Source of the DNA: a virus | Length of the DNA stretch: 56,459 nucleotides | IMG/VR virus record: IMGVR_UViG_3300046313_000796 | Location: 1-56,459 of that record | Direction: 5' to 3' (one strand) | Shown: one piece after another, positions 1 through 56,459 of the stretch | Layout of the letters: each line of letters opens with the position of its first letter | How positions within the stretch are numbered: position 1 is the stretch's first letter | Notes under the pieces: model-generated | Told to the model about the DNA's origin: nothing | Database searches by the model: none | Seen by the model: only the letters and a program-made list of their open reading frames with translations | Program-made: the position numbers and the translations under genes

Positions 1-3000
1 CAATCATTGAGTGAAATTCAGTCAGTCATCAATGGTTTAGATTTAAGTAAAGTCTCTACACTTAATACAGATTCACTTATTGGTAACTTAAATAATTTAA
101 TTGATTCATTACCTAAAGAAATAGGATCAGTTGATTCAGATGCTTTTAGATCAGAAATAGATAAGGTAATTTTAGCAATAACTGACTTAATACAAGTCTT
201 AAAAGGTTTAGAAAAAGGACTAAATGTAAAAGGATTTAGAACAGCATCTAATGAGATTGAATTAAGCATAAATAAAATAGTAAATAATTTGCAATCAATA
301 GCTGATGTTAATATTGGAGAAGTAACTAAGAAATCAACTCCTACTATTGAAAATGTTAACGAACGAAAAGAACTTGATAACAGTCAATCTAATGCCATTT
401 TAAGAGAAATTCTTACAGAAATAAAATCACTAGCTAAAGGTGGCTTGTCTTTTCCACAAGGAATGCCACCCGTCTCGGAAGTCTTTCCCCCCGTAAAAAA
501 AATTGATCCTGTACAGGCTATAACTACTGCTATCCCTAGATTGAGAGGTCAGGGGTCAAGTAATGGAGAGAAACCTAATGATGGTGGTTTATTAAAATTG
601 ATTGATGAATTCCCTCAACTTAATATCAATATTAAAAACGAGAGAAATAAGTATAAAAAAGTAGGCGAATTAAGATCGGAATTAACAACAGCTATTAATC
701 AGTTGGGGGAAGCTGACGAAGAATTATTAAAAAACATCAGTGATTTTATTGTTAAGCAATGGAGTATTTTAGCACTTGATAAACATAAAAATTATAGCCC
801 AAGTAATCTTGGTGAAAATGACATCCCCAATTTAGAGAATAAAGACGCAAACAAACTATTTAGTTTAAATGGTCAGAAATATAAACAAATGGGTGGGTTA
901 ATAGCAGCCGCAACTAATGCGGGGTTAGATAAAGAAATTATAGGAGAAAAATTAAATACAAATTTTGGACTTGATCTAAATTCTGTAAATGAAATGACTA
1001 CTCAGTATTTAAGAGAATTAATTCAACCATTAAAGGAATTAAGTTTGGTCACTTTAAAAGAAACAGCATCAAAAAAACAAATGTTAACTGCTATAAAAGA
1101 TTTTGTTGAGTTCTCCAAGAACAGCCAACCTAAAATTATTTCTACTGAAGGTGAGAATACAAGTGCAGAATCAAATAAATTACCGTTGGGGTATCAAGTA
1201 GCATTAAAAGAGGTTTTTACTGCCTATGGAATATCGGATTTACAGAATGTTAATATTCCTAAAATAGTACAAGGCAATATGAATGATGAAGAGGATGCTT
1301 TTTATACTCCTGAATCCAATACTATTTCTTTACCTGAAAAAGATGTTAATTTGTTATTTCAAGGAGGTATTACTCCTGAAATAATGAGAAAACTTTTACA
1401 CGAATTAGGACATGCTGTTGTGAGTCGGTTTGGCGAATTGAAATTTAATAGTGTTGCTTCTACATTACAGCCAGTTGAAATACATATAGAGTTGACTGAC
1501 GAAGCTAAAGAAAAAGCCAAAGAGTTTGCCGCCGAATATATTAAACCTCCTAATTCTTATAAGAATCCTATGATAGTAGATGAAGAGTATACTGTAGAAT
1601 CGGTAGCTCAAACTCTTTTATCAGGTGCTATGGGAAAATTCGATTTTTTGTCGAATAATAAGGAGGCTGAACCAACTGGGACTGTTAAAGAATCTTTAGG
1701 GATTGAAAATCTTAAGATTTTACGATCTATTTTACAAACATTAAAAGAAATTAATTTTTCACTAATAGCGTGGCCTCGTGATGGAATTAATAAAGATATC
1801 CGACAAGGGAATGAAGAAGGAATTAACAGGATTAAAGTAAAAAATAACAGTGTAGAACAATCTAACCTAGTTGCTAATTCTCCCACAGAGGTAGGCAATC
1901 CCGAGGAAGTAGGCTCGAGATGGGCAGCGGCTCAAGGAGAAGTTAAACAGGTTATGGATGACATAGTTGAACATTCAGCAACTCAAGGATATGAGATACA
2001 AAAGAATTTCTCATCTGGTTCGCCTGGTTTACTTACTGAGATTTTAGGACGTTGGGATCGTGCAGTAAATGTATTTGGAAATATATTTGAGCAAGTTGGG
2101 TTAGCAGCTCAATCAACGGGTGCATCAATGAGGGAATCTTTTCTTGTCTCTTTAGAAACTTCTCAACAAAATGCTAATGAGAATGCAACTGATTTTACTA
2201 ACAGGTTAAACTCATTAGGTGTCCAAATGAGTAATAATGCTAACGAAGGAGTCACTCAATTAGGTAATCATATTAATCTATTCCAAAATACTTTTGAAAG
2301 AGAATTTTCTGAAATAGGATCAGGGTTAGAAGAGTTTAATAATAGAGTTAATTATGGGTTTGGTACATTCTCCGATTCATTTTCTTTTTTCGAAAATGGA
2401 CAATTTACTCAAGGGTTTGATTCTATAGGACAATCTGTTTTTGGCTTGGGGAATGCTTTTGGTACATTAAGTGATGATGTCAATAATTCAGTAAATAATG
2501 TCACTAGCTCATTATCGAATTTAGCAACTCAGTCAGTTTCTATCGGTGAATCTTTTACTAATGATCTAGTAAGTGGTGGTCGTGATTTATTAGGAATAGA
2601 AGCTCCTATTATAGAAGTAGGAAACCAAGTAGAAGAGCAGACAGTAGAAGAGCCTCCTGCTGTTGATTCTTTTGCGGGGGTAAGAGGTGCGGCACAATCG
2701 TTATTTAGATTAGCTCAAGATTTTGGACATATTCAAGCCGCTTTTGCTGAACAAATCGCTGCAGACGTTGCGGCTGGGATAGAAATAACTGGGAATCCTT
2801 TATTAGACGGTTTGGCATTGATGCAAAGAATAGACGAATCTAGCGAAGAATTTGAAGGTCGTCTTGGGGAAAGAAGTGAATCGGCTTTAGATTTATATAA
2901 TACGATGGTTGCTATTTTTGATGTGGCTAACGGAATAACTTTTATGCAAACGGTAGTGAGTACACTTTCTGACGCTACTGCGGCTGGAACTGAATTATTC

Positions 3001-6000
3001 TTAAGATTAGAAAAAGTAAAAATACTATTACGGGATTTATCTTCAGACAGTGGTGAAGGAGCTTTGAAGAATATCAAAGAATGGTCGGCAAAAAATAACG
3101 CTAGTTTTACCAGTACAGCAGAGGGGTATGCTGGATTTCGGTCTTCTGTTTTAGGTACGGGTTTAGAGGCTAGTGCAGAAAGTACCTTCCTAAAATTTGC
3201 TAGTGGAATGTCAGCGGCTGGACTAGATACTGAGGCTCAAGCTCGTTCTTTTACTGCTCTCGGGCAGATGGCTGCAAAATCGACCGTAAGTATGGAGGAA
3301 CTCTCAGGACAACTAGCAGAAGCACTACCCGGTTCTTTGTCAATAGCCGCTCGTGCCATGGGTATGACAACTAGCGAATTAGTTGATTTAGTTAGTACGG
3401 GTAAAGTATTAGCAGAAGATTTATTACCGAAATTAGCAAATCAATTTGAATCGGAAAGTTATCTTACTATGATTGAATCTCAGTCATCTCTTAATGTAGG
3501 ACTTGCAAAATTTAACAGTCAAATAGAAGAATTGCAATTAGGATTAGCAGAAGGTTTGATACCCGTTTTTGGAGCTTTAGTTGCGGCTGGTAATACAGTT
3601 TTTTCCGTTTTAAAAGATTATATTGCTATTCCTTTAGCTGTAATTGCAGCTATTGGTTGGAGTATGTTAGAAAAATTTATACCAGGTGTAGCAACCTTAG
3701 TTCGTGTACTTTTCTCTTGGAAAAACGTGATGACAGCTACTGGTATTGCAACCTTCCGTTTAACAGCCGCACAGCAAGGACTTCGTATTGCTATGGCTGG
3801 TGCGGCGAGAACAGCACAAGCCCTAGCAGCAAGTCTATTGAAAATGCTTTTAATCCCCTCCTTGATCGAAGGTGTAATTACTTTAGTTTACGGAATTAGT
3901 ACGGCGGGGAATGCTAGTTTAAAAAATTTAGATAAATCGTTTGATGATCTCAATAAAAGGTTAAAAAACAATTTAGGTGAATTATATAAAACGACAAAGA
4001 ATCCTATAGAAATAACTATTTTAACAAAATATAAAGATGAAAAAGAAGATAAAGAAAAAGAATGGGAGAAAAGTCGTATTGGTACATACAAAAGAAATAC
4101 TACCGATTTACTAGGAAGAGTATTTTCTGATCCAGTCGGTACTGCTGTTGGGGGATTACCGGGCGGACTATTTATAGACAGACAAAAGTTACAGGCTGGA
4201 GATACACCCGGTAGGAATTTAAGGAATGCTTTTGGGATTGGAAGTCAAGTCACTTACACAGATAGAGAAGGATTATCTAATACGAGAAGATTTAGCTCAC
4301 CTAATATGATCATGGGGTGGTCAAGAAATCAAGAAAATTTAGAGAATATTCTGTCTAAGAGTACAAAATTCCGTACGGATGTACAACGGACTACTCTTAA
4401 CCCAATATTTATTGCCAATACAAAAAAAGAAATCTTACAAAGACAAGCCGAATTGAAAGGATTGAATGCAGAATTATCATCAGCTAGAGACAATAAAGAT
4501 TATCCTTTGCAAAAAAAGAAAACAGACGAATATGGGAAAAAGAAAAAAGAATTAGAGGATTTCATCGCACAAAGAACTGCTGGTGGCGTAGATTTGGGGA
4601 AGGTGCAAGAGTCTCTTTTAGCTGCATTAGCACAATTAGAGAAGGAAGGTTCAGAAGGTGAATTCGGAATGGGCTGGGATCGTATCCAAGAGAAAATAAA
4701 AACAGTAAAAAAAGAGATAGCAGCCTTACAACCAGCTTTGAAAGCTAATGCTGATATTGTTAGGACGATTGATGAAAGTCTTGCTAATATGGCGGATTCT
4801 ACAAAGGCGATTAATAATGATTTCAATGATTCGTTGAAAAAAACATCTATTTCTTTTGTTAAAGAGAATATCGCCCTTTATAGTGACGAGACTTTAACTG
4901 ATCGACAGTTATCAGAAAAGGAAAATAGATTAGCTTTAAATAATTCTAAAACAAACTTAAATAGTATTGGTGAAAAACAAAATTCTCTTGGTGGTATTTT
5001 AAACACTCCGATTTTAGACCCCTTAGTAACGAAACAATTCGATCTTAAAAAAGGTGCTAGTTTTAAAGATTTGGCAGAAACAGGAGTCGCCCCTGAATCA
5101 ATTCAAAGTTTTATGGATACCTTCGCCAGTGAAATGCAAAAGAATCCAGATTTAACTGCTACTTTACAATCGACTATTAATTATATCGAAACTTTGAAAT
5201 CTTATGATGAAGCCAAATTAGAGTTTCTAAAAGAAGATCGTACTTTTTATGATTCTTTAAAAGAGCAAGAAAGTACTTTAAAAGGATTTTTAAGAAGTCT
5301 TGAAGATTTAGATTTAAGTATTAGTGATTTCTTTAGAGATAGAGCCAGAACTATTTACGATACTCGTATCCAATTAGAAGATGCTAGTATTCAAAATCAA
5401 CGGGGTAATCGTGATTTAGTTGAGGCTCATAAAGATTTAATGTTATCTTTAGAAACTCAATTATTATCTACTGCTAATGAGATCAAAAAGATTGAATCTG
5501 AATTAAATCGCCGTACTACAATCAATAAATTAAGAAGTGGTTTAGAGTTTGGGCAAAAAGGTTTCCTTGCTGATTTTATTAATTTAGTTGAGACTGTATC
5601 TACCAGTGAAACAGATGTTAAAAATGAATCTTTAACTATTGAAGAACAACGATTGGCGATCGCCAATGATATGTTAGGTATCGCCAAACAAATAAGAAGT
5701 TTACAAGAACAAGTCTTTGATTTAGAACGTACTAGAGAAAAACAACAAGAAGATTTAACACGTCAACTTACTGATTTTGTGACGGCTCAAAAATCTGCTT
5801 GGAGAGCAATTGAGAATCAAACTCAAGATATGGTATTAGAAGCCCAAAGAATGGGATTCAACTTCACTGGAATTGCGGATAGTATTCAAGGTATTAATTC
5901 TGCTTATGTTGATATTCATAACAATATTTCTAAATTATCAGATGCAGTAAGGGCTTCTGCTGAAAGTTATCAAGGACAAATGAATAACGGGGGAGGAGGT

Positions 6001-9000
6001 TATACGGCTGGGGAAGGTACGGCTGATAGTGGATCGATCAGTACAGGTGGTTATACTTTTGACATGAAAGCGAAACTAGAGAATACCACAATGGAACAAA
6101 GAAGAGCTTTTGCCATGCACTATCTAATGACAGAGAAAAAACAGACACTTGAACAAGCCTCTGGGATAGCTGGGAATATGCAAAAAGAATCCTCTTTTAA
6201 TCCTTATATAGTCAATCCTGACGGGGGAGCTTATGCCTCTATGCAGTGGACTTCTGTAGGTGGGAGAAAAGAAAATAGGAAAAAATTTGCCCCTACTACT
6301 GGATATGTATATAAAGATTTAGCAAACGATATTGATTTTGCATTAGATAAAGAATTAAAAACAACACATAAAGATGCGGCTGTCGCTTTGAAAAAAGCTA
6401 AAACAACACAACAAGCTGTGACAGCATGGAATGAAGAGTTTGAGATTTCAGGGGATAGTAGCACTGGAGATAGATTGACTTACGGTTTACAATCTGAAGC
6501 TGTTGGCAGACAATTATTAGCTAAACCTCCAGTAACTACCACAACTAACGCTAATAATAAGCCTAAATCAACTGGTAATGCGACTGGCGACAATAATAGT
6601 ACAAGTAAAAAGAAAACTACTCCAGTATTCAACTCTGCATCTATTATAAATCAAGGTTCATCAAAATATGATACCCCGCAACAAATTTGGGAAAATCTGT
6701 TAGTACCAAAGAATAATAATCCTGGTCAAAATATAATAGGAATGCTTACACCTATTAATGAAGCGTTAGCTAAAGGAGTTATCGATGCGGTCGCATTAGG
6801 AATATTAAAATTAGATTTCAATACAAAAACGCAAAAAATAGAAAGGGCTAAATTTGACTATGAAAAATTAAAAGGTTTGAAAGAGGGTGAACAAAAAAAC
6901 AATATTAAAAAAGCCTTCCCGAACTATACCGCATCTTTTATTTATGGGAAAGAGGATTTAGAAGAATTAACGCAAAAATTATTTAAAGTCAAAAAAATAA
7001 ATGAAAATCCTAAAGGTCCTTATAAAAAATTATTACCTCCTAATATCATAAATTATAATAATTTTACAGAAGACGACCTAACTAAATTGTCTAAAAATAG
7101 AAATAACTTAGGAAAGAATAAAAAAGAAATAGAGCTTTTCTTAAAAGCGGTAGATAGTGGACGTATTACTCCATTTTATGACGAAAAAACAAAAAGATTG
7201 AAAGGTTGGGATGTAAATAATGATAAACCTTTCTCAGAAAGTGAGCAATTCAATAAACTATTTGATTCTTACAAAGATAAAGACGGATATTTTAAATTCC
7301 AAGAATTTGAGAAATTACTTAAAACCGGACTAAGACAAAATAACGAATCCAGCCAAAATGAGCAATCTAATCTCCCATCTTCTAATTTAGTCGCCGCCAA
7401 TTTTGATCCTAATGTAGTATCGGATATGGGTGGTTATCTACCAACTCAACAAAAACAGACATTAGATACTGAGCAATTTAATTGGGTAAAAGATGGGATC
7501 AATATTAATACCGGACCATTAAAAGAATTACAGGAAAAAGGTTTTGATTTTAATGAACCTGATAAAAATCAGATAGCACAAGTACCAATTTTAAATAAAA
7601 GTAATAATACTCAAAAACAAAATACTCAAAATGTAGCTAATAATCAATCTAACTGGCAACCTGTATCAGCTATAGGTGCTACAAAGAAGGAACAAGGAGA
7701 ACTCTCTACTGGGTCGCATCTTCATATTGAGGCAAAACAAAACGGTCAATATATCGATCCAGATAAATATACGGATTATTTTAAAGTAGGGAATAAACCA
7801 ATAGATGCTTATAGAATGACATCTGATTATGGCATGAGGACTCATCCTAAAACTGGGAAGTATAAAATGCACAACGGGATGGACTACGGCATACCAGGCG
7901 GAACTGTACTTTCAGTTGATACCAGTAAATTAGAACCATTAGGTTATTCTTATTCTCAGAGTGCAGGAGGAATTACTAAATTTAAAGACCGTGAGAATGG
8001 GAATATTATTCAGTTATTGCACCAAGCAGATGAAAGTCAACAATTAATAAATCAAGCTATAGGCAATCTAGGTAATGGTATTACTAGACTTAATGAAAAT
8101 ATTACAATACCCAAAATAGGCAAAATAACTCCTATCACTTTAAATAATGGTTCAGTGATAACAAGTAGTCTAGCTAATGCTACTAGCAATCAAAATAACT
8201 CTTATCAAGCACCAGCTAATCGTGATTATATGGCTAATGCTACTGGTGCGGTTATTAGTTATTCTGACATACAACCTCTCATGGACATTATTGAACAAAA
8301 TAAAACTTTATCTAGTGATGAGACAAAGGCTTTATTATATGAGATTTTAAGTCTTAAAGAGGCTGGGAATCTTAAAGGTATTCAAGAGATTATGGAACAG
8401 CTTGGGTATAGCTTACAAGATTTAAGACAATATAAAGTAAATCTTGAAATGGCTAATATTGAGCAGAAAAAAGAGGCTGAGAGACTTGAGAGTGAAGTCA
8501 AGATGTACGATTTTGTGCAAGGGCTTCTTGATACTACAAGACAAGTACAAGATAGTGCATTTAGCCTAAAATCTCAGGTAGCTGATTTAGCTTTAAATGC
8601 CAAAGGGTATTTGACTTTTGATGAGGAAACTGCCAAACAATTTACTGAGATTACCAATAAAGCTCGTGAAATGGATAGGGCATTTTTCGAGCTCAATAAA
8701 CAAATGGATACAGCGTTAGGGTTTACTCAAAATATGACTGATGAAGAACGAAGTAAAAGAGAGGCTGAATATATACCACAATTAAAAGCATCTATTGAGA
8801 ACAATAAAGACATGAGTTCTGCAAAAAAACAACAACTTTTAACTATAGTAGATGATGCTCTTGTCCCTAATAGAGACAAAATAAAATTAATCAGAAAAGA
8901 GTTTGAACTTGAAACTTCTAAGGCTAATTTCGCATTAGAAGAACAAACACGAACAACGGGAATAAATAGAGCATATGAGAAAAGATTAGAAATAATGAAA

Positions 9001-10557
9001 GGATTAGCACAATATAGCCGTGTGATCGCTGAATATGAAAATAAGAAAAATCCTTTTGATACTGATGGGTTGAGAAAAGTTACCGCCATTGAAGAAATGA
9101 TTCGACAAAAAGAGGAATTCAAAGCCCTTGAAGATTATGCCAAGAGATTCCCTGAGATGGCTGGAGTTGTAGCTGAATTAACTGAACAATTAGCAGAACT
9201 AAATAAAACTAAATTAGATGATGTAATTAAAGAAACGTCTCTATTCTATAAAGGTTTTAATGAGCCTATTAAAAATGTAATTGGAGATACGATCAATAGC
9301 TTCACAAAAGGGGAAAAGAGCTTTAATGATATTGCAAAGAGTTTCCTTGATAGTATTGCTAATTTCTTTATCGAGATGACAGCAACCATGCTACAAAATC
9401 AAGCTATGAAGTTATTAAGTAATCTTTTTGAAGGTACATTTATTGGTGAATATTTAGGATTACAAAATGTTAACAATGTTAGACAAGATGTGACTGGACA
9501 GTCTATAAGTTCGGTAGCTTCTTTAGCTGGCATGGGTTTTCAGAGTATAGGTACTGAACCTTATGATTTAAGTGGTGCTAGTTTAACAGGTGAGACAATA
9601 GCTTATGATTTTAGTAAAACGACTGAACAGTTAGCTATATCTTTAAATGATGGGTTATTAAATAGCTTTACCTCAGTAGGTCAAATCTTAGATGATTCCG
9701 CCGATAATCAATACATTTTACTTACTCAGTTGTTATCAATGCTTAGTGGAGGTGTGGCAGCAGAAGGTGGTAGTGGTGGTCTCTTAGGTACTGTTATAGG
9801 CACTGGTATTGATATGCTTACGGGTGCATTTACTGGAGGTGGTACAGGCTTAGGTGATTTTGCCTCCCCTGATGCTTTTACCAATATAGGGGCTGGTGCT
9901 ACCAACTTTAGTTTTGATACTGGTACAAAATTAATCTCATCTACATTCCCTACATTTAAAGAAGGTGGACAGATTAAACCTCAAGATATACCTAATTTTA
10001 AAGATGGTGGTCGAATACTCGATAAAATACCTAATATAGCTAATTTTATGGCTGGTGGAGAGATTAAACCTGCAATGATACCCAACTTCAAAGAAGGGGG
10101 TGCGATAGGTCAAAAAATACCTAAAGTGGATAATTTTGCTAAAGGGGGAACAGTTAAAGATAAATTATCATCAATGATAAATCTCTCTTTGGGCATCAGT
10201 AAAGCGATGAAAAAAGAGGGGGCTAATGCCGTCCCTGCTGTACTCAGTGTGAATGAAGAAGTTTTACAATATACAAATGGAGACGCTGATTATTTTAGAG
10301 TTTTGGAAAAATCGGGAGTATGGGAAAGCCTAAAATCTGACTATAAATATAACCGCAGTATTCCTAATTACTTAAATGGTGGTAGTATAGGCAACCCCAG
10401 TACAAATAATATGAATCGTTCAAACAGTAATATGGTTGTCAACAATAATAGTTATGTGACAGTCAAAGCAACTGATGTAAACAGTTTCAGAAAATCAAGT
10501 AGTCTTATTGCACAGGAGCAAAAAATGGCACAGTCAAAAGCTAATAACTATATTTAA
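1..10557 (+). CDS. Tail tape-measure protein with embedded cell-wall hydrolase domains (5' end open)
   Basis: This protein sets tail length and helps DNA injection. The frame is open from base 1; the first possible start is TTG at 7, giving 3516 residues, so the gene is probably truncated by the window edge. Counting from 7: an HELGH metalloprotease motif at 465-469; the conserved tape-measure N-terminal domain at about 1030-1160; hydrophobic segments at about 1180-1240; a phage tail lysozyme-like domain at about 2018-2160 with likely catalytic E2061; an M23 peptidase-like region at about 2570-2680, in permuted order (HLH 2571-2573, then HNGMD 2622-2626, then H2672); coiled coils; and a Gly-rich C-terminus with repeated KEGG/KDGG motifs. 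At roughly 1.5 angstrom per residue the tail would be very long. It ends 4 nt inside the convergent gene at 10554. Confidence 0.9.
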   Translation, partial: QSLSEIQSVINGLDLSKVSTLNTDSLIGNLNNLIDSLPKEIGSVDSDAFRSEIDKVILAITDLIQVLKGLEKGLNVKGFRTASNEIELSINKIVNNLQSIADVNIGEVTKKSTPTIENVNERKELDNSQSNAILREILTEIKSLAKGGLSFPQGMPPVSEVFPPVKKIDPVQAITTAIPRLRGQGSSNGEKPNDGGLLKLIDEFPQLNINIKNERNKYKKVGELRSELTTAINQLGEADEELLKNISDFIVKQWSILALDKHKNYSPSNLGENDIPNLENKDANKLFSLNGQKYKQMGGLIAAATNAGLDKEIIGEKLNTNFGLDLNSVNEMTTQYLRELIQPLKELSLVTLKETASKKQMLTAIKDFVEFSKNSQPKIISTEGENTSAESNKLPLGYQVALKEVFTAYGISDLQNVNIPKIVQGNMNDEEDAFYTPESNTISLPEKDVNLLFQGGITPEIMRKLLHELGHAVVSRFGELKFNSVASTLQPVEIHIELTDEAKEKAKEFAAEYIKPPNSYKNPMIVDEEYTVESVAQTLLSGAMGKFDFLSNNKEAEPTGTVKESLGIENLKILRSILQTLKEINFSLIAWPRDGINKDIRQGNEEGINRIKVKNNSVEQSNLVANSPTEVGNPEEVGSRWAAAQGEVKQVMDDIVEHSATQGYEIQKNFSSGSPGLLTEILGRWDRAVNVFGNIFEQVGLAAQSTGASMRESFLVSLETSQQNANENATDFTNRLNSLGVQMSNNANEGVTQLGNHINLFQNTFEREFSEIGSGLEEFNNRVNYGFGTFSDSFSFFENGQFTQGFDSIGQSVFGLGNAFGTLSDDVNNSVNNVTSSLSNLATQSVSIGESFTNDLVSGGRDLLGIEAPIIEVGNQVEEQTVEEPPAVDSFAGVRGAAQSLFRLAQDFGHIQAAFAEQIAADVAAGIEITGNPLLDGLALMQRIDESSEEFEGRLGERSESALDLYNTMVAIFDVANGITFMQTVVSTLSDATAAGTELFLRLEKVKILLRDLSSDSGEGALKNIKEWSAKNNASFTSTAEGYAGFRSSVLGTGLEASAESTFLKFASGMSAAGLDTEAQARSFTALGQMAAKSTVSMEELSGQLAEALPGSLSIAARAMGMTTSELVDLVSTGKVLAEDLLPKLANQFESESYLTMIESQSSLNVGLAKFNSQIEELQLGLAEGLIPVFGALVAAGNTVFSVLKDYIAIPLAVIAAIGWSMLEKFIPGVATLVRVLFSWKNVMTATGIATFRLTAAQQGLRIAMAGAARTAQALAASLLKMLLIPSLIEGVITLVYGISTAGNASLKNLDKSFDDLNKRLKNNLGELYKTTKNPIEITILTKYKDEKEDKEKEWEKSRIGTYKRNTTDLLGRVFSDPVGTAVGGLPGGLFIDRQKLQAGDTPGRNLRNAFGIGSQVTYTDREGLSNTRRFSSPNMIMGWSRNQENLENILSKSTKFRTDVQRTTLNPIFIANTKKEILQRQAELKGLNAELSSARDNKDYPLQKKKTDEYGKKKKELEDFIAQRTAGGVDLGKVQESLLAALAQLEKEGSEGEFGMGWDRIQEKIKTVKKEIAALQPALKANADIVRTIDESLANMADSTKAINNDFNDSLKKTSISFVKENIALYSDETLTDRQLSEKENRLALNNSKTNLNSIGEKQNSLGGILNTPILDPLVTKQFDLKKGASFKDLAETGVAPESIQSFMDTFASEMQKNPDLTATLQSTINYIETLKSYDEAKLEFLKEDRTFYDSLKEQESTLKGFLRSLEDLDLSISDFFRDRARTIYDTRIQLEDASIQNQRGNRDLVEAHKDLMLSLETQLLSTANEIKKIESELNRRTTINKLRSGLEFGQKGFLADFINLVETVSTSETDVKNESLTIEEQRLAIANDMLGIAKQIRSLQEQVFDLERTREKQQEDLTRQLTDFVTAQKSAWRAIENQTQDMVLEAQRMGFNFTGIADSIQGINSAYVDIHNNISKLSDAVRASAESYQGQMNNGGGGYTAGEGTADSGSISTGGYTFDMKAKLENTTMEQRRAFAMHYLMTEKKQTLEQASGIAGNMQKESSFNPYIVNPDGGAYASMQWTSVGGRKENRKKFAPTTGYVYKDLANDIDFALDKELKTTHKDAAVALKKAKTTQQAVTAWNEEFEISGDSSTGDRLTYGLQSEAVGRQLLAKPPVTTTTNANNKPKSTGNATGDNNSTSKKKTTPVFNSASIINQGSSKYDTPQQIWENLLVPKNNNPGQNIIGMLTPINEALAKGVIDAVALGILKLDFNTKTQKIERAKFDYEKLKGLKEGEQKNNIKKAFPNYTASFIYGKEDLEELTQKLFKVKKINENPKGPYKKLLPPNIINYNNFTEDDLTKLSKNRNNLGKNKKEIELFLKAVDSGRITPFYDEKTKRLKGWDVNNDKPFSESEQFNKLFDSYKDKDGYFKFQEFEKLLKTGLRQNNESSQNEQSNLPSSNLVAANFDPNVVSDMGGYLPTQQKQTLDTEQFNWVKDGININTGPLKELQEKGFDFNEPDKNQIAQVPILNKSNNTQKQNTQNVANNQSNWQPVSAIGATKKEQGELSTGSHLHIEAKQNGQYIDPDKYTDYFKVGNKPIDAYRMTSDYGMRTHPKTGKYKMHNGMDYGIPGGTVLSVDTSKLEPLGYSYSQSAGGITKFKDRENGNIIQLLHQADESQQLINQAIGNLGNGITRLNENITIPKIGKITPITLNNGSVITSSLANATSNQNNSYQAPANRDYMANATGAVISYSDIQPLMDIIEQNKTLSSDETKALLYEILSLKEAGNLKGIQEIMEQLGYSLQDLRQYKVNLEMANIEQKKEAERLESEVKMYDFVQGLLDTTRQVQDSAFSLKSQVADLALNAKGYLTFDEETAKQFTEITNKAREMDRAFFELNKQMDTALGFTQNMTDEERSKREAEYIPQLKASIENNKDMSSAKKQQLLTIVDDALVPNRDKIKLIRKEFELETSKANFALEEQTRTTGINRAYEKRLEIMKGLAQYSRVIAEYENKKNPFDTDGLRKVTAIEEMIRQKEEFKALEDYAKRFPEMAGVVAELTEQLAELNKTKLDDVIKETSLFYKGFNEPIKNVIGDTINSFTKGEKSFNDIAKSFLDSIANFFIEMTATMLQNQAMKLLSNLFEGTFIGEYLGLQNVNNVRQDVTGQSISSVASLAGMGFQSIGTEPYDLSGASLTGETIAYDFSKTTEQLAISLNDGLLNSFTSVGQILDDSADNQYILLTQLLSMLSGGVAAEGGSGGLLGTVIGTGIDMLTGAFTGGGTGLGDFASPDAFTNIGAGATNFSFDTGTKLISSTFPTFKEGGQIKPQDIPNFKDGGRILDKIPNIANFMAGGEIKPAMIPNFKEGGAIGQKIPKVDNFAKGGTVKDKLSSMINLSLGISKAMKKEGANAVPAVLSVNEEVLQYTNGDADYFRVLEKSGVWESLKSDYKYNRSIPNYLNGGSIGNPSTNNMNRSNSNMVVNNNSYVTVKATDVNSFRKSSSLIAQEQKMAQSKANNYI

Positions 10558-10940
10558 TCGCCAAAGAAATCAGGGTAAAGAATTTGTTGCCCACGACAAT
10601 AATGAGCGACATGAGTTTTCAATTCCTGTTTGTAAGCATATACTTCAAAACGATCTGTATTTAACAAAATCACAACTGTCACAAAAAAAGGATAATGAGA
10701 TTTTTTAAAGCGTGTCATTGCTAAATCAAAACTCCCATCGGCACAAACTTGTTTAGCAAATTTTAATTTTTCATCAAAACCGACTATTTTATAGTCTAAG
10801 GGGAATCCTTTTTTTACTAAACTATCTCGATATGCTTTTGCAGATGGTAAATCTTTTGTTCTATATTGTGCCATAGCTGGAGATATAAAATTGAAATTGG
10901 CGATCGCCATTACACCCAATGCTATAATTAACTTTTTCAT
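10554..10940 (-). CDS. Small secreted or periplasmic hypothetical protein
   Basis: A 128-residue protein with a clear Sec-type signal peptide: positive start (MKK), hydrophobic core at about 4-19, and an AMA cleavage motif at about 22-24. The mature part is basic with a few cysteines and no family I recognise. It overlaps the tape-measure gene tail to tail by 4 nt. No good Shine-Dalgarno sequence precedes the ATG. A HIP1 site lies within the signal-peptide region. It could act at the cell envelope during infection, but nothing in the sequence proves that. Confidence 0.6.
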   Translation of the reverse strand: MKKLIIALGVMAIANFNFISPAMAQYRTKDLPSAKAYRDSLVKKGFPLDYKIVGFDEKLKFAKQVCADGSFDLAMTRFKKSHYPFFVTVVILLNTDRFEVYAYKQELKTHVAHYCRGQQILYPDFFGD

Positions 10941-10973
10941 AATCTTAAATAATTAATAGTTTATATTTTTATT

Positions 10974-11246
10974 GTGATTTATTTGATGTCAGATGACAAC
11001 CTTTTTAAAATTGGTATTTCAGAAAATCCTAACAAAAGACTGAAGCAATTACAAACTGGCAACGGCTCAAAACTAAGAGTTATAAAAACTTTTGTAAACC
11101 CTTCTAAAATATATAATGAGCGATTAATGGAAAGAAGATTACATTATTTATTGAGACAATTCAGAAAAAAAGGGGAATGGTTCGAGTTTAGAAATATGAA
11201 AACCGATCAAATTATTGCTTTAATTGAAAAAATGATGTTATTGTAG
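10974..11246 (+). CDS. Small GIY-YIG (T5orf172/Mug113-like) nuclease-domain protein
   Basis: A 90-residue single-domain protein starting at GTG. The N-terminus has the YLM...FKIGISENPNKRLKQLQTGN pattern, which is the core of the T5orf172/Mug113 branch of the GIY-YIG family, followed by a conserved E of the ERRLHYLL helix (about 53) and GEWFEF near 65-70. Such proteins are common in phages as free-standing nuclease domains or fused to KilA-N or BRO domains; the same domain is fused to KilA-N at 14787-15365. It begins 34 nt from the start of the divergent 10940 gene, so the two likely share a promoter region. Confidence 0.7.
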   Translation: MIYLMSDDNLFKIGISENPNKRLKQLQTGNGSKLRVIKTFVNPSKIYNERLMERRLHYLLRQFRKKGEWFEFRNMKTDQIIALIEKMMLL

Positions 11247-11290
11247 CTTGTTAGTAGTATAATGTAAAGATTGTATTAGTAAAAATAAAT

Positions 11291-11758
11291 ATGCCAAAAA
11301 TTAAAATAATTCCCAAAAATAAACTTAACAATCAGAGAAAAGTAGAGAACAGACAGGAAGAAATAAAATCAGGTTTAGGAAAAGAAGGTATAAATATTAG
11401 TGATGAGTTTGCTCAATATCTTGCAGTCAAAGAACAGTATGATAAAAAACAATGGGATGACTTAAAAAAAGAATTACAGGGCTTAAAAAAGTTAGAAAAA
11501 TATGCGGCTACAAATTCGTTTTCTAATTATCAACAGGCTCGATTAATTTTATATGAAGCACTGTTACCTTTGGAGAATAACATTGAGGAAAGATACGAGA
11601 TAATAAGTCGGGAAGCCATAAGAAAATCTGGTCAGATATTATGGGATACGGGTGGAATGTCTGAAATGCGTGATTCTTTGTTGTGGTTTTTCATCCCTAC
11701 AAGTTGCCATCGGATGATAGATCATTGCTGGAATAATATAGGAGATTGGCGATCGTAG
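11291..11758 (+). CDS. Hypothetical protein, basic and helical
   Basis: A 155-residue protein not recognised. It has a Lys/Asn-rich start, charged helical stretches (about 45-75) and an aromatic C-terminus with a few His/Cys residues. A TATAAT box lies about 28 nt upstream (11258-11263), suggesting its own promoter. It ends 58 nt before the tRNA gene, so it may be cotranscribed with the tRNA up to the terminator at 11901. Confidence 0.5.
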   Translation: MPKIKIIPKNKLNNQRKVENRQEEIKSGLGKEGINISDEFAQYLAVKEQYDKKQWDDLKKELQGLKKLEKYAATNSFSNYQQARLILYEALLPLENNIEERYEIISREAIRKSGQILWDTGGMSEMRDSLLWFFIPTSCHRMIDHCWNNIGDWRS

Positions 11759-11816
11759 ATTATTTTTAATAGAGAAAAAAATTGTTGTTACTTTAATCTG
11801 TGTTATGTTAGTAGTA

Positions 11817-11890
11817 TGCAGGATAGAGCAGTTAGGTAGCTCGTTGGGCTCATAATCCAAAGGTCGGTGGTTCAAATCCATCTCCTGCCA
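11817..11890 (+). tRNA. tRNA-Met(CAT), initiator-like
   Basis: A 74-nt cloverleaf: acceptor TGCAGGA/TCCTGCC with an unpaired T1-C72 end, D stem GAGC/GCTC, anticodon stem TTGGG/TCCAA with loop CTCATAA (anticodon CAT), variable loop AGGTC, T stem GGTGG/CCATC with loop TTCAAAT, discriminator A. CCA is not encoded. The unpaired 1-72 end, the GGG run at 29-31 and the GAGCAG...GGTAGCTCG D arm are initiator tRNA-fMet features; elongator tRNA-Met normally pairs 1-72. It is followed directly by a strong terminator. Confidence 0.88.
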
Positions 11891-11900
11891 TTACTTTAAA

Positions 11901-11927
11901 AGCCGATCTCCTGATCGGCTTTTTTTC
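11901..11927 (+). terminator. Rho-independent terminator after the tRNA
   Basis: An 8-bp stem AGCCGATC/GATCGGCT with loop TCCT, followed by seven T. It lies 11 nt after the tRNA and would end the 11291/tRNA transcript before the minus-strand gene that stops at 11929. Confidence 0.9.
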
Positions 11928-11928
11928 T

Positions 11929-12111
11929 TTAAAGATCAAACTTTCTTTGCGTACTTATAAAAATACTGGTAGAAATAGTGCGTAAATCTTCAGTAGATAA
12001 TTCAATATTTTCTAATTCAGCCTCCGCTTTTTCTTGTTTTCTCAAAATGGCTTCTAGTTGTTTTTGCCAATCAATCATTTCCTGTTTGTAACTTTTCGTG
12101 TTCTTATTCAT
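11929..12111 (-). CDS. Small coiled-coil hypothetical protein
   Basis: A 60-residue, highly charged protein (Glu/Lys/Gln-rich heptads at about 8-38). No family recognised. A GAGG sequence 10 nt before the ATG could be its ribosome-binding site. It is the last gene of the minus-strand KilA-N and regulator cluster. Confidence 0.45.
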   Translation of the reverse strand: MNKNTKSYKQEMIDWQKQLEAILRKQEKAEAELENIELSTEDLRTISTSIFISTQRKFDL

Positions 12112-12141
12112 TTTTATTTACCTCAATTATTTTTTTTGTTT

Positions 12142-12162
12142 AAGGAGGCATGAAACCTCCTT
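12142..12162. other. Inverted repeat (hairpin) between small genes
   Basis: AAGGAGG, 7-nt loop, CCTCCTT. It lies between the end of the decayed KilA-N gene and the 60-residue gene, both minus. On the minus strand it is followed by A-rich rather than T-rich sequence, so it is not a standard terminator in the expected direction. It contains an SD-like AGGAGG. Confidence 0.4.
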
Positions 12163-12171
12163 CTTTTCCTA

Positions 12172-12897
12172 TTAGTGATTAGGAGTGAAGAATTGTCTGA
12201 TAGTGTTATCTAATTCCTCAGATACTTCGTAAACACAAATATCTCTTGCCTGTCCATTACACAGTCTTTTTTCTTGCGTAGAAGGTAATCCTTTTGCGTT
12301 TACAAATTTTCCTAAACAACCTCTCGTTTTATGATTAGGTTTAAATCCTAACTTTTCAGCCCGTTGTGATACTCCCATTCTTACTATTTTGTTTTGCTTG
12401 CCATTAATAGTTTGGCTGTTTGCAATTCATCACCAGCTTTATCTAACAACAATTGCTTTAATGCTTCGCTACATTGTAACTCTGGGATTTTGGCGATCGC
12501 AGTTACATATTCAGTCACAGGTGGTAATGCCTTGCGATATTCTGTTACTGTCCGTTCTCGTTTAACTATCGATACCGTGCCAGTCTCTAATAAAGTTTTA
12601 ATATGTTTATCGCACCATATTGCAAACTCAGGGCTTATCTAACGTCCGAAATTTAAAGCTAACAATGGGTGAGCCCATGTACCTTGTTGAAAGTCTGGAA
12701 TATTCCCTTTTTTTGCTATTAAAAGTTCCGTTGCGATTATATTCGTTTCACTTTCAAGTGCTTGAATATACGTTCTGGTTACTTGAGTTTTTGACCAGTC
12801 ATTAATATTAACACCATTAACTTTAGCCATTTGGGTTAATAACATAGCCATCTTGATCACGTTGATTGATTTCCTGTTCTTTATACGTTAAAATCAT
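12172..12897 (-). pseudogene. Decayed KilA-N domain antirepressor gene
   Basis: The ATG at 12897, with a GGAG site upstream, begins a frame matching the KilA-N start of the 15365 gene (MILTYKEQEINQRDQDGYV). The frame shifts near 12835-12860 (2 nt missing compared with the paralog), continues as LTQMAKVNGV...GTWAHPLLALNFG, and meets an in-frame TAG at 12639-12641 where a Trp codon is expected. Reading on gives ISPEFAIWCDKHIKTLLETGTV, typical of the family, then TAG at 12384-12386. The last part, from ATG at 12378 in another frame, matches the C-terminus of the 27844 gene (LGKFV...QEKRL.NG...IRQFF). At least three lesions make this a dead gene. The fragment 12172-12378 might still be translated alone. 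Confidence 0.8.
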
Positions 12898-12923
12898 TAT
12901 TTACTCCTGTTAAAGGTTAATTT

Positions 12924-12953
12924 AACCTATCTTGACGGTCATCAAGATAGGTT
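12924..12953. promoter_or_regulatory. Perfect hairpin upstream of the decayed KilA-N gene
   Basis: A 12-bp perfect inverted repeat AACCTATCTTGA/TCAAGATAGGTT with a 6-nt loop, 26 nt before the ATG at 12897 and after the stop of the 12994 gene. It has no U-tract on the minus strand. Its place matches the structured leaders of the other antirepressor genes, but the sequence is unrelated. It could be an operator or an RNA hairpin. Confidence 0.5.
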
Positions 12954-12993
12954 TCTAGCGGTATTTAACGTCTTACGCTGTGGACGGTATTAT

Positions 12994-13353
12994 CTAAGCA
13001 ACTAATCTTGTTTGATTAGTAAATTCACTTTCACACCAATAAATAAATTCTTCATTCTTTATCCATTGTGCTAAAGAGATAATTAAGCTAGGGTGAATCC
13101 AAAGACCTCCACCATTTTTGGGTGAACCTAAACCAATTTCGGTTAATTTATCCGTACTTAATTTAATCGCTAAAGTGTTCATACACTCTTTAGTTGAATC
13201 GTATCGTAACCATTCCCAAACTATCTTATTAAAGAGTTGCGCTATCTGTGTAGCATTGACAAAATTATCTTTAATACGGTAAGATATTTGATAATCGTTA
13301 TAGATTACGGTTTTAATATTCTTGTCTTTTAAAAGACTGTTTTGGATATTCAT
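12994..13353 (-). CDS. KilA-N domain protein
   Basis: A 119-residue phage DNA-binding-type regulator. The KilA-N core is visible: KDNFVNATQIAQLFNK (about 29-44), WLR...TKECMNTL, then the GGLWIHPSLIISLAQWI signature (about 86-102). The start ATG follows an AAGGAG site and lies just after the end of the decayed upstream gene (13356), so the two were probably translationally coupled. A degenerate copy of its first 40 codons lies at 14343-14480. KilA-N proteins often act as antirepressors or modulators of lysogeny; this one has no second domain. Confidence 0.75.
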   Translation of the reverse strand: MNIQNSLLKDKNIKTVIYNDYQISYRIKDNFVNATQIAQLFNKIVWEWLRYDSTKECMNTLAIKLSTDKLTEIGLGSPKNGGGLWIHPSLIISLAQWIKNEEFIYWCESEFTNQTRLVA

Positions 13354-13355
13354 AT

Positions 13356-13833
13356 TTACTCCTTAACGATTTTATAAAGATTATTTTCTTTATTGACAAG
13401 GATAAATTTATCCGTATCAATAGCTTTTTGCTTTTTAGTTTCGGACACTAAACGATCACAGAGAGCGTATTTTTCAATAAATAACTCTTCAATCTGTTTA
13501 TCTACCGATGCAATATAGTCATCTAGCTTTTTCTCGAAATCCATAACCTCTTCTTGTAATTCTATCAATTCCCTTGAATTGGCTTGATCTACAGCAATGA
13601 CGTGGTAAAAAGTCTTTGTTTTTAAGCCGTAAAGTTGATCATCTATTTCGATTTAACTGCTTACTTCTTGAGTATCAAAGCGTTTTGTTAGTTCTAGCTG
13701 AATCTGCTCAATTAACTGAAGAAACTTTTTGAATTTCAGATAAGAGATTAAGTAACTTTTTTGTTTCAACTTTAGACAACTGGACATTAGATAAAGTTGA
13801 AAGGTAATCGATTATCAATTCTAAAGATGTCAT
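13356..13833 (-). pseudogene. Broken paralog of the 29176 gene
   Basis: The ATG at 13833 starts a frame (MTSLELIIDYLSTL...) that stops at TGA 13708-13710. The adjoining frame continues LIEQIQLELTKRFDTQEVSS, hits an in-frame TAA at 13653-13655, then reads IEIDDQLYGLKTKTFYHVI to KIVKE and stops at 13356. End to end this aligns with the intact 155-residue protein at 29176-29643 (IELNGKIYCLETLEEFELI...NDNIIFLED). So it carries one frameshift and one nonsense codon. A TTG at 13568 could restart the C-terminal coiled-coil part. Confidence 0.75.
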
Positions 13834-13951
13834 CTTGCTTTTTTGCTAATTTAATTATTGGTGATATTGTCAAGGTTCTTTAGAGTTGATTCTCTATGTT
13901 TACTATTATAGTTCAAATGACTTGAACTGTCAAGATAAATAAAAAGTTTTT

Positions 13952-14254
13952 TTAATTTTCGGTTTCAAGATCGTTAATGGTAATTCCTAATACTTTAGTA
14001 ATAGCAAGAAGTTTATCTTTTTTTATACTTTCAGCTTTTCCTAATTCTAAATCGCTTAGGGAATTAAAGGGAATTTTTACCCCTGTTTGTTGTTCGATCT
14101 TCTTGACAAGATTACGCATAGAAATATTTTGTTTTTCACGGGCGGATTTTAAAGCGATACCCATAGATTTATCCCACTCAAAAGTAGAGATTAGCTTAAG
14201 ACTAAATTGTGGGGTAGTGTGGGTGTTCATTGGTTTAATAGCAGTATAAATCAT
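13952..14254 (-). CDS. XRE-family helix-turn-helix regulator
   Basis: A 100-residue protein with a Cro/CI-type HTH at about 35-95: WDKSMGIALKSAREKQNISMRNLVKKI, then NSLSDLELGKAESIKKDKLLAITKVLGI. An ATG at codon 9 is an alternative start. The WDKS(L/M)G lead-in is shared with the XRE protein at 48269-48565, which suggests a common phage-specific subfamily. Set among KilA-N antirepressors, it is a plausible repressor of the lysogeny or early control region. Confidence 0.7.
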   Translation of the reverse strand: MIYTAIKPMNTHTTPQFSLKLISTFEWDKSMGIALKSAREKQNISMRNLVKKIEQQTGVKIPFNSLSDLELGKAESIKKDKLLAITKVLGITINDLETEN

Positions 14255-14342
14255 TTTTTTATGTAAGTTTATTTTATCTTAAATGTGATTAAAAATGTTA
14301 AAATTCTTTGCCTTTTCAAATAAAGAATTTTAATTTGACGAT

Positions 14343-14741
14343 GTGAGTGCGATAAAAAGTTGTACTATCTGTGTAGTATTGACAAAACTATTAGGCTTGA
14401 GATAAAATAAAAATATCGTAGTAATTCTTTATTGCGGTTTTTTTATCTTTTAAGAGATTGTTTTGGATGTTTATTAATACTCCTTGATTTTCAATTACTT
14501 GATAAAGATTTTCCTTATCGTCAATCACAAAGCTGTCAGATTGATAGCTTTTTTCTTTTATAACTAAAGATGAACGTTTTAGAATCTTTATATAAAAATA
14601 TACAAAGATTCTAAAACGTTCATCTTTAACTACAAAATAAGCAATATCTTCAATGCTAAATTGTGTAGATGTGGGTATGTCCATAACTAAAATACTCATA
14701 TCCTTTCTACCTCTTTTTTTAGTGTATATTATTTTGTGCAA
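14343..14741 (-). pseudogene. Degenerate second copy of the 13.2-13.8 kb regulator pair
   Basis: An open frame at 14391-14741 (116 codons) ends with a stretch like the C-terminus of the 13356 gene (SDSFVIDDKENLYQVIE) fused in frame to a remnant of the KilA-N start of 13353 (INIQNNLLKDKK). The old ATG has become ATA. Between 14343 and 14391 the DNA still matches the FVNATQIAQLF codons out of frame. The N-terminal third is disrupted by the inverted repeat at 14565-14628. This reads as a decayed tandem duplication, though the fused frame could still be expressed. Confidence 0.65.
14565..14628. repeat. Long near-perfect inverted repeat
   Basis: 25-bp perfect arms at 14565-14589 and 14604-14628; after one mismatch the pairing extends 4 bp further, leaving a 4-nt AAAA loop. 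It lies inside the decayed 14391-14741 frame, so it was probably made by a template-switch or inverted duplication event. It would extrude as a strong hairpin. Confidence 0.85.
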
Positions 14742-14786
14742 AAGTGAAAAGTCTTTGATTTACTCAAAGACTTTTAGGAGAGTTAA

Positions 14787-15365
14787 TTATTCAATATCTT
14801 GATCGTTAAGAATTAAATTAACTATTCTCAAAACTTGTGGTCTTTTTAGATACCATTCAGTAGTTCCTTTTATTTGATATTTCCTTAACTTCTCATGCAA
14901 AATTTGTTCATTCTCTATTTTCTGTAACGGGTAAAATTCAATCAATTCCAGAAAAGGATTACTCGTTTTATGTTGCTTCTCTCTTTCTTTTAAATTAGTA
15001 GTAAATCCAATTTTGTAAGCGTTATTTCCATTGTCAACAAGGATATATATATCCCCCAAAACTGATTTTACTCTTCTATTTTTTTCTTTTATCCATTGTT
15101 CAAATCTTAATGACACTAATGGATGAGCCCATGTGGCTTTTTCAATCCCAAAACCCATAACTACAATCAATTTATCATTAGTTCCATTCCCCGCATTAAT
15201 ATTGGCACTAATGGACTGCTGTAAGGCTTCTAGGTATTCTTTAGCTGATTTTGTCTCCAACCAGTCAGCCGTTCTTACTCCGTTAGCTTTTGCCATTTGA
15301 GTTAAGTTAACAAAATTATCTTTATCCCGTTGCTGAATTTCTTGATCTTTGTATGCTAGAATCAT
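14787..15365 (-). CDS. KilA-N / GIY-YIG (T5orf172) fusion protein
   Basis: 192 residues in two domains. Residues 1-95 are KilA-N (DKDNFVNLTQMAKANGV, ADWLETKSAKEYLEAL, ATWAHPLVSLRFEQWI). Residues 105-190 are a T5orf172/GIY-YIG-type domain (YILVDNGNNAYKIGFTTNLKEREKQH, then the ENEQILHEKL helix and TEWY). The pairing of a KilA-N DNA-binding domain with this nuclease-like domain is known in phages and large DNA viruses; the role is DNA-targeted, perhaps antirepressor or nuclease. It is preceded by the conserved structured leader at 15366-15456 and by hemB upstream in the same direction. Confidence 0.8.
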   Translation of the reverse strand: MILAYKDQEIQQRDKDNFVNLTQMAKANGVRTADWLETKSAKEYLEALQQSISANINAGNGTNDKLIVVMGFGIEKATWAHPLVSLRFEQWIKEKNRRVKSVLGDIYILVDNGNNAYKIGFTTNLKEREKQHKTSNPFLELIEFYPLQKIENEQILHEKLRKYQIKGTTEWYLKRPQVLRIVNLILNDQDIE

Positions 15366-15456
15366 ATAGTCTCCTATGGTGGTTAAAAGTTTTTAGGAGA
15401 TGCGAGATGTTATATAAGCAATTCACAATGTCAAGTCGTGAGTTGCTTTTCTCGTA
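15366..15456 (-). promoter_or_regulatory. Structured leader RNA, copy A
   Basis: Reading on minus: closing stem CGAG/CTCG (15451-15454 with 15403-15406), inner stem from GCAACTCACGA to TTGTGAATTGC, conserved TATATAACAT on the 3' side, then CTCCTA, which can pair perfectly with the TAGGAG ribosome-binding site just before the ATG at 15365. A TGTTATCATAAA promoter-like box lies just upstream (about 15463-15474). This is one of four related leaders, the others being at 17973, 27751 and 51608. Confidence 0.75.
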
Positions 15457-15582
15457 TCTTTATTTATGATAACAGATTTAAGCTAAAAATGACAGTTTTA
15501 TTGAGAATTAATTTACCATAAACAAAGATCATCTGTTAATATAAAAATATACTCATTTATGAGAAGATTTACAGTAGTTTTT

Positions 15583-15621
15583 GTCACATTTAATTCATGG
15601 CGATTAAATGTGACTTTTTTT
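15583..15621 (+). terminator. Inverted repeat with T-tract at the hemB 3' end
   Basis: A 12-bp perfect stem GTCACATTTAAT/ATTAAATGTGAC with an 8-nt loop. Seven T follow on the plus strand (15615-15621), so the U-tract fits plus-strand transcription. On minus, where hemB is transcribed, the stem is followed by AAAAAC, so termination there would be weaker. It separates hemB from leader A. Confidence 0.6.
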
Positions 15622-16600
15622 ATCTCAACAAATTAGCAACATCTTTAGCGTGATAGGTCAAGATTAAATCCGCACCCGCTCGTTTAAAACTTAACATGGT
15701 TTCTAAAGTTACTTTTTTCTCATCTATCCAACCATTTAATGCCGCCGCTTTGATCATTGAATATTCCCCCGATACGTTATAAACCGCTACGGGTAAATTA
15801 GTCATCTGTTTAACTTGCCAAATGATGTCCATATAAGATAACGCTGGTTTGACCATTACTATATCTGCACCCTCAGAAACATCTAACTCAACTTCTTTTA
15901 TAGCTTCCCTTGAGTTAGCGATGTCCATTTGATAAGATTGGCGATCGCCATATTGTGGTGTACCATCTGAAGCATCTCTAAAAGGGCTGTAATAATTGGA
16001 GGCATATTTGGCACTATAAGCCATTATGGGTATATCTTGAAACCCATTATCATCTAAACCTTCACGAATTACTTTAACGAAACCGTCCATCATACCTGAA
16101 GGTGCAATAATATCAGCCCCAGCCTTAGCTTGAGATATGGCTGTTTTCTTTAATATTTCTAAAGTAGGATCGTTTAATACAGTGCCTGTTAAATCTTTTG
16201 CATCTAATAAACCACAATGTCCATGACTGGTATATTCACAAAGACAAGTGTCATTAATAACGATTAGATTAGGTACGGCTTCTTTAACTGCACTGGTAGC
16301 TTTCTGCACAATACCACAATCATGCCATGCCCCTGTCGCTACTAAATCTTTACTTTCTGGTATACCAAATAAGATTATCGCTGGTATTCCTAAATCGTAA
16401 ATGTCTTTTGCTTCTTCAACTATCTGATCTACCGATAATTGATAAATATTAGGCATTGATTTGATTTCATTCTTTATTGCGTGTCCTGTGACTACAAACA
16501 AGGGATAAATTAAATCTTTAACTGTTAAGACATTTTCTGAAAGCATCGATCTTATTTGAAGATTTTTACGCAATCTTCTAGCTCTATTTATTGGAAACAT
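15620..16600 (-). CDS. hemB: Delta-aminolevulinic acid dehydratase (porphobilinogen synthase)
   Basis: This enzyme joins two 5-aminolevulinate molecules into porphobilinogen, the second committed step of tetrapyrrole (heme, chlorophyll, bilin) synthesis, in the cytoplasm. The 326-residue length is normal for the family. The zinc-type metal cysteines C119, C121 and C129 ([14 protein letters not shown]), the two active-site lysines K198 (MAYSAKYAS) and K251 (MVKPALSY) and the RPRRLR-like N-terminal NRARRLRK are all present, so it should be active. It is flanked by phage regulators on one side and repeat R1 plus a Rha-type gene on the other, so it appears to be carried by the phage as a metabolic gene. 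Confidence 0.97.
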
Positions 16601-16705
16601 TTTTTTATTTATTCTTTTCTTTCAAATTTTATTCTTTTTACGCTTTTTTAATTACTAACTTTTGTTACTTTTTTGACTATATAGTTTTAACTATAGTAAA
16701 CACAA

Positions 16706-16978
16706 TTACGATAGAGAAAAGCCAATTGACGAGTTCCTGTTAACAGGTTACCTGATATTAGGTTACCTGTTAACAGGAACTCGATATACATAATTAAGAT
16801 CAATAAACTCATAATTAAAAAAATAAAGATCAAGTTAATTATGCAGAAAAATTATTTTTTCTTTTCCCGTTTAAGAAAAGAAGCCATTAAACAAATAACT
16901 AATTATTCTCTGTATTGCTGATTATTTAGCTAAACAAGGCGAATGAAGTAAGTAAAAGATTAATCGTACTTGAAAAGA
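16706..16978 (+). repeat. Dispersed element R1 (iteron-bearing, copy 1 of 3)
   Basis: About 270 bp, highly similar to 50158-50446 (same direction) and to the reverse of 26318-26602. It starts with a palindromic iteron block: GAGTTCCTGTTAACAGGT (16731-16748) inverted at 16765-16782, with units of about 15 bp containing CCTGTTAACAGG. An AT-rich core and a conserved GCTGATTATTTAGCTAA stretch follow. This copy is one 15-bp unit shorter than the others. On minus it holds a short frame (16687-16833) encoding hydrophobic residues followed by TGNL/SGNL repeats. It fills most of the 592-bp gap 16601-17192, upstream of hemB; I see no other gene there. Confidence 0.85.
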
Positions 16979-17144
16979 ACCGAAGAGGGTAAAATTAATG
17001 ATTAGGAATTGATGATCTAAAATGAAATTAATTAAAGTTAGGAGTAAAAAAAATGTTAGAAAAGAAACAATCTTTTCAATCAATGATTGTTGGTAGGTGA
17101 GTGGATAAAATTAGGTGAAATTTATTGCCGTAAATCGTAAACAT

Positions 17145-17171
17145 AAAAAAGCCTTCCCCTCATGGAAGGCT
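17145..17171 (-). terminator. Terminator of the Rha-type gene
   Basis: Read on minus: an 8-bp stem AGCCTTCC/GGAAGGCT with a short loop, followed by TTTTT. It lies 21 nt after the stop of the 17193 gene and isolates that gene from R1. Confidence 0.88.
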
Positions 17172-17192
17172 AAAAAGATTATTCAGATTAAA

Positions 17193-17972
17193 TTATTCGC
17201 CGAGAACTCGTTGTCTATTTTTATTTTGAAAGTAGGCTTCTCTGATCACTCTCACATTTTCAGTAAGGATATAATCAGCTTGTACTGCTCTTAAACCTTG
17301 ACAGACTAGATGCTGGAGATTATATTGTTTCAACCATTTTTCTAATTGAACACCAGTTTTAAATCCTAATTCTTTGGCTAATTGTGCCGTTGATTTACCC
17401 TCAAAGCTAACATTACTACTCCCTTTACAAACGATAGTTTCAGTTACTTTTTCGATTACTTCAACTACTGCTTCGGGATCGCCAACTAGAAAAGCAAAGG
17501 TTTGGATTCCATGTAAGGAAACGATGGCTTCGGTGCGGTTAAGATAATTAGTTTTTAATCTTAAATTACTATTCTCTAATTTGAGATTTTCATTTTGTAG
17601 TGTCAAGATTTGGATAGTTTCACTTTGTTGGGGTATAACTTCTTTGATTATTCTTTTGGCTTTAGAAAATGAATCAACTAAAGCTAATTTTAATTCCACA
17701 ACTCGGTCAGTATTTCTTGAAAATGTCATCAAGGTAGTTGCTTGATTTTCATTTAACCATGCAAATTTCTCAGGGCGACCACCCTGGCTACTTTCAGAGG
17801 GTTTATACGTTTCAAACGTAATAACCCCAAACTTACCTTCTAGCTTGTCTTGATGCTTTTTGATTGTTTCAAGTAAATTTTTATGTTGAATACCCAACTC
17901 CGACGCAATCAATCTTGAATCAACAACATTTTGATCGTTTAACTTTTCAATTTTCAATAAATCTGTTACCAT
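17193..17972 (-). CDS. Rha-family phage regulatory protein with C-terminal antirepressor-like domain
   Basis: 259 residues. The N-terminal Rha-like domain runs from about 12 to 110 (VVDSRLIASELGIQHKNLLETIKKHQ, GRPEKFAWLNENQATTLMTFSRNT, LKLALVDSF). A coiled linker (about 120-145) leads to a C-terminal domain (about 150-255) with helix-turn-helix-like TAQLAKELGFKTGVQLEKWLKQYNL. Rha proteins interfere with lysogenic development or act as antirepressors. The ATG at 17972 is set by a GGAG site and by the conserved leader. The gene lies downstream of a methyltransferase gene in the same direction, an arrangement repeated at 26818-28596 and 50885-53044. Confidence 0.8.
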   Translation of the reverse strand: MVTDLLKIEKLNDQNVVDSRLIASELGIQHKNLLETIKKHQDKLEGKFGVITFETYKPSESSQGGRPEKFAWLNENQATTLMTFSRNTDRVVELKLALVDSFSKAKRIIKEVIPQQSETIQILTLQNENLKLENSNLRLKTNYLNRTEAIVSLHGIQTFAFLVGDPEAVVEVIEKVTETIVCKGSSNVSFEGKSTAQLAKELGFKTGVQLEKWLKQYNLQHLVCQGLRAVQADYILTENVRVIREAYFQNKNRQRVLGE

Positions 17973-18062
17973 GAATATATCTCCTAGTTTATTTAAATGG
18001 TTTAGGATTCACTAGATGATATAAAGCAATTCATAATTTACGTTGTGGATTGCTTTTCTAGT
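17973..18062 (-). promoter_or_regulatory. Structured leader RNA, copy B
   Basis: On minus: closing stem CTAG/CTAG (18058-18061 with 18012-18015, replacing CGAG/CTCG of copies A and C), inner stem GCAATCCACAA/TTATGAATTGC, the conserved TTTATATCAT segment, then TCCTA complementary to TAGGA of the ribosome-binding site 10 nt before the ATG. The paired changes against the other copies support a real RNA fold. Confidence 0.75.
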
Positions 18063-18078
18063 CTTTACTTTCCTTTTT

Positions 18079-18095
18079 TTATTGTAACATTTTTA
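18079..18095 (-). promoter_or_regulatory. Promoter-like box upstream of leader B
   Basis: On minus it reads TAAAAATGTTACAATAA, identical to the box before leader C (27718-27734). TACAAT fits a -10 element, and the start would fall just before the leader stem. The -35 region is weak. Confidence 0.55.
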
Positions 18096-18122
18096 AGCTA
18101 TTTTTTAAGGTTTTACTTAATT

Positions 18123-18992
18123 TTAATTACCCGTAAACAAATCTTTTTGATTATTTTCTTCATGCCATTTAGCTATTCTATTTTTGCCAACTTCGTAATA
18201 TTCTTTATCCTTTTCAATACAAGTGTATTTGCGATTTAATTCTAAACAGGCTAGTGAAGTAGTAAAACTACCAGCGAAAGGATCAAGTATTAAATCACCC
18301 TCTTTTGTTGTTAATTCAATTAATTGTTTAAAGAGTTTGACTGGTTTTTGTGTAGGGTGTTGGAAGTGATAATGCTCTCTATTTACTGGCATAATACTTT
18401 TGAATAAACAGCCTCTCTGATGAATCTGATAAGTAGAAAAGGCTACGTCAAGCCCCTTCTTACACTGTCCCATTATTTTATGCTTTTCTTCTCTATTGAT
18501 CTTTTTTCTTGTCCAAAATATAAAATCTTCATAAGATTTTATATTTTTTATCCCCGCTAGGATTCGTTTATAGTCAAAAACGATCCCGTTGGGATTTATA
18601 GCTTCATCAAACTCTAATTTATCAATATAAATTCTATTCAGTTTACTTTTTTTTTTGCCAAATAGACTAGCTAATTCATGTAACCTACCTACTGGATGAC
18701 AAGGATTAGATAAATTCTTTTTATACCAAATCAACTCCTCCTTGAAAATAAAACCCAAATCATCACATATTATATTCCATTTTGATAACGGCACACCACG
18801 ACCAAAGAATAATAAAAAACCTGTATCTTTTAATACTCTAAAACATTCGCTAAACAATAATTGAGCATCGAAAGGACAGTCTAATTTGTGTTTGAGATAA
18901 CCATAAGGTGGATCAGTAATAACGGCATCAACTGAATTGTCAGGAATAGTTTTTAGAATATCAAAACAGTCGGCATGAAAAATTTTATTCAT
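18123..18992 (-). CDS. Beta-class DNA (N6-adenine/N4-cytosine) methyltransferase, paralog A
   Basis: 289 residues. S-adenosylmethionine-dependent DNA methylase with motif IV TDPPYGY at about 26-32 and motif I near the C-terminus (LDPFAGSFTT), the beta-class order. The last glycine of the FxGxG S-AdoMet loop is Phe here; the paralog at 26818 has FAGSG, so binding may be impaired. An A10 tract (18647-18656 on plus as T10) lies in the coding sequence and is in frame; slippage there would switch the gene off. It is divergent from nrdB (83 nt) and upstream of leader B and the Rha-type gene. Confidence 0.88.
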   Translation of the reverse strand: MNKIFHADCFDILKTIPDNSVDAVITDPPYGYLKHKLDCPFDAQLLFSECFRVLKDTGFLLFFGRGVPLSKWNIICDDLGFIFKEELIWYKKNLSNPCHPVGRLHELASLFGKKKSKLNRIYIDKLEFDEAINPNGIVFDYKRILAGIKNIKSYEDFIFWTRKKINREEKHKIMGQCKKGLDVAFSTYQIHQRGCLFKSIMPVNREHYHFQHPTQKPVKLFKQLIELTTKEGDLILDPFAGSFTTSLACLELNRKYTCIEKDKEYYEVGKNRIAKWHEENNQKDLFTGN

Positions 18993-19075
18993 AGTAAGAA
19001 AAGTAAATGTAGTTTAATTGTAAGCAAAAATAAGACAAAAATGTTAAAATAGAGAAAACGATACAGTCAAAACAA

Positions 19076-20092
19076 ATGAAAATATTTAATGCTTTAGGCA
19101 GTGACGAGATTAAAGATCGCAGTATTTTTAATGGGAATAGTACCAATATAAATAATTTGAATAATGTTAAATATTTATGGGGTATTCAATTATATAACCA
19201 AATGAGGGCGAACTTTTGGTTGCCACAAAAAGTAGATGTTGTGGGGGATATAAATTCTTATAATGAGTTAAGCATTCAAGAACGGACAGCTTATGACGGA
19301 ATTTTAAGTTACTTAATTTTTTTAGATTCAATTCAAACAGCAAACATCCCTTTTCTAGTTGGTAAAATCACCGCACCTGAGATAAGATTATGTTTACTTG
19401 AACAAGCGTCTCAAGAAGCTATGCACTCTGCTAGTTATCAATATTTAATCGAAACAATAATTCCCGTAGAGAAAAGAAATTATCTTTACAATTATTGGAG
19501 GAAGGATCAGGTTTTAGCAAAACGTTGTGAGGCGATCGCCAATTATTATCAAAATTTCATAAATACTAATTCAGATAATGATTTTATTTTATCGTTAGTT
19601 GCTAATTACTTTTTAGAAGGGATTTATTTTTATAACGGATTTATGTTTTTCTATAACTTAGCGGTAAGAAGTTTAATGTGTAATACAGCGGACATGATTA
19701 AATTAATACACCGGGATGAGTTAAATCATGTGAGATTGTACCAAAAGATTTTAGAAGAAAGTTTACAGCAAAATAAAATAGATGAAGAATCGATTTACAC
19801 TTTGTGTGAAAGTACGGTACAACAAGAGATAACATGGTCAGCTCATATTATAGGGAATGAAGTCTTAGGTATTACTGAAAATTCGAGTAAAAATTATACT
19901 CGTTACTTAGCTAATATGCGATTAAAAGCAATAGGATTAAATGCCATGTACGATACAGATTGCGAGAATCCTTATAAACATTTAGAGAATATTGCTGACG
20001 TTTCTAAAGAGGCGAGTTCCAAAACTAACTTTTTCGAGAGTAGTGTTACTTCTTATAACATGGCGACTAATGTGAGTGGTTGGGATTTTTAA
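19076..20092 (+). CDS. nrdB: Class I ribonucleotide reductase, beta (radical) subunit
   Basis: 338 residues. It supplies the tyrosyl radical for reducing ribonucleotides to dNTPs for phage DNA synthesis. All iron ligands and the radical Tyr can be placed: D84 (FLDSIQ), E114 and H117 (EAMHSASY), Y121, E181 (LEGIYF), E215 and H218 (RDELNH). The alpha subunit is not in this window, so NrdB must pair with a phage subunit elsewhere or the host enzyme. A GTTAAAAT box (about 19042-19049) lies upstream. It contains a HIP1 site and ends 4 nt inside the convergent gene at 20089. Confidence 0.95.
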   Translation: MKIFNALGSDEIKDRSIFNGNSTNINNLNNVKYLWGIQLYNQMRANFWLPQKVDVVGDINSYNELSIQERTAYDGILSYLIFLDSIQTANIPFLVGKITAPEIRLCLLEQASQEAMHSASYQYLIETIIPVEKRNYLYNYWRKDQVLAKRCEAIANYYQNFINTNSDNDFILSLVANYFLEGIYFYNGFMFFYNLAVRSLMCNTADMIKLIHRDELNHVRLYQKILEESLQQNKIDEESIYTLCESTVQQEITWSAHIIGNEVLGITENSSKNYTRYLANMRLKAIGLNAMYDTDCENPYKHLENIADVSKEASSKTNFFESSVTSYNMATNVSGWDF

Positions 20093-20529
20093 CTTTTTAT
20101 CTTTACTTTGGGGCGAAAGTATTGAGAACCTTTAGATACTTCCTCCGCTTTACTTAGAAAATCGGAGATAAAACATTCTTCTACCGACGAATAAATAGGA
20201 AAAGGATGATCCTCATCGTCGCTTCTAACAAATCCACTTTTCTTATCTTCATTCAAAAAGAGTATTTCGTTTTTAGATGTTTTATCCACGTTATGATTTT
20301 CAGAAGTGATGAATAGACAATTCTCTTGAGGTTTTTCTTTATCAAAGTCATAAGGATATAGCGATCCAATACATTCTGAAAAAAGAGATAAATTCTGGCA
20401 ATGTATTTCTTCTATTTTATATGGGATAACTTTTTCAAAAAATTCTTTACTACAAGTATTAGGGTGACAATCGATATAAATATAAATAGGTTTTATTCTT
20501 ATCAAATCACCTGATTTTAATAGTTTCAT
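20089..20529 (-). CDS. Hypothetical acidic protein
   Basis: 146 residues, soluble, four cysteines, many acidic residues in the middle (DEDHPFPIYSSVEECF) and a basic C-terminal tail. No family recognised. It overlaps the nrdB end by 4 nt tail to tail. Two 12-bp direct repeats (TTTGTATTACTT) sit right at and before its start. Confidence 0.5.
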   Translation of the reverse strand: MKLLKSGDLIRIKPIYIYIDCHPNTCSKEFFEKVIPYKIEEIHCQNLSLFSECIGSLYPYDFDKEKPQENCLFITSENHNVDKTSKNEILFLNEDKKSGFVRSDDEDHPFPIYSSVEECFISDFLSKAEEVSKGSQYFRPKVKIKS

Positions 20530-20559
20530 TTTGTATTACTTATTTTATTTGTATTACTT
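20530..20559. promoter_or_regulatory. Two direct repeats in a divergent promoter region
   Basis: TTTGTATTACTT occurs at 20530-20541 and 20548-20559, spaced 18 bp, immediately before the 20529 start and upstream of the divergent 20645 gene. GTATTAC occurs again near 20630 and in the palindrome at 54183-54218. This could be an operator, or chance in AT-rich DNA. Confidence 0.4.
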
Positions 20560-20644
20560 TCATCATACATGAATTTGATGTTAACGACTGAGATTTTAAC
20601 ATTTAACATTTTGTTAAGATAAAGATAGTGTATTACAGAATGTA

Positions 20645-20944
20645 ATGAATGGATTACCGCATTATTTTTTAATTGGACTAATAATCTCTTATGTTTATTT
20701 GTTATTACTAGGAAGCCAAGTAATGGAATTAAATAAAGGTTTCATGGAAATAACAGGAGCTTATCTCGGTTGGTTAACATCAGAGACAGCCAAAAGTAAA
20801 GAAATGGCATTTGTAATTGTTGTTTTGGTAGCAAGTCTTTTTATTGTAATGGTAATTCAGCCTGATAATTTACCTAGTATTGTTGGGCTTATTACTTTTA
20901 TTTCAGTTGGTTGGTTCGGTTCATTAACAAATCGTATAAATTAA
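20645..20944 (+). CDS. Small membrane protein, possible holin
   Basis: 99 residues with three probable membrane segments at about 7-24, 54-72 and 76-92, separated by a short polar helix (about 28-50). Size and topology fit a holin or other small phage membrane protein, but it is far from the endolysin at 49641 and no holin family signature is visible. It ends 4 nt before the subtilase start, so the two are probably cotranscribed. Confidence 0.5.
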   Translation: MNGLPHYFLIGLIISYVYLLLLGSQVMELNKGFMEITGAYLGWLTSETAKSKEMAFVIVVLVASLFIVMVIQPDNLPSIVGLITFISVGWFGSLTNRIN

Positions 20945-20948
20945 AATT

Positions 20949-22565
20949 ATGGACGCTATAAATCCACTCATTATCTCAAATCTTCTCACTACAGAAAACA
21001 GCTTATTAAATTTAGGACAAACTCTTACTATACAATCTTTTAAAACTAATGATGATTTAATTACTACTGCTCGTAATACAAGTATAGTATTTAATCCTTT
21101 AGAAAATGATGAAGGATTATCATGGTTAAGATCATATACTTCGCCAAAGAATGGAACAATTACCAGAGGGGGAAATAATAGTTTAACCTATATCCCAAAT
21201 ATGGGTTTTATGGGTGTCGAAAACTTAGTATATAAAGGACAATTAGATCAATTAATAGCAAAAGGGAATATAACGATTAACGTAGTTGATAGCGAACGAC
21301 TACCCATCGAAATAAATAAGTCACCTATAGCTAAAGATGATTTATTCAATACAACAAATGACAGATCAATTAACTTTAATCCTTTGTCGAACGATACAGA
21401 CCCTGAAAATAAACCATTAACAATTAGTAATATTACAACTCCGCTAAATGGTAGCTTGATTAAAAACGGGAATGAATATATATTCGCCCCTAACAATAAT
21501 TTTGTTGGGAGAGAATATATTGACTATGAAGTTTCAGATGGTATTAATACATCAATAGCCAAAGTAATAATTGAGGTGACACAATCAACTATCGAACCCA
21601 CACCGATTCTACCACCGTCGATACCCGAAAAGCCATTATTAAATTTAGGGAGAAAAGAGTTTAATTTAAATACGGGTTATGGATTAATTAATGCTAATGA
21701 GTTAGTAAATATTGCATTAGGAAATAGCTCTTTATTTGATAATGTACCTAATTATGAAGGGGTAAATGGGAATTATTTAAATTTAATAAATGTACCCGAA
21801 GTTTGGATAAAAGGCTATACCGGTAAAGGGGTAACAGTAGCCGTGATAGATCAAGCTATAAATATTCAACATACTGATCTTAAAAATAATATTTGGGTAA
21901 ATAAAAACGAAATAGCAGACGACGGATTAGATAACGATAGTAATGGGTTTGTAGATGATCTTAACGGCTGGAATTTCAGAACAAATAATAATAATTTAAT
22001 AACTAATGGTGGACATGGAACTCATGTTATGGGTTTGGTTAGTGCAGAGAATAATTCTATTGGTAATACTGGCGTTGCTTTCAATTCTTCTCTTATGCCT
22101 ATCGAAGGGTTAATCACATGGGATACTGTCGAGAAAAGTATTTATTATGCCGTCAATAATGGTGCTAATATTATTAATTTATCTTTAGGTGGGGGTCAAG
22201 TTAATTCTATAAGAACAGCTTTACAATATGCAAAAAATAAAGGTATTGTAGTAGTAGCATCTGCTGGTAATGATAGCAGTGAATCACCCATTTATCCAGC
22301 CGCTTTTGCTAAAGAAGGATTGGCGATCGCCGTTGGAGCTTATAATGAAAATTTCAGTAATAAAGCTGGTAATGATAACAATATGCTTTATGTCACAGCT
22401 GGAGGAGAAGGTATTAGTACAGTAGGATTTGATGATTTTGGGAATAAAAGAGGTACTTCCATGTCTTCTCCTTATGTCGCTGGTGTAGTTGCTTTAATGT
22501 TAGAGGCAAACCCTAATCTCACACCTGCTCAAGTTTATAATATTTTCACTCAGAAATATGTTTAA
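20949..22565 (+). CDS. Subtilisin-family (S8) serine protease with N-terminal cadherin/Ig-like domains
   Basis: 538 residues. Two cadherin-like Ig-fold repeats (about 45-113 and 127-210; each has a NPL.ND and NG(S/T)...P...F.G.E pattern) precede a Pro-rich linker and an S8 peptidase domain from about 275. The triad is complete: D301 (VAVIDQ), H356 (GGHGTH), S504 (GTSMSSP), with oxyanion N441. There is no signal peptide. The adhesion-type repeats suggest a virion-bound or extracellular protease, or maturation of phage proteins. Such proteins are common in cyanobacteria and may have come from a host. Confidence 0.9.
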   Translation: MDAINPLIISNLLTTENSLLNLGQTLTIQSFKTNDDLITTARNTSIVFNPLENDEGLSWLRSYTSPKNGTITRGGNNSLTYIPNMGFMGVENLVYKGQLDQLIAKGNITINVVDSERLPIEINKSPIAKDDLFNTTNDRSINFNPLSNDTDPENKPLTISNITTPLNGSLIKNGNEYIFAPNNNFVGREYIDYEVSDGINTSIAKVIIEVTQSTIEPTPILPPSIPEKPLLNLGRKEFNLNTGYGLINANELVNIALGNSSLFDNVPNYEGVNGNYLNLINVPEVWIKGYTGKGVTVAVIDQAINIQHTDLKNNIWVNKNEIADDGLDNDSNGFVDDLNGWNFRTNNNNLITNGGHGTHVMGLVSAENNSIGNTGVAFNSSLMPIEGLITWDTVEKSIYYAVNNGANIINLSLGGGQVNSIRTALQYAKNKGIVVVASAGNDSSESPIYPAAFAKEGLAIAVGAYNENFSNKAGNDNNMLYVTAGGEGISTVGFDDFGNKRGTSMSSPYVAGVVALMLEANPNLTPAQVYNIFTQKYV

Positions 22566-22571
22566 GATTAA

Positions 22572-22643
22572 TCCATGATGCAGGAGTTGAACCTGCCTAA
22601 CACAAATTATGAGTTTGCTGTCTAACCGCTCGACCATACATGG
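22572..22643 (-). tRNA. tRNA with CAT anticodon (Met or Ile2)
   Basis: 72 nt on minus: acceptor CCATGTA/ATCATGG (five pairs, then two mismatches at 6-67 and 7-66), D stem GTC/GAC with GG in the loop, anticodon stem GCAAA/TTTGT with loop CTCATAA, T stem GCAGG/CCTGC with loop TTCAACT, discriminator A. CCA is not encoded. CAT could mean elongator Met or Ile2 after lysidine modification; the sequence alone does not decide. The mismatched acceptor base suggests possible decay. Confidence 0.78.
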
Positions 22644-22679
22644 TTAAATTATTTATTTATTTTAACTTATTTAGTCTTC

Positions 22680-22713
22680 TTCGTCAATAATATAATGTCA
22701 TATTATTGACGAA
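22680..22713. repeat. Perfect 14-bp inverted repeat
   Basis: TTCGTCAATAATAT, 6-nt loop, ATATTATTGACGAA, upstream of the minus-strand tRNA start and downstream of nothing on plus. There is no T-tract. Candidate operator or processing hairpin. Confidence 0.7.
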
Positions 22714-22767
22714 ACGTTCCAGTTATAAAAATCATTTTTATTCTTTTTCTGGATGTCTTAGTAAGTG

Positions 22768-22813
22768 ATCATACCACAAATATATCTAAAAAGTAATATA
22801 TTTGTGGTATGAT
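22768..22813. repeat. Perfect 18-bp inverted repeat before phoH
   Basis: ATCATACCACAAATATAT (22768-22785) inverted at 22796-22813 with a 10-nt loop, 31 nt before the phoH ATG. It is probably in the phoH leader or promoter. With the repeat at 22680 it fills the 279-bp gap between subtilase and phoH together with the tRNA. Confidence 0.7.
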
Positions 22814-22844
22814 TAAAGTATAAATCTACAAAAAAAATGTACTT

Positions 22845-23714
22845 ATGGCAAGACAAAAACTGCCCACTAGCACGACTAAAAGACGAAGAGGCTTGACAGT
22901 GGGGGAAGAGATAGCTGATTACAAAAAGGATTATCATCAAACAGCTAGACAAGAAATAAAATTTTTAATTCCAAACGAAGAGCAGAAAAAGTTAGTTTAT
23001 AGTATCCGCAATAATAGTATTTCATTAGTAACAGGCAACGCTGGTACGGGGAAAACTCTTTTTTGTATTCAAACTCTTTATCAAATGTTAAAAGCCCGTA
23101 CCATTAATGAAATATTGATTATTCGATTAGTTGCTGGTAATAAAGATGAAGATTTAGGGTCATTACCGGGCGAAGTTAAAGATAAAACGTCACCATTTTG
23201 GGAAGCTATCAGAGATAACCTTGAATTGTTTGTTCCCGAAGGTGAGATTAATTATCTCTTTGATAAAGATAAAATCAAAGTCTTACCCATGAGTTTTGTA
23301 AGAGGTCGTACTTTTCACAATAAAGGGATCATTATCGAAGAAGCTCAAAACCTTAATCGCTTAGAAATTTTAACTATACTTACTCGTATTGGTAAAAATT
23401 CTAAAATGGTCTTTAATGGTGACGATGCTCAATGTGATCGCTATAATACCGATGGTTACGGAATGCATTATCTTAAACGATTACTTACTGGTATTAATGA
23501 TATTGGGATTGTAGATTTTAAACAGAAAATCAATGAACGTCACCCATTAATTACTGATATACTACAAAGAGTGGTTGAGTTGAAAGTACAAGATGAAAAA
23601 AGAAAAGAATCGACGGAACATTCCAAAGAAAAAGAAAAATATTTTTCAGTTAGAGCAAATTTAGATTGTGGCAGAATTGAGAAAAAAGAAAATTTTAAGC
23701 ACGGATTCATCTGA
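22845..23714 (+). CDS. phoH: PhoH-like ATPase
   Basis: 289 residues. PhoH-family P-loop ATPase, common in cyanophages. Walker A is GNAGTGKT at 64-71 and a Walker B-like IIIEEAQN follows at about 164; the QxxxxxGRTFxxxxIIxEEAQN region is typical. The first 35 residues are basic. It is thought to act in RNA handling or phosphate-stress metabolism; the exact phage role is unknown. The C-terminal 30 residues are low-complexity Lys/Glu-rich and differ from the family, so the end may have been altered (see the remnant that follows). Confidence 0.9.
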   Translation: MARQKLPTSTTKRRRGLTVGEEIADYKKDYHQTARQEIKFLIPNEEQKKLVYSIRNNSISLVTGNAGTGKTLFCIQTLYQMLKARTINEILIIRLVAGNKDEDLGSLPGEVKDKTSPFWEAIRDNLELFVPEGEINYLFDKDKIKVLPMSFVRGRTFHNKGIIIEEAQNLNRLEILTILTRIGKNSKMVFNGDDAQCDRYNTDGYGMHYLKRLLTGINDIGIVDFKQKINERHPLITDILQRVVELKVQDEKRKESTEHSKEKEKYFSVRANLDCGRIEKKENFKHGFI

Positions 23715-23875
23715 TTGTAGAGGATAAAGTTGTTTATTCTGGGAAACTTTTAGCCTCTACAAAGGTTCCAGATACGGTGATTGATCCTAGTTTCGATAAA
23801 TCTATTTATCGTTTTGGTAATAAAAATTTACCTTTTATTAAACCTATTGAATTTTTTTTTGTAATATATAAGTAA
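23699..23875 (+). pseudogene. Orphan reading-frame remnant after phoH
   Basis: A 58-codon frame without a credible start (ARIHLIVEDKVVYSGKLLAS...PFIKPIEFFFVIYK) overlaps the phoH end in another frame. Its composition is protein-like (balanced, with motifs such as VPDTVIDPSFDKSIYRFG), so it may be the detached C-terminus of a former gene. Family not recognised. Confidence 0.35.
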
Positions 23876-23894
23876 TCTTTTAATACATTATTCA

Positions 23895-24233
23895 ATGTTC
23901 ACTTACTCAAAATTTAACAAAGACTTTTGGCTGGTAAAAACACATTATCTATATCCTGACAATGATATTATCGATATTTTTGTCAAAGAAGAAAAAGGAG
24001 GATTACTATTAACTGATTTAGGGGAAACAATACGTTGGCTTTTAAATCAGTTAATTTCTGATTCTCTGAACGATCAGTTTATTGCAAAGACTTTGGATAT
24101 TTATAATATTCAAAGAGATAAAGGATTGTTAATAAAAAAAGTTGACGATTCCCAATCTTTATCTACTCTTTTTAGTGCAATTAATGAATTCTGTAAAGCT
24201 ATTATTCATATCACGACTTATTACCCTACTTGA
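23895..24233 (+). CDS. DUF1828-like protein
   Basis: 112 residues resembling the DUF1828 family: DIIDIFVKEEKGGLLLTDLG (about 23-43), a strand-turn-strand pattern followed by helices. Function unknown; the family often accompanies mobile elements and toxin-antitoxin-like loci. It ends 6 nt before the PAPS-reductase-like gene, so the two probably form an operon. Confidence 0.5.
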   Translation: MFTYSKFNKDFWLVKTHYLYPDNDIIDIFVKEEKGGLLLTDLGETIRWLLNQLISDSLNDQFIAKTLDIYNIQRDKGLLIKKVDDSQSLSTLFSAINEFCKAIIHITTYYPT

Positions 24234-24239
24234 ATAAAA

Positions 24240-25106
24240 ATGAAAAATTTATTAATTTCATTTTCAGGCGGAGAAACTTCCGCCTTCATGGCACAATGGA
24301 TAAAGAAACATTTGAAAAGTAATTATGAAAAGGTTGCCTATGTTTTTGCTAACACTGGTTTAGAAAATGAACAAACACTAGAATTTATCCAAAAATGTGA
24401 TGACTATTGGGATTTTAATATTCAATGGGTTGAGGCCAATGTAAATCATGGGCAAAGAAAATGTACGGGGTATTCTCTAACTAATTTTGAAAAGGCAAAA
24501 AGAAAAGGCGAACCGTTTGAAGAAATAATCAGGAAATATGGAATTCCTAACCAAGCGTTTCCTATCTGTACAAGAGAGTTAAAACTATCCCCTATTCGGG
24601 CATTCGGGAAACACTGGTTTAATGGAGAAAAGTATGATACAGCCATAGGTATTAGAAATGATGAAATAGATAGAATAAATGAAAAAGCCAAAGAACAAAA
24701 GTTGATTTATCCTTTGATCGATATGATTTCAGTAAATAAACCAATGATCAATACTTTTTGGGATCGAATGCCTTTTAGGCTTCTATTAAAAGGGTATCAG
24801 GGGAATTGTGTTACTTGCTGGAAAAAAGCCGATAAAAAACTATTTCAAATATATAAAGAGAATCCTCAAGCATTTGATTTTATGGCTGAAATGGAATCTA
24901 AATATCCTAGAGTAGGTGCTGAGTTTACAAAATATTTAAACGCAAAAAATAGAGTATTTTTCAGAAATAATCGCAGTGTTACAGACATAATACACCAAGC
25001 TCAAAGTTGGCAAGGAACAGTTAAAAATGACGCTGATGATTATACTTATCAAATTGATTTATTAGGCGGGGATAGTTGTGAAATATTTTCAGAATGTCAC
25101 TCTTAG
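24240..25106 (+). CDS. PAPS reductase/ATP-pyrophosphatase (PP-loop) family protein
   Basis: 288 residues. The PP-loop SGGETS at 9-14 binds ATP in this adenine-nucleotide alpha-hydrolase family. Downstream motifs (FANTGLENEQTLEF at about 37-50, ICTRELKL, GIRNDEIDRI, and the CVTCWKKADKKLF cysteine pair) match phage PAPS-reductase-like (CysH/DndC-type) proteins. In phages they are proposed to act in nucleotide or DNA modification rather than sulfate assimilation. Substrate not determinable here. Confidence 0.85.
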   Translation: MKNLLISFSGGETSAFMAQWIKKHLKSNYEKVAYVFANTGLENEQTLEFIQKCDDYWDFNIQWVEANVNHGQRKCTGYSLTNFEKAKRKGEPFEEIIRKYGIPNQAFPICTRELKLSPIRAFGKHWFNGEKYDTAIGIRNDEIDRINEKAKEQKLIYPLIDMISVNKPMINTFWDRMPFRLLLKGYQGNCVTCWKKADKKLFQIYKENPQAFDFMAEMESKYPRVGAEFTKYLNAKNRVFFRNNRSVTDIIHQAQSWQGTVKNDADDYTYQIDLLGGDSCEIFSECHS

Positions 25107-25154
25107 ACGAATCCATACTATAATAGAAGTACAAACAAAAAACAAAGTAGAAAT

Positions 25155-25703
25155 ATGAATAAAGTATTAAGTTTTCAAGATATTCCTCAGCTTGAGTATG
25201 GGAGTTATAGTATAACTGTGAGTTTTGAGTATCTAAATAAACAATTAGAAACCTATAAAAAAGAATATAGTTTAGATTTAGACCCTGAATTCCAAAGAAT
25301 TTATAAATGGACTGAATTACAAAAAGAAAAATATGTAGAATTTCTTTTAAAAGGGGGAAGGAGTGCAAGAGATATTTATTTTAATTGCCCTCACTTTGAA
25401 AAAGGAGGCAACTTCGTAAATATCGATCCTATTTTAAATCGAATGGTAATAGTAGATGGGAAGCAAAGATTATCTGCTGTTTCGAAGTTTATGCAAAATG
25501 AAGTTAGAGCATTTGGATATTTCTATAAAGATTTTGACGGGGTAATAAGAGATTCTATAACGAAATTGACATTTAATATAAATCAATTAAGAACAAGACA
25601 AGATATTTTAAATTGGTATCTTGATTTTAACTCAGGTGGGACTATTCACACTGAAGAAGAGTTAAATAAAGTAAGGCAGTTAATAGCTAAAACACAGGAA
25701 TAG
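25155..25703 (+). CDS. DUF262-like (ParB/GmrS-N type) protein
   Basis: 182 residues. Resembles the DUF262 N-terminal fold: YSLDLDPEFQRIYKWTELQKEKYVEFLLKGG (about 37-68), then IVDGKQRLSAVSKFM (about 100-114) with the DGxQR signature. Full DUF262 proteins of the GmrSD type degrade modified DNA and have a second nuclease domain; this short version lacks it and resembles stand-alone phage forms. It ends 17 nt inside the convergent protease gene. Confidence 0.75.
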   Translation: MNKVLSFQDIPQLEYGSYSITVSFEYLNKQLETYKKEYSLDLDPEFQRIYKWTELQKEKYVEFLLKGGRSARDIYFNCPHFEKGGNFVNIDPILNRMVIVDGKQRLSAVSKFMQNEVRAFGYFYKDFDGVIRDSITKLTFNINQLRTRQDILNWYLDFNSGGTIHTEEELNKVRQLIAKTQE

Positions 25704-26259
25704 CTCTAATTAAAACTTTCTTAGATATTACAATCTCATTACTCACCAATTCCAACCCGTTAGCATCTAAATGCAGACGGGCTTTTTTATCTCTTCCTTC
25801 AGGCACTAATGAGATATGATTACCCCTTCTTTTCGTTTGATTATATTCATTACCTTTTATATTTTCTTTATCTACTTCATAACCCATTGATAAATCTGTA
25901 ATTGATTTTGATAATACTGATTCTATCGCTTGGCGATCATTTATCGCAATTTCACCATCTAAACATTTCTCTTTTTTATTACACACTACATTAATCAAAG
26001 TCCCAACTGTTAACTCACGATAATTCACTGGTGTTACAGGATCATCGGGGTGAAATAAAGTTAATGGCATACCATAAAGTGAATCTACATAATTTTTATC
26101 AAACAGAGTTGTTAAGGGGACAAATTGTAATTCAATTGTCCCATCAATATTTTTATACTCTAACCAACCACTAGATGCTAATGTCCCTTTTAATCTGATA
26201 CCACCACCAGCTACTTGTTTTATTGAATTTTTATTAATATTTATAAAATCGTATTGCAT
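25687..26259 (-). CDS. Prohead maturation protease (DUF2213 family)
   Basis: 190 residues. The pattern GTLASSGWLEYKN.DGTI, GMPLTLFHPDDPVTPVNYRELTVGT, DGEIAINDRQAIE and LSMGYEVD...HISLVPEGRDKKARLHLDA is that of DUF2213 capsid proteases, which cleave scaffold during head maturation. The usual C-terminal scaffold part is absent; a separate scaffold-like gene is at 44259-45014 in front of the capsid gene. Upstream lies repeat R2. Confidence 0.8.
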   Translation of the reverse strand: MQYDFININKNSIKQVAGGGIRLKGTLASSGWLEYKNIDGTIELQFVPLTTLFDKNYVDSLYGMPLTLFHPDDPVTPVNYRELTVGTLINVVCNKKEKCLDGEIAINDRQAIESVLSKSITDLSMGYEVDKENIKGNEYNQTKRRGNHISLVPEGRDKKARLHLDANGLELVSNEIVISKKVLIRAIPVF

Positions 26260-26317
26260 CTTTTTATCCTTACTCTTTATTTCAATTATACTACATACTA
26301 AATAAGCCTTATAAAAT

Positions 26318-26602
26318 TCTTTTAGGTACGATTAATCCTTTCCTTACTTCATTCGCCTTGTTTAGCTAAATAATCAGCAATACAAAGAATAATTAGTTAT
26401 TTGTTTAATGGCTCTTTTTCTTAAACAGAAAAAAGAAAAAATAATTTTTTTTGCATAATTAACTTGATCTTTATTTTTTTAATTATGAGTTTATTGATCT
26501 TAATTATGTATATCGAAAACCTGTTAACAGGTAACCTAATGACAGGAAACCTAATATCAGGCAACCTGTTGATAGGAACTCGTCAATTGGCTTTTTTCTA
26601 TG
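26318..26602 (-). repeat. Dispersed element R2 (copy 2 of 3, inverted)
   Basis: About 285 bp, the reverse of R1 and R3. The iteron block lies at its right end (about 26515-26585, units such as CCTGTTAACAGGTAA). It sits in the 558-bp divergent gap between the prohead protease (minus) and methyltransferase paralog B (plus). A plus frame from TTG 26464 encodes hydrophobic residues then TGNL/SGNL pentapeptide-like units, conserved in all three copies, running beyond the repeat to 26745. I do not call it as a gene. Confidence 0.85.
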
Positions 26603-26666
26603 GGAAAGTCATATCCTATAGATATATCTCTATGCGTTGTCAATTAGGTGAAGCAGGAAGGAAACA

Positions 26667-26710
26667 GCAAGCCTATACAACATCAAAAAATGACTACTGT
26701 ATAGGTTTGC
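26667..26710. repeat. Imperfect inverted repeat downstream of R2
   Basis: GCAAGCCTATACA with TGTATAGGTTTGC, 13 bp with one mismatch and an 18-nt loop, between R2 and the methyltransferase start. Role unclear. Confidence 0.5.
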
Positions 26711-26817
26711 GTAGGTTTTTCAGAGCGAAAACTATAAATAATTAAATGAGCATAGAGAATTTATGATCAAAATGTACTTAAAAAGTTACAATCAAATTAC
26801 AACTATTTTTATTTTCT

Positions 26818-27690
26818 ATGAATCAAGTTTTTCATGCCGACTGTTTTGATATTTTAAAAACTATTTCTGACAATTCAGTAGATGCTGTTATTACTGATCC
26901 ACCTTATGGTTATCTCAAACACAAATTAGACTGTCTTTTCGATGCGCAATTACTCTTTACTGAATGTTTCAGAGTGTTAAAAGATACAGGTTTTTTATTA
27001 TTCTTTGGTCGTGGTTTTGAGTTTGCTAAATGGAATGTAATATGTAGTGAATTAGGTTTTGTGTTTAAAGAAGAATTAATCTGGTATAAAAAGAGAGCGA
27101 GTAGCCCGTATTCAATAGTTGGTAGAATCCACGAATCTATAAGTTTGTTGGCAAAGAAAAATAGTAAATTAAATAAAGTTTATGTGGATAAAATAGAATT
27201 TGATGAGGCTATGAATCCTAAAATAATTAATCAAGATTATAAAAGAATATTATCTGACATCCATAAAATAAAATCGTCATAAGATTTTATTTTATGGTCA
27301 AATGAATTAACTGAACATAAAAATAAACACAGTATAACTACAGGTGAAACTAAGAAAGATTATGCTCGTAGTTATTCTACTTATAAAGCACATCAAAAAG
27401 GGGTTGGTTTAAGAAGTATAGTCCCGATGCAAACAGAGCATTATCACTTCCAACACCCTACACAAAAACCCGTTAAACTCTTTAAGCAATTAATTGAATT
27501 AACCACAAAAGAAGATGATTTAGTAATTGATCCTTTCGCTGGAAGTGGTACAACGGCGATCGCCTGTTTAGAATTGAATCGCAATTATATCTGTATAGAA
27601 AAGGATCAGGAATATTTTGAAGTGATAGAAAATAGGATTACTAAATGGCATGAAGATAATAAACAAAAAGACTTGTTTACGTGTAATTAA
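26818..27690 (+). pseudogene. Beta-class DNA methyltransferase, paralog B, with in-frame stop
   Basis: Full-length paralog of the 18123 gene. Residues 1-154 carry DPPYGYLKHKLDC; the frame then meets TAA at 27280-27282 where the paralog has Glu (SYEDF versus SS-stop-DF), and continues in the same frame to 27690 with HYHFQHPTQKPVKLF and an intact motif I DPFAGSGTT. So a single nonsense codon splits an otherwise complete gene. It contains a HIP1 site. It is followed by leader C and the DinD-like gene, mirroring the inverted block at 17193-18992. Confidence 0.85.
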
Positions 27691-27717
27691 TTTTAAGTAA
27701 AACTGTAATTTAATAGT

Positions 27718-27734
27718 TAAAAATGTTACAATAA
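27718..27734 (+). promoter_or_regulatory. Promoter-like box upstream of leader C
   Basis: TAAAAATGTTACAATAA, the same 17-mer as at 18079-18095 (minus). TACAAT at 27727-27732 fits a -10 element and predicts a start just before the leader stem. Confidence 0.55.
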
Positions 27735-27750
27735 ACAAAGGTATGATGAA

Positions 27751-27843
27751 ACGAGAAAAGCAACTCACAATCTTACCAATTATGAATTGCCTATATATCA
27801 TCTCGTTCCCCTAAAGGAATTTAAACAAGTAGGAGATAAACTT
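27751..27843 (+). promoter_or_regulatory. Structured leader RNA, copy C
   Basis: Closing stem CGAG/CTCG (27752-27755 with 27802-27805), inner stem GCAACTCACAAT/ATTATGAATTGC with two C-A mismatches that become pairs in other copies, conserved CTATATATCAT, then CCTA able to pair with TAGG of the ribosome-binding site at about 27831. An open frame from TTG 27787 runs through the leader but is unlikely to be used. Confidence 0.75.
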
Positions 27844-28596
27844 ATGGTAACAGATTTCAATTTAAGTTTGCAAGGTACGGTTTCACCATTCGATAGATTA
27901 AGACGTATTGATGAAAATGGTAAAGAATATTGGTCAGCTCGTGAGTTAATGCCGTTATTAGGTTATTCAAAATGGCAAAATTTCTTTTCTGCAATAGAGA
28001 ATGCTATTGAGAATCTTGAAACCGTTACTGAGAATGTCGATAACCACTTTTTACTTCTAGAAGTAAAAAGTCTAGGACGACCATCTGTCGATTATAAATT
28101 AACAAGATTAGCTAGTTATCATGTAGCTATGGCTTGTGATTCACGAGGTAACGAACAAGTAAAAATGGCAAAACATTATTTTGTTGTCAAAACTCGTCAA
28201 GCTGAACTTCAACAAGCACCCGTACAACCTAAATTACCAAGTCGTGTAGTAGCACTTGAAACAGCAGAATGTATCAGTGGTATTTATAAACATATTGGTG
28301 AGGATAATCCACGATTAGCACAATTTTTAATTGACCATGCTATCAGTGATTTAATGCCAAGTAGTAATAATCTTTTAGTAGGGGAAGAATTAAAAGGAGT
28401 TGTTGAGATTGCAGAAGAAATGGGTTTGCCAGTCAACATTAAAAATCGTAGTCAACTCGGTAAATTTGTTAAAAGTTCATGCGGACATTTAGCAATTCAA
28501 GAAAAACGATTAGTTAATGGACGTATGCAACCAGTCGCTTGTTATCCATGCTACAGTGAAGAAGTTAAAGAAGCTATACAACAATTCTTTGCTTAA
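27844..28596 (+). CDS. DinD/BRO-like antirepressor-type protein
   Basis: 250 residues from ATG 27844, chosen because GGAG lies 8 nt upstream and the longer frame would start inside the leader stem. The N-terminal 110 residues resemble DinD (SPFDRLRRIDENGKEYWSARELMPLLGYSKWQNF, then the YFVVKTRQAE helix). The C-terminus (about 180-250) has a helix-turn-helix-like part and the LGKFVK...QEKRLVNG...EAIQQFF module, shared with the decayed gene at 12172. DinD modulates RecA in E. coli; phage relatives are likely regulators. Confidence 0.75.
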   Translation: MVTDFNLSLQGTVSPFDRLRRIDENGKEYWSARELMPLLGYSKWQNFFSAIENAIENLETVTENVDNHFLLLEVKSLGRPSVDYKLTRLASYHVAMACDSRGNEQVKMAKHYFVVKTRQAELQQAPVQPKLPSRVVALETAECISGIYKHIGEDNPRLAQFLIDHAISDLMPSSNNLLVGEELKGVVEIAEEMGLPVNIKNRSQLGKFVKSSCGHLAIQEKRLVNGRMQPVACYPCYSEEVKEAIQQFFA

Positions 28597-28611
28597 CTGC
28601 TAAATTAAATA

Positions 28612-28653
28612 CAATAAAAAATCTCTATAAAGTATTATAGAGATTTTTTATTG
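28612..28653. terminator. Bidirectional terminator
   Basis: A 19-bp perfect stem with AGTA loop; the core ATCTCTATAA/TTATAGAGAT is flanked by A6 and T6, so it works in both directions. It lies 15 nt after the DinD-like gene. Confidence 0.9.
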
Positions 28654-28751
28654 TATAGAGATATATCTATAATATTTGTTTATATTTTGTATTTTTAGAA
28701 AAAATATGGTAAGAATTAGATAACAATGATAATGGAAATAAAAAAAGAGAA

Positions 28752-29066
28752 ATGACCAAAATGAGATTACTCACTATGCCTAAAAAAGATACAGGCAACG
28801 AAGATCGTTTTATGATACCCCTTGAATTGGCGAACTCTTTTCTCTGGAGTAAATCACGAGGATTGAAGATAGAAAATAAAAGACTAGAGAAAAAATTATC
28901 AAGGGCAGAAGTCTCGAAAAGAATAAAAGAAAAACACCATATTAATGATTGTGGCAATAGTTATGTTCGGAACGTAGAAAAAGGAATAGCTAAAAGCGTA
29001 AGAACTGATATTTTATTAGCTTTAATCGACCTTTTAGATATGGATATACAAGATTTTCTAATTTAA
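28752..29066 (+). CDS. Probable HTH (XRE-like) regulator
   Basis: 104 residues. The C-terminal 65 form a helix-turn-helix-like region: KRLEKKLSRAEVSKRIKEKHHIN...NSYVRNVEKGIAKSVRTDILLALIDLLDMDIQDFL, with the same order of helices as XRE repressors. An internal ATG at codon 4 is a second possible start. It lies on its own after a terminator. Confidence 0.6.
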   Translation: MTKMRLLTMPKKDTGNEDRFMIPLELANSFLWSKSRGLKIENKRLEKKLSRAEVSKRIKEKHHINDCGNSYVRNVEKGIAKSVRTDILLALIDLLDMDIQDFLI

Positions 29067-29175
29067 TTCTTTTTTTACTTGACATTTGCATTTAGAGTGC
29101 AATATAATAATTAGTGTGAGTTGAAAAAACGATTCTATGTAGCACCTAGACAATTGCATAATAAAAAAAGAAGAG

Positions 29176-29643
29176 ATGCTTACAGTAGAATTAATAAATC
29201 AATTAAAAATTACTTTATCTGATTCTACTAAATCAGATAAAGTAATGATCGAGACTATGTTGAAAGTTCTAAATGAATTTAAAACAATAGAGATGGAAGT
29301 CAGAGAATTACAGAAATTAATAAGACGACTAATACAAACAAAACAAATAGATAAATACATTGAATTAAATGGAAAAATTTACTGTTTAGAGACATTAGAA
29401 GAATTTGAATTAATTACTGCTGATAATGATGATTTAAAAAATATTGTAATAATCGAAAGAGAAATAAATCAACATAATTTAGATTTAGAGATAATTATTG
29501 AAACGAGTGATCATACTTTTAATAGTTTATATGACAAAAGAAGAGAGTTATTGGAAAAACTTTTTTCAGATGTTAAAAATAAAGCGGTAAAGAATGATGA
29601 AGTTTTAATATTAAATGACAATATAATCTTCTTAGAAGATTGA
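29176..29643 (+). CDS. Hypothetical coiled-coil protein, intact paralog of the 13356 pseudogene
   Basis: 155 residues, helical and acidic; motif IELNGKIYCLETLEEFELI at about 62-80, then two charged helices and a closing NDNIIFLED. The same family occurs broken at 13356-13833, where it preceded a KilA-N gene, so it is probably part of a regulator pair. It is bounded by a 40-bp palindrome at its 3' end. Confidence 0.55.
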   Translation: MLTVELINQLKITLSDSTKSDKVMIETMLKVLNEFKTIEMEVRELQKLIRRLIQTKQIDKYIELNGKIYCLETLEEFELITADNDDLKNIVIIEREINQHNLDLEIIIETSDHTFNSLYDKRRELLEKLFSDVKNKAVKNDEVLILNDNIIFLED

Positions 29644-29650
29644 GGAAAAC

Positions 29651-29690
29651 ATGTAAAACCGTCTTAAATATATTTAAGACGGTTTTACAT
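29651..29690. terminator. 40-bp perfect palindrome after the 29176 gene
   Basis: Each arm is 20 bp (29651-29670 and 29671-29690) with AAAACCGTCTTAAA at its core and no unpaired loop. The TTTT in the second arm could act as a short U-tract. It starts 8 nt after the stop codon. A terminator is the simplest reading; a protein-binding dyad is also possible. Confidence 0.65.
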
Positions 29691-29802
29691 ACAAACATAC
29701 AGAATTGAGAAAAATGAACTCTTTGAAAAGAATTGCATCGATTTATATCTTATCTAATTTTTTAAAATTTTGCAACTGTAATAATTATCAAACGGGGGAA
29801 TA

Positions 29803-30555
29803 ATGGGTATAAAAATAATGGGGATGAATAAAACTGAAGTGATGGAGAGATTTCCAATCTTAAAACAATATCAAAAAGAAAATGATTTTGTGACGACAGC
29901 ATATCGTGTATTAATCGATAAAATTATTGAAGGATTAAATATCGAGGATTGTAAGATATTAGCCAGAGAAAGATTAGATTTTAGTTTGCTCACTGCTTTA
30001 TCTCTAGTTGAAGATTTTAAAAAAGGAGCATTAAAAGCAAATTATAGATTAGATGAAGCTATTCGAGTTTTAGATTATGCATTAAAAGAATTAAAGAAAT
30101 TTTTTTATACTCCTAAAACCTATCACCGAATTTCAAGAAATCCAATGCTTATAGCAGACAGAACAGGAGTTTCTAAAGTTATTTGGTTAATGACAAGATT
30201 TTATGTTTATCCTCATTTATGGACGCATTTAGTTAATGAGATAATTGAGGATAAAATAGTGTATGTGATTTTTTATTATACCGAGCATGGATCAAATCGT
30301 TTTGTGCGAGTAAATTTGCATGACTATAAAATTTATAAGAAACAACTTTTAAACCTCAAAATCGTTAATGAGAACCAAGAAAAAGAGATTATTAATATTG
30401 TTAATAGTCATTTTGGGACTTTTAAAATTAGCTCTGTTTTTGCGACTGAAGAGATCGGCGATCGCTTGATAATTTATCCGACTCGTAACAGACAGGAAAA
30501 AGTAGAAATGAACTTATTTACTTTTGAAGATCAACAAAAAAGACGAGGAGAGTAA
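29803..30555 (+). CDS. Hypothetical protein of the replication cluster
   Basis: 250 residues from ATG 29803, set by an ACGGGGG site 8 nt upstream. The N-terminal half is helical and the middle is aromatic (about 125-170). The C-terminal 60 residues (ENQEKEIINIVNSHFG...VEMNLFTFEDQQ) resemble the whole 70-residue protein that follows, pointing to domain duplication. Function unknown. It opens a plus-strand run leading to the primase and helicase. Confidence 0.5.
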   Translation: MGIKIMGMNKTEVMERFPILKQYQKENDFVTTAYRVLIDKIIEGLNIEDCKILARERLDFSLLTALSLVEDFKKGALKANYRLDEAIRVLDYALKELKKFFYTPKTYHRISRNPMLIADRTGVSKVIWLMTRFYVYPHLWTHLVNEIIEDKIVYVIFYYTEHGSNRFVRVNLHDYKIYKKQLLNLKIVNENQEKEIINIVNSHFGTFKISSVFATEEIGDRLIIYPTRNRQEKVEMNLFTFEDQQKRRGE

Positions 30556-30558
30556 AAA

Positions 30559-30771
30559 ATGGATTTTCAAAATCTCACTGAACAAAATAAAACAGATATT
30601 AAAGATGTTGTTAATGCTTATTGCGGAGTAAAAAGAGTTACTTCAGTCTATGGTGCAAATTTGAAAAACTCAACTTTAACTATTTATTTACATACAGATG
30701 AAAACAATTTTTTCGAAATGGATTACGGCGAGTTTAGAAGAACATTTAATGAATTAATATTAGGAGCATAG
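30559..30771 (+). CDS. Hypothetical small protein related to the C-terminus of the preceding gene
   Basis: 70 residues: ENKTDIKDVV-like helix then beta-rich YGANLKNSTLTIYLHTD and EMDYGEFRRTF. Start ATG 4 nt after the upstream stop (30555), so the genes are probably coupled. Function unknown. Confidence 0.45.
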   Translation: MDFQNLTEQNKTDIKDVVNAYCGVKRVTSVYGANLKNSTLTIYLHTDENNFFEMDYGEFRRTFNELILGA

Positions 30772-30774
30772 AAA

Positions 30775-31122
30775 ATGAACGCAACACAAACAATTACTGA
30801 TTTATCAGTATGTACAAGAGAAGTACATCTTCTTGAGGTAAATAAACCTTATTTACAATTATCTGTGTATAGTATTTTGACTTATGCCGATGATTATGGT
30901 TATGAAGAATATAGCGAAATACTAGAAATAAAAGGATTAGACACTCCAGATATGACAGAATTTGGTTATGAAGAGGAATTAATCAAAAAAGAAGATTGCA
31001 CTGAAGCCTTACAGCAAATATTAGAAGGCAAAGATTTGTATTATCATTTTAATACGGAAGTTTTCTTAGCTTTAATGAATGGAGAATTATTATTAGAGGA
31101 TTATTACTTAAACGATTATTAA
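30775..31122 (+). CDS. Hypothetical acidic protein
   Basis: 115 residues, strongly acidic, Tyr-rich (YGYEEYSEI, DYYLNDY). No family seen. Starts 4 nt after the previous gene with an AGGAGC site overlapping it, so it is in the same operon. Acidic phage proteins sometimes mimic DNA; that is only a guess here. Confidence 0.45.
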   Translation: MNATQTITDLSVCTREVHLLEVNKPYLQLSVYSILTYADDYGYEEYSEILEIKGLDTPDMTEFGYEEELIKKEDCTEALQQILEGKDLYYHFNTEVFLALMNGELLLEDYYLNDY

Positions 31123-31132
31123 CTATTAACAG

Positions 31133-31156
31133 ACCCCTTTAGGCAACTAAAGGGGT
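31133..31156 (+). promoter_or_regulatory. Hairpin just before the primase gene
   Basis: ACCCCTTTAG, GCAA loop, CTAAAGGGGT, ending 11 nt before the primase ATG. There is no U-tract, so it may be an attenuator, an RNA-stability hairpin, or a control of primase translation (AAAGGGG lies within the stem and could be the ribosome-binding site). Confidence 0.6.
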
Positions 31157-31166
31157 TAAATTTATT

Positions 31167-32498
31167 ATGATAAAGAATTTAGATGTTTTAAAAGGAAAAA
31201 TTTCATTACTGGATTTAGTAAACGAGAATATAATAACTAAAAGAAATGGTACCAATCATGTAGGCTTATGTCCATTCCACAAAGAAAATACTCCTAGTTT
31301 TTCAGTTAATTCAGAACAAAATGTATTTTATTGTTTTGGTTGCCAAGAAGGTGGAGATGCTATTCACTATTTTCAGCAGTTAAATAATTTAGATTTTTTA
31401 GAAGCGGTTACTCAATTAGCCGATAAATATGAAATAACTTTAGACAAGGATCAAACTGAAAAACAAAAACAGTTTATCTCAAAACAAGAAAAGGCTTATA
31501 AATTAGTAAGTGAGGTTAATCGACAATTTCAATCCCAATTAAACCAAAATATTAAAGATTATTTAATTAAAAGAGGACTCAAAGAAAATACGATTAAAAC
31601 TTTTGGCATAGGTTATGGAAGCTTAGTAAAGATTGAGGACAAAGAAATAGCTAGAGAATTAGGGATATTAAAAGGCGATAAATTTGTTTATCAAAATAGA
31701 TTAATAGTTCCTATCCGAGATAAAAAAGGGTTGACAGTTGCTTTCAATGCGAGAACATTGACGAATCAAGAGCCTAAATATATTCATTCCCCAAATAGTT
31801 ATTTATGGCAAAAAAAAGAGATTTTATTTGGATTATCAGAATCAATTCCATTGATAAAAAAACAAGATAAAGTTTATATAGTAGAAGGTTGTTTTGATGT
31901 TTTCATGGCATGGCAAAATAATATTCCAGCTGTTGCTTGTTTAGGGTCAACAATTAGTAAAAAACAGTTAACTGAACTACTTAAGTTAACTGATAATATT
32001 ATATTTTGTTTAGACGAAGATAAAGCTGGACAACAAGCTATTTATAGATTAATAGAATCGGTAGAAACAGAAGTATTAGCGGGAGTATTTTATCCTAAGA
32101 TTTTGATGTTATCAAATAAAGATATAGCTGATTATTTTTTAAAAAATGAGATTGGAGATTTTTTATTTTTAATACCTCTTGACTGGGTACAATGGCTGTT
32201 TGAATATTATAAAAAGACAGAAGAAAACCCTATTTACTCGGTAATAAAACTAATCTCTAAATTTAATTTACTAGGAGAAAAACAAAAATATATAAGATTA
32301 GCTAGTGAAGTATTACAAGGAGATCAAAGGTATTTAGAGAAAGAACTTTCAAGGGCATTGCTTATGCCTTTAGTAAAGAAACCCAAAAAGATAATAATAG
32401 AATCTAAGCCAAAATTATCGCTTAGTGAAATGCAAGAAATTTTTAAACAAAGAAAAGAAAAAAGGGAATTATGTTTACAGAAAATGAAATCAGGTTAG
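31167..32498 (+). CDS. dnaG: DnaG-type DNA primase
   Basis: 443 residues. Synthesises RNA primers for phage DNA replication. N-terminal CHC2 zinc finger (CPFHKENTPSF and YCFGCQEGGD, about 34-66) and a TOPRIM domain at about 220-300 (KVYIVEGCFDVFMAW, ACLGSTISKKQ, FCLDEDKAG). It is shorter than bacterial DnaG and its C-terminal region is reduced, as in other phage primases. It overlaps the next gene by 28 nt. Confidence 0.9.
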   Translation: MIKNLDVLKGKISLLDLVNENIITKRNGTNHVGLCPFHKENTPSFSVNSEQNVFYCFGCQEGGDAIHYFQQLNNLDFLEAVTQLADKYEITLDKDQTEKQKQFISKQEKAYKLVSEVNRQFQSQLNQNIKDYLIKRGLKENTIKTFGIGYGSLVKIEDKEIARELGILKGDKFVYQNRLIVPIRDKKGLTVAFNARTLTNQEPKYIHSPNSYLWQKKEILFGLSESIPLIKKQDKVYIVEGCFDVFMAWQNNIPAVACLGSTISKKQLTELLKLTDNIIFCLDEDKAGQQAIYRLIESVETEVLAGVFYPKILMLSNKDIADYFLKNEIGDFLFLIPLDWVQWLFEYYKKTEENPIYSVIKLISKFNLLGEKQKYIRLASEVLQGDQRYLEKELSRALLMPLVKKPKKIIIESKPKLSLSEMQEIFKQRKEKRELCLQKMKSG

Positions 32499-32923
32499 TC
32501 CTTGAAAAAACGATCTCACAAAAAAAACGATTAGAAGAAATCGATATTCACAAAAAAGAATTAGAATCTGAAAGAAAAAAACTAGAAGGACAGATGGGCT
32601 GGAATACTACAAAAATAATTCAATATTTAGAAGACAATAATCTTAAAAAAATTTTATTTGATAAATATAGTTTTTTAGTAAAGAAACTGCCTAGCCGTGT
32701 TAGTAAACTTTTGAAAAATATTGACGATTTTCCCGATAAATATAAAACTCCACAAAAGATTAATAAAACTGCTCTTTTGATAGACTATCAAAGAAAAAAA
32801 GATTTAAAAGATTTAGTAGAAATTACGACTGGAAAGAAAATTTTTATAAAAGAAACAGAAAATGCAACAGTTAATTATACCAAACAAAAAGGAATTAAGA
32901 GATTATCAAAAGAACGTAATTAA
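32471..32923 (+). CDS. Gp157-like protein
   Basis: 150 residues. A coiled N-terminal half (about 1-50), then GLKKI-like NNLKKILFDKYSFLVKKLPSR, PDKYKTPQKINKTALL and TTGKKIFIKET, the layout of the siphovirus Gp157 family (suggested to affect recombination or host nucleases). It overlaps the primase by 28 nt and the helicase by 62 nt, so expression is tightly coupled. Family assignment is moderate. Confidence 0.5.
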   Translation: MFTENEIRLVLEKTISQKKRLEEIDIHKKELESERKKLEGQMGWNTTKIIQYLEDNNLKKILFDKYSFLVKKLPSRVSKLLKNIDDFPDKYKTPQKINKTALLIDYQRKKDLKDLVEITTGKKIFIKETENATVNYTKQKGIKRLSKERN

Positions 32924-34502
32924 TGCGTATTTTGATAAAATAAATTTAGGTTATAAAAGTATTTTATTATTTGCTCCTACTGGTGCAGGTAAGACTTTAA
33001 TAAGTGCCAATATTATTGCTGATTATTTAAAAGAAGGCAAAACTGTTTTATTTTTAGTGCATCGAATACCTCTTATTGAACAAACTTTAAATACTCTCTA
33101 TGACTTATTAGGGGGTATTTTACGTATAACTATTTATCAAGGAGTAAACACTGTTATAAATAACAATGCTCAAATAATGGTAGGCACTGTTCAAAGTGTA
33201 AAGGAAAATAAATTACCTGATCATGTTGATTTAGTAGTTTTTGATGAGGTTCATATGACTATTGGATTTAACCTTATCAGAACTATTCAGAAAAAATACC
33301 AACCAATTACAGCTTTAGCTAAAACCCATTTTTTAGGATTAACTGCGACACCTTATCGTGGCAAAAAAAAAGAAGGATTTTGCTGGTTATTTCAAGATAT
33401 GGTTAAAGCTCCTCTCATGGCAGATTTAGTTAGATTAGGCTATTTGACCCCTTTCACTATGTATGGCTATGGATTTATCGATGATTCTAAATTGAAGACC
33501 GTAGATGGTGAATTTACCGCTAAATCTGTAAGTATTTATTGCAATGAAAACTTAAATAATGATGTAGTACAAAAATATTTAGATAAAGTAAAGGGGAAAA
33601 AATTTATTGCTTTTTGTTCATCAGTAAAACAAGCTCAACATTTATTAATAAGATTTCAAGAAAAAGGTATTGCTTCTGCTTTATGGGTAGGCGATACAAA
33701 ATCTATGTCAAGAATTTCGATCCAACGGCAATTGAAAAGCGGTGAAATATTAGGTATCGTTTCAGTTAATTGTCTTAGTGAAGGGTTTGATGAACCTTCG
33801 GTAGAAGTTGCTTTAATTGCTACTATAACCCGTGTAGTTTCTAAATTTATTCAGATGACGGGCAGAGTTTTAAGATTATCCGAAGGAAAAACAGACGCTA
33901 TATTATTTGATTTTGGCGATCATTATTCAAGATTCAAAAATGAAACACCGCTTGATATAGGTACAGAAAATAGTAAATACCCTTTATCTTTATGCCCACC
34001 AATTAAAAAAAACATTGAAGGGGAAGCCTTAACTAAAAAATGTCCTGAGTGTGAAGCGATCATTTATGCTATCTATAAAAAATGTCCTCATTGTGGTCAT
34101 GTGTTTCCTCTAAAAGAAACTGAACATATAAAACCACCTAGTGAATTTAAGTTAATTTTATCAAAAGAAGAAAAACAACAAAGAAAATTTTTACATCAGA
34201 AAATACGAGCGATTTATTTATTGTTAGAAGATTATTATTTAACTAAACAAAAAAAAGAAAATAATTTATTGAATCCTATTGAATTAAATCCCGTATTGGC
34301 AAAAAGGTTATTTAAAAGGAAATATGATTTTTTTCCTAAAAAAGAATGGTATCGCAATGCTATTTTTAAAGAGGATAATCAAGAGAATAAAAGTAAATAT
34401 GCCAAATACTTACTTTGGGCTTATCCTCAGTTTAAAGCAATTGATATTATTACTATCTTATCTTATGAATTCGGGGAGAAAAATGAACAAGACAGAGCTT
34501 GA
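32862..34502 (+). CDS. SF2 DEAD/DEAH-type helicase with zinc ribbon
   Basis: 546 residues. Motif I PTGAGKT at about 39-45, motif II DEVH, motif III LTATPYRG, motif VI QMTGRVLR, all in order. After the RecA-like domains come CPECEAIIYAIYKKCPHCG, a zinc ribbon, and a helical basic tail. It belongs to the phage UvsW/SSL2-like group that acts on branched DNA or as the replicative helicase. The start overlaps the previous gene by 62 nt; ATG is kept because DYQKNVINAYFDK follows at the usual distance. Confidence 0.88.
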   Translation: MQQLIIPNKKELRDYQKNVINAYFDKINLGYKSILLFAPTGAGKTLISANIIADYLKEGKTVLFLVHRIPLIEQTLNTLYDLLGGILRITIYQGVNTVINNNAQIMVGTVQSVKENKLPDHVDLVVFDEVHMTIGFNLIRTIQKKYQPITALAKTHFLGLTATPYRGKKKEGFCWLFQDMVKAPLMADLVRLGYLTPFTMYGYGFIDDSKLKTVDGEFTAKSVSIYCNENLNNDVVQKYLDKVKGKKFIAFCSSVKQAQHLLIRFQEKGIASALWVGDTKSMSRISIQRQLKSGEILGIVSVNCLSEGFDEPSVEVALIATITRVVSKFIQMTGRVLRLSEGKTDAILFDFGDHYSRFKNETPLDIGTENSKYPLSLCPPIKKNIEGEALTKKCPECEAIIYAIYKKCPHCGHVFPLKETEHIKPPSEFKLILSKEEKQQRKFLHQKIRAIYLLLEDYYLTKQKKENNLLNPIELNPVLAKRLFKRKYDFFPKKEWYRNAIFKEDNQENKSKYAKYLLWAYPQFKAIDIITILSYEFGEKNEQDRA

Positions 34503-34776
34503 ACAAAAAATAAAAGACTTGATAGATGAGTATTTATTTTCTGAAACGGGGATATCCCATGACGAATACGAAACTATATTAAATACCGAGATTAATACAT
34601 CGAATTTCAATAGAATACAAACGAAACTTTATAAATGTGAAAAAACTCTTAAAGAAATATGCAAGTTATTAGATACCCTAGATTTTTCTTACTCAATAGA
34701 CCAGGCTCATTATGAGAAATTGAGAGAAATAACAGCAATAAGAGATTACTCTAAATGTCATAAATCTCATTCATAA
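34483..34776 (+). CDS. Hypothetical small protein
   Basis: 97 residues from ATG 34483, preferred to the longer frame from 34324 because GGGGAG lies 8 nt upstream and the longer part is out-of-frame helicase sequence. Helical and acidic; no family recognised. It overlaps the helicase by 20 nt and ends 26 nt inside the convergent repeat gene, its last codons lying in the degenerate start of the 69-bp repeat. Confidence 0.45.
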   Translation: MNKTELEQKIKDLIDEYLFSETGISHDEYETILNTEINTSNFNRIQTKLYKCEKTLKEICKLLDTLDFSYSIDQAHYEKLREITAIRDYSKCHKSHS

Positions 34777-34993
34777 AACTGGTATCAACTGGACAAGCAT
34801 TAACATTAATAACTGGAAACGGGGTAAAATATATCTCATCCATAAAACTGGTATCAACTGGACAAGCATTAACATTAATAACTGGAAACGGGGTAAAATA
34901 TATCTCATCCATAAAACTGGTATCAACTGGACAAGCATTGATCCCAGTTGAATTATTAATTTGAGCTAAAACTCCTATAAAAAAATTAGGCAT
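34751..34993 (-). CDS. Small tail-region protein with 23-residue repeats
   Basis: 80 residues: an 18-residue N-terminus, then the unit NACPVDTSFMDEIYFTPFPV(INV) twice and a partial third. Each unit has one Cys and a conserved acidic or aromatic patch. ATG follows the stop of the 34994 gene directly (TAAATG), so they are coupled. It is the last gene of the tail-tip module; an accessory tail-fiber part is the likeliest role. Confidence 0.45.
   Translation of the reverse strand: MPNFFIGVLAQINNSTGINACPVDTSFMDEIYFTPFPVINVNACPVDTSFMDEIYFTPFPVINVNACPVDTSFMNEIYDI
34772..34939. repeat. 69-bp direct tandem repeat, 2.4 copies
   Basis: Units at 34772-34840 and 34841-34909 appear identical, with a partial third at 34910-34939. 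The unit is 23 codons, so copy number could change without breaking the minus-strand reading frame. Confidence 0.9.
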
Positions 34994-35908
34994 TTAAACA
35001 CTCCAAACATTTACAAGTACAAAACGATTATTTAAATTATTCCAATTTCCCACACATAACCATTTATTGTTCCCAGCGAAAAGGTTAGTGTTGAATTGAT
35101 AAATACGACCGATGATCCAGCTTGTACCTATTCCTATTGCCATATTAGGGACTGTGCCAATCCTTGAATATTTACTACTTACTCCATTATTTCTTAATGT
35201 ATTATCGAAAACGTGTAACTTTGTTGCCCATAAATCAGTTCCTGCGGTTTGTCCATCGTTACATGTAATACCATAAACTGCATCATTCGTTAATAAAATA
35301 GGTTTATTACTTGTGTTTGTCTGCTCGACTCTATGTTGTCCAGAAGTTGCAGTGAGACTGTTTTTATGAAATAAAAGTAATTTATTTTTATAGAATGAAC
35401 TATAGTAAGGAGTTGCACTATTATTAGGGATTGTGGTATTGACATCTATTAATTCAGTTAGACACATAACTTTATAATCAGGAACAGTAAAAATCGTTGT
35501 ATTATGAGTTATTAATATTATCCCATTTTGATTGATTGTATAACTATGATTATTTGCGGCATTTTGAGAAATACTTATGATTGTGGCAGAACCATTATCA
35601 TCGAAATGAAAGGAGCCGTTTGCGAGATCAGCTACATTTATTCTGCTTCGTCCTACTAATGTAGTAATGGGGTCATTTGCTGTTTTCCAAGCAATATTAT
35701 TTGTTGAGTTCATTGCTGTTCCGTTTGTCCACGTTCCAGCAAAACTAGAAAATCGATAATTTAAGAATCCGAATACTGCAGTCAGATCAGTTTGTAATGT
35801 CCCTGCTGAATTGTTAATTATAAGATCAGAAGTATTATAACTATAATTTATTTGAGAGGAAAACTTCCCACAATAATAATTCCCGTTCCCGTCTGTATAA
35901 TATGCCAT
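34994..35908 (-). CDS. Tail-associated protein (probable receptor-binding or fiber component)
   Basis: 304 residues, Asn/Thr/Ser-rich and beta-strand-like (NYSYNTSDLIINNSAGT, FSSFAGTWTNGT). It begins 2 nt after the stop of the large tip protein and sits at the end of the tail module, where fibers and receptor-binding proteins usually lie. No family recognised. Confidence 0.55.
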   Translation of the reverse strand: MAYYTDGNGNYYCGKFSSQINYSYNTSDLIINNSAGTLQTDLTAVFGFLNYRFSSFAGTWTNGTAMNSTNNIAWKTANDPITTLVGRSRINVADLANGSFHFDDNGSATIISISQNAANNHSYTINQNGIILITHNTTIFTVPDYKVMCLTELIDVNTTIPNNSATPYYSSFYKNKLLLFHKNSLTATSGQHRVEQTNTSNKPILLTNDAVYGITCNDGQTAGTDLWATKLHVFDNTLRNNGVSSKYSRIGTVPNMAIGIGTSWIIGRIYQFNTNLFAGNNKWLCVGNWNNLNNRFVLVNVWSV

Positions 35909-35909
35909 A

Positions 35910-38900
35910 TTAAGTTAATTTTCCTACTATTGTCCATAAATTACTACCAAGATGTATTACTTGAGCTGTATCATATTTTGCTACTAAAGTACTTCCTCCA
36001 GAGTCTAATGTACCGATCGCCACAAAAGTAATTATATTAGTACCAGCGTTTTGAACAGTACAAGTAAACCCAGTAGTTAAACCATTGGGTAATGTAATTG
36101 TGATTGCATTACTTGCCCGGATAAAAGAATTATAATCTGATTCAGCTAACGTTGTATTAGTTGTGATTACTCTTATCCCTATGGTAGTAATTGGTTTGTT
36201 ACTTAAATCATTATAGCTTATCTGTAAATTGCCCGAACCTAAAAGACTATTATTATTAATGCTTTTTAGATTGGTCTGATTAACCAAAGTTGCTTGTTTG
36301 GCATTAAGAGCATTTTGTAAATCCGTCTGATTACTTAACGTACCAGTCAACAAACCCCAAGCGATTCCAGAACTGGTCAAAGAAACACTTGCAGTATTAC
36401 CTCCTAAGTTAGTGATTGTAGCGTTACTAAAAATGATTGTAGCAATATTAGGATAATTACTAACACCATCATTTAAAGTAATATCACTAGATGGTAAATT
36501 ATAAAATCCTTTAGTTCCAAGTGCATTACTACCATAATATTGATTAGTGCTAACTGTACCACTTATGTTAGCTGCCAAATCTACGATCCCATCATTATTA
36601 GTATCATAAATCGACTTATTCATATCACCAATACCGCTACCAATAGGGAAGCCATAAAACCCTTTAACACCACTAGCATTAGTACCGTAATATTGATTAA
36701 TACTTGGTGAACCAGCGATATTAGTAGCAATATCGGCAGAGTTTACAACACCATCATTGTTACTGTCATAAGTTGATACCTCCATATCACCCGTAGCGAT
36801 AGGCAAATCGTAAAATCCTTTAATATTACTTGCATTAGTACCATAGTAATAATTAGCTAAAGTTGATCCATTTATTGATTCAGCACTATCTACAATCCCG
36901 TTATTGGTAGTGTCATAAACCGAAGTAAGCATATCTCCGATCCCATTACCAATAGGGAAGTTATAAAAGCCTTTAATATTACTTGCATTAGTTCCGTAAT
37001 ATTGAGTGGACGAAGGTGAACCAACAATATTGGTAGCAAGATCAGCTAATTCAGCAATATCAACTTTGCCGTTATTGGTAGTATCATAAGTCGATTTAAG
37101 CATATCGCCACCTAATGGCAAAGCATAAAATCCTTTACTATTACTTGCATTAGTACCATAGTAATAATTAGCTAAAGTTGATCCATTTATTGATTCAGCA
37201 CTATCTACAATCCCATTATTGGTAGTATCATAAACAGATTTAACCATATCCCCACCGGATGGAGGTAAATCGTAAAACCCTTTAATGTTACTTGCATTAG
37301 TACCATAATATTGATTTATAGATGTACTTCCGCTTACTGCTGTAGAAAAATCTACAATTCCATTATTGTTAGTATCGTAAGTTGATTTGAGCATATCGCC
37401 CGTACCAATACCAGTAGGGAAAGTATAAAAACCTTTAAATCCGTTACTATCTGTACCATAATATTTATTGGCTGGAATAATACCTGCTAAATCTTGGGCT
37501 AAATTTACAACACCATCGTTATTAGTATCATAAATCGATTTAAGCATGTCTCCCGTCACCGAGATATTAATAGTAGCAATACCGCTACCACTATTGGTTA
37601 TACTTGCACCGTTAAAATTTAGTTGACTTACATCATTTATAGTTGTAATACCATCAGTGACTGAATCTAATTGACCACCAGTCGAATCAATGGTTAAAGT
37701 ATTGAGAAAATCATTATAGGTCAAATTAACATTATTACCAGCAATCAATAAAGAAGCTACTCTATCATCAACACCCTCATTAAAATTAGGGATTGTAGTA
37801 GGATCAATTATTAAATTCCCCGCACCTAACAACGTAGTATTGTTAATACTTTTGATATTAGTTTGATTGACTAGCAAAGGTTGTAACGCATCTAAAGCTG
37901 TTTGTAACCCACTAATTGTTACGATCGCCTGTGTACCTGTGTGATTAGTCCTATCTAAATAAAATTCAGGTAATTCACCACCTAATGTGTCCGCATCAAT
38001 ATTACCAGTAATGCCTGTTATCGGTGTAGGGTTTGTAATAGTAGCTTCTCCCGCATAACCACGACCTACTATAGAACTTACCCTATACACCTTGACATCA
38101 AAAGGCAACGTTATACCGTCTGTTATTTGATCAACATTAAAATAAGTAATATTTTGTGCATTGGTAGAAAAAGTACGCACCACGCTATTACTTGTATTTA
38201 AAATATCAATTTCATAAGTAATTATTTCAGTACCATTTTGAAAAGGAGAGTTATTTATATAAGGATAATCCCATGTAATTGTTATATTGTCAGCATCATC
38301 TATCTGGCTTTCGATATTAGTAGGGGCTAAAGGAATATAATTATTGCCTACTGTGTTGACTGTATTAGTAGGGGTTGCATTCAAATCTTGCCAAGGGGCT
38401 ATAACTGGTTGGTAAGTAATTGATTGACCTACATTGAGAGTATTGGCATAAAAAGAATAATAAGCCCCATCACCTTTTAATAAAAAGAATTTATCGCCAA
38501 CGTTGTTATTGCTATTAAAATTTTGCGTATTGAAAATACTTCTTTGCAGGTAATTTATAGTATATCTATCATTCCCTAAAGGTAAAACATCTCTAAATTG
38601 TATTAATTCACCTTCCCATACACCATTATTTTGACGAGCTATTAATGCCAAATTAGAACCCGTATTAAATTGACTTGCACTAATTGACGATAAACTGCCA
38701 CTAAATAATTGTACATTCAAAGTATTAACAGTATCTAAACCAGTTGCTGATGGTAATGCGGTTTCACATTCACCAATCGTAGAAGTAGCTGTGTGATTGA
38801 CGGAGGCGATATAACTATTACCTCCGTCAAAACTGATATTTACAGTAGTCGGTGCGTCCGCACAGATATAAAGAGTATTCGGTGGATTATTAGGATTGAT

Positions 38901-40265
38901 AACAGGAATATCAAGAAAATAAACATCAGGAATGCCATTGTCTAAAGGATCAATTAAAGAGGGGAATGAATTACTGTTAGGTGGGTTTGTTGAGGTGTAA
39001 AGGAATGCCCCAAATCCGATATAGCGTCTTGCTGATACTTCAATCGTATAGTCTGGATTTAAAGTTATTTTTTCTATCTGTACAATTTCCCCGTTTGGTA
39101 ATTCTACTATTCCTAAAAGTTCTAAATAAGGATAGTACGGAGCTGGCAACTTAAATGTATAACTGAAACGCTGTCTAGTAGTTACTAATTTTAATATTTT
39201 TCTAGCTTGTTGCCTTGCTTCATAAGGATTTGTAGAAATTTGAGTTTCTATTCTAAAATCATTTTCTTGAGTATATTCTTCAAAATGTTCTACAATCTCA
39301 TCAACATCATATTTTTGATTGTTATTATAAAATTTTAGACTAGCTTTATTTGGTAATTGGCTTTTGGCTGTTCTAGTTACTTCAAATATTCTATTTTCAT
39401 TTACAGCCAAGTAATGATTAGTAGGAAAAATATTTGGCGTAAGAATACCCCGATCAAAAGATTTGAACATTATTACTCCTTCCCCAGATTCCACTGCGGT
39501 AAAAAGGTAAAACTGCATCAAATCTTCTAATACTTTCCTTGATGATTCTCCATTCTGACTGACTAGCAACCCCTCATTTAAAACATATTTACCAGCTATA
39601 TCAGTTACATCTATACGATCAGAAGGCACTCCTGCACTTTCACATATATCACGAACTACTAAAGAAACATCGGGATTAGCCCCAAACTTTTCGCCTAATA
39701 AAACAGCTCCTATTTGTGTAGGTATTTGATTACCATATACTTCTAAAGGAACATCTTTAAAACCTATATAACAAACGCCTTTGTACGCAATTTCTGCCTC
39801 GTCCCCCGTTTCAATGGTTTGCATCGCTGACCATGGCTGAGTTTGCGTACCATCAAAAAAAGTACAATATTCTTGAAAAAAAGAATGATCCGTTGTAAAT
39901 TCTTGCCCATTCACAATTACCCTTTCTAGGCTTACATCACCCTCACAAAATAAAACAGCCCATGTCCCATAAACTTTCTCAGTTTCATTTTGTTGCCCCC
40001 CTTTTCCACCTCCTCCGCCACCTTTACCACCTTGAGATGTAGTTTCAGTCTCAATGCGATACATTTTCTCAATCGTATCAGGCCAAAATTTGTTGCCTTC
40101 TAATCTGATCTTGCCATATATTTTGGGTATGGGTGAATCGTACTCTGATTTTGGAACTCTTAAACTTGTTTCTTGTTTTTGTTTTTTTTGTGGTGTTGTA
40201 AATAAAGGAGATATTGCACTGACGGCTAAAGATATTCCTAAACCAATTATTGGATCAAATCCCAT
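35910..40265 (-). CDS. Tail tip/hub protein with C-terminal fiber repeats
   Basis: 1451 residues. The N-terminal 460 resemble the phage tip attachment or GTA gp15-like hub (tail_3) family: hydrophobic start, SEYDSPIPKIYGKIRLEG, GVCYIGFKDVPL and an EVSARRYIGFG end. Residues about 640-770 contain a fibronectin type III-like fold. Residues about 880-1340 hold seven repeats of roughly 44 residues, each GDM(L/V)KS.YDTNN(D/N)GIVD.A...YYGT(N)...KGFY. The DTNNDGIVD loop resembles a calcium-binding EF-hand/dockerin loop. It is the main cell-contact protein of the tail; it overlaps the peptidase gene by 1 nt. Confidence 0.85.
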   Translation of the reverse strand: MGFDPIIGLGISLAVSAISPLFTTPQKKQKQETSLRVPKSEYDSPIPKIYGKIRLEGNKFWPDTIEKMYRIETETTSQGGKGGGGGGKGGQQNETEKVYGTWAVLFCEGDVSLERVIVNGQEFTTDHSFFQEYCTFFDGTQTQPWSAMQTIETGDEAEIAYKGVCYIGFKDVPLEVYGNQIPTQIGAVLLGEKFGANPDVSLVVRDICESAGVPSDRIDVTDIAGKYVLNEGLLVSQNGESSRKVLEDLMQFYLFTAVESGEGVIMFKSFDRGILTPNIFPTNHYLAVNENRIFEVTRTAKSQLPNKASLKFYNNNQKYDVDEIVEHFEEYTQENDFRIETQISTNPYEARQQARKILKLVTTRQRFSYTFKLPAPYYPYLELLGIVELPNGEIVQIEKITLNPDYTIEVSARRYIGFGAFLYTSTNPPNSNSFPSLIDPLDNGIPDVYFLDIPVINPNNPPNTLYICADAPTTVNISFDGGNSYIASVNHTATSTIGECETALPSATGLDTVNTLNVQLFSGSLSSISASQFNTGSNLALIARQNNGVWEGELIQFRDVLPLGNDRYTINYLQRSIFNTQNFNSNNNVGDKFFLLKGDGAYYSFYANTLNVGQSITYQPVIAPWQDLNATPTNTVNTVGNNYIPLAPTNIESQIDDADNITITWDYPYINNSPFQNGTEIITYEIDILNTSNSVVRTFSTNAQNITYFNVDQITDGITLPFDVKVYRVSSIVGRGYAGEATITNPTPITGITGNIDADTLGGELPEFYLDRTNHTGTQAIVTISGLQTALDALQPLLVNQTNIKSINNTTLLGAGNLIIDPTTIPNFNEGVDDRVASLLIAGNNVNLTYNDFLNTLTIDSTGGQLDSVTDGITTINDVSQLNFNGASITNSGSGIATINISVTGDMLKSIYDTNNDGVVNLAQDLAGIIPANKYYGTDSNGFKGFYTFPTGIGTGDMLKSTYDTNNNGIVDFSTAVSGSTSINQYYGTNASNIKGFYDLPPSGGDMVKSVYDTTNNGIVDSAESINGSTLANYYYGTNASNSKGFYALPLGGDMLKSTYDTTNNGKVDIAELADLATNIVGSPSSTQYYGTNASNIKGFYNFPIGNGIGDMLTSVYDTTNNGIVDSAESINGSTLANYYYGTNASNIKGFYDLPIATGDMEVSTYDSNNDGVVNSADIATNIAGSPSINQYYGTNASGVKGFYGFPIGSGIGDMNKSIYDTNNDGIVDLAANISGTVSTNQYYGSNALGTKGFYNLPSSDITLNDGVSNYPNIATIIFSNATITNLGGNTASVSLTSSGIAWGLLTGTLSNQTDLQNALNAKQATLVNQTNLKSINNNSLLGSGNLQISYNDLSNKPITTIGIRVITTNTTLAESDYNSFIRASNAITITLPNGLTTGFTCTVQNAGTNIITFVAIGTLDSGGSTLVAKYDTAQVIHLGSNLWTIVGKLT
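36480..37560 (-). repeat. Seven fiber repeats within the tip gene
   Basis: DNA-level repeats of about 130-150 bp encoding the YDTNN.GIVD units; copies are diverged but share blocks such as the codons for GTNASNIKGFY. Recombination here could change fiber length. Confidence 0.75.
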
Positions 40266-40690
40266 TATCTAAACCTCCAGATACTGTGGAGTTTACGCAA
40301 CCAAACACCATCAAGATTATGTTCGATAACTTTGCCAACTCTGTTTTCGGAATGAATAATAGTATAAGGGGCTGTAATGATACCTACATGGGTCGAATAA
40401 CCACTTACTTTAAATATAGCTATATCCGTACTATCCATAAGATTCAAATCACCCTGATCTTTGCTGTAAAGTATCTGGAAATTATCAGCTATATAATCAA
40501 CAATTTCATTATTGCGTGAGATACGATTATAATTTTTAGGGATAAGTGGTAAATCACAACCGTATTCTATAGCTACCGCCATTAAGAAATTTACACAGTC
40601 AACACCAACTCCTTTTATTTGTTGATCATGTTGCCATTTAGTGCCTAACCAACTTCTCGCTATTTTTATAAACTTTTCTTTATCTATCAT
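40265..40690 (-). CDS. NlpC/P60-family peptidoglycan peptidase of the tail
   Basis: 141 residues. Cysteine peptidase with catalytic C32 (GVDCVNF) and H101 (YSTHVGI), cleaving peptide cross-links of peptidoglycan during tail penetration. It corresponds to GTA gp14 in its place between the DUF2163 and hub genes. The stop and the next ATG overlap (TAATG). Confidence 0.88.
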   Translation of the reverse strand: MIDKEKFIKIARSWLGTKWQHDQQIKGVGVDCVNFLMAVAIEYGCDLPLIPKNYNRISRNNEIVDYIADNFQILYSKDQGDLNLMDSTDIAIFKVSGYSTHVGIITAPYTIIHSENRVGKVIEHNLDGVWLRKLHSIWRFR

Positions 40691-40731
40691 AGATCACCAT
40701 AACACCTTATGTAATCCATTATATTACATAG

Positions 40732-42591
40732 CTAAAAGCCAGTAGTAGGATTACTAGCAACAATGTCGATACCAGGTAATTTAGGAAAAGCTCCATAGTT
40801 AGGTAAGTTATCATAATCACGACAAGCAGCAAGGGATTTATCACAGTGACGAGTTAAAATGACATCACAACCAATATCGGGAGAGTAAGGTAAATTTTCA
40901 CTTATGGTAATATTTAAACCTTGAGCCTCTTCTATATAAAAAGCTCGTTGGCTAAAATTCCCGTTGGCGAATTTTAATTCTCCATATTTATACCCTGACC
41001 AATTATCCAAACCGAAGCCGACTTGTAAAACATGAGTATTTATAACACCTGTCAAGACTGCTGAAACTCTCACATTACTATCAATTACCCGATTACAAGC
41101 ATGACCTGATGTACCCTGACTTAAGAATTGATGACGGCACAATGAGGTAGTTTTTTTAGAAACGGAATTATTTAATTTTTCAGTTGAGCCTATTGTTTGA
41201 AATTGGTAAGTACGACTGCCAGTAGGTAAATAGCCCAAAACATAATCTCCGAAATAGCCATTAAATGATTGGCTAACAATAGTGTCACTTAGCCAATCAT
41301 AAAGATAAATATCCACAATTGCATCATCATATAAACCTCGTCTTATATCAGTTTCATCTACATAAAAATCATTAGTAATACTTTTTGTCTCAATATTATC
41401 TACGTTTAACTCTGCTGTTTTCGTGGTAGAGGTTGATTCAAAAGCTATCGTGGGTGTACAATTTACCCCATTTATTGTTAATTGACGATCATGGTTTGTA
41501 AATCCTAACTTGAAATTATCACTCCTCGTAATGATCCAACATCTACAAAAAGTAGATTTTAAAAACTGGTTTTCTTCTATGAATTTTAAATTATTTATTT
41601 TTGACATCTGTACTTCCCCGTCTTCTGCATAAACTAAAGTTTGGAAAGACGGGACTTCTGAAAATCTAAATATAGAATCGATACTAGCTTCTATATCTTG
41701 TATTTGAAAATTTGACCAAGTACCTATTCCTAATCGCAATAAAATTAAAAGATATTCTTTGATTTCTTTGTGAACAGTTAATTCGGGAAACTCAAATTTC
41801 CTACGAGCTGAATTTAAACTTTGTCTTGATTCAAAACCAGATTCAGATTGGAAAATATCCGTTTTTGTCATCAAAGGTATTTGTGTTTGTAATTCTAAAG
41901 GAATTGATAAGTAATGGTTATATGTTTGCGTCAAGTTATTAGTTGCTTTTAATGATTCTGTTTTTACTTCCAGTATTCTTAAATCTGGTATAGAATACAC
42001 TTGTTGTTGAATTTCTTTATCATATGTTTGTATGCCAATAGGTAGTATATCATTTTCAAAACGGCATAATAGACTGAAAGTTCCTGTCCAAGTTAAGTTG
42101 GCATTAGCACCATTGGTTATTTTGCCATCAGAGCCAAAAGTCAATGTATTTGTAACATCTGTATTCCCATTAAATACTTGGATACTGGAAAGGTCAGGAT
42201 AATTAATAGGTCTGATAATACTGAACGTCCCTATATTATATTTTTTGCCAAATTGATATTCGCCTTCGTACTCATAAACAATTCCTTGACTATAAACTAA
42301 TGCACCTAACACACCAAACCCCGTATAGAAAGGTTGAGCTGTTGCTATGTAGTCAATAGGGTCATAAAAATTGAATTGTCCCTCACTACCTTTTATTGTT
42401 GTAAAAAAATTTCTAACGTATTCATAGATAACCTGAGGTAATACTGAATTTGTAAAAGAAAAAACGCCTAATGGATATATCCATTGAGCGTTCATATAAT
42501 CAATTCCACCTACAGTTTCTTGTAGTGTTGTTTTCTGATATTCATAAGTCACTGTCAAACCCATGTCAGGCTCTAATTCTAATATCGGCAT
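40732..42591 (-). CDS. DUF2460/DUF2163 fusion tail-tip protein
   Basis: 619 residues. Residues about 1-210 resemble DUF2460 (GVFSFTNSVLPQVIYEYVRNFF, QFNFYDPIDYIA, QIPLMTKTD, LDLRILEV-like), a second region to about 345 repeats part of it, and about 345-619 match DUF2163 (CRCWIITRSDNFKLGFTNHD, CTPTIAFES, DETDIRRGLYDDA, the CRHQF...HAC and CDKSLAACRDY cysteines, GAFPKLPGID). In gene-transfer agents these are the separate genes gp12 and gp13; here they are one gene. Confidence 0.8.
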   Translation of the reverse strand: MPILELEPDMGLTVTYEYQKTTLQETVGGIDYMNAQWIYPLGVFSFTNSVLPQVIYEYVRNFFTTIKGSEGQFNFYDPIDYIATAQPFYTGFGVLGALVYSQGIVYEYEGEYQFGKKYNIGTFSIIRPINYPDLSSIQVFNGNTDVTNTLTFGSDGKITNGANANLTWTGTFSLLCRFENDILPIGIQTYDKEIQQQVYSIPDLRILEVKTESLKATNNLTQTYNHYLSIPLELQTQIPLMTKTDIFQSESGFESRQSLNSARRKFEFPELTVHKEIKEYLLILLRLGIGTWSNFQIQDIEASIDSIFRFSEVPSFQTLVYAEDGEVQMSKINNLKFIEENQFLKSTFCRCWIITRSDNFKLGFTNHDRQLTINGVNCTPTIAFESTSTTKTAELNVDNIETKSITNDFYVDETDIRRGLYDDAIVDIYLYDWLSDTIVSQSFNGYFGDYVLGYLPTGSRTYQFQTIGSTEKLNNSVSKKTTSLCRHQFLSQGTSGHACNRVIDSNVRVSAVLTGVINTHVLQVGFGLDNWSGYKYGELKFANGNFSQRAFYIEEAQGLNITISENLPYSPDIGCDVILTRHCDKSLAACRDYDNLPNYGAFPKLPGIDIVASNPTTGF

Positions 42592-42615
42592 TTATCTATG
42601 TAGTATCTTTAACTA

Positions 42616-43542
42616 CTATGATAACACGGGAGTATTTTTTTCTGTATAAACGATCTCACCATCAAAAGATTTCTTTAATCTAGTAACTAAATCTAAAATA
42701 TCGCTACCTACCGTAAAAGGTTCAGCAACGTTATCAAATAATTCTTTAGCTTCTTTAATCAACTTTTTATTGATTATTTGTTGCCTTAATTCCAGTCTTA
42801 CTTTTAAGAGATATTGAGTTTTTTTGATTGCTTTATCCTTATCTGATAAGTTGCCTAATTGTGTATCTATTTTCCGATCAATTGTTTCTTCTGTTATGGT
42901 TTCCCCAAATAATAATTTATAAGCGGAGGTTACATCAAAAATATTATTTGTCATCAATATTTTTTTATCTTTAATTAATTGCAAAGTTTTTTCCGCTTTA
43001 TAAAATACATTCACCTTGCCATTAACAAATAATTTATGAATGTTATCTAAAGGTATCTTTTTTGTATCTATGACATGACAATATTTTTCTGAGGCAATTA
43101 TTAGATAGTTTTCATACTCACCAATGGCGATCGCCTGTTCATCATTAAATAATCGAAAAGTGTTGTCTAATTGATAATCTTCTTTTATCTCCAGATAATC
43201 TACAACGGCACAAATTTTGTCTAACTTTAGTTTTAGATTACTTTCTAATTGTTCAATTGCTTTTTCCACAAGAAAAGAATAAGAGATTTTTGCATAATTA
43301 GCCATAAATTCTTTTACTTCTTCATCGCTACCAATATTTAGTAAAGTTTCTAAATACCATTTATGGGCTTTTACCCCTTCTTTAAATTCTTCTGTGCTGT
43401 AATTCTCTATATCTGACCAATACTCAATGGTTTCCGACTCAACTGTTTTTTTAGATTTAATCGCTAAAGTGAATGGTTTTGTACCAAATGTCTTCTTTTC
43501 TGTTTTTAGTATCATCTTTATTTTTTGTGTATGTTTTTTCAT
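42616..43542 (-). CDS. Hypothetical protein at the head of the tail-tip operon
   Basis: 308 residues, Lys/Glu-rich, mixed helix and strand; no family recognised. An ATG at 43515 (MILKTEKK) is another possible start. It contains a HIP1 site. Place and strand suggest a tail or chaperone role. Confidence 0.5.
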   Translation of the reverse strand: MKKHTQKIKMILKTEKKTFGTKPFTLAIKSKKTVESETIEYWSDIENYSTEEFKEGVKAHKWYLETLLNIGSDEEVKEFMANYAKISYSFLVEKAIEQLESNLKLKLDKICAVVDYLEIKEDYQLDNTFRLFNDEQAIAIGEYENYLIIASEKYCHVIDTKKIPLDNIHKLFVNGKVNVFYKAEKTLQLIKDKKILMTNNIFDVTSAYKLLFGETITEETIDRKIDTQLGNLSDKDKAIKKTQYLLKVRLELRQQIINKKLIKEAKELFDNVAEPFTVGSDILDLVTRLKKSFDGEIVYTEKNTPVLS

Positions 43543-43647
43543 ATTTTACAGCAAAAAAGTACTTTTTTGTTTATCAGAAAAAAATTTTTAGAGTGATTCA
43601 AGATAAAATATAAATTATCAAAAAGAAAAGAAAGAAGAAATAATCAA

Positions 43648-43998
43648 ATGAATGAGATAATTTTAGTAAAACAAATGAAACAGATTACTAGAAGGATTTA
43701 TCTTCAAGTAATTAATAGAAAAGGGGAATATAAAATTACAGAGCAAAATTATCTAAATATTTTTGCTCTGTGTGATGATTTTTTCAAGATTATTTTCAGC
43801 CAAATAGATACTTATAAAATAGATAAATCTTTGTTTCTTGATTTTATGAACTTTCAAATGCAACTTAATTATTGTTTTGAAATGATGATCGAGAATGAAA
43901 TGACAACAAAAGAAATACATGATTTAATGGATAAAGAAAAAGAATATCTTAATTTTATTTTTCAGTCTATAACTAACCTTGACATTTCAGATTTGTAA
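43648..43998 (+). CDS. Hypothetical helical protein
   Basis: 116 residues, all-helical and rich in Met/Phe/Ile; no family recognised. AAAGAAGAAA upstream gives a weak ribosome-binding site. It is divergent from the 43542 gene and followed by a strong terminator that separates it from the capsid operon. Confidence 0.45.
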   Translation: MNEIILVKQMKQITRRIYLQVINRKGEYKITEQNYLNIFALCDDFFKIIFSQIDTYKIDKSLFLDFMNFQMQLNYCFEMMIENEMTTKEIHDLMDKEKEYLNFIFQSITNLDISDL

Positions 43999-44035
43999 AA
44001 ATCCGCTGAACTATCCACTTTCAAAAATATCTTTT

Positions 44036-44087
44036 ATTAAAAAAACTTTGGCACAACTATTTAAAGTTGTGCCAAAGTTTTTTTAAT
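44036..44087. terminator. Strong bidirectional terminator
   Basis: A 23-bp perfect stem with an ATTTAA loop; the core ACTTTGGCACAACT is flanked by A7 and T7. It lies 37 nt after the 43648 gene. Confidence 0.93.
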
Positions 44088-44258
44088 AATTCTTTTCTTT
44101 TTTTGTTAATGATATTAACAAAAATTTTTGCTAAAGAGGAAACCTTAGTCTATATCTACCTCATTTGTTTTACCGCTATATTTTTCTTTATCATAACTTT
44201 GAAATAATCAAAATTTCAACTATGTTACACTAAATATAGTTGATAGTTAATAAAAAAA

Positions 44259-45014
44259 ATGACAATAATAACTATGGGGAAAGATAGGACTTACTCTTTC
44301 CAAACCGATGACGATAATCAAGCGGCTTTATTTGCCAACTTAAAAAAAGACTACGAAAATTTAGAAACGCAAGTAAAGCAATTAAATTTACAAAAAGACG
44401 AGAATTTTACTTGTAAATTAGGTGAGGAAGAAGTTGAATATCCTATGGACGGCAAAGGATTTGCTAAATTCAAAAAGGATATGGACAAATTCTATAAAGA
44501 TAAGGCAAAGTGCGATGCGGAAAAGGCAAAATGCGATGCTGAACTTGCAATGGAAGATGCTAAAAAAAATTGGGCTGAACAATTTAAAACTAAGCAAGAT
44601 TCAATAGATTCAGAAATTGAAGTATTAAAAGCTGAACTCTCTAATCGTGACAGTATTAATACCCAATCGATCATTGCAGAAAAGGCTAAAGAATTATCGT
44701 TATTAGTAAATAAGGCTACCACTATTCTAAATGTAGATAGTGATAGCCTTTTTACTAAATCAGCAGTTGAGATAAAAAAAGATGTGATTTCAAAAATTTA
44801 TCCAACTCTCAATCTTGATGACAAAACCGAAGTGGCGATCGATGCAATGTTTGAAACTTGTGAATTATATAAAAATGATAGTAAGAGAATCATTGAAGAG
44901 CAAAAACAACTTATTAATAATGCCGTCACGGTAAACAATCTTGATACTCAAGATACTACCACTGAAATGACTGCGAGAATGAAATCAATCACTACCGCTT
45001 GGGAGAATAAATAA
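44259..45014 (+). CDS. Capsid scaffold-like protein
   Basis: 251 residues: a long coiled coil at about 20-130 (with the repeated KDKAKCDAEKAKCDAEL) and a C-terminal part (AKELSLLVNKATTILNVD...) like the tail of DUF2213 protease-scaffold proteins. It sits directly upstream of decoration and capsid genes (TAATG-type overlap at 45014), the usual place for scaffold. The matching protease is far away at 25687-26259. Confidence 0.65.
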   Translation: MTIITMGKDRTYSFQTDDDNQAALFANLKKDYENLETQVKQLNLQKDENFTCKLGEEEVEYPMDGKGFAKFKKDMDKFYKDKAKCDAEKAKCDAELAMEDAKKNWAEQFKTKQDSIDSEIEVLKAELSNRDSINTQSIIAEKAKELSLLVNKATTILNVDSDSLFTKSAVEIKKDVISKIYPTLNLDDKTEVAIDAMFETCELYKNDSKRIIEEQKQLINNAVTVNNLDTQDTTTEMTARMKSITTAWENK

Positions 45015-45514
45015 TGACAAGTTTATTGAGCAATTATGATTATATGTCACAGCGTCCTAGACTGACTGGACAAATCAATAGCCTTAAATTATCTAGTAGA
45101 GATTCAGCCGTCAATGTTACTCAAGCTATCCCTTTCGGGTGCGTAGTGAAATTTGATACTACAAACTCATTCAGTGAACCTAGCACGGGGAAAGTTGTTC
45201 TTATTCCTAATGCTACCACTGACAAAATTGCTGGAATTTCTATTCTTGAGTATATCTATGAAGGGAGTGAATATCCTCTTAATTCAGCGTTTCCTTTTGC
45301 TACTCTGTGTGACGTTTTAGTATTTAGTGAAACTGCTAATACTATTGGCGACCCTGTTTTCCTCCGTGTTGTCTCTGGTGCAGGTGGCACAAAAGTCGGG
45401 TATGGCTTCCGCAATGTGGCTGTATCTGGGGAAACAATTGCTTTACCTAACTGTTATTGGACTGAAACCAATACAGGTACTAACGAAATATCTGAAATTC
45501 ATTTTGAACGATAG
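45014..45514 (+). CDS. Capsid decoration/cement protein
   Basis: 166 residues, beta-rich: AVNVTQAIPFGCVVKFD, KVVLIPNATTDKIAGISILEYI, FATLCDVLVFSETANTIGDPVFLRV, matching structural cement proteins placed before the capsid gene. It overlaps the scaffold gene by 1 nt; AGGAG is just after its stop, serving the capsid gene. Confidence 0.7.
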   Translation: MTSLLSNYDYMSQRPRLTGQINSLKLSSRDSAVNVTQAIPFGCVVKFDTTNSFSEPSTGKVVLIPNATTDKIAGISILEYIYEGSEYPLNSAFPFATLCDVLVFSETANTIGDPVFLRVVSGAGGTKVGYGFRNVAVSGETIALPNCYWTETNTGTNEISEIHFER

Positions 45515-45527
45515 GAGTAAAAGAAAA

Positions 45528-46550
45528 ATGACAACTGCACAATACACAAACGGATTAGTAAAACATTATCTTGAGAATAGACAGTCTATTCATGGAAGTC
45601 TTAACTTAGATGATAATGCAATCGCCTTTTTTCAACGACAGTTAGAAAAAGATTTAGGAAAAGTCTTTGAATCCTTAAAGCCTACTTTGACAGTTGAACA
45701 GGATATAGTCACCCAAGCTGGTTTACCTTACGGGACTAAATCGGTATTTTATACTGAAGTAGATACAAGAGGAATGGCTAGTATTATCGCTGGTGGTAGT
45801 GATGATATTAAACAAGTTAGTATGCTCGGTCAAGAAGTCTCTTATAAAAGAGCCAGATTGGCGATCGGTTATTCTTACTCTCAAGAAGAGTTAGACACCA
45901 TGTTTGAAGATACTCTTTATAGAAAACCTTTAAATGTCAATGAATACAAATTGAAAGGTTGTATTTATGCCTTAGATGATTTATCTGAAAAGTTAGGCTA
46001 TTATGGGGATTCAAGTCATGGTATCGTAGGATTATTGACTGATCCAGCTTTAACTCCCGTTATTGACACCTTCAAACCTTATTTGACTACTCAGACTGCG
46101 GAGGCTTTATATAATTGGTTTGTAAGAAGTTATTACTATATCGTTCAACAAACTAGACAAAGATTCGCCCCTAATACTTGTTTAATTCCCTTAAAATTGA
46201 TGATTCGGTTACAATCGGTGCGTTCTCTTTCAGCTAACAATGAAACTGCTTGGGATATGGTCACTAATTTAATGTCACAAATGGGAGTTACTCTTATGAA
46301 TAGAGAATCTCTAAGACAATCTGAATTAGAATCAAATGGAGTTACTAATGTAGGTGACAACCAAGAGATTATGGTGTTCTATCATAAGTCTCCCGATACT
46401 ATTTTCAGAATGATCAATGACATCAGAACCCAACCATTCGAGCGTAGAAATCTTAATTTTAGTACGATCATGTATTACGATGTTACAAGCACTATCATTC
46501 CCTATAAAGAAGTAGTAAGTATTATTAAATATCCTATTGCAACAACCTAA
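45528..46550 (+). CDS. Major capsid protein (DUF2184 family)
   Basis: 340 residues from ATG 45528, chosen over longer frames because AGGAGT lies 11 nt upstream. Matches DUF2184 HK97-type capsid proteins: LTVEQDIVTQAGLPYGTKSV, YTEVDTRGMA, SYKRARLAIGYSYSQEEL, GYYGDSSHGIVGLLTDP, NLMSQMGVT. It forms the head shell. Confidence 0.88.
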   Translation: MTTAQYTNGLVKHYLENRQSIHGSLNLDDNAIAFFQRQLEKDLGKVFESLKPTLTVEQDIVTQAGLPYGTKSVFYTEVDTRGMASIIAGGSDDIKQVSMLGQEVSYKRARLAIGYSYSQEELDTMFEDTLYRKPLNVNEYKLKGCIYALDDLSEKLGYYGDSSHGIVGLLTDPALTPVIDTFKPYLTTQTAEALYNWFVRSYYYIVQQTRQRFAPNTCLIPLKLMIRLQSVRSLSANNETAWDMVTNLMSQMGVTLMNRESLRQSELESNGVTNVGDNQEIMVFYHKSPDTIFRMINDIRTQPFERRNLNFSTIMYYDVTSTIIPYKEVVSIIKYPIATT

Positions 46551-46963
46551 TGAAAACAAAAATTGAATTTCACCCAGAAAGACTCTCGCCGCCAAGACAG
46601 GGTGGTTATGTCCTAAGAACAGAAGACTTTGAAACTCTCGCTTTGAAACAGGGTGAGAATATTTTTGAAGTAAGTCTTGTTGATCGATTTAGAACACATC
46701 CTAGTTTTATTGAGGCTATTAAAACCAGTGCTATCGTCGTGGTTTGTGAAGAAGTAGAAGAAACTAAAGAGAAAAATATCGGTGACTTCAAAAACGTAAA
46801 TGATGCAAAAAGAGCGGTCGAGAATAGCTATGATAAACTCAAATTAGAAACTTGGTTAGATCAGGAAACTAAAGGACAAAATAGAAATACTGTCATCAGT
46901 GCTATTAAAATAGCAATAGATAAAATAGAAACGGCTAAATTATCTACTGCTTCTATTTCTTAA
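46550..46963 (+). CDS. Head protein, probably head-tail related
   Basis: 137 residues. It overlaps the capsid stop by 1 nt. An N-terminal domain (about 1-70) rich in Phe/Arg is followed by a helical Lys/Glu-rich tail. Position after the capsid gene suggests head completion, but no family signature is visible. A palindromic terminator ends the operon. Confidence 0.5.
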   Translation: MKTKIEFHPERLSPPRQGGYVLRTEDFETLALKQGENIFEVSLVDRFRTHPSFIEAIKTSAIVVVCEEVEETKEKNIGDFKNVNDAKRAVENSYDKLKLETWLDQETKGQNRNTVISAIKIAIDKIETAKLSTASIS

Positions 46964-46977
46964 TCTTTTAAAAAAAT

Positions 46978-47013
46978 AAAAAAAGATGATCTGTATACAG
47001 ATCATCTTTTTTT
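46978..47013 (+). terminator. Terminator of the capsid operon
   Basis: A perfect 36-bp palindrome with GATGATCTGTA in each arm, ending in T7. It lies 14 nt after the stop at 46963 and also faces the convergent 47022 gene. Confidence 0.92.
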
Positions 47014-47021
47014 ATTGCCGA

Positions 47022-47729
47022 CTAATCTATTCTAAGAAGTTTTTTAAATTTTTTCTTGGCATCGGCATTATCAAAAATACCGTTATTAATAAGATCAATT
47101 TGATTAAATATGGCATCAGTAAGATCAGCATGACTAAAATTAGCACCGTTAAATTCAGCATCGATAAAATCAGCTTTTTTCAATGAACAATAACTAAAAT
47201 TAGTAACTTTGAGATCAGAGGATAATCCTATTTTCGATCTCAAGAAAATAATTTTATTCAAATAAGAACCATTAAATTGGACTCCTTTTAAATTAGATTT
47301 ATAAAAATCTGATTTACCTCTAAAGTAGCTACCGTAAAATAGTGAGTTTTCTAAATTGACGTTCTCAAACTCGCTATTTTCAGTTTTCAATCGATTAAAG
47401 ATAGAACCACTTAAAACAGAATCGGTAAAACTCACTAAATCCCAATTACTATCAGTTGCATTTATTCCTGCTAAATGGCAACCTTCAAAGAATACATTCG
47501 CCATTTGTGAATCAGCTAAATTACTCCCACGAAAACTACAATTTCTAAATAGACAATCACAAAAAGTAGCTTTGCTCAAATCTACATCTTCAAAAAAGCA
47601 GTCCTCTATTTGAGAACGATCTATTCTAAGCCCAGTCAAATCTTCCCCACTAAGAATCAAGTCTTTTAAATCTTCTTTCGATACCTTTGTAAATGACTTA
47701 TATTCTGCTAAAAATTCTTCTCTATTCAT
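47022..47729 (-). CDS. Pentapeptide-repeat protein
   Basis: 235 residues made largely of A(D/N)LXX-type repeats (about 30-215), e.g. LFRNCSFRGSNLADSQ and FNGANFSHADLTDAIF, predicting a right-handed beta helix. Such proteins are abundant in cyanobacteria; some mimic DNA and block gyrase. ATG overlaps the upstream stop (ATGA), so it is coupled to the 47726 gene. Role in the phage unknown. Confidence 0.88.
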   Translation of the reverse strand: MNREEFLAEYKSFTKVSKEDLKDLILSGEDLTGLRIDRSQIEDCFFEDVDLSKATFCDCLFRNCSFRGSNLADSQMANVFFEGCHLAGINATDSNWDLVSFTDSVLSGSIFNRLKTENSEFENVNLENSLFYGSYFRGKSDFYKSNLKGVQFNGSYLNKIIFLRSKIGLSSDLKVTNFSYCSLKKADFIDAEFNGANFSHADLTDAIFNQIDLINNGIFDNADAKKKFKKLLRID

Positions 47730-48055
47730 TTTTTTTTACTCCTATTTTCATTTATTAAATCTAATTCAACCTGTATAGCTGGAATCAAAACAATCAACTG
47801 ATTTTTTAGGCTTTTTCTTCTTAAGGAATTAGCTAAATAAAAGTCATCGGGATGGGTATAATTTTCTATTCCAAACTCTCTCAAATATTCTTCGGCTTCC
47901 TTATCATTCACAAAATCAAAACTATGTAAAAAAGGAAACAACCCATCTATTACAGATTTTGCTTGTATAAAAGCTAATAAGGGCTCTATATACGATGCTT
48001 CTAAAGGAATCACCGACTGAACTATCTCAACTATTTTCTGTTTATATTTATTCAT
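47726..48055 (-). CDS. Hypothetical protein
   Basis: 109 residues, soluble, helical; no family recognised. It overlaps the pentapeptide gene by 4 nt (ATGA) and follows a 52-residue gene by 3 nt, so three genes form one minus-strand operon. Confidence 0.5.
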   Translation of the reverse strand: MNKYKQKIVEIVQSVIPLEASYIEPLLAFIQAKSVIDGLFPFLHSFDFVNDKEAEEYLREFGIENYTHPDDFYLANSLRRKSLKNQLIVLIPAIQVELDLINENRSKKK

Positions 48056-48058
48056 TTT

Positions 48059-48217
48059 TCAATCCAAACAATATTCTACTGTTTTTACATTAGTTAATAC
48101 TTTTGTTTCCCAAAACTTCTTACATTTTTCTTCTCGTAAGTCATCGTAGGTCAAAGACAATATTTTATCATCTTTGAAAATATCAACACCATCTCTAAAT
48201 ATCTGTAGTTTAAACAT
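48059..48217 (-). CDS. Small hypothetical protein
   Basis: 52 residues from ATG 48217, with AAAGAGAT just upstream. MFKLQIFRDGVDIFKDDKIL and the WETKVLTN part give a protein-like mix; start, spacing (stop 3 nt before the 48055 ATG) and operon context support it. Family unknown. Confidence 0.55.
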   Translation of the reverse strand: MFKLQIFRDGVDIFKDDKILSLTYDDLREEKCKKFWETKVLTNVKTVEYCLD

Positions 48218-48268
48218 ATCTCTTTTTATCAAGTACACTTTTGATTATACAGAAATATCTTAAGAGTG

Positions 48269-48565
48269 TTAATCTATTTTAATGATCTTTATTTCTACTA
48301 CGGGGTAAATTTCTATTATATCTACTCCTAACGCAATGGCGATAAGGTTTAGGTTATCTTTAGCTATCGTCGGCACTAATCCTGTTTCTATTTTCTCTAA
48401 CAAGCCATTACTAATGCCTGTTAAGTCTGCTAATCCTTTTCTAGTTACATTTCTAGTTTTTCTTAAGTTACTTAAATTCACTCCTAACGATTTATCCCAT
48501 CTTAAAAAAATAGCGTTTTCTAAATGTACGGTAATCATAACATTATATTTAATTATTTTCTGCAT
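48269..48565 (-). CDS. XRE-family HTH regulator
   Basis: 98 residues (or 89 from ATG 48538). Typical Cro/CI HTH: WDKSLGVNLSNLRKTRNVTRKGLADLTGISNGLLEKIETGLVPTIAKDNLNLIAIALGV. It shares the WDKS(L/M)G lead-in with the 13952 protein. Divergent from the methylase-like gene at 48612, so it probably controls this intergenic region. Confidence 0.8.
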   Translation of the reverse strand: MQKIIKYNVMITVHLENAIFLRWDKSLGVNLSNLRKTRNVTRKGLADLTGISNGLLEKIETGLVPTIAKDNLNLIAIALGVDIIEIYPVVEIKIIKID

Positions 48566-48611
48566 TTTAGTTTAACATAGTTTTATAAACAATTTCATTT
48601 TAAGGAAAAGA

Positions 48612-49655
48612 ATGGATTTACAATTAGGATTTTTGGCAGAGGAAAATGAAATCATAGAGACTGAGGTTAAAGTAGAAAAAATAGAACAGCTCGTATTAAC
48701 TCAAGGAATAATTGAACCTAGAAAAGCAAAAGAAGATAGTACAGCTTTAAATTATTGGAAGTCATGGAAGCCTAAAGATAGAAGTAAGTTAGGGAAAGCT
48801 GATCACACTTACAAATTAACTCATGGTTGGTTAATGCCTTATTTAGTTGGCATTGACGAGTTCACAAATAAACGTTGGGAATATTGGGCAAAAGTACAAA
48901 GATTATCGCCCGTTGCCTATTATGAATATTTAACTAAAGGTGTAACTGATAAGTTTGTAGCGGAAGCTATACACTGTCACGATTACCCTGAAATAAGTTT
49001 TTCTGAAGATACTACTACTTTAAATTATCTTAATTCTGTTATTGATTTAATTTGTGGCGATCGCTCAATTAGCGGAATAGATGCTTTTGAATTTCTATTA
49101 GATTGGTTATTATTTGGGTTCGGGCATGAAGATTTTACAGAATTACCAGAATCCCCTTCTCGTGACAAGGCAATAAATAAGAAACTGTATGAATATTTTG
49201 ATTTATTCCCTTTGTTAATAAATCCTTATGATTATTTTGGGCTTATGTTACCTGAGTTATTTAATCAAGGGCGTAATCAAAAAGTTGGTTTTTTCCCAAC
49301 TCCTATGACTATCTGTATCGCTATGACTGAAATGATTAGCGGGAATGATAAACCTACTATTCAAAGATTTCAAGAATCGTCAGCTGGTACTGGAAGTCTT
49401 GTTTTAGCATGGTCAAAAAAAGGATTATGTGCAAGTATCACAGAATTATCTAATACTTGCACTAAGGCTATTTTGGTTAATTGTTATCTTTACGCCCCAC
49501 AATACGCACGTCCTTTATTTTATTTAGCAGAACAAAGTACTTTTATTTGTGGGAATGCTCTCAGTAATGAGATATTCCACGATTACCACGCTAAATATAA
49601 AAAAATAATTGCTGATGATTTCCGAAATCATTTTGCTGTTTTAACTAAAAAATAA
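48612..49655 (+). CDS. N6-DNA methylase-like protein without clear catalytic motif
   Basis: 347 residues. The C-terminal half has a class I methyltransferase-like GFFPTPMTICIAMTEMI, then FQESSAGTGSLVLAW (motif I-like), ITELSNTC and ICGNAL. An (N/D)PPY motif is not visible and the protein ends soon after ICGNAL, so it is likely truncated or non-catalytic. The N-terminal 200 residues are unrelated to known domains and Trp-rich. It contains a HIP1 site. It overlaps the endolysin gene end by 15 nt. Confidence 0.6.
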   Translation: MDLQLGFLAEENEIIETEVKVEKIEQLVLTQGIIEPRKAKEDSTALNYWKSWKPKDRSKLGKADHTYKLTHGWLMPYLVGIDEFTNKRWEYWAKVQRLSPVAYYEYLTKGVTDKFVAEAIHCHDYPEISFSEDTTTLNYLNSVIDLICGDRSISGIDAFEFLLDWLLFGFGHEDFTELPESPSRDKAINKKLYEYFDLFPLLINPYDYFGLMLPELFNQGRNQKVGFFPTPMTICIAMTEMISGNDKPTIQRFQESSAGTGSLVLAWSKKGLCASITELSNTCTKAILVNCYLYAPQYARPLFYLAEQSTFICGNALSNEIFHDYHAKYKKIIADDFRNHFAVLTKK

Positions 49656-50075
49656 ATCAAGCTCTGCTTTTCTACGACGGTCAAGTCCTGCGGAGGGCTT
49701 CCCGTTTATTTTATTCCACCTTTTTAATTCTGTCTCAGCACTTTGATAATCTTTTCGATTTATTTTTTTTCGAAGAGTTGATTCTTTAAAAGCATTTAGT
49801 CCTACATTAAAAGCAAAACTTGTTAAAGCTCCTAATTGTTGTTTAGTTAACGGCACTGTTACCAAATCCTCTATTTGTTTTGATAACTTTTCTAACTCAA
49901 GATAAAGCATCCCTTCCGCTTTCACTCTATTCATAGTGTCACTCATTTTTACTGATTTCCCATTTACTCTTGTAAACCCATAACCAATCGTAGGCACTCC
50001 CGCAGGACATAAATATGCCTTCTCCCTAAAACTTTCAAACTCCTTCACTAAATCAAATGCTTTTTTCTCTATCAT
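49641..50075 (-). CDS. Endolysin (GH24 lysozyme)
   Basis: 144 residues. T4-type lysozyme for host lysis: FESFREKAYLCPAGVPTIGYG with catalytic E14 and the typical LCPAG in place of the T4 Asp, then LTKQQLGALTSFAFNVG and the C-terminal LDRRRKAELDLF. No signal or membrane anchor; export would need a holin. Repeat R3 lies upstream. Confidence 0.92.
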   Translation of the reverse strand: MIEKKAFDLVKEFESFREKAYLCPAGVPTIGYGFTRVNGKSVKMSDTMNRVKAEGMLYLELEKLSKQIEDLVTVPLTKQQLGALTSFAFNVGLNAFKESTLRKKINRKDYQSAETELKRWNKINGKPSAGLDRRRKAELDLFFS

Positions 50076-50157
50076 TTTTAATACTAATTGTAGTAAGGCA
50101 TATTACAATTCTATTTTACATCTATTTTCCATAGGCTTTTTTCTATGCTTATTGTAT

Positions 50158-50446
50158 TTACGATAGAGAAAAGCCAATTGACGAGTTCCTATCAACAGGT
50201 TACCTGATATTAGGTTTCCTGTTATTAGGTTACCTGTTAACAGGTTTTCGATATACATAATTAAGATCAATAAACTCATAATTAAAAAAATAAAGATCAA
50301 GTTAATTATGCAAAAAATTTATTTTTTCTTTTTTTCTGTTTAAGAAAAGAAGCCATTGAAAAATAACTAATTATTCTCTGTATTGCTGATTATTTAGCTA
50401 AATAAGGCTAATGAGGTAAGTAAAGGATTAATCATACTTAAAGAAA
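50158..50446 (+). repeat. Dispersed element R3 (copy 3 of 3)
   Basis: About 289 bp, same direction as R1, with four iteron units around CCTGTTAACAGG. On minus the frame 50103-50300 gives hydrophobic residues then TGNL/SGNL units, as in the other copies. It fills the 417-bp divergent gap between the endolysin and the 50493 gene, like R2 in its gap; I see no other gene there. Confidence 0.85.
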
Positions 50447-50492
50447 CTTTAAAAGAGTAAAATAATGAAATAAAGCAATGATCAAATAAAGA

Positions 50493-50690
50493 ATGAGAAA
50501 AGAGCAAAGACATCCGTTAGCACATATTGACAGGCAAATAGTCAAAAGTTTTTTTGTGGAAGGAATGAGTGATTTCAATTTGACTGAATTAGCTCGGTTA
50601 AAAATCCATCACTATAATTTTTCAGGTGCAACCGATATACGATTCGATCTCGATAGCATTATGAATCAATGGGAATTAACTGAAGATTAA
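50493..50690 (+). CDS. Small hypothetical protein
   Basis: 65 residues: MRKEQRHPLAHIDRQIV, then EGMSDFNLTELARLKIH. Protein-like, no family recognised; it starts directly after R3 with only a weak ribosome-binding site (AGAATGAG). Confidence 0.4.
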   Translation: MRKEQRHPLAHIDRQIVKSFFVEGMSDFNLTELARLKIHHYNFSGATDIRFDLDSIMNQWELTED

Positions 50691-50776
50691 CTTTACGAAA
50701 AAACTAAAGTAATTTATGCGAAAGAGATTTTTCTAATTTCGATTCTGAGAGTGAAGAAGATTGGAGTTAATAAAAA

Positions 50777-50796
50777 ACCTCCTCTGATCGGGAGGT
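50777..50796 (-). terminator. Terminator-like hairpin (minus direction)
   Basis: ACCTCC/GGAGGT with an 8-nt loop, followed on minus by TTTTT. It lies 89 nt after the 50885 gene, downstream of the larger hairpin at 50835. Confidence 0.6.
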
Positions 50797-50834
50797 AAAA
50801 TAATTTAATTAATAGGTTATAATGGAAACAACAA

Positions 50835-50876
50835 AACCCGACACAGCTCTGCTAAGTATCTGCAAAGAATCGGGTT
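50835..50876 (-). terminator. Large-loop hairpin after the BRO gene
   Basis: AACCCGA/TCGGGTT with a 28-nt loop, ending 9 nt from the stop of the 50885 gene and followed on minus by TTTTGTTGTTT. A terminator with an unusual loop that may fold further (GCAGAT...AGC). Confidence 0.55.
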
Positions 50877-50884
50877 ACTCAATT

Positions 50885-51607
50885 TTAGGCTTTGGCTAGT
50901 GCACCGTATTTTTTATCTAAATAAACTGGCATTTTAAGGGGGACATATATTGTCTCCAAACATTGTGCAAAATATCCTAATTCACAGAAGTCATAGGCTT
51001 TTATAACCCGTGTCCCACGATGATTGTCAAGATGATAGATAGCCGTACTACTTTCAACTGCCCATTCTTTACTACTGCGATACGAACTCCAATGAATACC
51101 AACCGACCCATCGAGTAAATCAAATATATCTATTGGATAACCTAGCTTTTCTACTCGCAACATCAAATAGTTTGCTTTTTCTGCGATGCACCAAGTATTA
51201 GGTTGCTTAACTAGATTTTTCTCTAAATCCATAATGCGATCTGAGTAAACGGTAATTGCTTTTTTAGGTTGCTCAACTGAATAACTACCAGTTTGTCTAA
51301 TACTTGGTAAGATTTCCTCAAATACCCATTTTTGAAATTGTTTAGCTGTTTCTAAACGAGATTTAAAGATTAGTTGATAAATACCAGCCTCTTTAGTAAT
51401 TATCAATACCTTCTCAATTCTTGGCTTGTTTTCCCCATATCTGATGGTGGGCATTTGATGTAATGTCAAATAATCTGGATCGATTAAGTCTTTTATCGCT
51501 GTTTTGGGAGTAGCATAACCTAATGCTTTTGCTACATCGATCGCCACTGGATTACCATCTACAAAACGAATATCTTGACTATCAAACTGAAATCGTGTTA
51601 AATTCAT
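50885..51607 (-). CDS. BRO-N/antirepressor protein
   Basis: 240 residues. N-terminal BRO domain (about 8-105): FDSQDIRFVDGNPVAIDVAKALGYATPKTAIKDLI, KEAGIYQLIFKSRLETAKQFQKWVFEEILPSIRQTGSY. The C-terminal part (about 130-235) is distinct, possibly HTH. BRO-N phage proteins act as antirepressors. The ATG is fixed by AGGAG and leader D. The gene lies downstream of a methyltransferase gene in the same direction. Confidence 0.85.
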   Translation of the reverse strand: MNLTRFQFDSQDIRFVDGNPVAIDVAKALGYATPKTAIKDLIDPDYLTLHQMPTIRYGENKPRIEKVLIITKEAGIYQLIFKSRLETAKQFQKWVFEEILPSIRQTGSYSVEQPKKAITVYSDRIMDLEKNLVKQPNTWCIAEKANYLMLRVEKLGYPIDIFDLLDGSVGIHWSSYRSSKEWAVESSTAIYHLDNHRGTRVIKAYDFCELGYFAQCLETIYVPLKMPVYLDKKYGALAKA

Positions 51608-51694
51608 ATTAACTCCTAGTTGCTTAACTACTTTTAGGGGTTACGGAATGATATACAGCAATTCATAATTAACAGTTATGGGTTGCTTTTCCGT
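51608..51694 (-). promoter_or_regulatory. Structured leader RNA, copy D
   Basis: On minus: closing stem CGG/CCG (51691-51693 with 51644-51646), inner stem GCAACCCATAA/TTATGAATTGC, conserved TGTATATCAT, then CCTA pairing with TAGG of the ribosome-binding site. It differs from copies A to C by compensating changes in the closing stem. Confidence 0.7.
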
Positions 51695-51756
51695 TTCTAT
51701 AACTATTTATATATAAGTCTTTGAAGATTTTAAATCTACTTAATTAGTCTGTAATT

Positions 51757-53044
51757 CTAACTGTTCAATTTTATTTTGGTTGCTGATATTCTTTGATTAA
51801 TTATGTTTAAATATTCTTCTTCTTTTTCGATTAGAACATAATTAAAACCTGTTTCTATTGCACTTACTGCCGTTGTACCACTGCCTCCAAAAGGATCAAG
51901 TACAATTCCATTAGGGGGAGTAATTAACTCGATGAAATATGCCATTAAATGCCGTGATTTAACTGTCGGATGATCATTATTGACTAATCCTTTACAATTC
52001 CTATCAGTTGTGGATGCTTTGGCTTTGTAGTATATGCTATTGACTGTATCTGTATCAAAAGGTAAGTTTTTAAAATATCTCGCCGCCGTTCCTTTATCCT
52101 CAAAATAAACACCGCTTTTATACGGATTACTTTTAAATTTTACTGAATTATCCTTCGTGTATGTATCGTAATTATAGTCACTTGCTCTACTGACAGATTC
52201 CCCACTTTGATCGCCAATAACATTAACAGGACAATCTTTAGCGTGATTATTTTCTTGGCAGTTAATACCACATGATAAAATTAAATTAGCTGGATAAAGA
52301 CCGATGTTAGGATTGTGACCATCTTCTGATCCTGTTTCTTTTCCTAGCCCACTGTGATAAATATTAGTCTTCTCTTTTTTTTGAAAAACCACAAGGCACT
52401 CTTTTATTAGTACCAATCCTACCTGCATCAATATTTAATCCGCCCGTACCGTGTTTAAGAATATTTCTAACAATACTAGATTCTGAACATTTTTTCTGCC
52501 CCAACCACCAACCTTCGATCGCAGGTTTCAACGCAGGAGTTTTCCAACCATCCCATCGCTTTGCTAATTCACTTGATGATTTTGTGATTTTAGGGTTATC
52601 TTGCCATGAACCACCAAGTGCATTCGTACCATCCTTACATCCCCTTGCGGATGTAAGGATGCCTATAACCTCTCTTTCTTCTCCTAACATCCGATCAATC
52701 TGCTTACTCACATCTTGCCCTTTTTGAAATCCGCCGCCATTTGCATGGTGTACAATGTCAATAATTCTAAAACCAGCTAATTCTAAAGCCATACCAGTCC
52801 AGTGAGAGGTTCTAGGAATACTCCATACTAAACCAATTGCACCAGGCTTCATGGTACGCATGGCTTCGTTCATTACCTCTGATAACCAATTAATCCAATT
52901 AAGCATACCACCCTTGTTATCATCCCATTTCATGGACATAAAGCTGATCGAAGAAGGTGGATCAGTAATTAAAGAATCAAAATAATTATCGGGGAATGTT
53001 TTTAATACTTTTAAACAATCACCATGCAAAACTTGGTTAATCAT
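51757..53044 (-). pseudogene. Beta-class DNA methyltransferase C, frameshifted at an A8 tract
   Basis: Residues 1-226 from ATG 53044 (TDPPSSISFMSMKWDD, GGSWQ) end in RVPCGFSKKRED-stop; the rest of the enzyme (KEKTNIYHSGLG...LDPFGGSGTTAVSAIETGF) runs in the frame one base later, reaching 51757. The frames meet at eight A (T8 on plus, 52375-52382). One A fewer restores a single 1288-nt reading frame; a +1 slip in translation or transcriptional slippage would do the same. DPPS instead of DPPY is a further variation. It heads the BRO-N cassette. Confidence 0.8.
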
Positions 53045-53054
53045 AGATAAAAAA

Positions 53055-53103
53055 CAATTTTAATACTCTTGTAATACAATAGATTACAAGAGTATTAAAA
53101 TTG
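53055..53103. promoter_or_regulatory. Perfect 21-bp inverted repeat before methyltransferase C
   Basis: Arms 53055-53075 and 53083-53103 with a 7-nt loop, 11 nt before the ATG at 53044. They share GTAATACAAT with the palindrome at 54183. Just beyond it on the upstream side lies TTAGGTTAGG (53110-53119). Likely operator or regulatory hairpin. Confidence 0.65.
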
Positions 53104-53181
53104 TGAGAATTAGGTTAGGCTATTCTACTGTTTGAGAATATTTAATTTGCCCGACAGGATCAGAATTATAAAAAAGATCAA

Positions 53182-53427
53182 TCAGAATAGTAGTTTTTTT
53201 TTTGTTTTGATTGGTTGCACTTTAAAGGAGATCATTGATTTATTAGAAGCTGTTTTTGTATTATTCCCTTTTATTAGGAAATCTGAAGATGATATAGAAA
53301 CTTTGAATATATCTTGCATCTTACAAAATAATTCAATCTTCAAAACATATAATTTATCTTTCTGTATAGGGGATAAATACCAATCTTCCCCATCTTCTCT
53401 TAATAATAATTCTATATTTTTTATCAT
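53182..53427 (-). CDS. Small hypothetical protein
   Basis: 81 residues, preferred to the overlapping plus-strand frame because it is soluble and continues the minus-strand operon. MIKNIELLLREDGEDWYLSPIQKDKLYVLKIELFCKM gives an alpha/beta mix; no family recognised. Its start is 27 nt after the end of the NACHT-like fragment. Confidence 0.5.
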   Translation of the reverse strand: MIKNIELLLREDGEDWYLSPIQKDKLYVLKIELFCKMQDIFKVSISSSDFLIKGNNTKTASNKSMISFKVQPIKTKKKLLF

Positions 53428-53453
53428 AGTTGTGTAGTTGTTTTTAAGTTAGG

Positions 53454-54154
53454 TTAAAGTGATTTTTCTATTAGTTGCCAAATATTTTTATGAACATAAA
53501 TAGCCCGTTGTTTGCATTCAAGAAGTAAATTTTTAACGTAAGGATTTTTAGAGTCAAAATAATAAGCGGCGATCATAGTTAGAAAATTATCGGTTTTCAT
53601 CTTTAACATCTCAACAAGAAATAGGAAAATATTAAAGTAACGAGGATCATCGATATGATCTAAAACTGATTTTTCGATAAGATCATTTTCATAGATATAT
53701 TTAGCAGTGAGAAATTCTTGTAAAAAGACATGAGAGAAAAAATAAACATCATCTTCTTTAGACAAGATTCCTTGCTCACAAAAAGTCTTTACTAATTCTA
53801 TCACGTCAATATCGGACATCCCGAGGCAATCATCAATATAACCTTGAGCAGTCAATAATAATTTATATTCTTTAAAAGTTGCTTATTAGTAGAGAAAAAT
53901 TTATAAGCAACTTTTGAAAGTAAAGCAAACTCTCTTTCAAATTCTGGATAGCAACGATCCCCGTCTAAAAGTACTTTAAATATATCTTCATAAGTACGTG
54001 TCAAAGAAGAAGATGTTGTCAATCCATCGTAGGGATTTTTAGCTTCTCTGAATATAGGATTATCAGCTAAATGTTTTAATGAGTATCTGTCTAAACTTTT
54101 TAGAAATTGTGCAATGTCTTTTTTGATTTCTTTCTCTTTTAACAAATTTTTCAT
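53454..54154 (-). pseudogene. Frameshifted fragment resembling the helical part of a NACHT/STAND NTPase
   Basis: From ATG 54154 the frame reads DIAQFLKSLDRYSLKHLADNPIF...TRTYEDIFKVLLDGDR...EFALLSKVAYKFFSTNKQLL, then stops at 53852. The neighbouring frame continues without a gap (FKEYKLLLTAQGYIDDCLG...DDVYFFSHVFLQEFLTAKYIYEN) to 53454. The order NP..., TYEDIFKVLL, LLSKVAY and FSHVFLQEFLTAKYI is that of the region after the NACHT ATPase core. The P-loop part is absent, so this is a truncated and frameshifted relic, or a two-frame short form. Confidence 0.5.
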
Positions 54155-54182
54155 TTTTTCTGTTAGTTGTATGTTTTATAAA

Positions 54183-54218
54183 ATAAGTTGGTAATACAAT
54201 ATTGTATTACCAACTTAT
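54183..54218. promoter_or_regulatory. 36-bp perfect palindrome before the NACHT-like fragment
   Basis: ATAAGTTGGTAATACAAT followed directly by its complement, no loop, 28 nt before the ATG at 54154. TTAGGTTAGGG (54224-54233) lies next to it. It shares GTAATACAAT with 53055-53103. Probable protein-binding dyad. Confidence 0.7.
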
Positions 54219-54240
54219 AAAGATTAGGTTAGGGTAGCAA

Positions 54241-55107
54241 TTAAAAATCAATACCAGCTTCGGATAAAGTAGCCATATCTTCAGCAGTTAGATTAACTAC
54301 CCCATTCTCATCAACTGGGGGGTGTGCATAACTTTTTAACTGAGGTAAAAAACTATGCGCGTGAGATAAAGTAGAGTGATTGTTAGGCAAAACTAAACTA
54401 CTGAAATTAGCTTCGGTTATTTTCTCATAACCTTTAACCACAGTAGCTTCAGAAGTTAAACCATTATTATCACCAGATAACTCTCCTTCTATCAGAGTAG
54501 GACAGAAGATAAAGCGAGATGTGAATTTACAAGTCGGTGTTTGTTTTGGCAAAATTTTACCAGTAATTTGTTCAAACTGTTTAAGACTATCATTAATATA
54601 TTCAGTATATGCAGTCTTGATCAATGAGTGGGCTTTCCCTTTAGTGCGAAATACTAAAGGAGTGTCTGATAATAAATTGTTATCTTTATCTACAAATAAG
54701 ACAACTAAAACACTATACATTTCAAAGTCAGTCTTATTAAAATCATTTTTTTTGTAGTAACTTACTTTTTTCGTTTCTTTCCCTTGCATTAATAAAGGAG
54801 CTGCTACAACCTTAATCTCGTTACTTACTAAAGCGTCTTGATAACCATTTAAAATAATCATACGGGGGGTACGACTGAACCACATCTTACCCGTAAATTT
54901 CTTTTTATCTTTATCTTTTAGTTTTACATCTTCTAAAGCCCAATTTTCATCTGGTTTAAAATCTATCGCTTTCGCTATATCTTGATTAATTGCAATCCCA
55001 TGATTATCACTTTGTGGATTAAATAATTGACAGTGTGGATAGCCTTTTTGACTTGAAACGAACTCACTTACATCTACACCATAATCGGCAACATTTATTT
55101 TAGTCAT
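54241..55107 (-). CDS. Probable DUF5895-like protein
   Basis: 288 residues from ATG 55107; the longer frame begins with an implausible hydrophobic leader across the intergenic dyad. KGYPHCQLFNPQSDNHGIAI (about 17-36), GKMWFSRTPRMIILNG and LVVLFVDKDNNLL...YTEYINDSLKQF give a layout like cyanobacterial DUF5895 proteins, of unknown function and often on plasmids. It is Asp/Asn-rich at the C-terminus. Divergent from the 55290 regulator. Confidence 0.45.
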   Translation of the reverse strand: MTKINVADYGVDVSEFVSSQKGYPHCQLFNPQSDNHGIAINQDIAKAIDFKPDENWALEDVKLKDKDKKKFTGKMWFSRTPRMIILNGYQDALVSNEIKVVAAPLLMQGKETKKVSYYKKNDFNKTDFEMYSVLVVLFVDKDNNLLSDTPLVFRTKGKAHSLIKTAYTEYINDSLKQFEQITGKILPKQTPTCKFTSRFIFCPTLIEGELSGDNNGLTSEATVVKGYEKITEANFSSLVLPNNHSTLSHAHSFLPQLKSYAHPPVDENGVVNLTAEDMATLSEAGIDF

Positions 55108-55127
55108 TTTTACTTTTTTGTTAAGAG

Positions 55128-55151
55128 TTGTTATAACTTCAATTATAACAA
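55128..55151. promoter_or_regulatory. Operator-like dyad in the divergent region
   Basis: TTGTTATAA, 6-nt gap, TTATAACAA between the starts at 55107 (minus) and 55290 (plus). On the other side of the gap GTTATAAT occurs twice (55252-55271) and contains TATAAT -10 boxes. Nothing else is seen in this 182-bp gap. Confidence 0.55.
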
Positions 55152-55289
55152 AAAGCCTTGAAAATAGCAAAGGGAAAAGACATTTTTCTTTAGAAAATAT
55201 AGAAAAAAGATTAATGCTACCAAAGCTAGGTTGTTTTAAAATTCTATGATTGTTATAATTCTAGTTATAATAAATGATAAGGTTAGGTT

Positions 55290-55580
55290 ATGGCAAAAAG
55301 AATAATACCAATTGAATTAATGGAGAGGGCAAAACAAAATAATATTCCAGCAATTACAGTTTACAAAAGAGTACAATCTGGTATCTCTATGAATGATGCT
55401 GTAACAGTTAAAGATATTAGAAAATATTTTAAAGAGCAAAATACTAATTTAATATCTTTTCATTATGAAAACAAGAAAAAATTAGTCTCAAAAATTAAAA
55501 CATCCGAAAAAACAGCCTCAGAGTTTATATCCGAAGCCATTAATTTTTATTTACAATATTTAGAAAACAATGAACAATAA
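55290..55580 (+). CDS. Small regulator, HTH-like plus ribbon-helix-helix-like
   Basis: 96 residues. Residues about 6-40 (IELMERAKQNNIPAITVYKRVQSGISMNDAVT) look like a plasmid or phage HTH domain; residues about 52-92 (SFHYENKKKLVSKIKTSEKTASEFISEAINFYLQYLE) resemble a ribbon-helix-helix fold. Start ATG lies directly after AAGGTTAGGTT. Likely controls the divergent promoter with the dyad at 55128. Confidence 0.6.
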   Translation: MAKRIIPIELMERAKQNNIPAITVYKRVQSGISMNDAVTVKDIRKYFKEQNTNLISFHYENKKKLVSKIKTSEKTASEFISEAINFYLQYLENNEQ

Positions 55581-55704
55581 AATTGCAATTCACCCAACTT
55601 TACAGAAGTTTAGAGAAGATACTTACAAGGCTATTATCAGAAACGAAGCCTTAGCTAAATTAAAACAAAAAAAAATAATTCCCTTTAAACCTAAAGAAGA
55701 TTAA
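55570..55704 (+). CDS. 44-residue hypothetical protein
   Basis: Starts 11 nt before the stop of the regulator and is followed by a terminator. Basic (HPTLQKFRED, LKQKKIIPFKPKED). The coupling and terminator support it; function unknown. Confidence 0.55.
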   Translation: MNNKIAIHPTLQKFREDTYKAIIRNEALAKLKQKKIIPFKPKED

Positions 55705-55711
55705 CTATAAA

Positions 55712-55742
55712 ACCTAGCATTTAGCTAGGTCTTTCTCTTTTT
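55712..55742 (+). terminator. Terminator after the 55290-55704 operon
   Basis: ACCTAGC, 5-nt loop, GCTAGGT, then CTTTCTCTTTTT. It is placed right after the stop at 55704 and faces the convergent 55741 gene. Confidence 0.88.
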
Positions 55743-56193
55743 AATAATTTATGCCTTCTATATTTTCTACTTGGTGATCGTATAGTTGAGCATATTCGAT
55801 TAAGTTATTTACCCCCAAAATATTGAGATATTTATAGACGTGTTTACAAGCTACTTTGTTTGTTTTGTAAGCAATCTCTAAAAAAAGATAATCGTTACAT
55901 TCACATTCAATATGATTTTGCATCGGTACTAAAATATAACTATTAACATTTTCTTTATTATGTGCGATATACTCATTATTCCCGAAGCAATGAATCTCAA
56001 CTTCATTTACTCTTGCTTTTCTGTTTTTTATAATGACTTTTTTTATTTGTTTTTTAGTAACCAAAGAAATTTCATCATTTTTTAAAATCACAATACCGAC
56101 ATCACTCGCATCATAAGCAATTTTTCTTATTTCACTTTCTTTGATTTCTAAATACTGCGATACATTTTTTTTGTTGAAGACTATTTGTGACAT
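55741..56193 (-). CDS. SWIM-type zinc-finger protein
   Basis: 150 residues with the CxC...CxH SWIM pattern at about 113-138 (CEC...ACKH). The N-terminal 100 residues are basic and beta-rich (KKQIKKVIIKNRKARVNEVEIH). SWIM domains bind DNA or proteins and are found in helicase and recombination partners and in mobile elements. It is isolated at the right end on minus. Confidence 0.7.
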   Translation of the reverse strand: MSQIVFNKKNVSQYLEIKESEIRKIAYDASDVGIVILKNDEISLVTKKQIKKVIIKNRKARVNEVEIHCFGNNEYIAHNKENVNSYILVPMQNHIECECNDYLFLEIAYKTNKVACKHVYKYLNILGVNNLIEYAQLYDHQVENIEGINY

Positions 56194-56283
56194 TTTTCTT
56201 ATTTACTCTATATTTGTTACCTCTTATTATAACATATATATAATAAAAAGACAATGTAAAAAAACAGGGATTTTAAAAAAAAG

Positions 56284-56451
56284 TTAGGCAACAAAAATAG
56301 AAGTACCAATAACAAGTTTTAATAAATTCCAGTAACTCATGCCATAAACAGTTTGTTTGTAATAATCAAGATTTCGTTCAAGTAATTTTAAATCTATACT
56401 CCTGCCCTCTTCAATAGCTCTTAACGCACCACCTAAAGTTAGGTTTTCCAT
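56284..56451 (-). CDS. Small protein at the right edge
   Basis: 55 residues from ATG 56451, with GAAAG 2 nt upstream (weak). N-terminal helical half (ALRAIEEGRSIDLKLLERNLDYY) and a hydrophobic, possibly membrane-bound end (YWNLLKLVIGTSIFVA). Complete within the window. Confidence 0.5.
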   Translation of the reverse strand: MENLTLGGALRAIEEGRSIDLKLLERNLDYYKQTVYGMSYWNLLKLVIGTSIFVA

Positions 56452-56459
56452 TCTTTCTA

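What the first reader, a model, noticed from the sequence alone, without database searches (positions are those of the whole stretch)
17193..53044. Repeated cassette: DNA methyltransferase, leader, antirepressor
Three times a beta-class methyltransferase gene is followed in the same direction by the conserved leader and an antirepressor-type gene: 18992 to 17193 (minus), 26818 to 28596 (plus) and 53044 to 50885 (minus). The antirepressors belong to different families, so only the methyltransferase-leader arrangement is shared. The first two also share the promoter box and the 3' end of the methyltransferase at DNA level, so they arose by duplication and inversion. This may be a module that couples DNA methylation status to lysogeny control.
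Basis: partly seen in the sequence, partly recalled or inferred. Interest (0 to 1): 0.85.

Follow-up and report, generated by a model that had tools for sequence, protein, structure and literature searches.

The report
RNA leader shared by phage antirepressor genes
A temperate bacterial virus (probably of cyanobacteria) carries at least six copies of one promoter plus folded RNA leader, each in front of a different lysis/lysogeny-type regulator gene; DNA methyltransferase genes are common but expendable neighbours, so the regulators, not the methylases, appear to be what the leader controls.

Summary
The three methyltransferase–leader–antirepressor cassettes exist where stated. Two of the three methyltransferases are broken (in-frame TAA at 27280-27282; frameshift at an A8 run near 52376). 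A fourth leader (15366-15457, minus) precedes a KilA-N gene and follows hemB, not a methyltransferase. With a covariance model built here I found ten full leaders in two related temperate phages. All ten lie directly upstream of a regulator gene (Rha, Bro-N, Ant-like, KilA-N, HTH/T5orf172 types); only six follow a methyltransferase. At one orthologous site the methyltransferase is present in one phage and absent in the other, while leader plus antirepressor remain. The leader is a structured RNA: stem P1–P2, then hairpin P3 that pairs the Shine-Dalgarno sequence; two-sided compensatory changes occur in 12 of 21 pairs (0 of 500 shuffles). A private extended -10 promoter precedes nine of ten copies. 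Nothing matches in Rfam. Best reading: a new family of translational cis-regulatory RNA in front of several unrelated antirepressor-type genes.

The parts
18123..18992 (-). MTase1, intact beta-class N6/N4 DNA methyltransferase (DPPY early, FAGS late)
   Evidence: PF01555 E=1.3e-36
18078..18114 (-). private extended -10 promoter (..TTAAAAATGTTACAAT..) between MTase1 and the leader
   Evidence: the 37-nt block, up to 7 mismatches, is found only at leaders
17973..18064 (-). leader RNA copy 1 (P1-P2, P3 pairing the Shine-Dalgarno)
   Evidence: CM 100 bits, E=8e-18
17193..17972 (-). Rha-family regulator / antirepressor
   Evidence: PF09669 E=2.5e-15; PHROG anti-repressor/Rha
26818..27690 (+). MTase2, interrupted by TAA at 27280-27282 inside the loop of a perfect palindrome
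27699..27735 (+). private extended -10 promoter, copy 2
27749..27843 (+). leader RNA copy 2
   Evidence: CM 85.7 bits, E=6e-15
27844..28596 (+). Bro-N antirepressor-type gene (ATG at 27844 behind the Shine-Dalgarno)
   Evidence: PF02498, PHROG Ant
51757..53044 (-). MTase3, frameshifted at an A8 run (~52376), DPPS instead of DPPY
51608..51697 (-). leader RNA copy 3 (promoter block degenerate here)
   Evidence: CM 87 bits, E=3.5e-15
50885..51607 (-). Bro-N antirepressor
   Evidence: PF02498 E=3.6e-18; PHROG 130 anti-repressor Ant E=1.4e-30
15463..15499 (-). private extended -10 promoter, copy 4
15366..15457 (-). leader RNA copy 4, NOT preceded by a methyltransferase
   Evidence: CM 91.5 bits, E=4e-16
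14787..15365 (-). KilA-N + T5orf172 regulator downstream of leader copy 4
   Evidence: PF04383 E=2e-12, PF10544
15620..16600 (-). hemB-like (porphobilinogen synthase) gene upstream of leader copy 4
   Evidence: reading of the translation; not profile-tested

Best explanation
A block of about 140 nt (private extended -10 promoter, then a ~95-nt structured 5' leader) is a repeated expression unit for antirepressor-type genes of a temperate phage. The transcript starts just 5' of the leader (inferred from the promoter). P1 and P2 form a long interrupted stem with a conserved 7-9 nt bulge (UAUAUCAU-like); a second, weak hairpin P3 pairs CCUA with the UAGG of the Shine-Dalgarno sequence. The leader therefore holds translation of Rha, Bro-N, KilA-N or Ant proteins low until P3 opens. 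Shown: structure by covariation, linkage to regulators, promoter exclusivity, reduced predicted Shine-Dalgarno accessibility. Inferred: that a common trans factor or condition acting on P1-P2 opens or locks P3, so several regulators respond together. The methyltransferase upstream is a frequent, probably ancestral neighbour, separated from the leader by that promoter, and is being lost.
For: Ten full copies, all immediately upstream of a regulator gene. Covariation: 12 of 21 pairs with two-sided changes, 94.7% of cells paired, 0/500 shuffles, slid controls 24-37% (this alignment was fitted to the model, but an arm-by-arm count done by hand gives 95% paired, 0/5000 shuffles). P3 is kept, with a bulge or one mismatch, when the Shine-Dalgarno changes from AGGAG to AGAGG (L037, L042, L054). 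Shine-Dalgarno predicted less accessible than in 62 other phage genes, p=0.005. Promoter block only at leaders. At orthologous sites regulators swap (Ant-like vs Rha at G003:41473 / G002:25126) or the MTase is missing (G002:21614), leader kept. Serine integrase present.
Against: P3 is weak (hairpin segments -2 to -7 kcal/mol). No conserved alternative pairing between P1 and P3 was seen, so a two-state switch is not demonstrated. Only two related phages carry it. No expression data. The downstream genes of L031/L032 are only weakly assigned (HTH-like, T5orf172).
Confidence: 0.66

Rival explanations
1. Functional MTase-leader-antirepressor module in which methylation state (of DNA, or the methylase itself) feeds lysogeny control.
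For: MTase upstream of 6/10 full leaders plus one truncated copy; 7/9 MTase loci followed by a leader. The four MTase-less copies keep an MTase-like 3' tail.
Against: MTases repeatedly broken beside intact regulators; at one orthologous site each phage has lost the other partner; MTase absent at the L042 site; a separate promoter between MTase and leader.
Confidence: 0.1
2. The leader is only a recombination seam: conserved sequence that lets regulator and methylase genes be exchanged by homologous recombination, with no RNA function.
For: Regulators and MTases do swap around it; the homologous block runs from the methylase 3' tail to about the start of the regulators.
Against: Compensatory changes in P1, P2 and P3 and the maintained pairing after Shine-Dalgarno changes are not expected of a pure homology tract.
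Confidence: 0.1
3. C4-like antisense RNA: the 5' part is processed off and pairs in trans with the start regions of the regulators.
For: Same position (upstream of antirepressors) as phage P1 C4 (PMC8201110); several related copies could cross-talk.
Against: No Rfam C4 match; complementarity between the P1-P2 part and the start regions is no better than shuffles and not conserved (mean z -0.5).
Confidence: 0.1
4. Leader peptide (uORF M-N-C-...-stop, 10 codons) controlling translation by coupling or attenuation.
For: Five of the six type-A copies can be read as a 10-codon ORF ending in the conserved CCUAA.
Against: No start codon there in L037, L042, L048, L054; frame lost in the KilA-N copy; no Shine-Dalgarno before it.
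Confidence: 0.02

Closest known systems
C4 antisense RNA of phages P1/P7 (Rfam RF01695)
   Same: RNA element transcribed upstream of an antirepressor operon in a temperate phage and regulating Ant (PMC8201110; listed among structured RNAs in PMC2864571).
   Different: Different sequence and fold; no Rfam hit; no conserved antisense complementarity; here the element pairs the gene's own Shine-Dalgarno in cis and is repeated before unrelated regulators.
Sar antisense RNA controlling ant in phage P22 (from memory)
   Same: RNA control of antirepressor translation.
   Different: Sar is encoded antisense; this leader is sense, 5' and structured.
Shine-Dalgarno-sequestering leaders (translational riboswitches, RNA thermometers, protein-autoregulated leaders; general knowledge)
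   Same: Structured 5' domain followed by a hairpin holding the Shine-Dalgarno.
   Different: No known aptamer matched; the ligand, protein or condition is unknown.
Orphan beta-class phage DNA methyltransferases (PF01555)
   Same: MTase1 and the phage B copies are ordinary members.
   Different: No restriction partner seen in the neighbourhood; several copies are broken; located upstream of a regulator leader.

Membership tests
C4 antisense RNA (RF01695) | match to the family covariance model | tested here: not met
   No hit at gathering threshold for the window or at relaxed thresholds for the copies scanned
C4 antisense RNA (RF01695) | segments complementary to the ribosome-binding region of the target | tested here: not met
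   Duplex energies within shuffled range, mean z -0.5 over 10 copies
Cis-acting translational leader | covarying structure upstream of the gene | tested here: met
Cis-acting translational leader | Shine-Dalgarno paired by a conserved helix | tested here: met
   P3 can form in every copy though weak; accessibility p=0.005
Cis-acting translational leader | expression changes with a signal | not testable with these tools
   needs reporter assays
Restriction-modification system | cognate restriction nuclease next to the methylase | tested here: inconclusive
   Neighbours are regulators; two of the leader-led genes carry T5orf172 (GIY-YIG-like) domains; no restriction nuclease family among the neighbours tested
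Beta-class N6/N4 DNA methyltransferase (PF01555) | PF01555 match with DPPY before the FxGxG-type motif | tested here: met
   MTase1 and the phage B copies; MTase2 and MTase3 are interrupted
Phage antirepressor/regulator (Rha, Bro-N, KilA-N, Ant) | N-terminal domain profile match | tested here: met
   L031/L032 genes only weak
Temperate phage | integrase | tested here: met
   485-aa serine recombinase in G003, phrog_95 integrase E=1e-59; no tyrosine integrase

The most novel reading that the evidence does not exclude
A single RNA regulon for lysogeny: one phage- or host-encoded factor (or ligand, or temperature) reads the P1-P2 element and releases or blocks translation of five or six structurally unrelated antirepressor-type proteins at once, so that the phage's decision circuitry is wired by a shared, freely transplantable leader rather than by the proteins.
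Probability: 0.3. Interest if true: 0.8.

Novelty: new variant of a known kind. Interest (0 to 1): 0.6.

Why it matters
RNA control of phage antirepressors is known from a few enterobacterial phages, one antirepressor at a time. Here an RNA family with no Rfam match is repeated in front of unrelated antirepressor-type genes in a probable cyanophage, which makes it directly testable whether a phage can place many regulators under one post-transcriptional signal.

Tried and rejected
Rfam at gathering and relaxed E-values: nothing for the leader. Leader peptide: rejected, not conserved. C4-like antisense pairing: no signal. Active phase variation of MTase2/MTase3: both sister contigs show the same state, so no evidence of switching, though MTase2's loop orientation is reversed relative to intact copies. 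Leader in cellular genomes: one exact-pattern scan of GTDB genomes gave two hits that the models do not support. Wider phages: pattern scans and scans with MTase1, BroN3, Rha, Ant-like and major capsid proteins returned only the same contigs, chance pattern hits, or distant loci without a leader. Cultured phages: no close relative found.

Full report
OBSERVATION. The window is a 56,459-base virus record, 31.7% G+C. The three cassettes are there. Cassette 1 (minus): MTase1 18992-18123, leader, Rha-family gene 17972-17193. Cassette 2 (plus): MTase2 26818-27690, leader, Bro-N gene 27844-28596. Cassette 3 (minus): MTase3 53044-51757, leader, Bro-N gene 51607-50885. MTase1 and MTase2 are inverted homologues along most of the gene. 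Only MTase1 is intact. MTase2 has an in-frame TAA at 27280-27282 and MTase3 is frameshifted at an A8 run; both lesions are identical in two sister contigs. A fourth leader lies at 15366-15457 (minus), before a KilA-N/T5orf172 gene and after a hemB-like gene.

THE LEADER ELSEWHERE. An exact-pattern scan of IMG/VR and a covariance model built from six copies (R1) led to four sister records: G001 and G003 (same phage as the window, here 'A'; G003 extends it to >100 kb) and G002 and G004 (a related phage 'B', about 72-86% identical to A in syntenic blocks). Searching whole records gives ten distinct full leaders: A - Rha, Bro-N x2, KilA-N, Ant-like (G003:41473), HTH/T5orf172 (G003:59178); B - Bro-N x2 (one gene truncated), Rha, HTH-like (G002:39373). 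One further copy is truncated (L026, G004 ~12.9 kb; seen by eye, it does not reach model threshold). All ten sit directly upstream of a regulator gene. The assignment of the two HTH/T5orf172-type genes as antirepressors is weak. All Bro-N loci found in these records carry the leader; most KilA-N loci do not.

METHYLTRANSFERASES. Six of ten full leaders, and the truncated one, follow an MTase or its remnant; the KilA-N, Ant-like, G002 Rha and G002:21614 Bro-N copies do not. Of nine MTase loci, seven are followed by a leader (G004:57-803 and the G002:1-246 fragment appear to be two parts of one gene, inferred from matching end sequences). This is well above what random placement would give, but the copies are related by duplication and are not independent. 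At the BroN3 site phage A has an MTase and phage B does not, while leader and Bro-N remain. At the BroN2 site A has a broken MTase and an intact Bro-N gene, B the reverse. The four copies without an MTase are homologous to the others back to about position -70 from P1, that is, into a stretch matching the last five or so codons of the MTases (TTGTTTNCGTGTAATT). The simplest reading is that the ancestral unit had an MTase which has been lost or replaced; an alternative is that this stretch is simply part of the promoter region.

STRUCTURE. P1 (6 bp), P2a (5-6 bp), P2b (4-5 bp) and P3 (4-7 bp). P1 reads ACUAGA/UCUAGU, ACGAGA/UCUCGU, ACGGAA/UUCCGU or ACAGAC/GUCUGU in different copies; P2b CAUAA/UUAUG, GUAA/UUAC or CUUA/UAAG. 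On nine copies 12 of 21 pairs show two-sided change, with 0 of 500 shuffles as high and slid controls far lower (that alignment was fitted to the model, so I also counted helices by hand: 95% paired, 0 of 5000 arm shuffles). P3 joins CCUA to the UAGG of the Shine-Dalgarno, and remains possible, with a bulge or one mismatch, in three copies whose Shine-Dalgarno is AGAGG. Predicted Shine-Dalgarno accessibility is lower than in 62 other genes of these phages (medians 0.26 vs about 0.42, p=0.005). A 37-nt promoter block with an extended -10 (TGTTACAAT) precedes nine of ten leaders, and with up to seven mismatches it is found nowhere else in these records.

MECHANISM. The most likely working: each regulator is transcribed from its own promoter with a 5' leader whose P3 hairpin damps translation; P1-P2, with its conserved bulge, is the likely receiving part for a shared signal. 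The structure, linkage and promoter conservation are shown; the signal, and the direction in which it acts, are inferred. A 485-aa serine integrase (G003) and Cro/CI-type HTH proteins make lysogeny control plausible.

COMPARISON. Functionally nearest is C4 RNA of phage P1, which regulates Ant (PMC8201110) and is a listed structured RNA (PMC2864571); membership fails on sequence model and on antisense complementarity. No Rfam family matched, so this looks like a new RNA family of a known general kind.

LIMITS. Two related phages only; metagenome collection not searchable; genome collection scanned once with an exact pattern; no expression data. A cyanobacterial host is inferred from HIP1-like GCGATCGC sites and gene content and was not tested.

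Noticed in passing
window 16679-16995(-), 26308-26634(+), 50130-50463(-): About 310-nt noncoding repeat, 77-92% alike, containing palindromic CCTGTTAACAGG/AGGTAACCT units; folds better than shuffles (z -3.5); also in sister phages, often just downstream of leader-led antirepressor genes or next to MTases. Possible operator array, ncRNA or replication/partition site.
   Followed up: partly
window 27260-27293 versus 18512-18545: The stop in MTase2 lies in the 7-nt loop of a perfect palindrome whose loop is reversed relative to MTase1 and to the two intact phage B homologues, as after a hairpin-loop inversion or template switch.
   Followed up: partly
window ~52376 and ~18650: A8 run at the MTase3 frameshift and an in-frame A10 run in MTase1: candidate slippage tracts, but no variation among sister contigs.
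   Followed up: partly
window 15620-16600: A hemB-like (porphobilinogen synthase) gene carried by the phage, beside the KilA-N leader.
   Followed up: no
window 50885-51607: C-terminal half of the Bro-N antirepressor resembles the BstA abortive-infection family (phrog_6287, E=2.6e-8).
   Followed up: no
window 14553-14640: Long near-perfect hairpin (42-nt arms, 88% complementary, 4-nt loop) inside the ORF 14741-14391.
   Followed up: no
L048 (G001:540-3634) versus L054 (G002:23627-26712): Same genomic site holds an Ant-like gene in one phage and a Rha gene in the other, each behind a leader of the same subtype: regulator swap behind a constant leader.
   Followed up: yes
L026:3850-4020 (G004 ~12.9 kb): Leader truncated in the P2 loop and fused to sequence like that found downstream of the KilA-N gene in the window (deletion of leader 3' half plus regulator).
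   Followed up: partly
window 34760-34966 and 36493-37553: Tandem 69-nt repeats and diverged ~150-nt repeats in or beside the large tail gene region.
   Followed up: no
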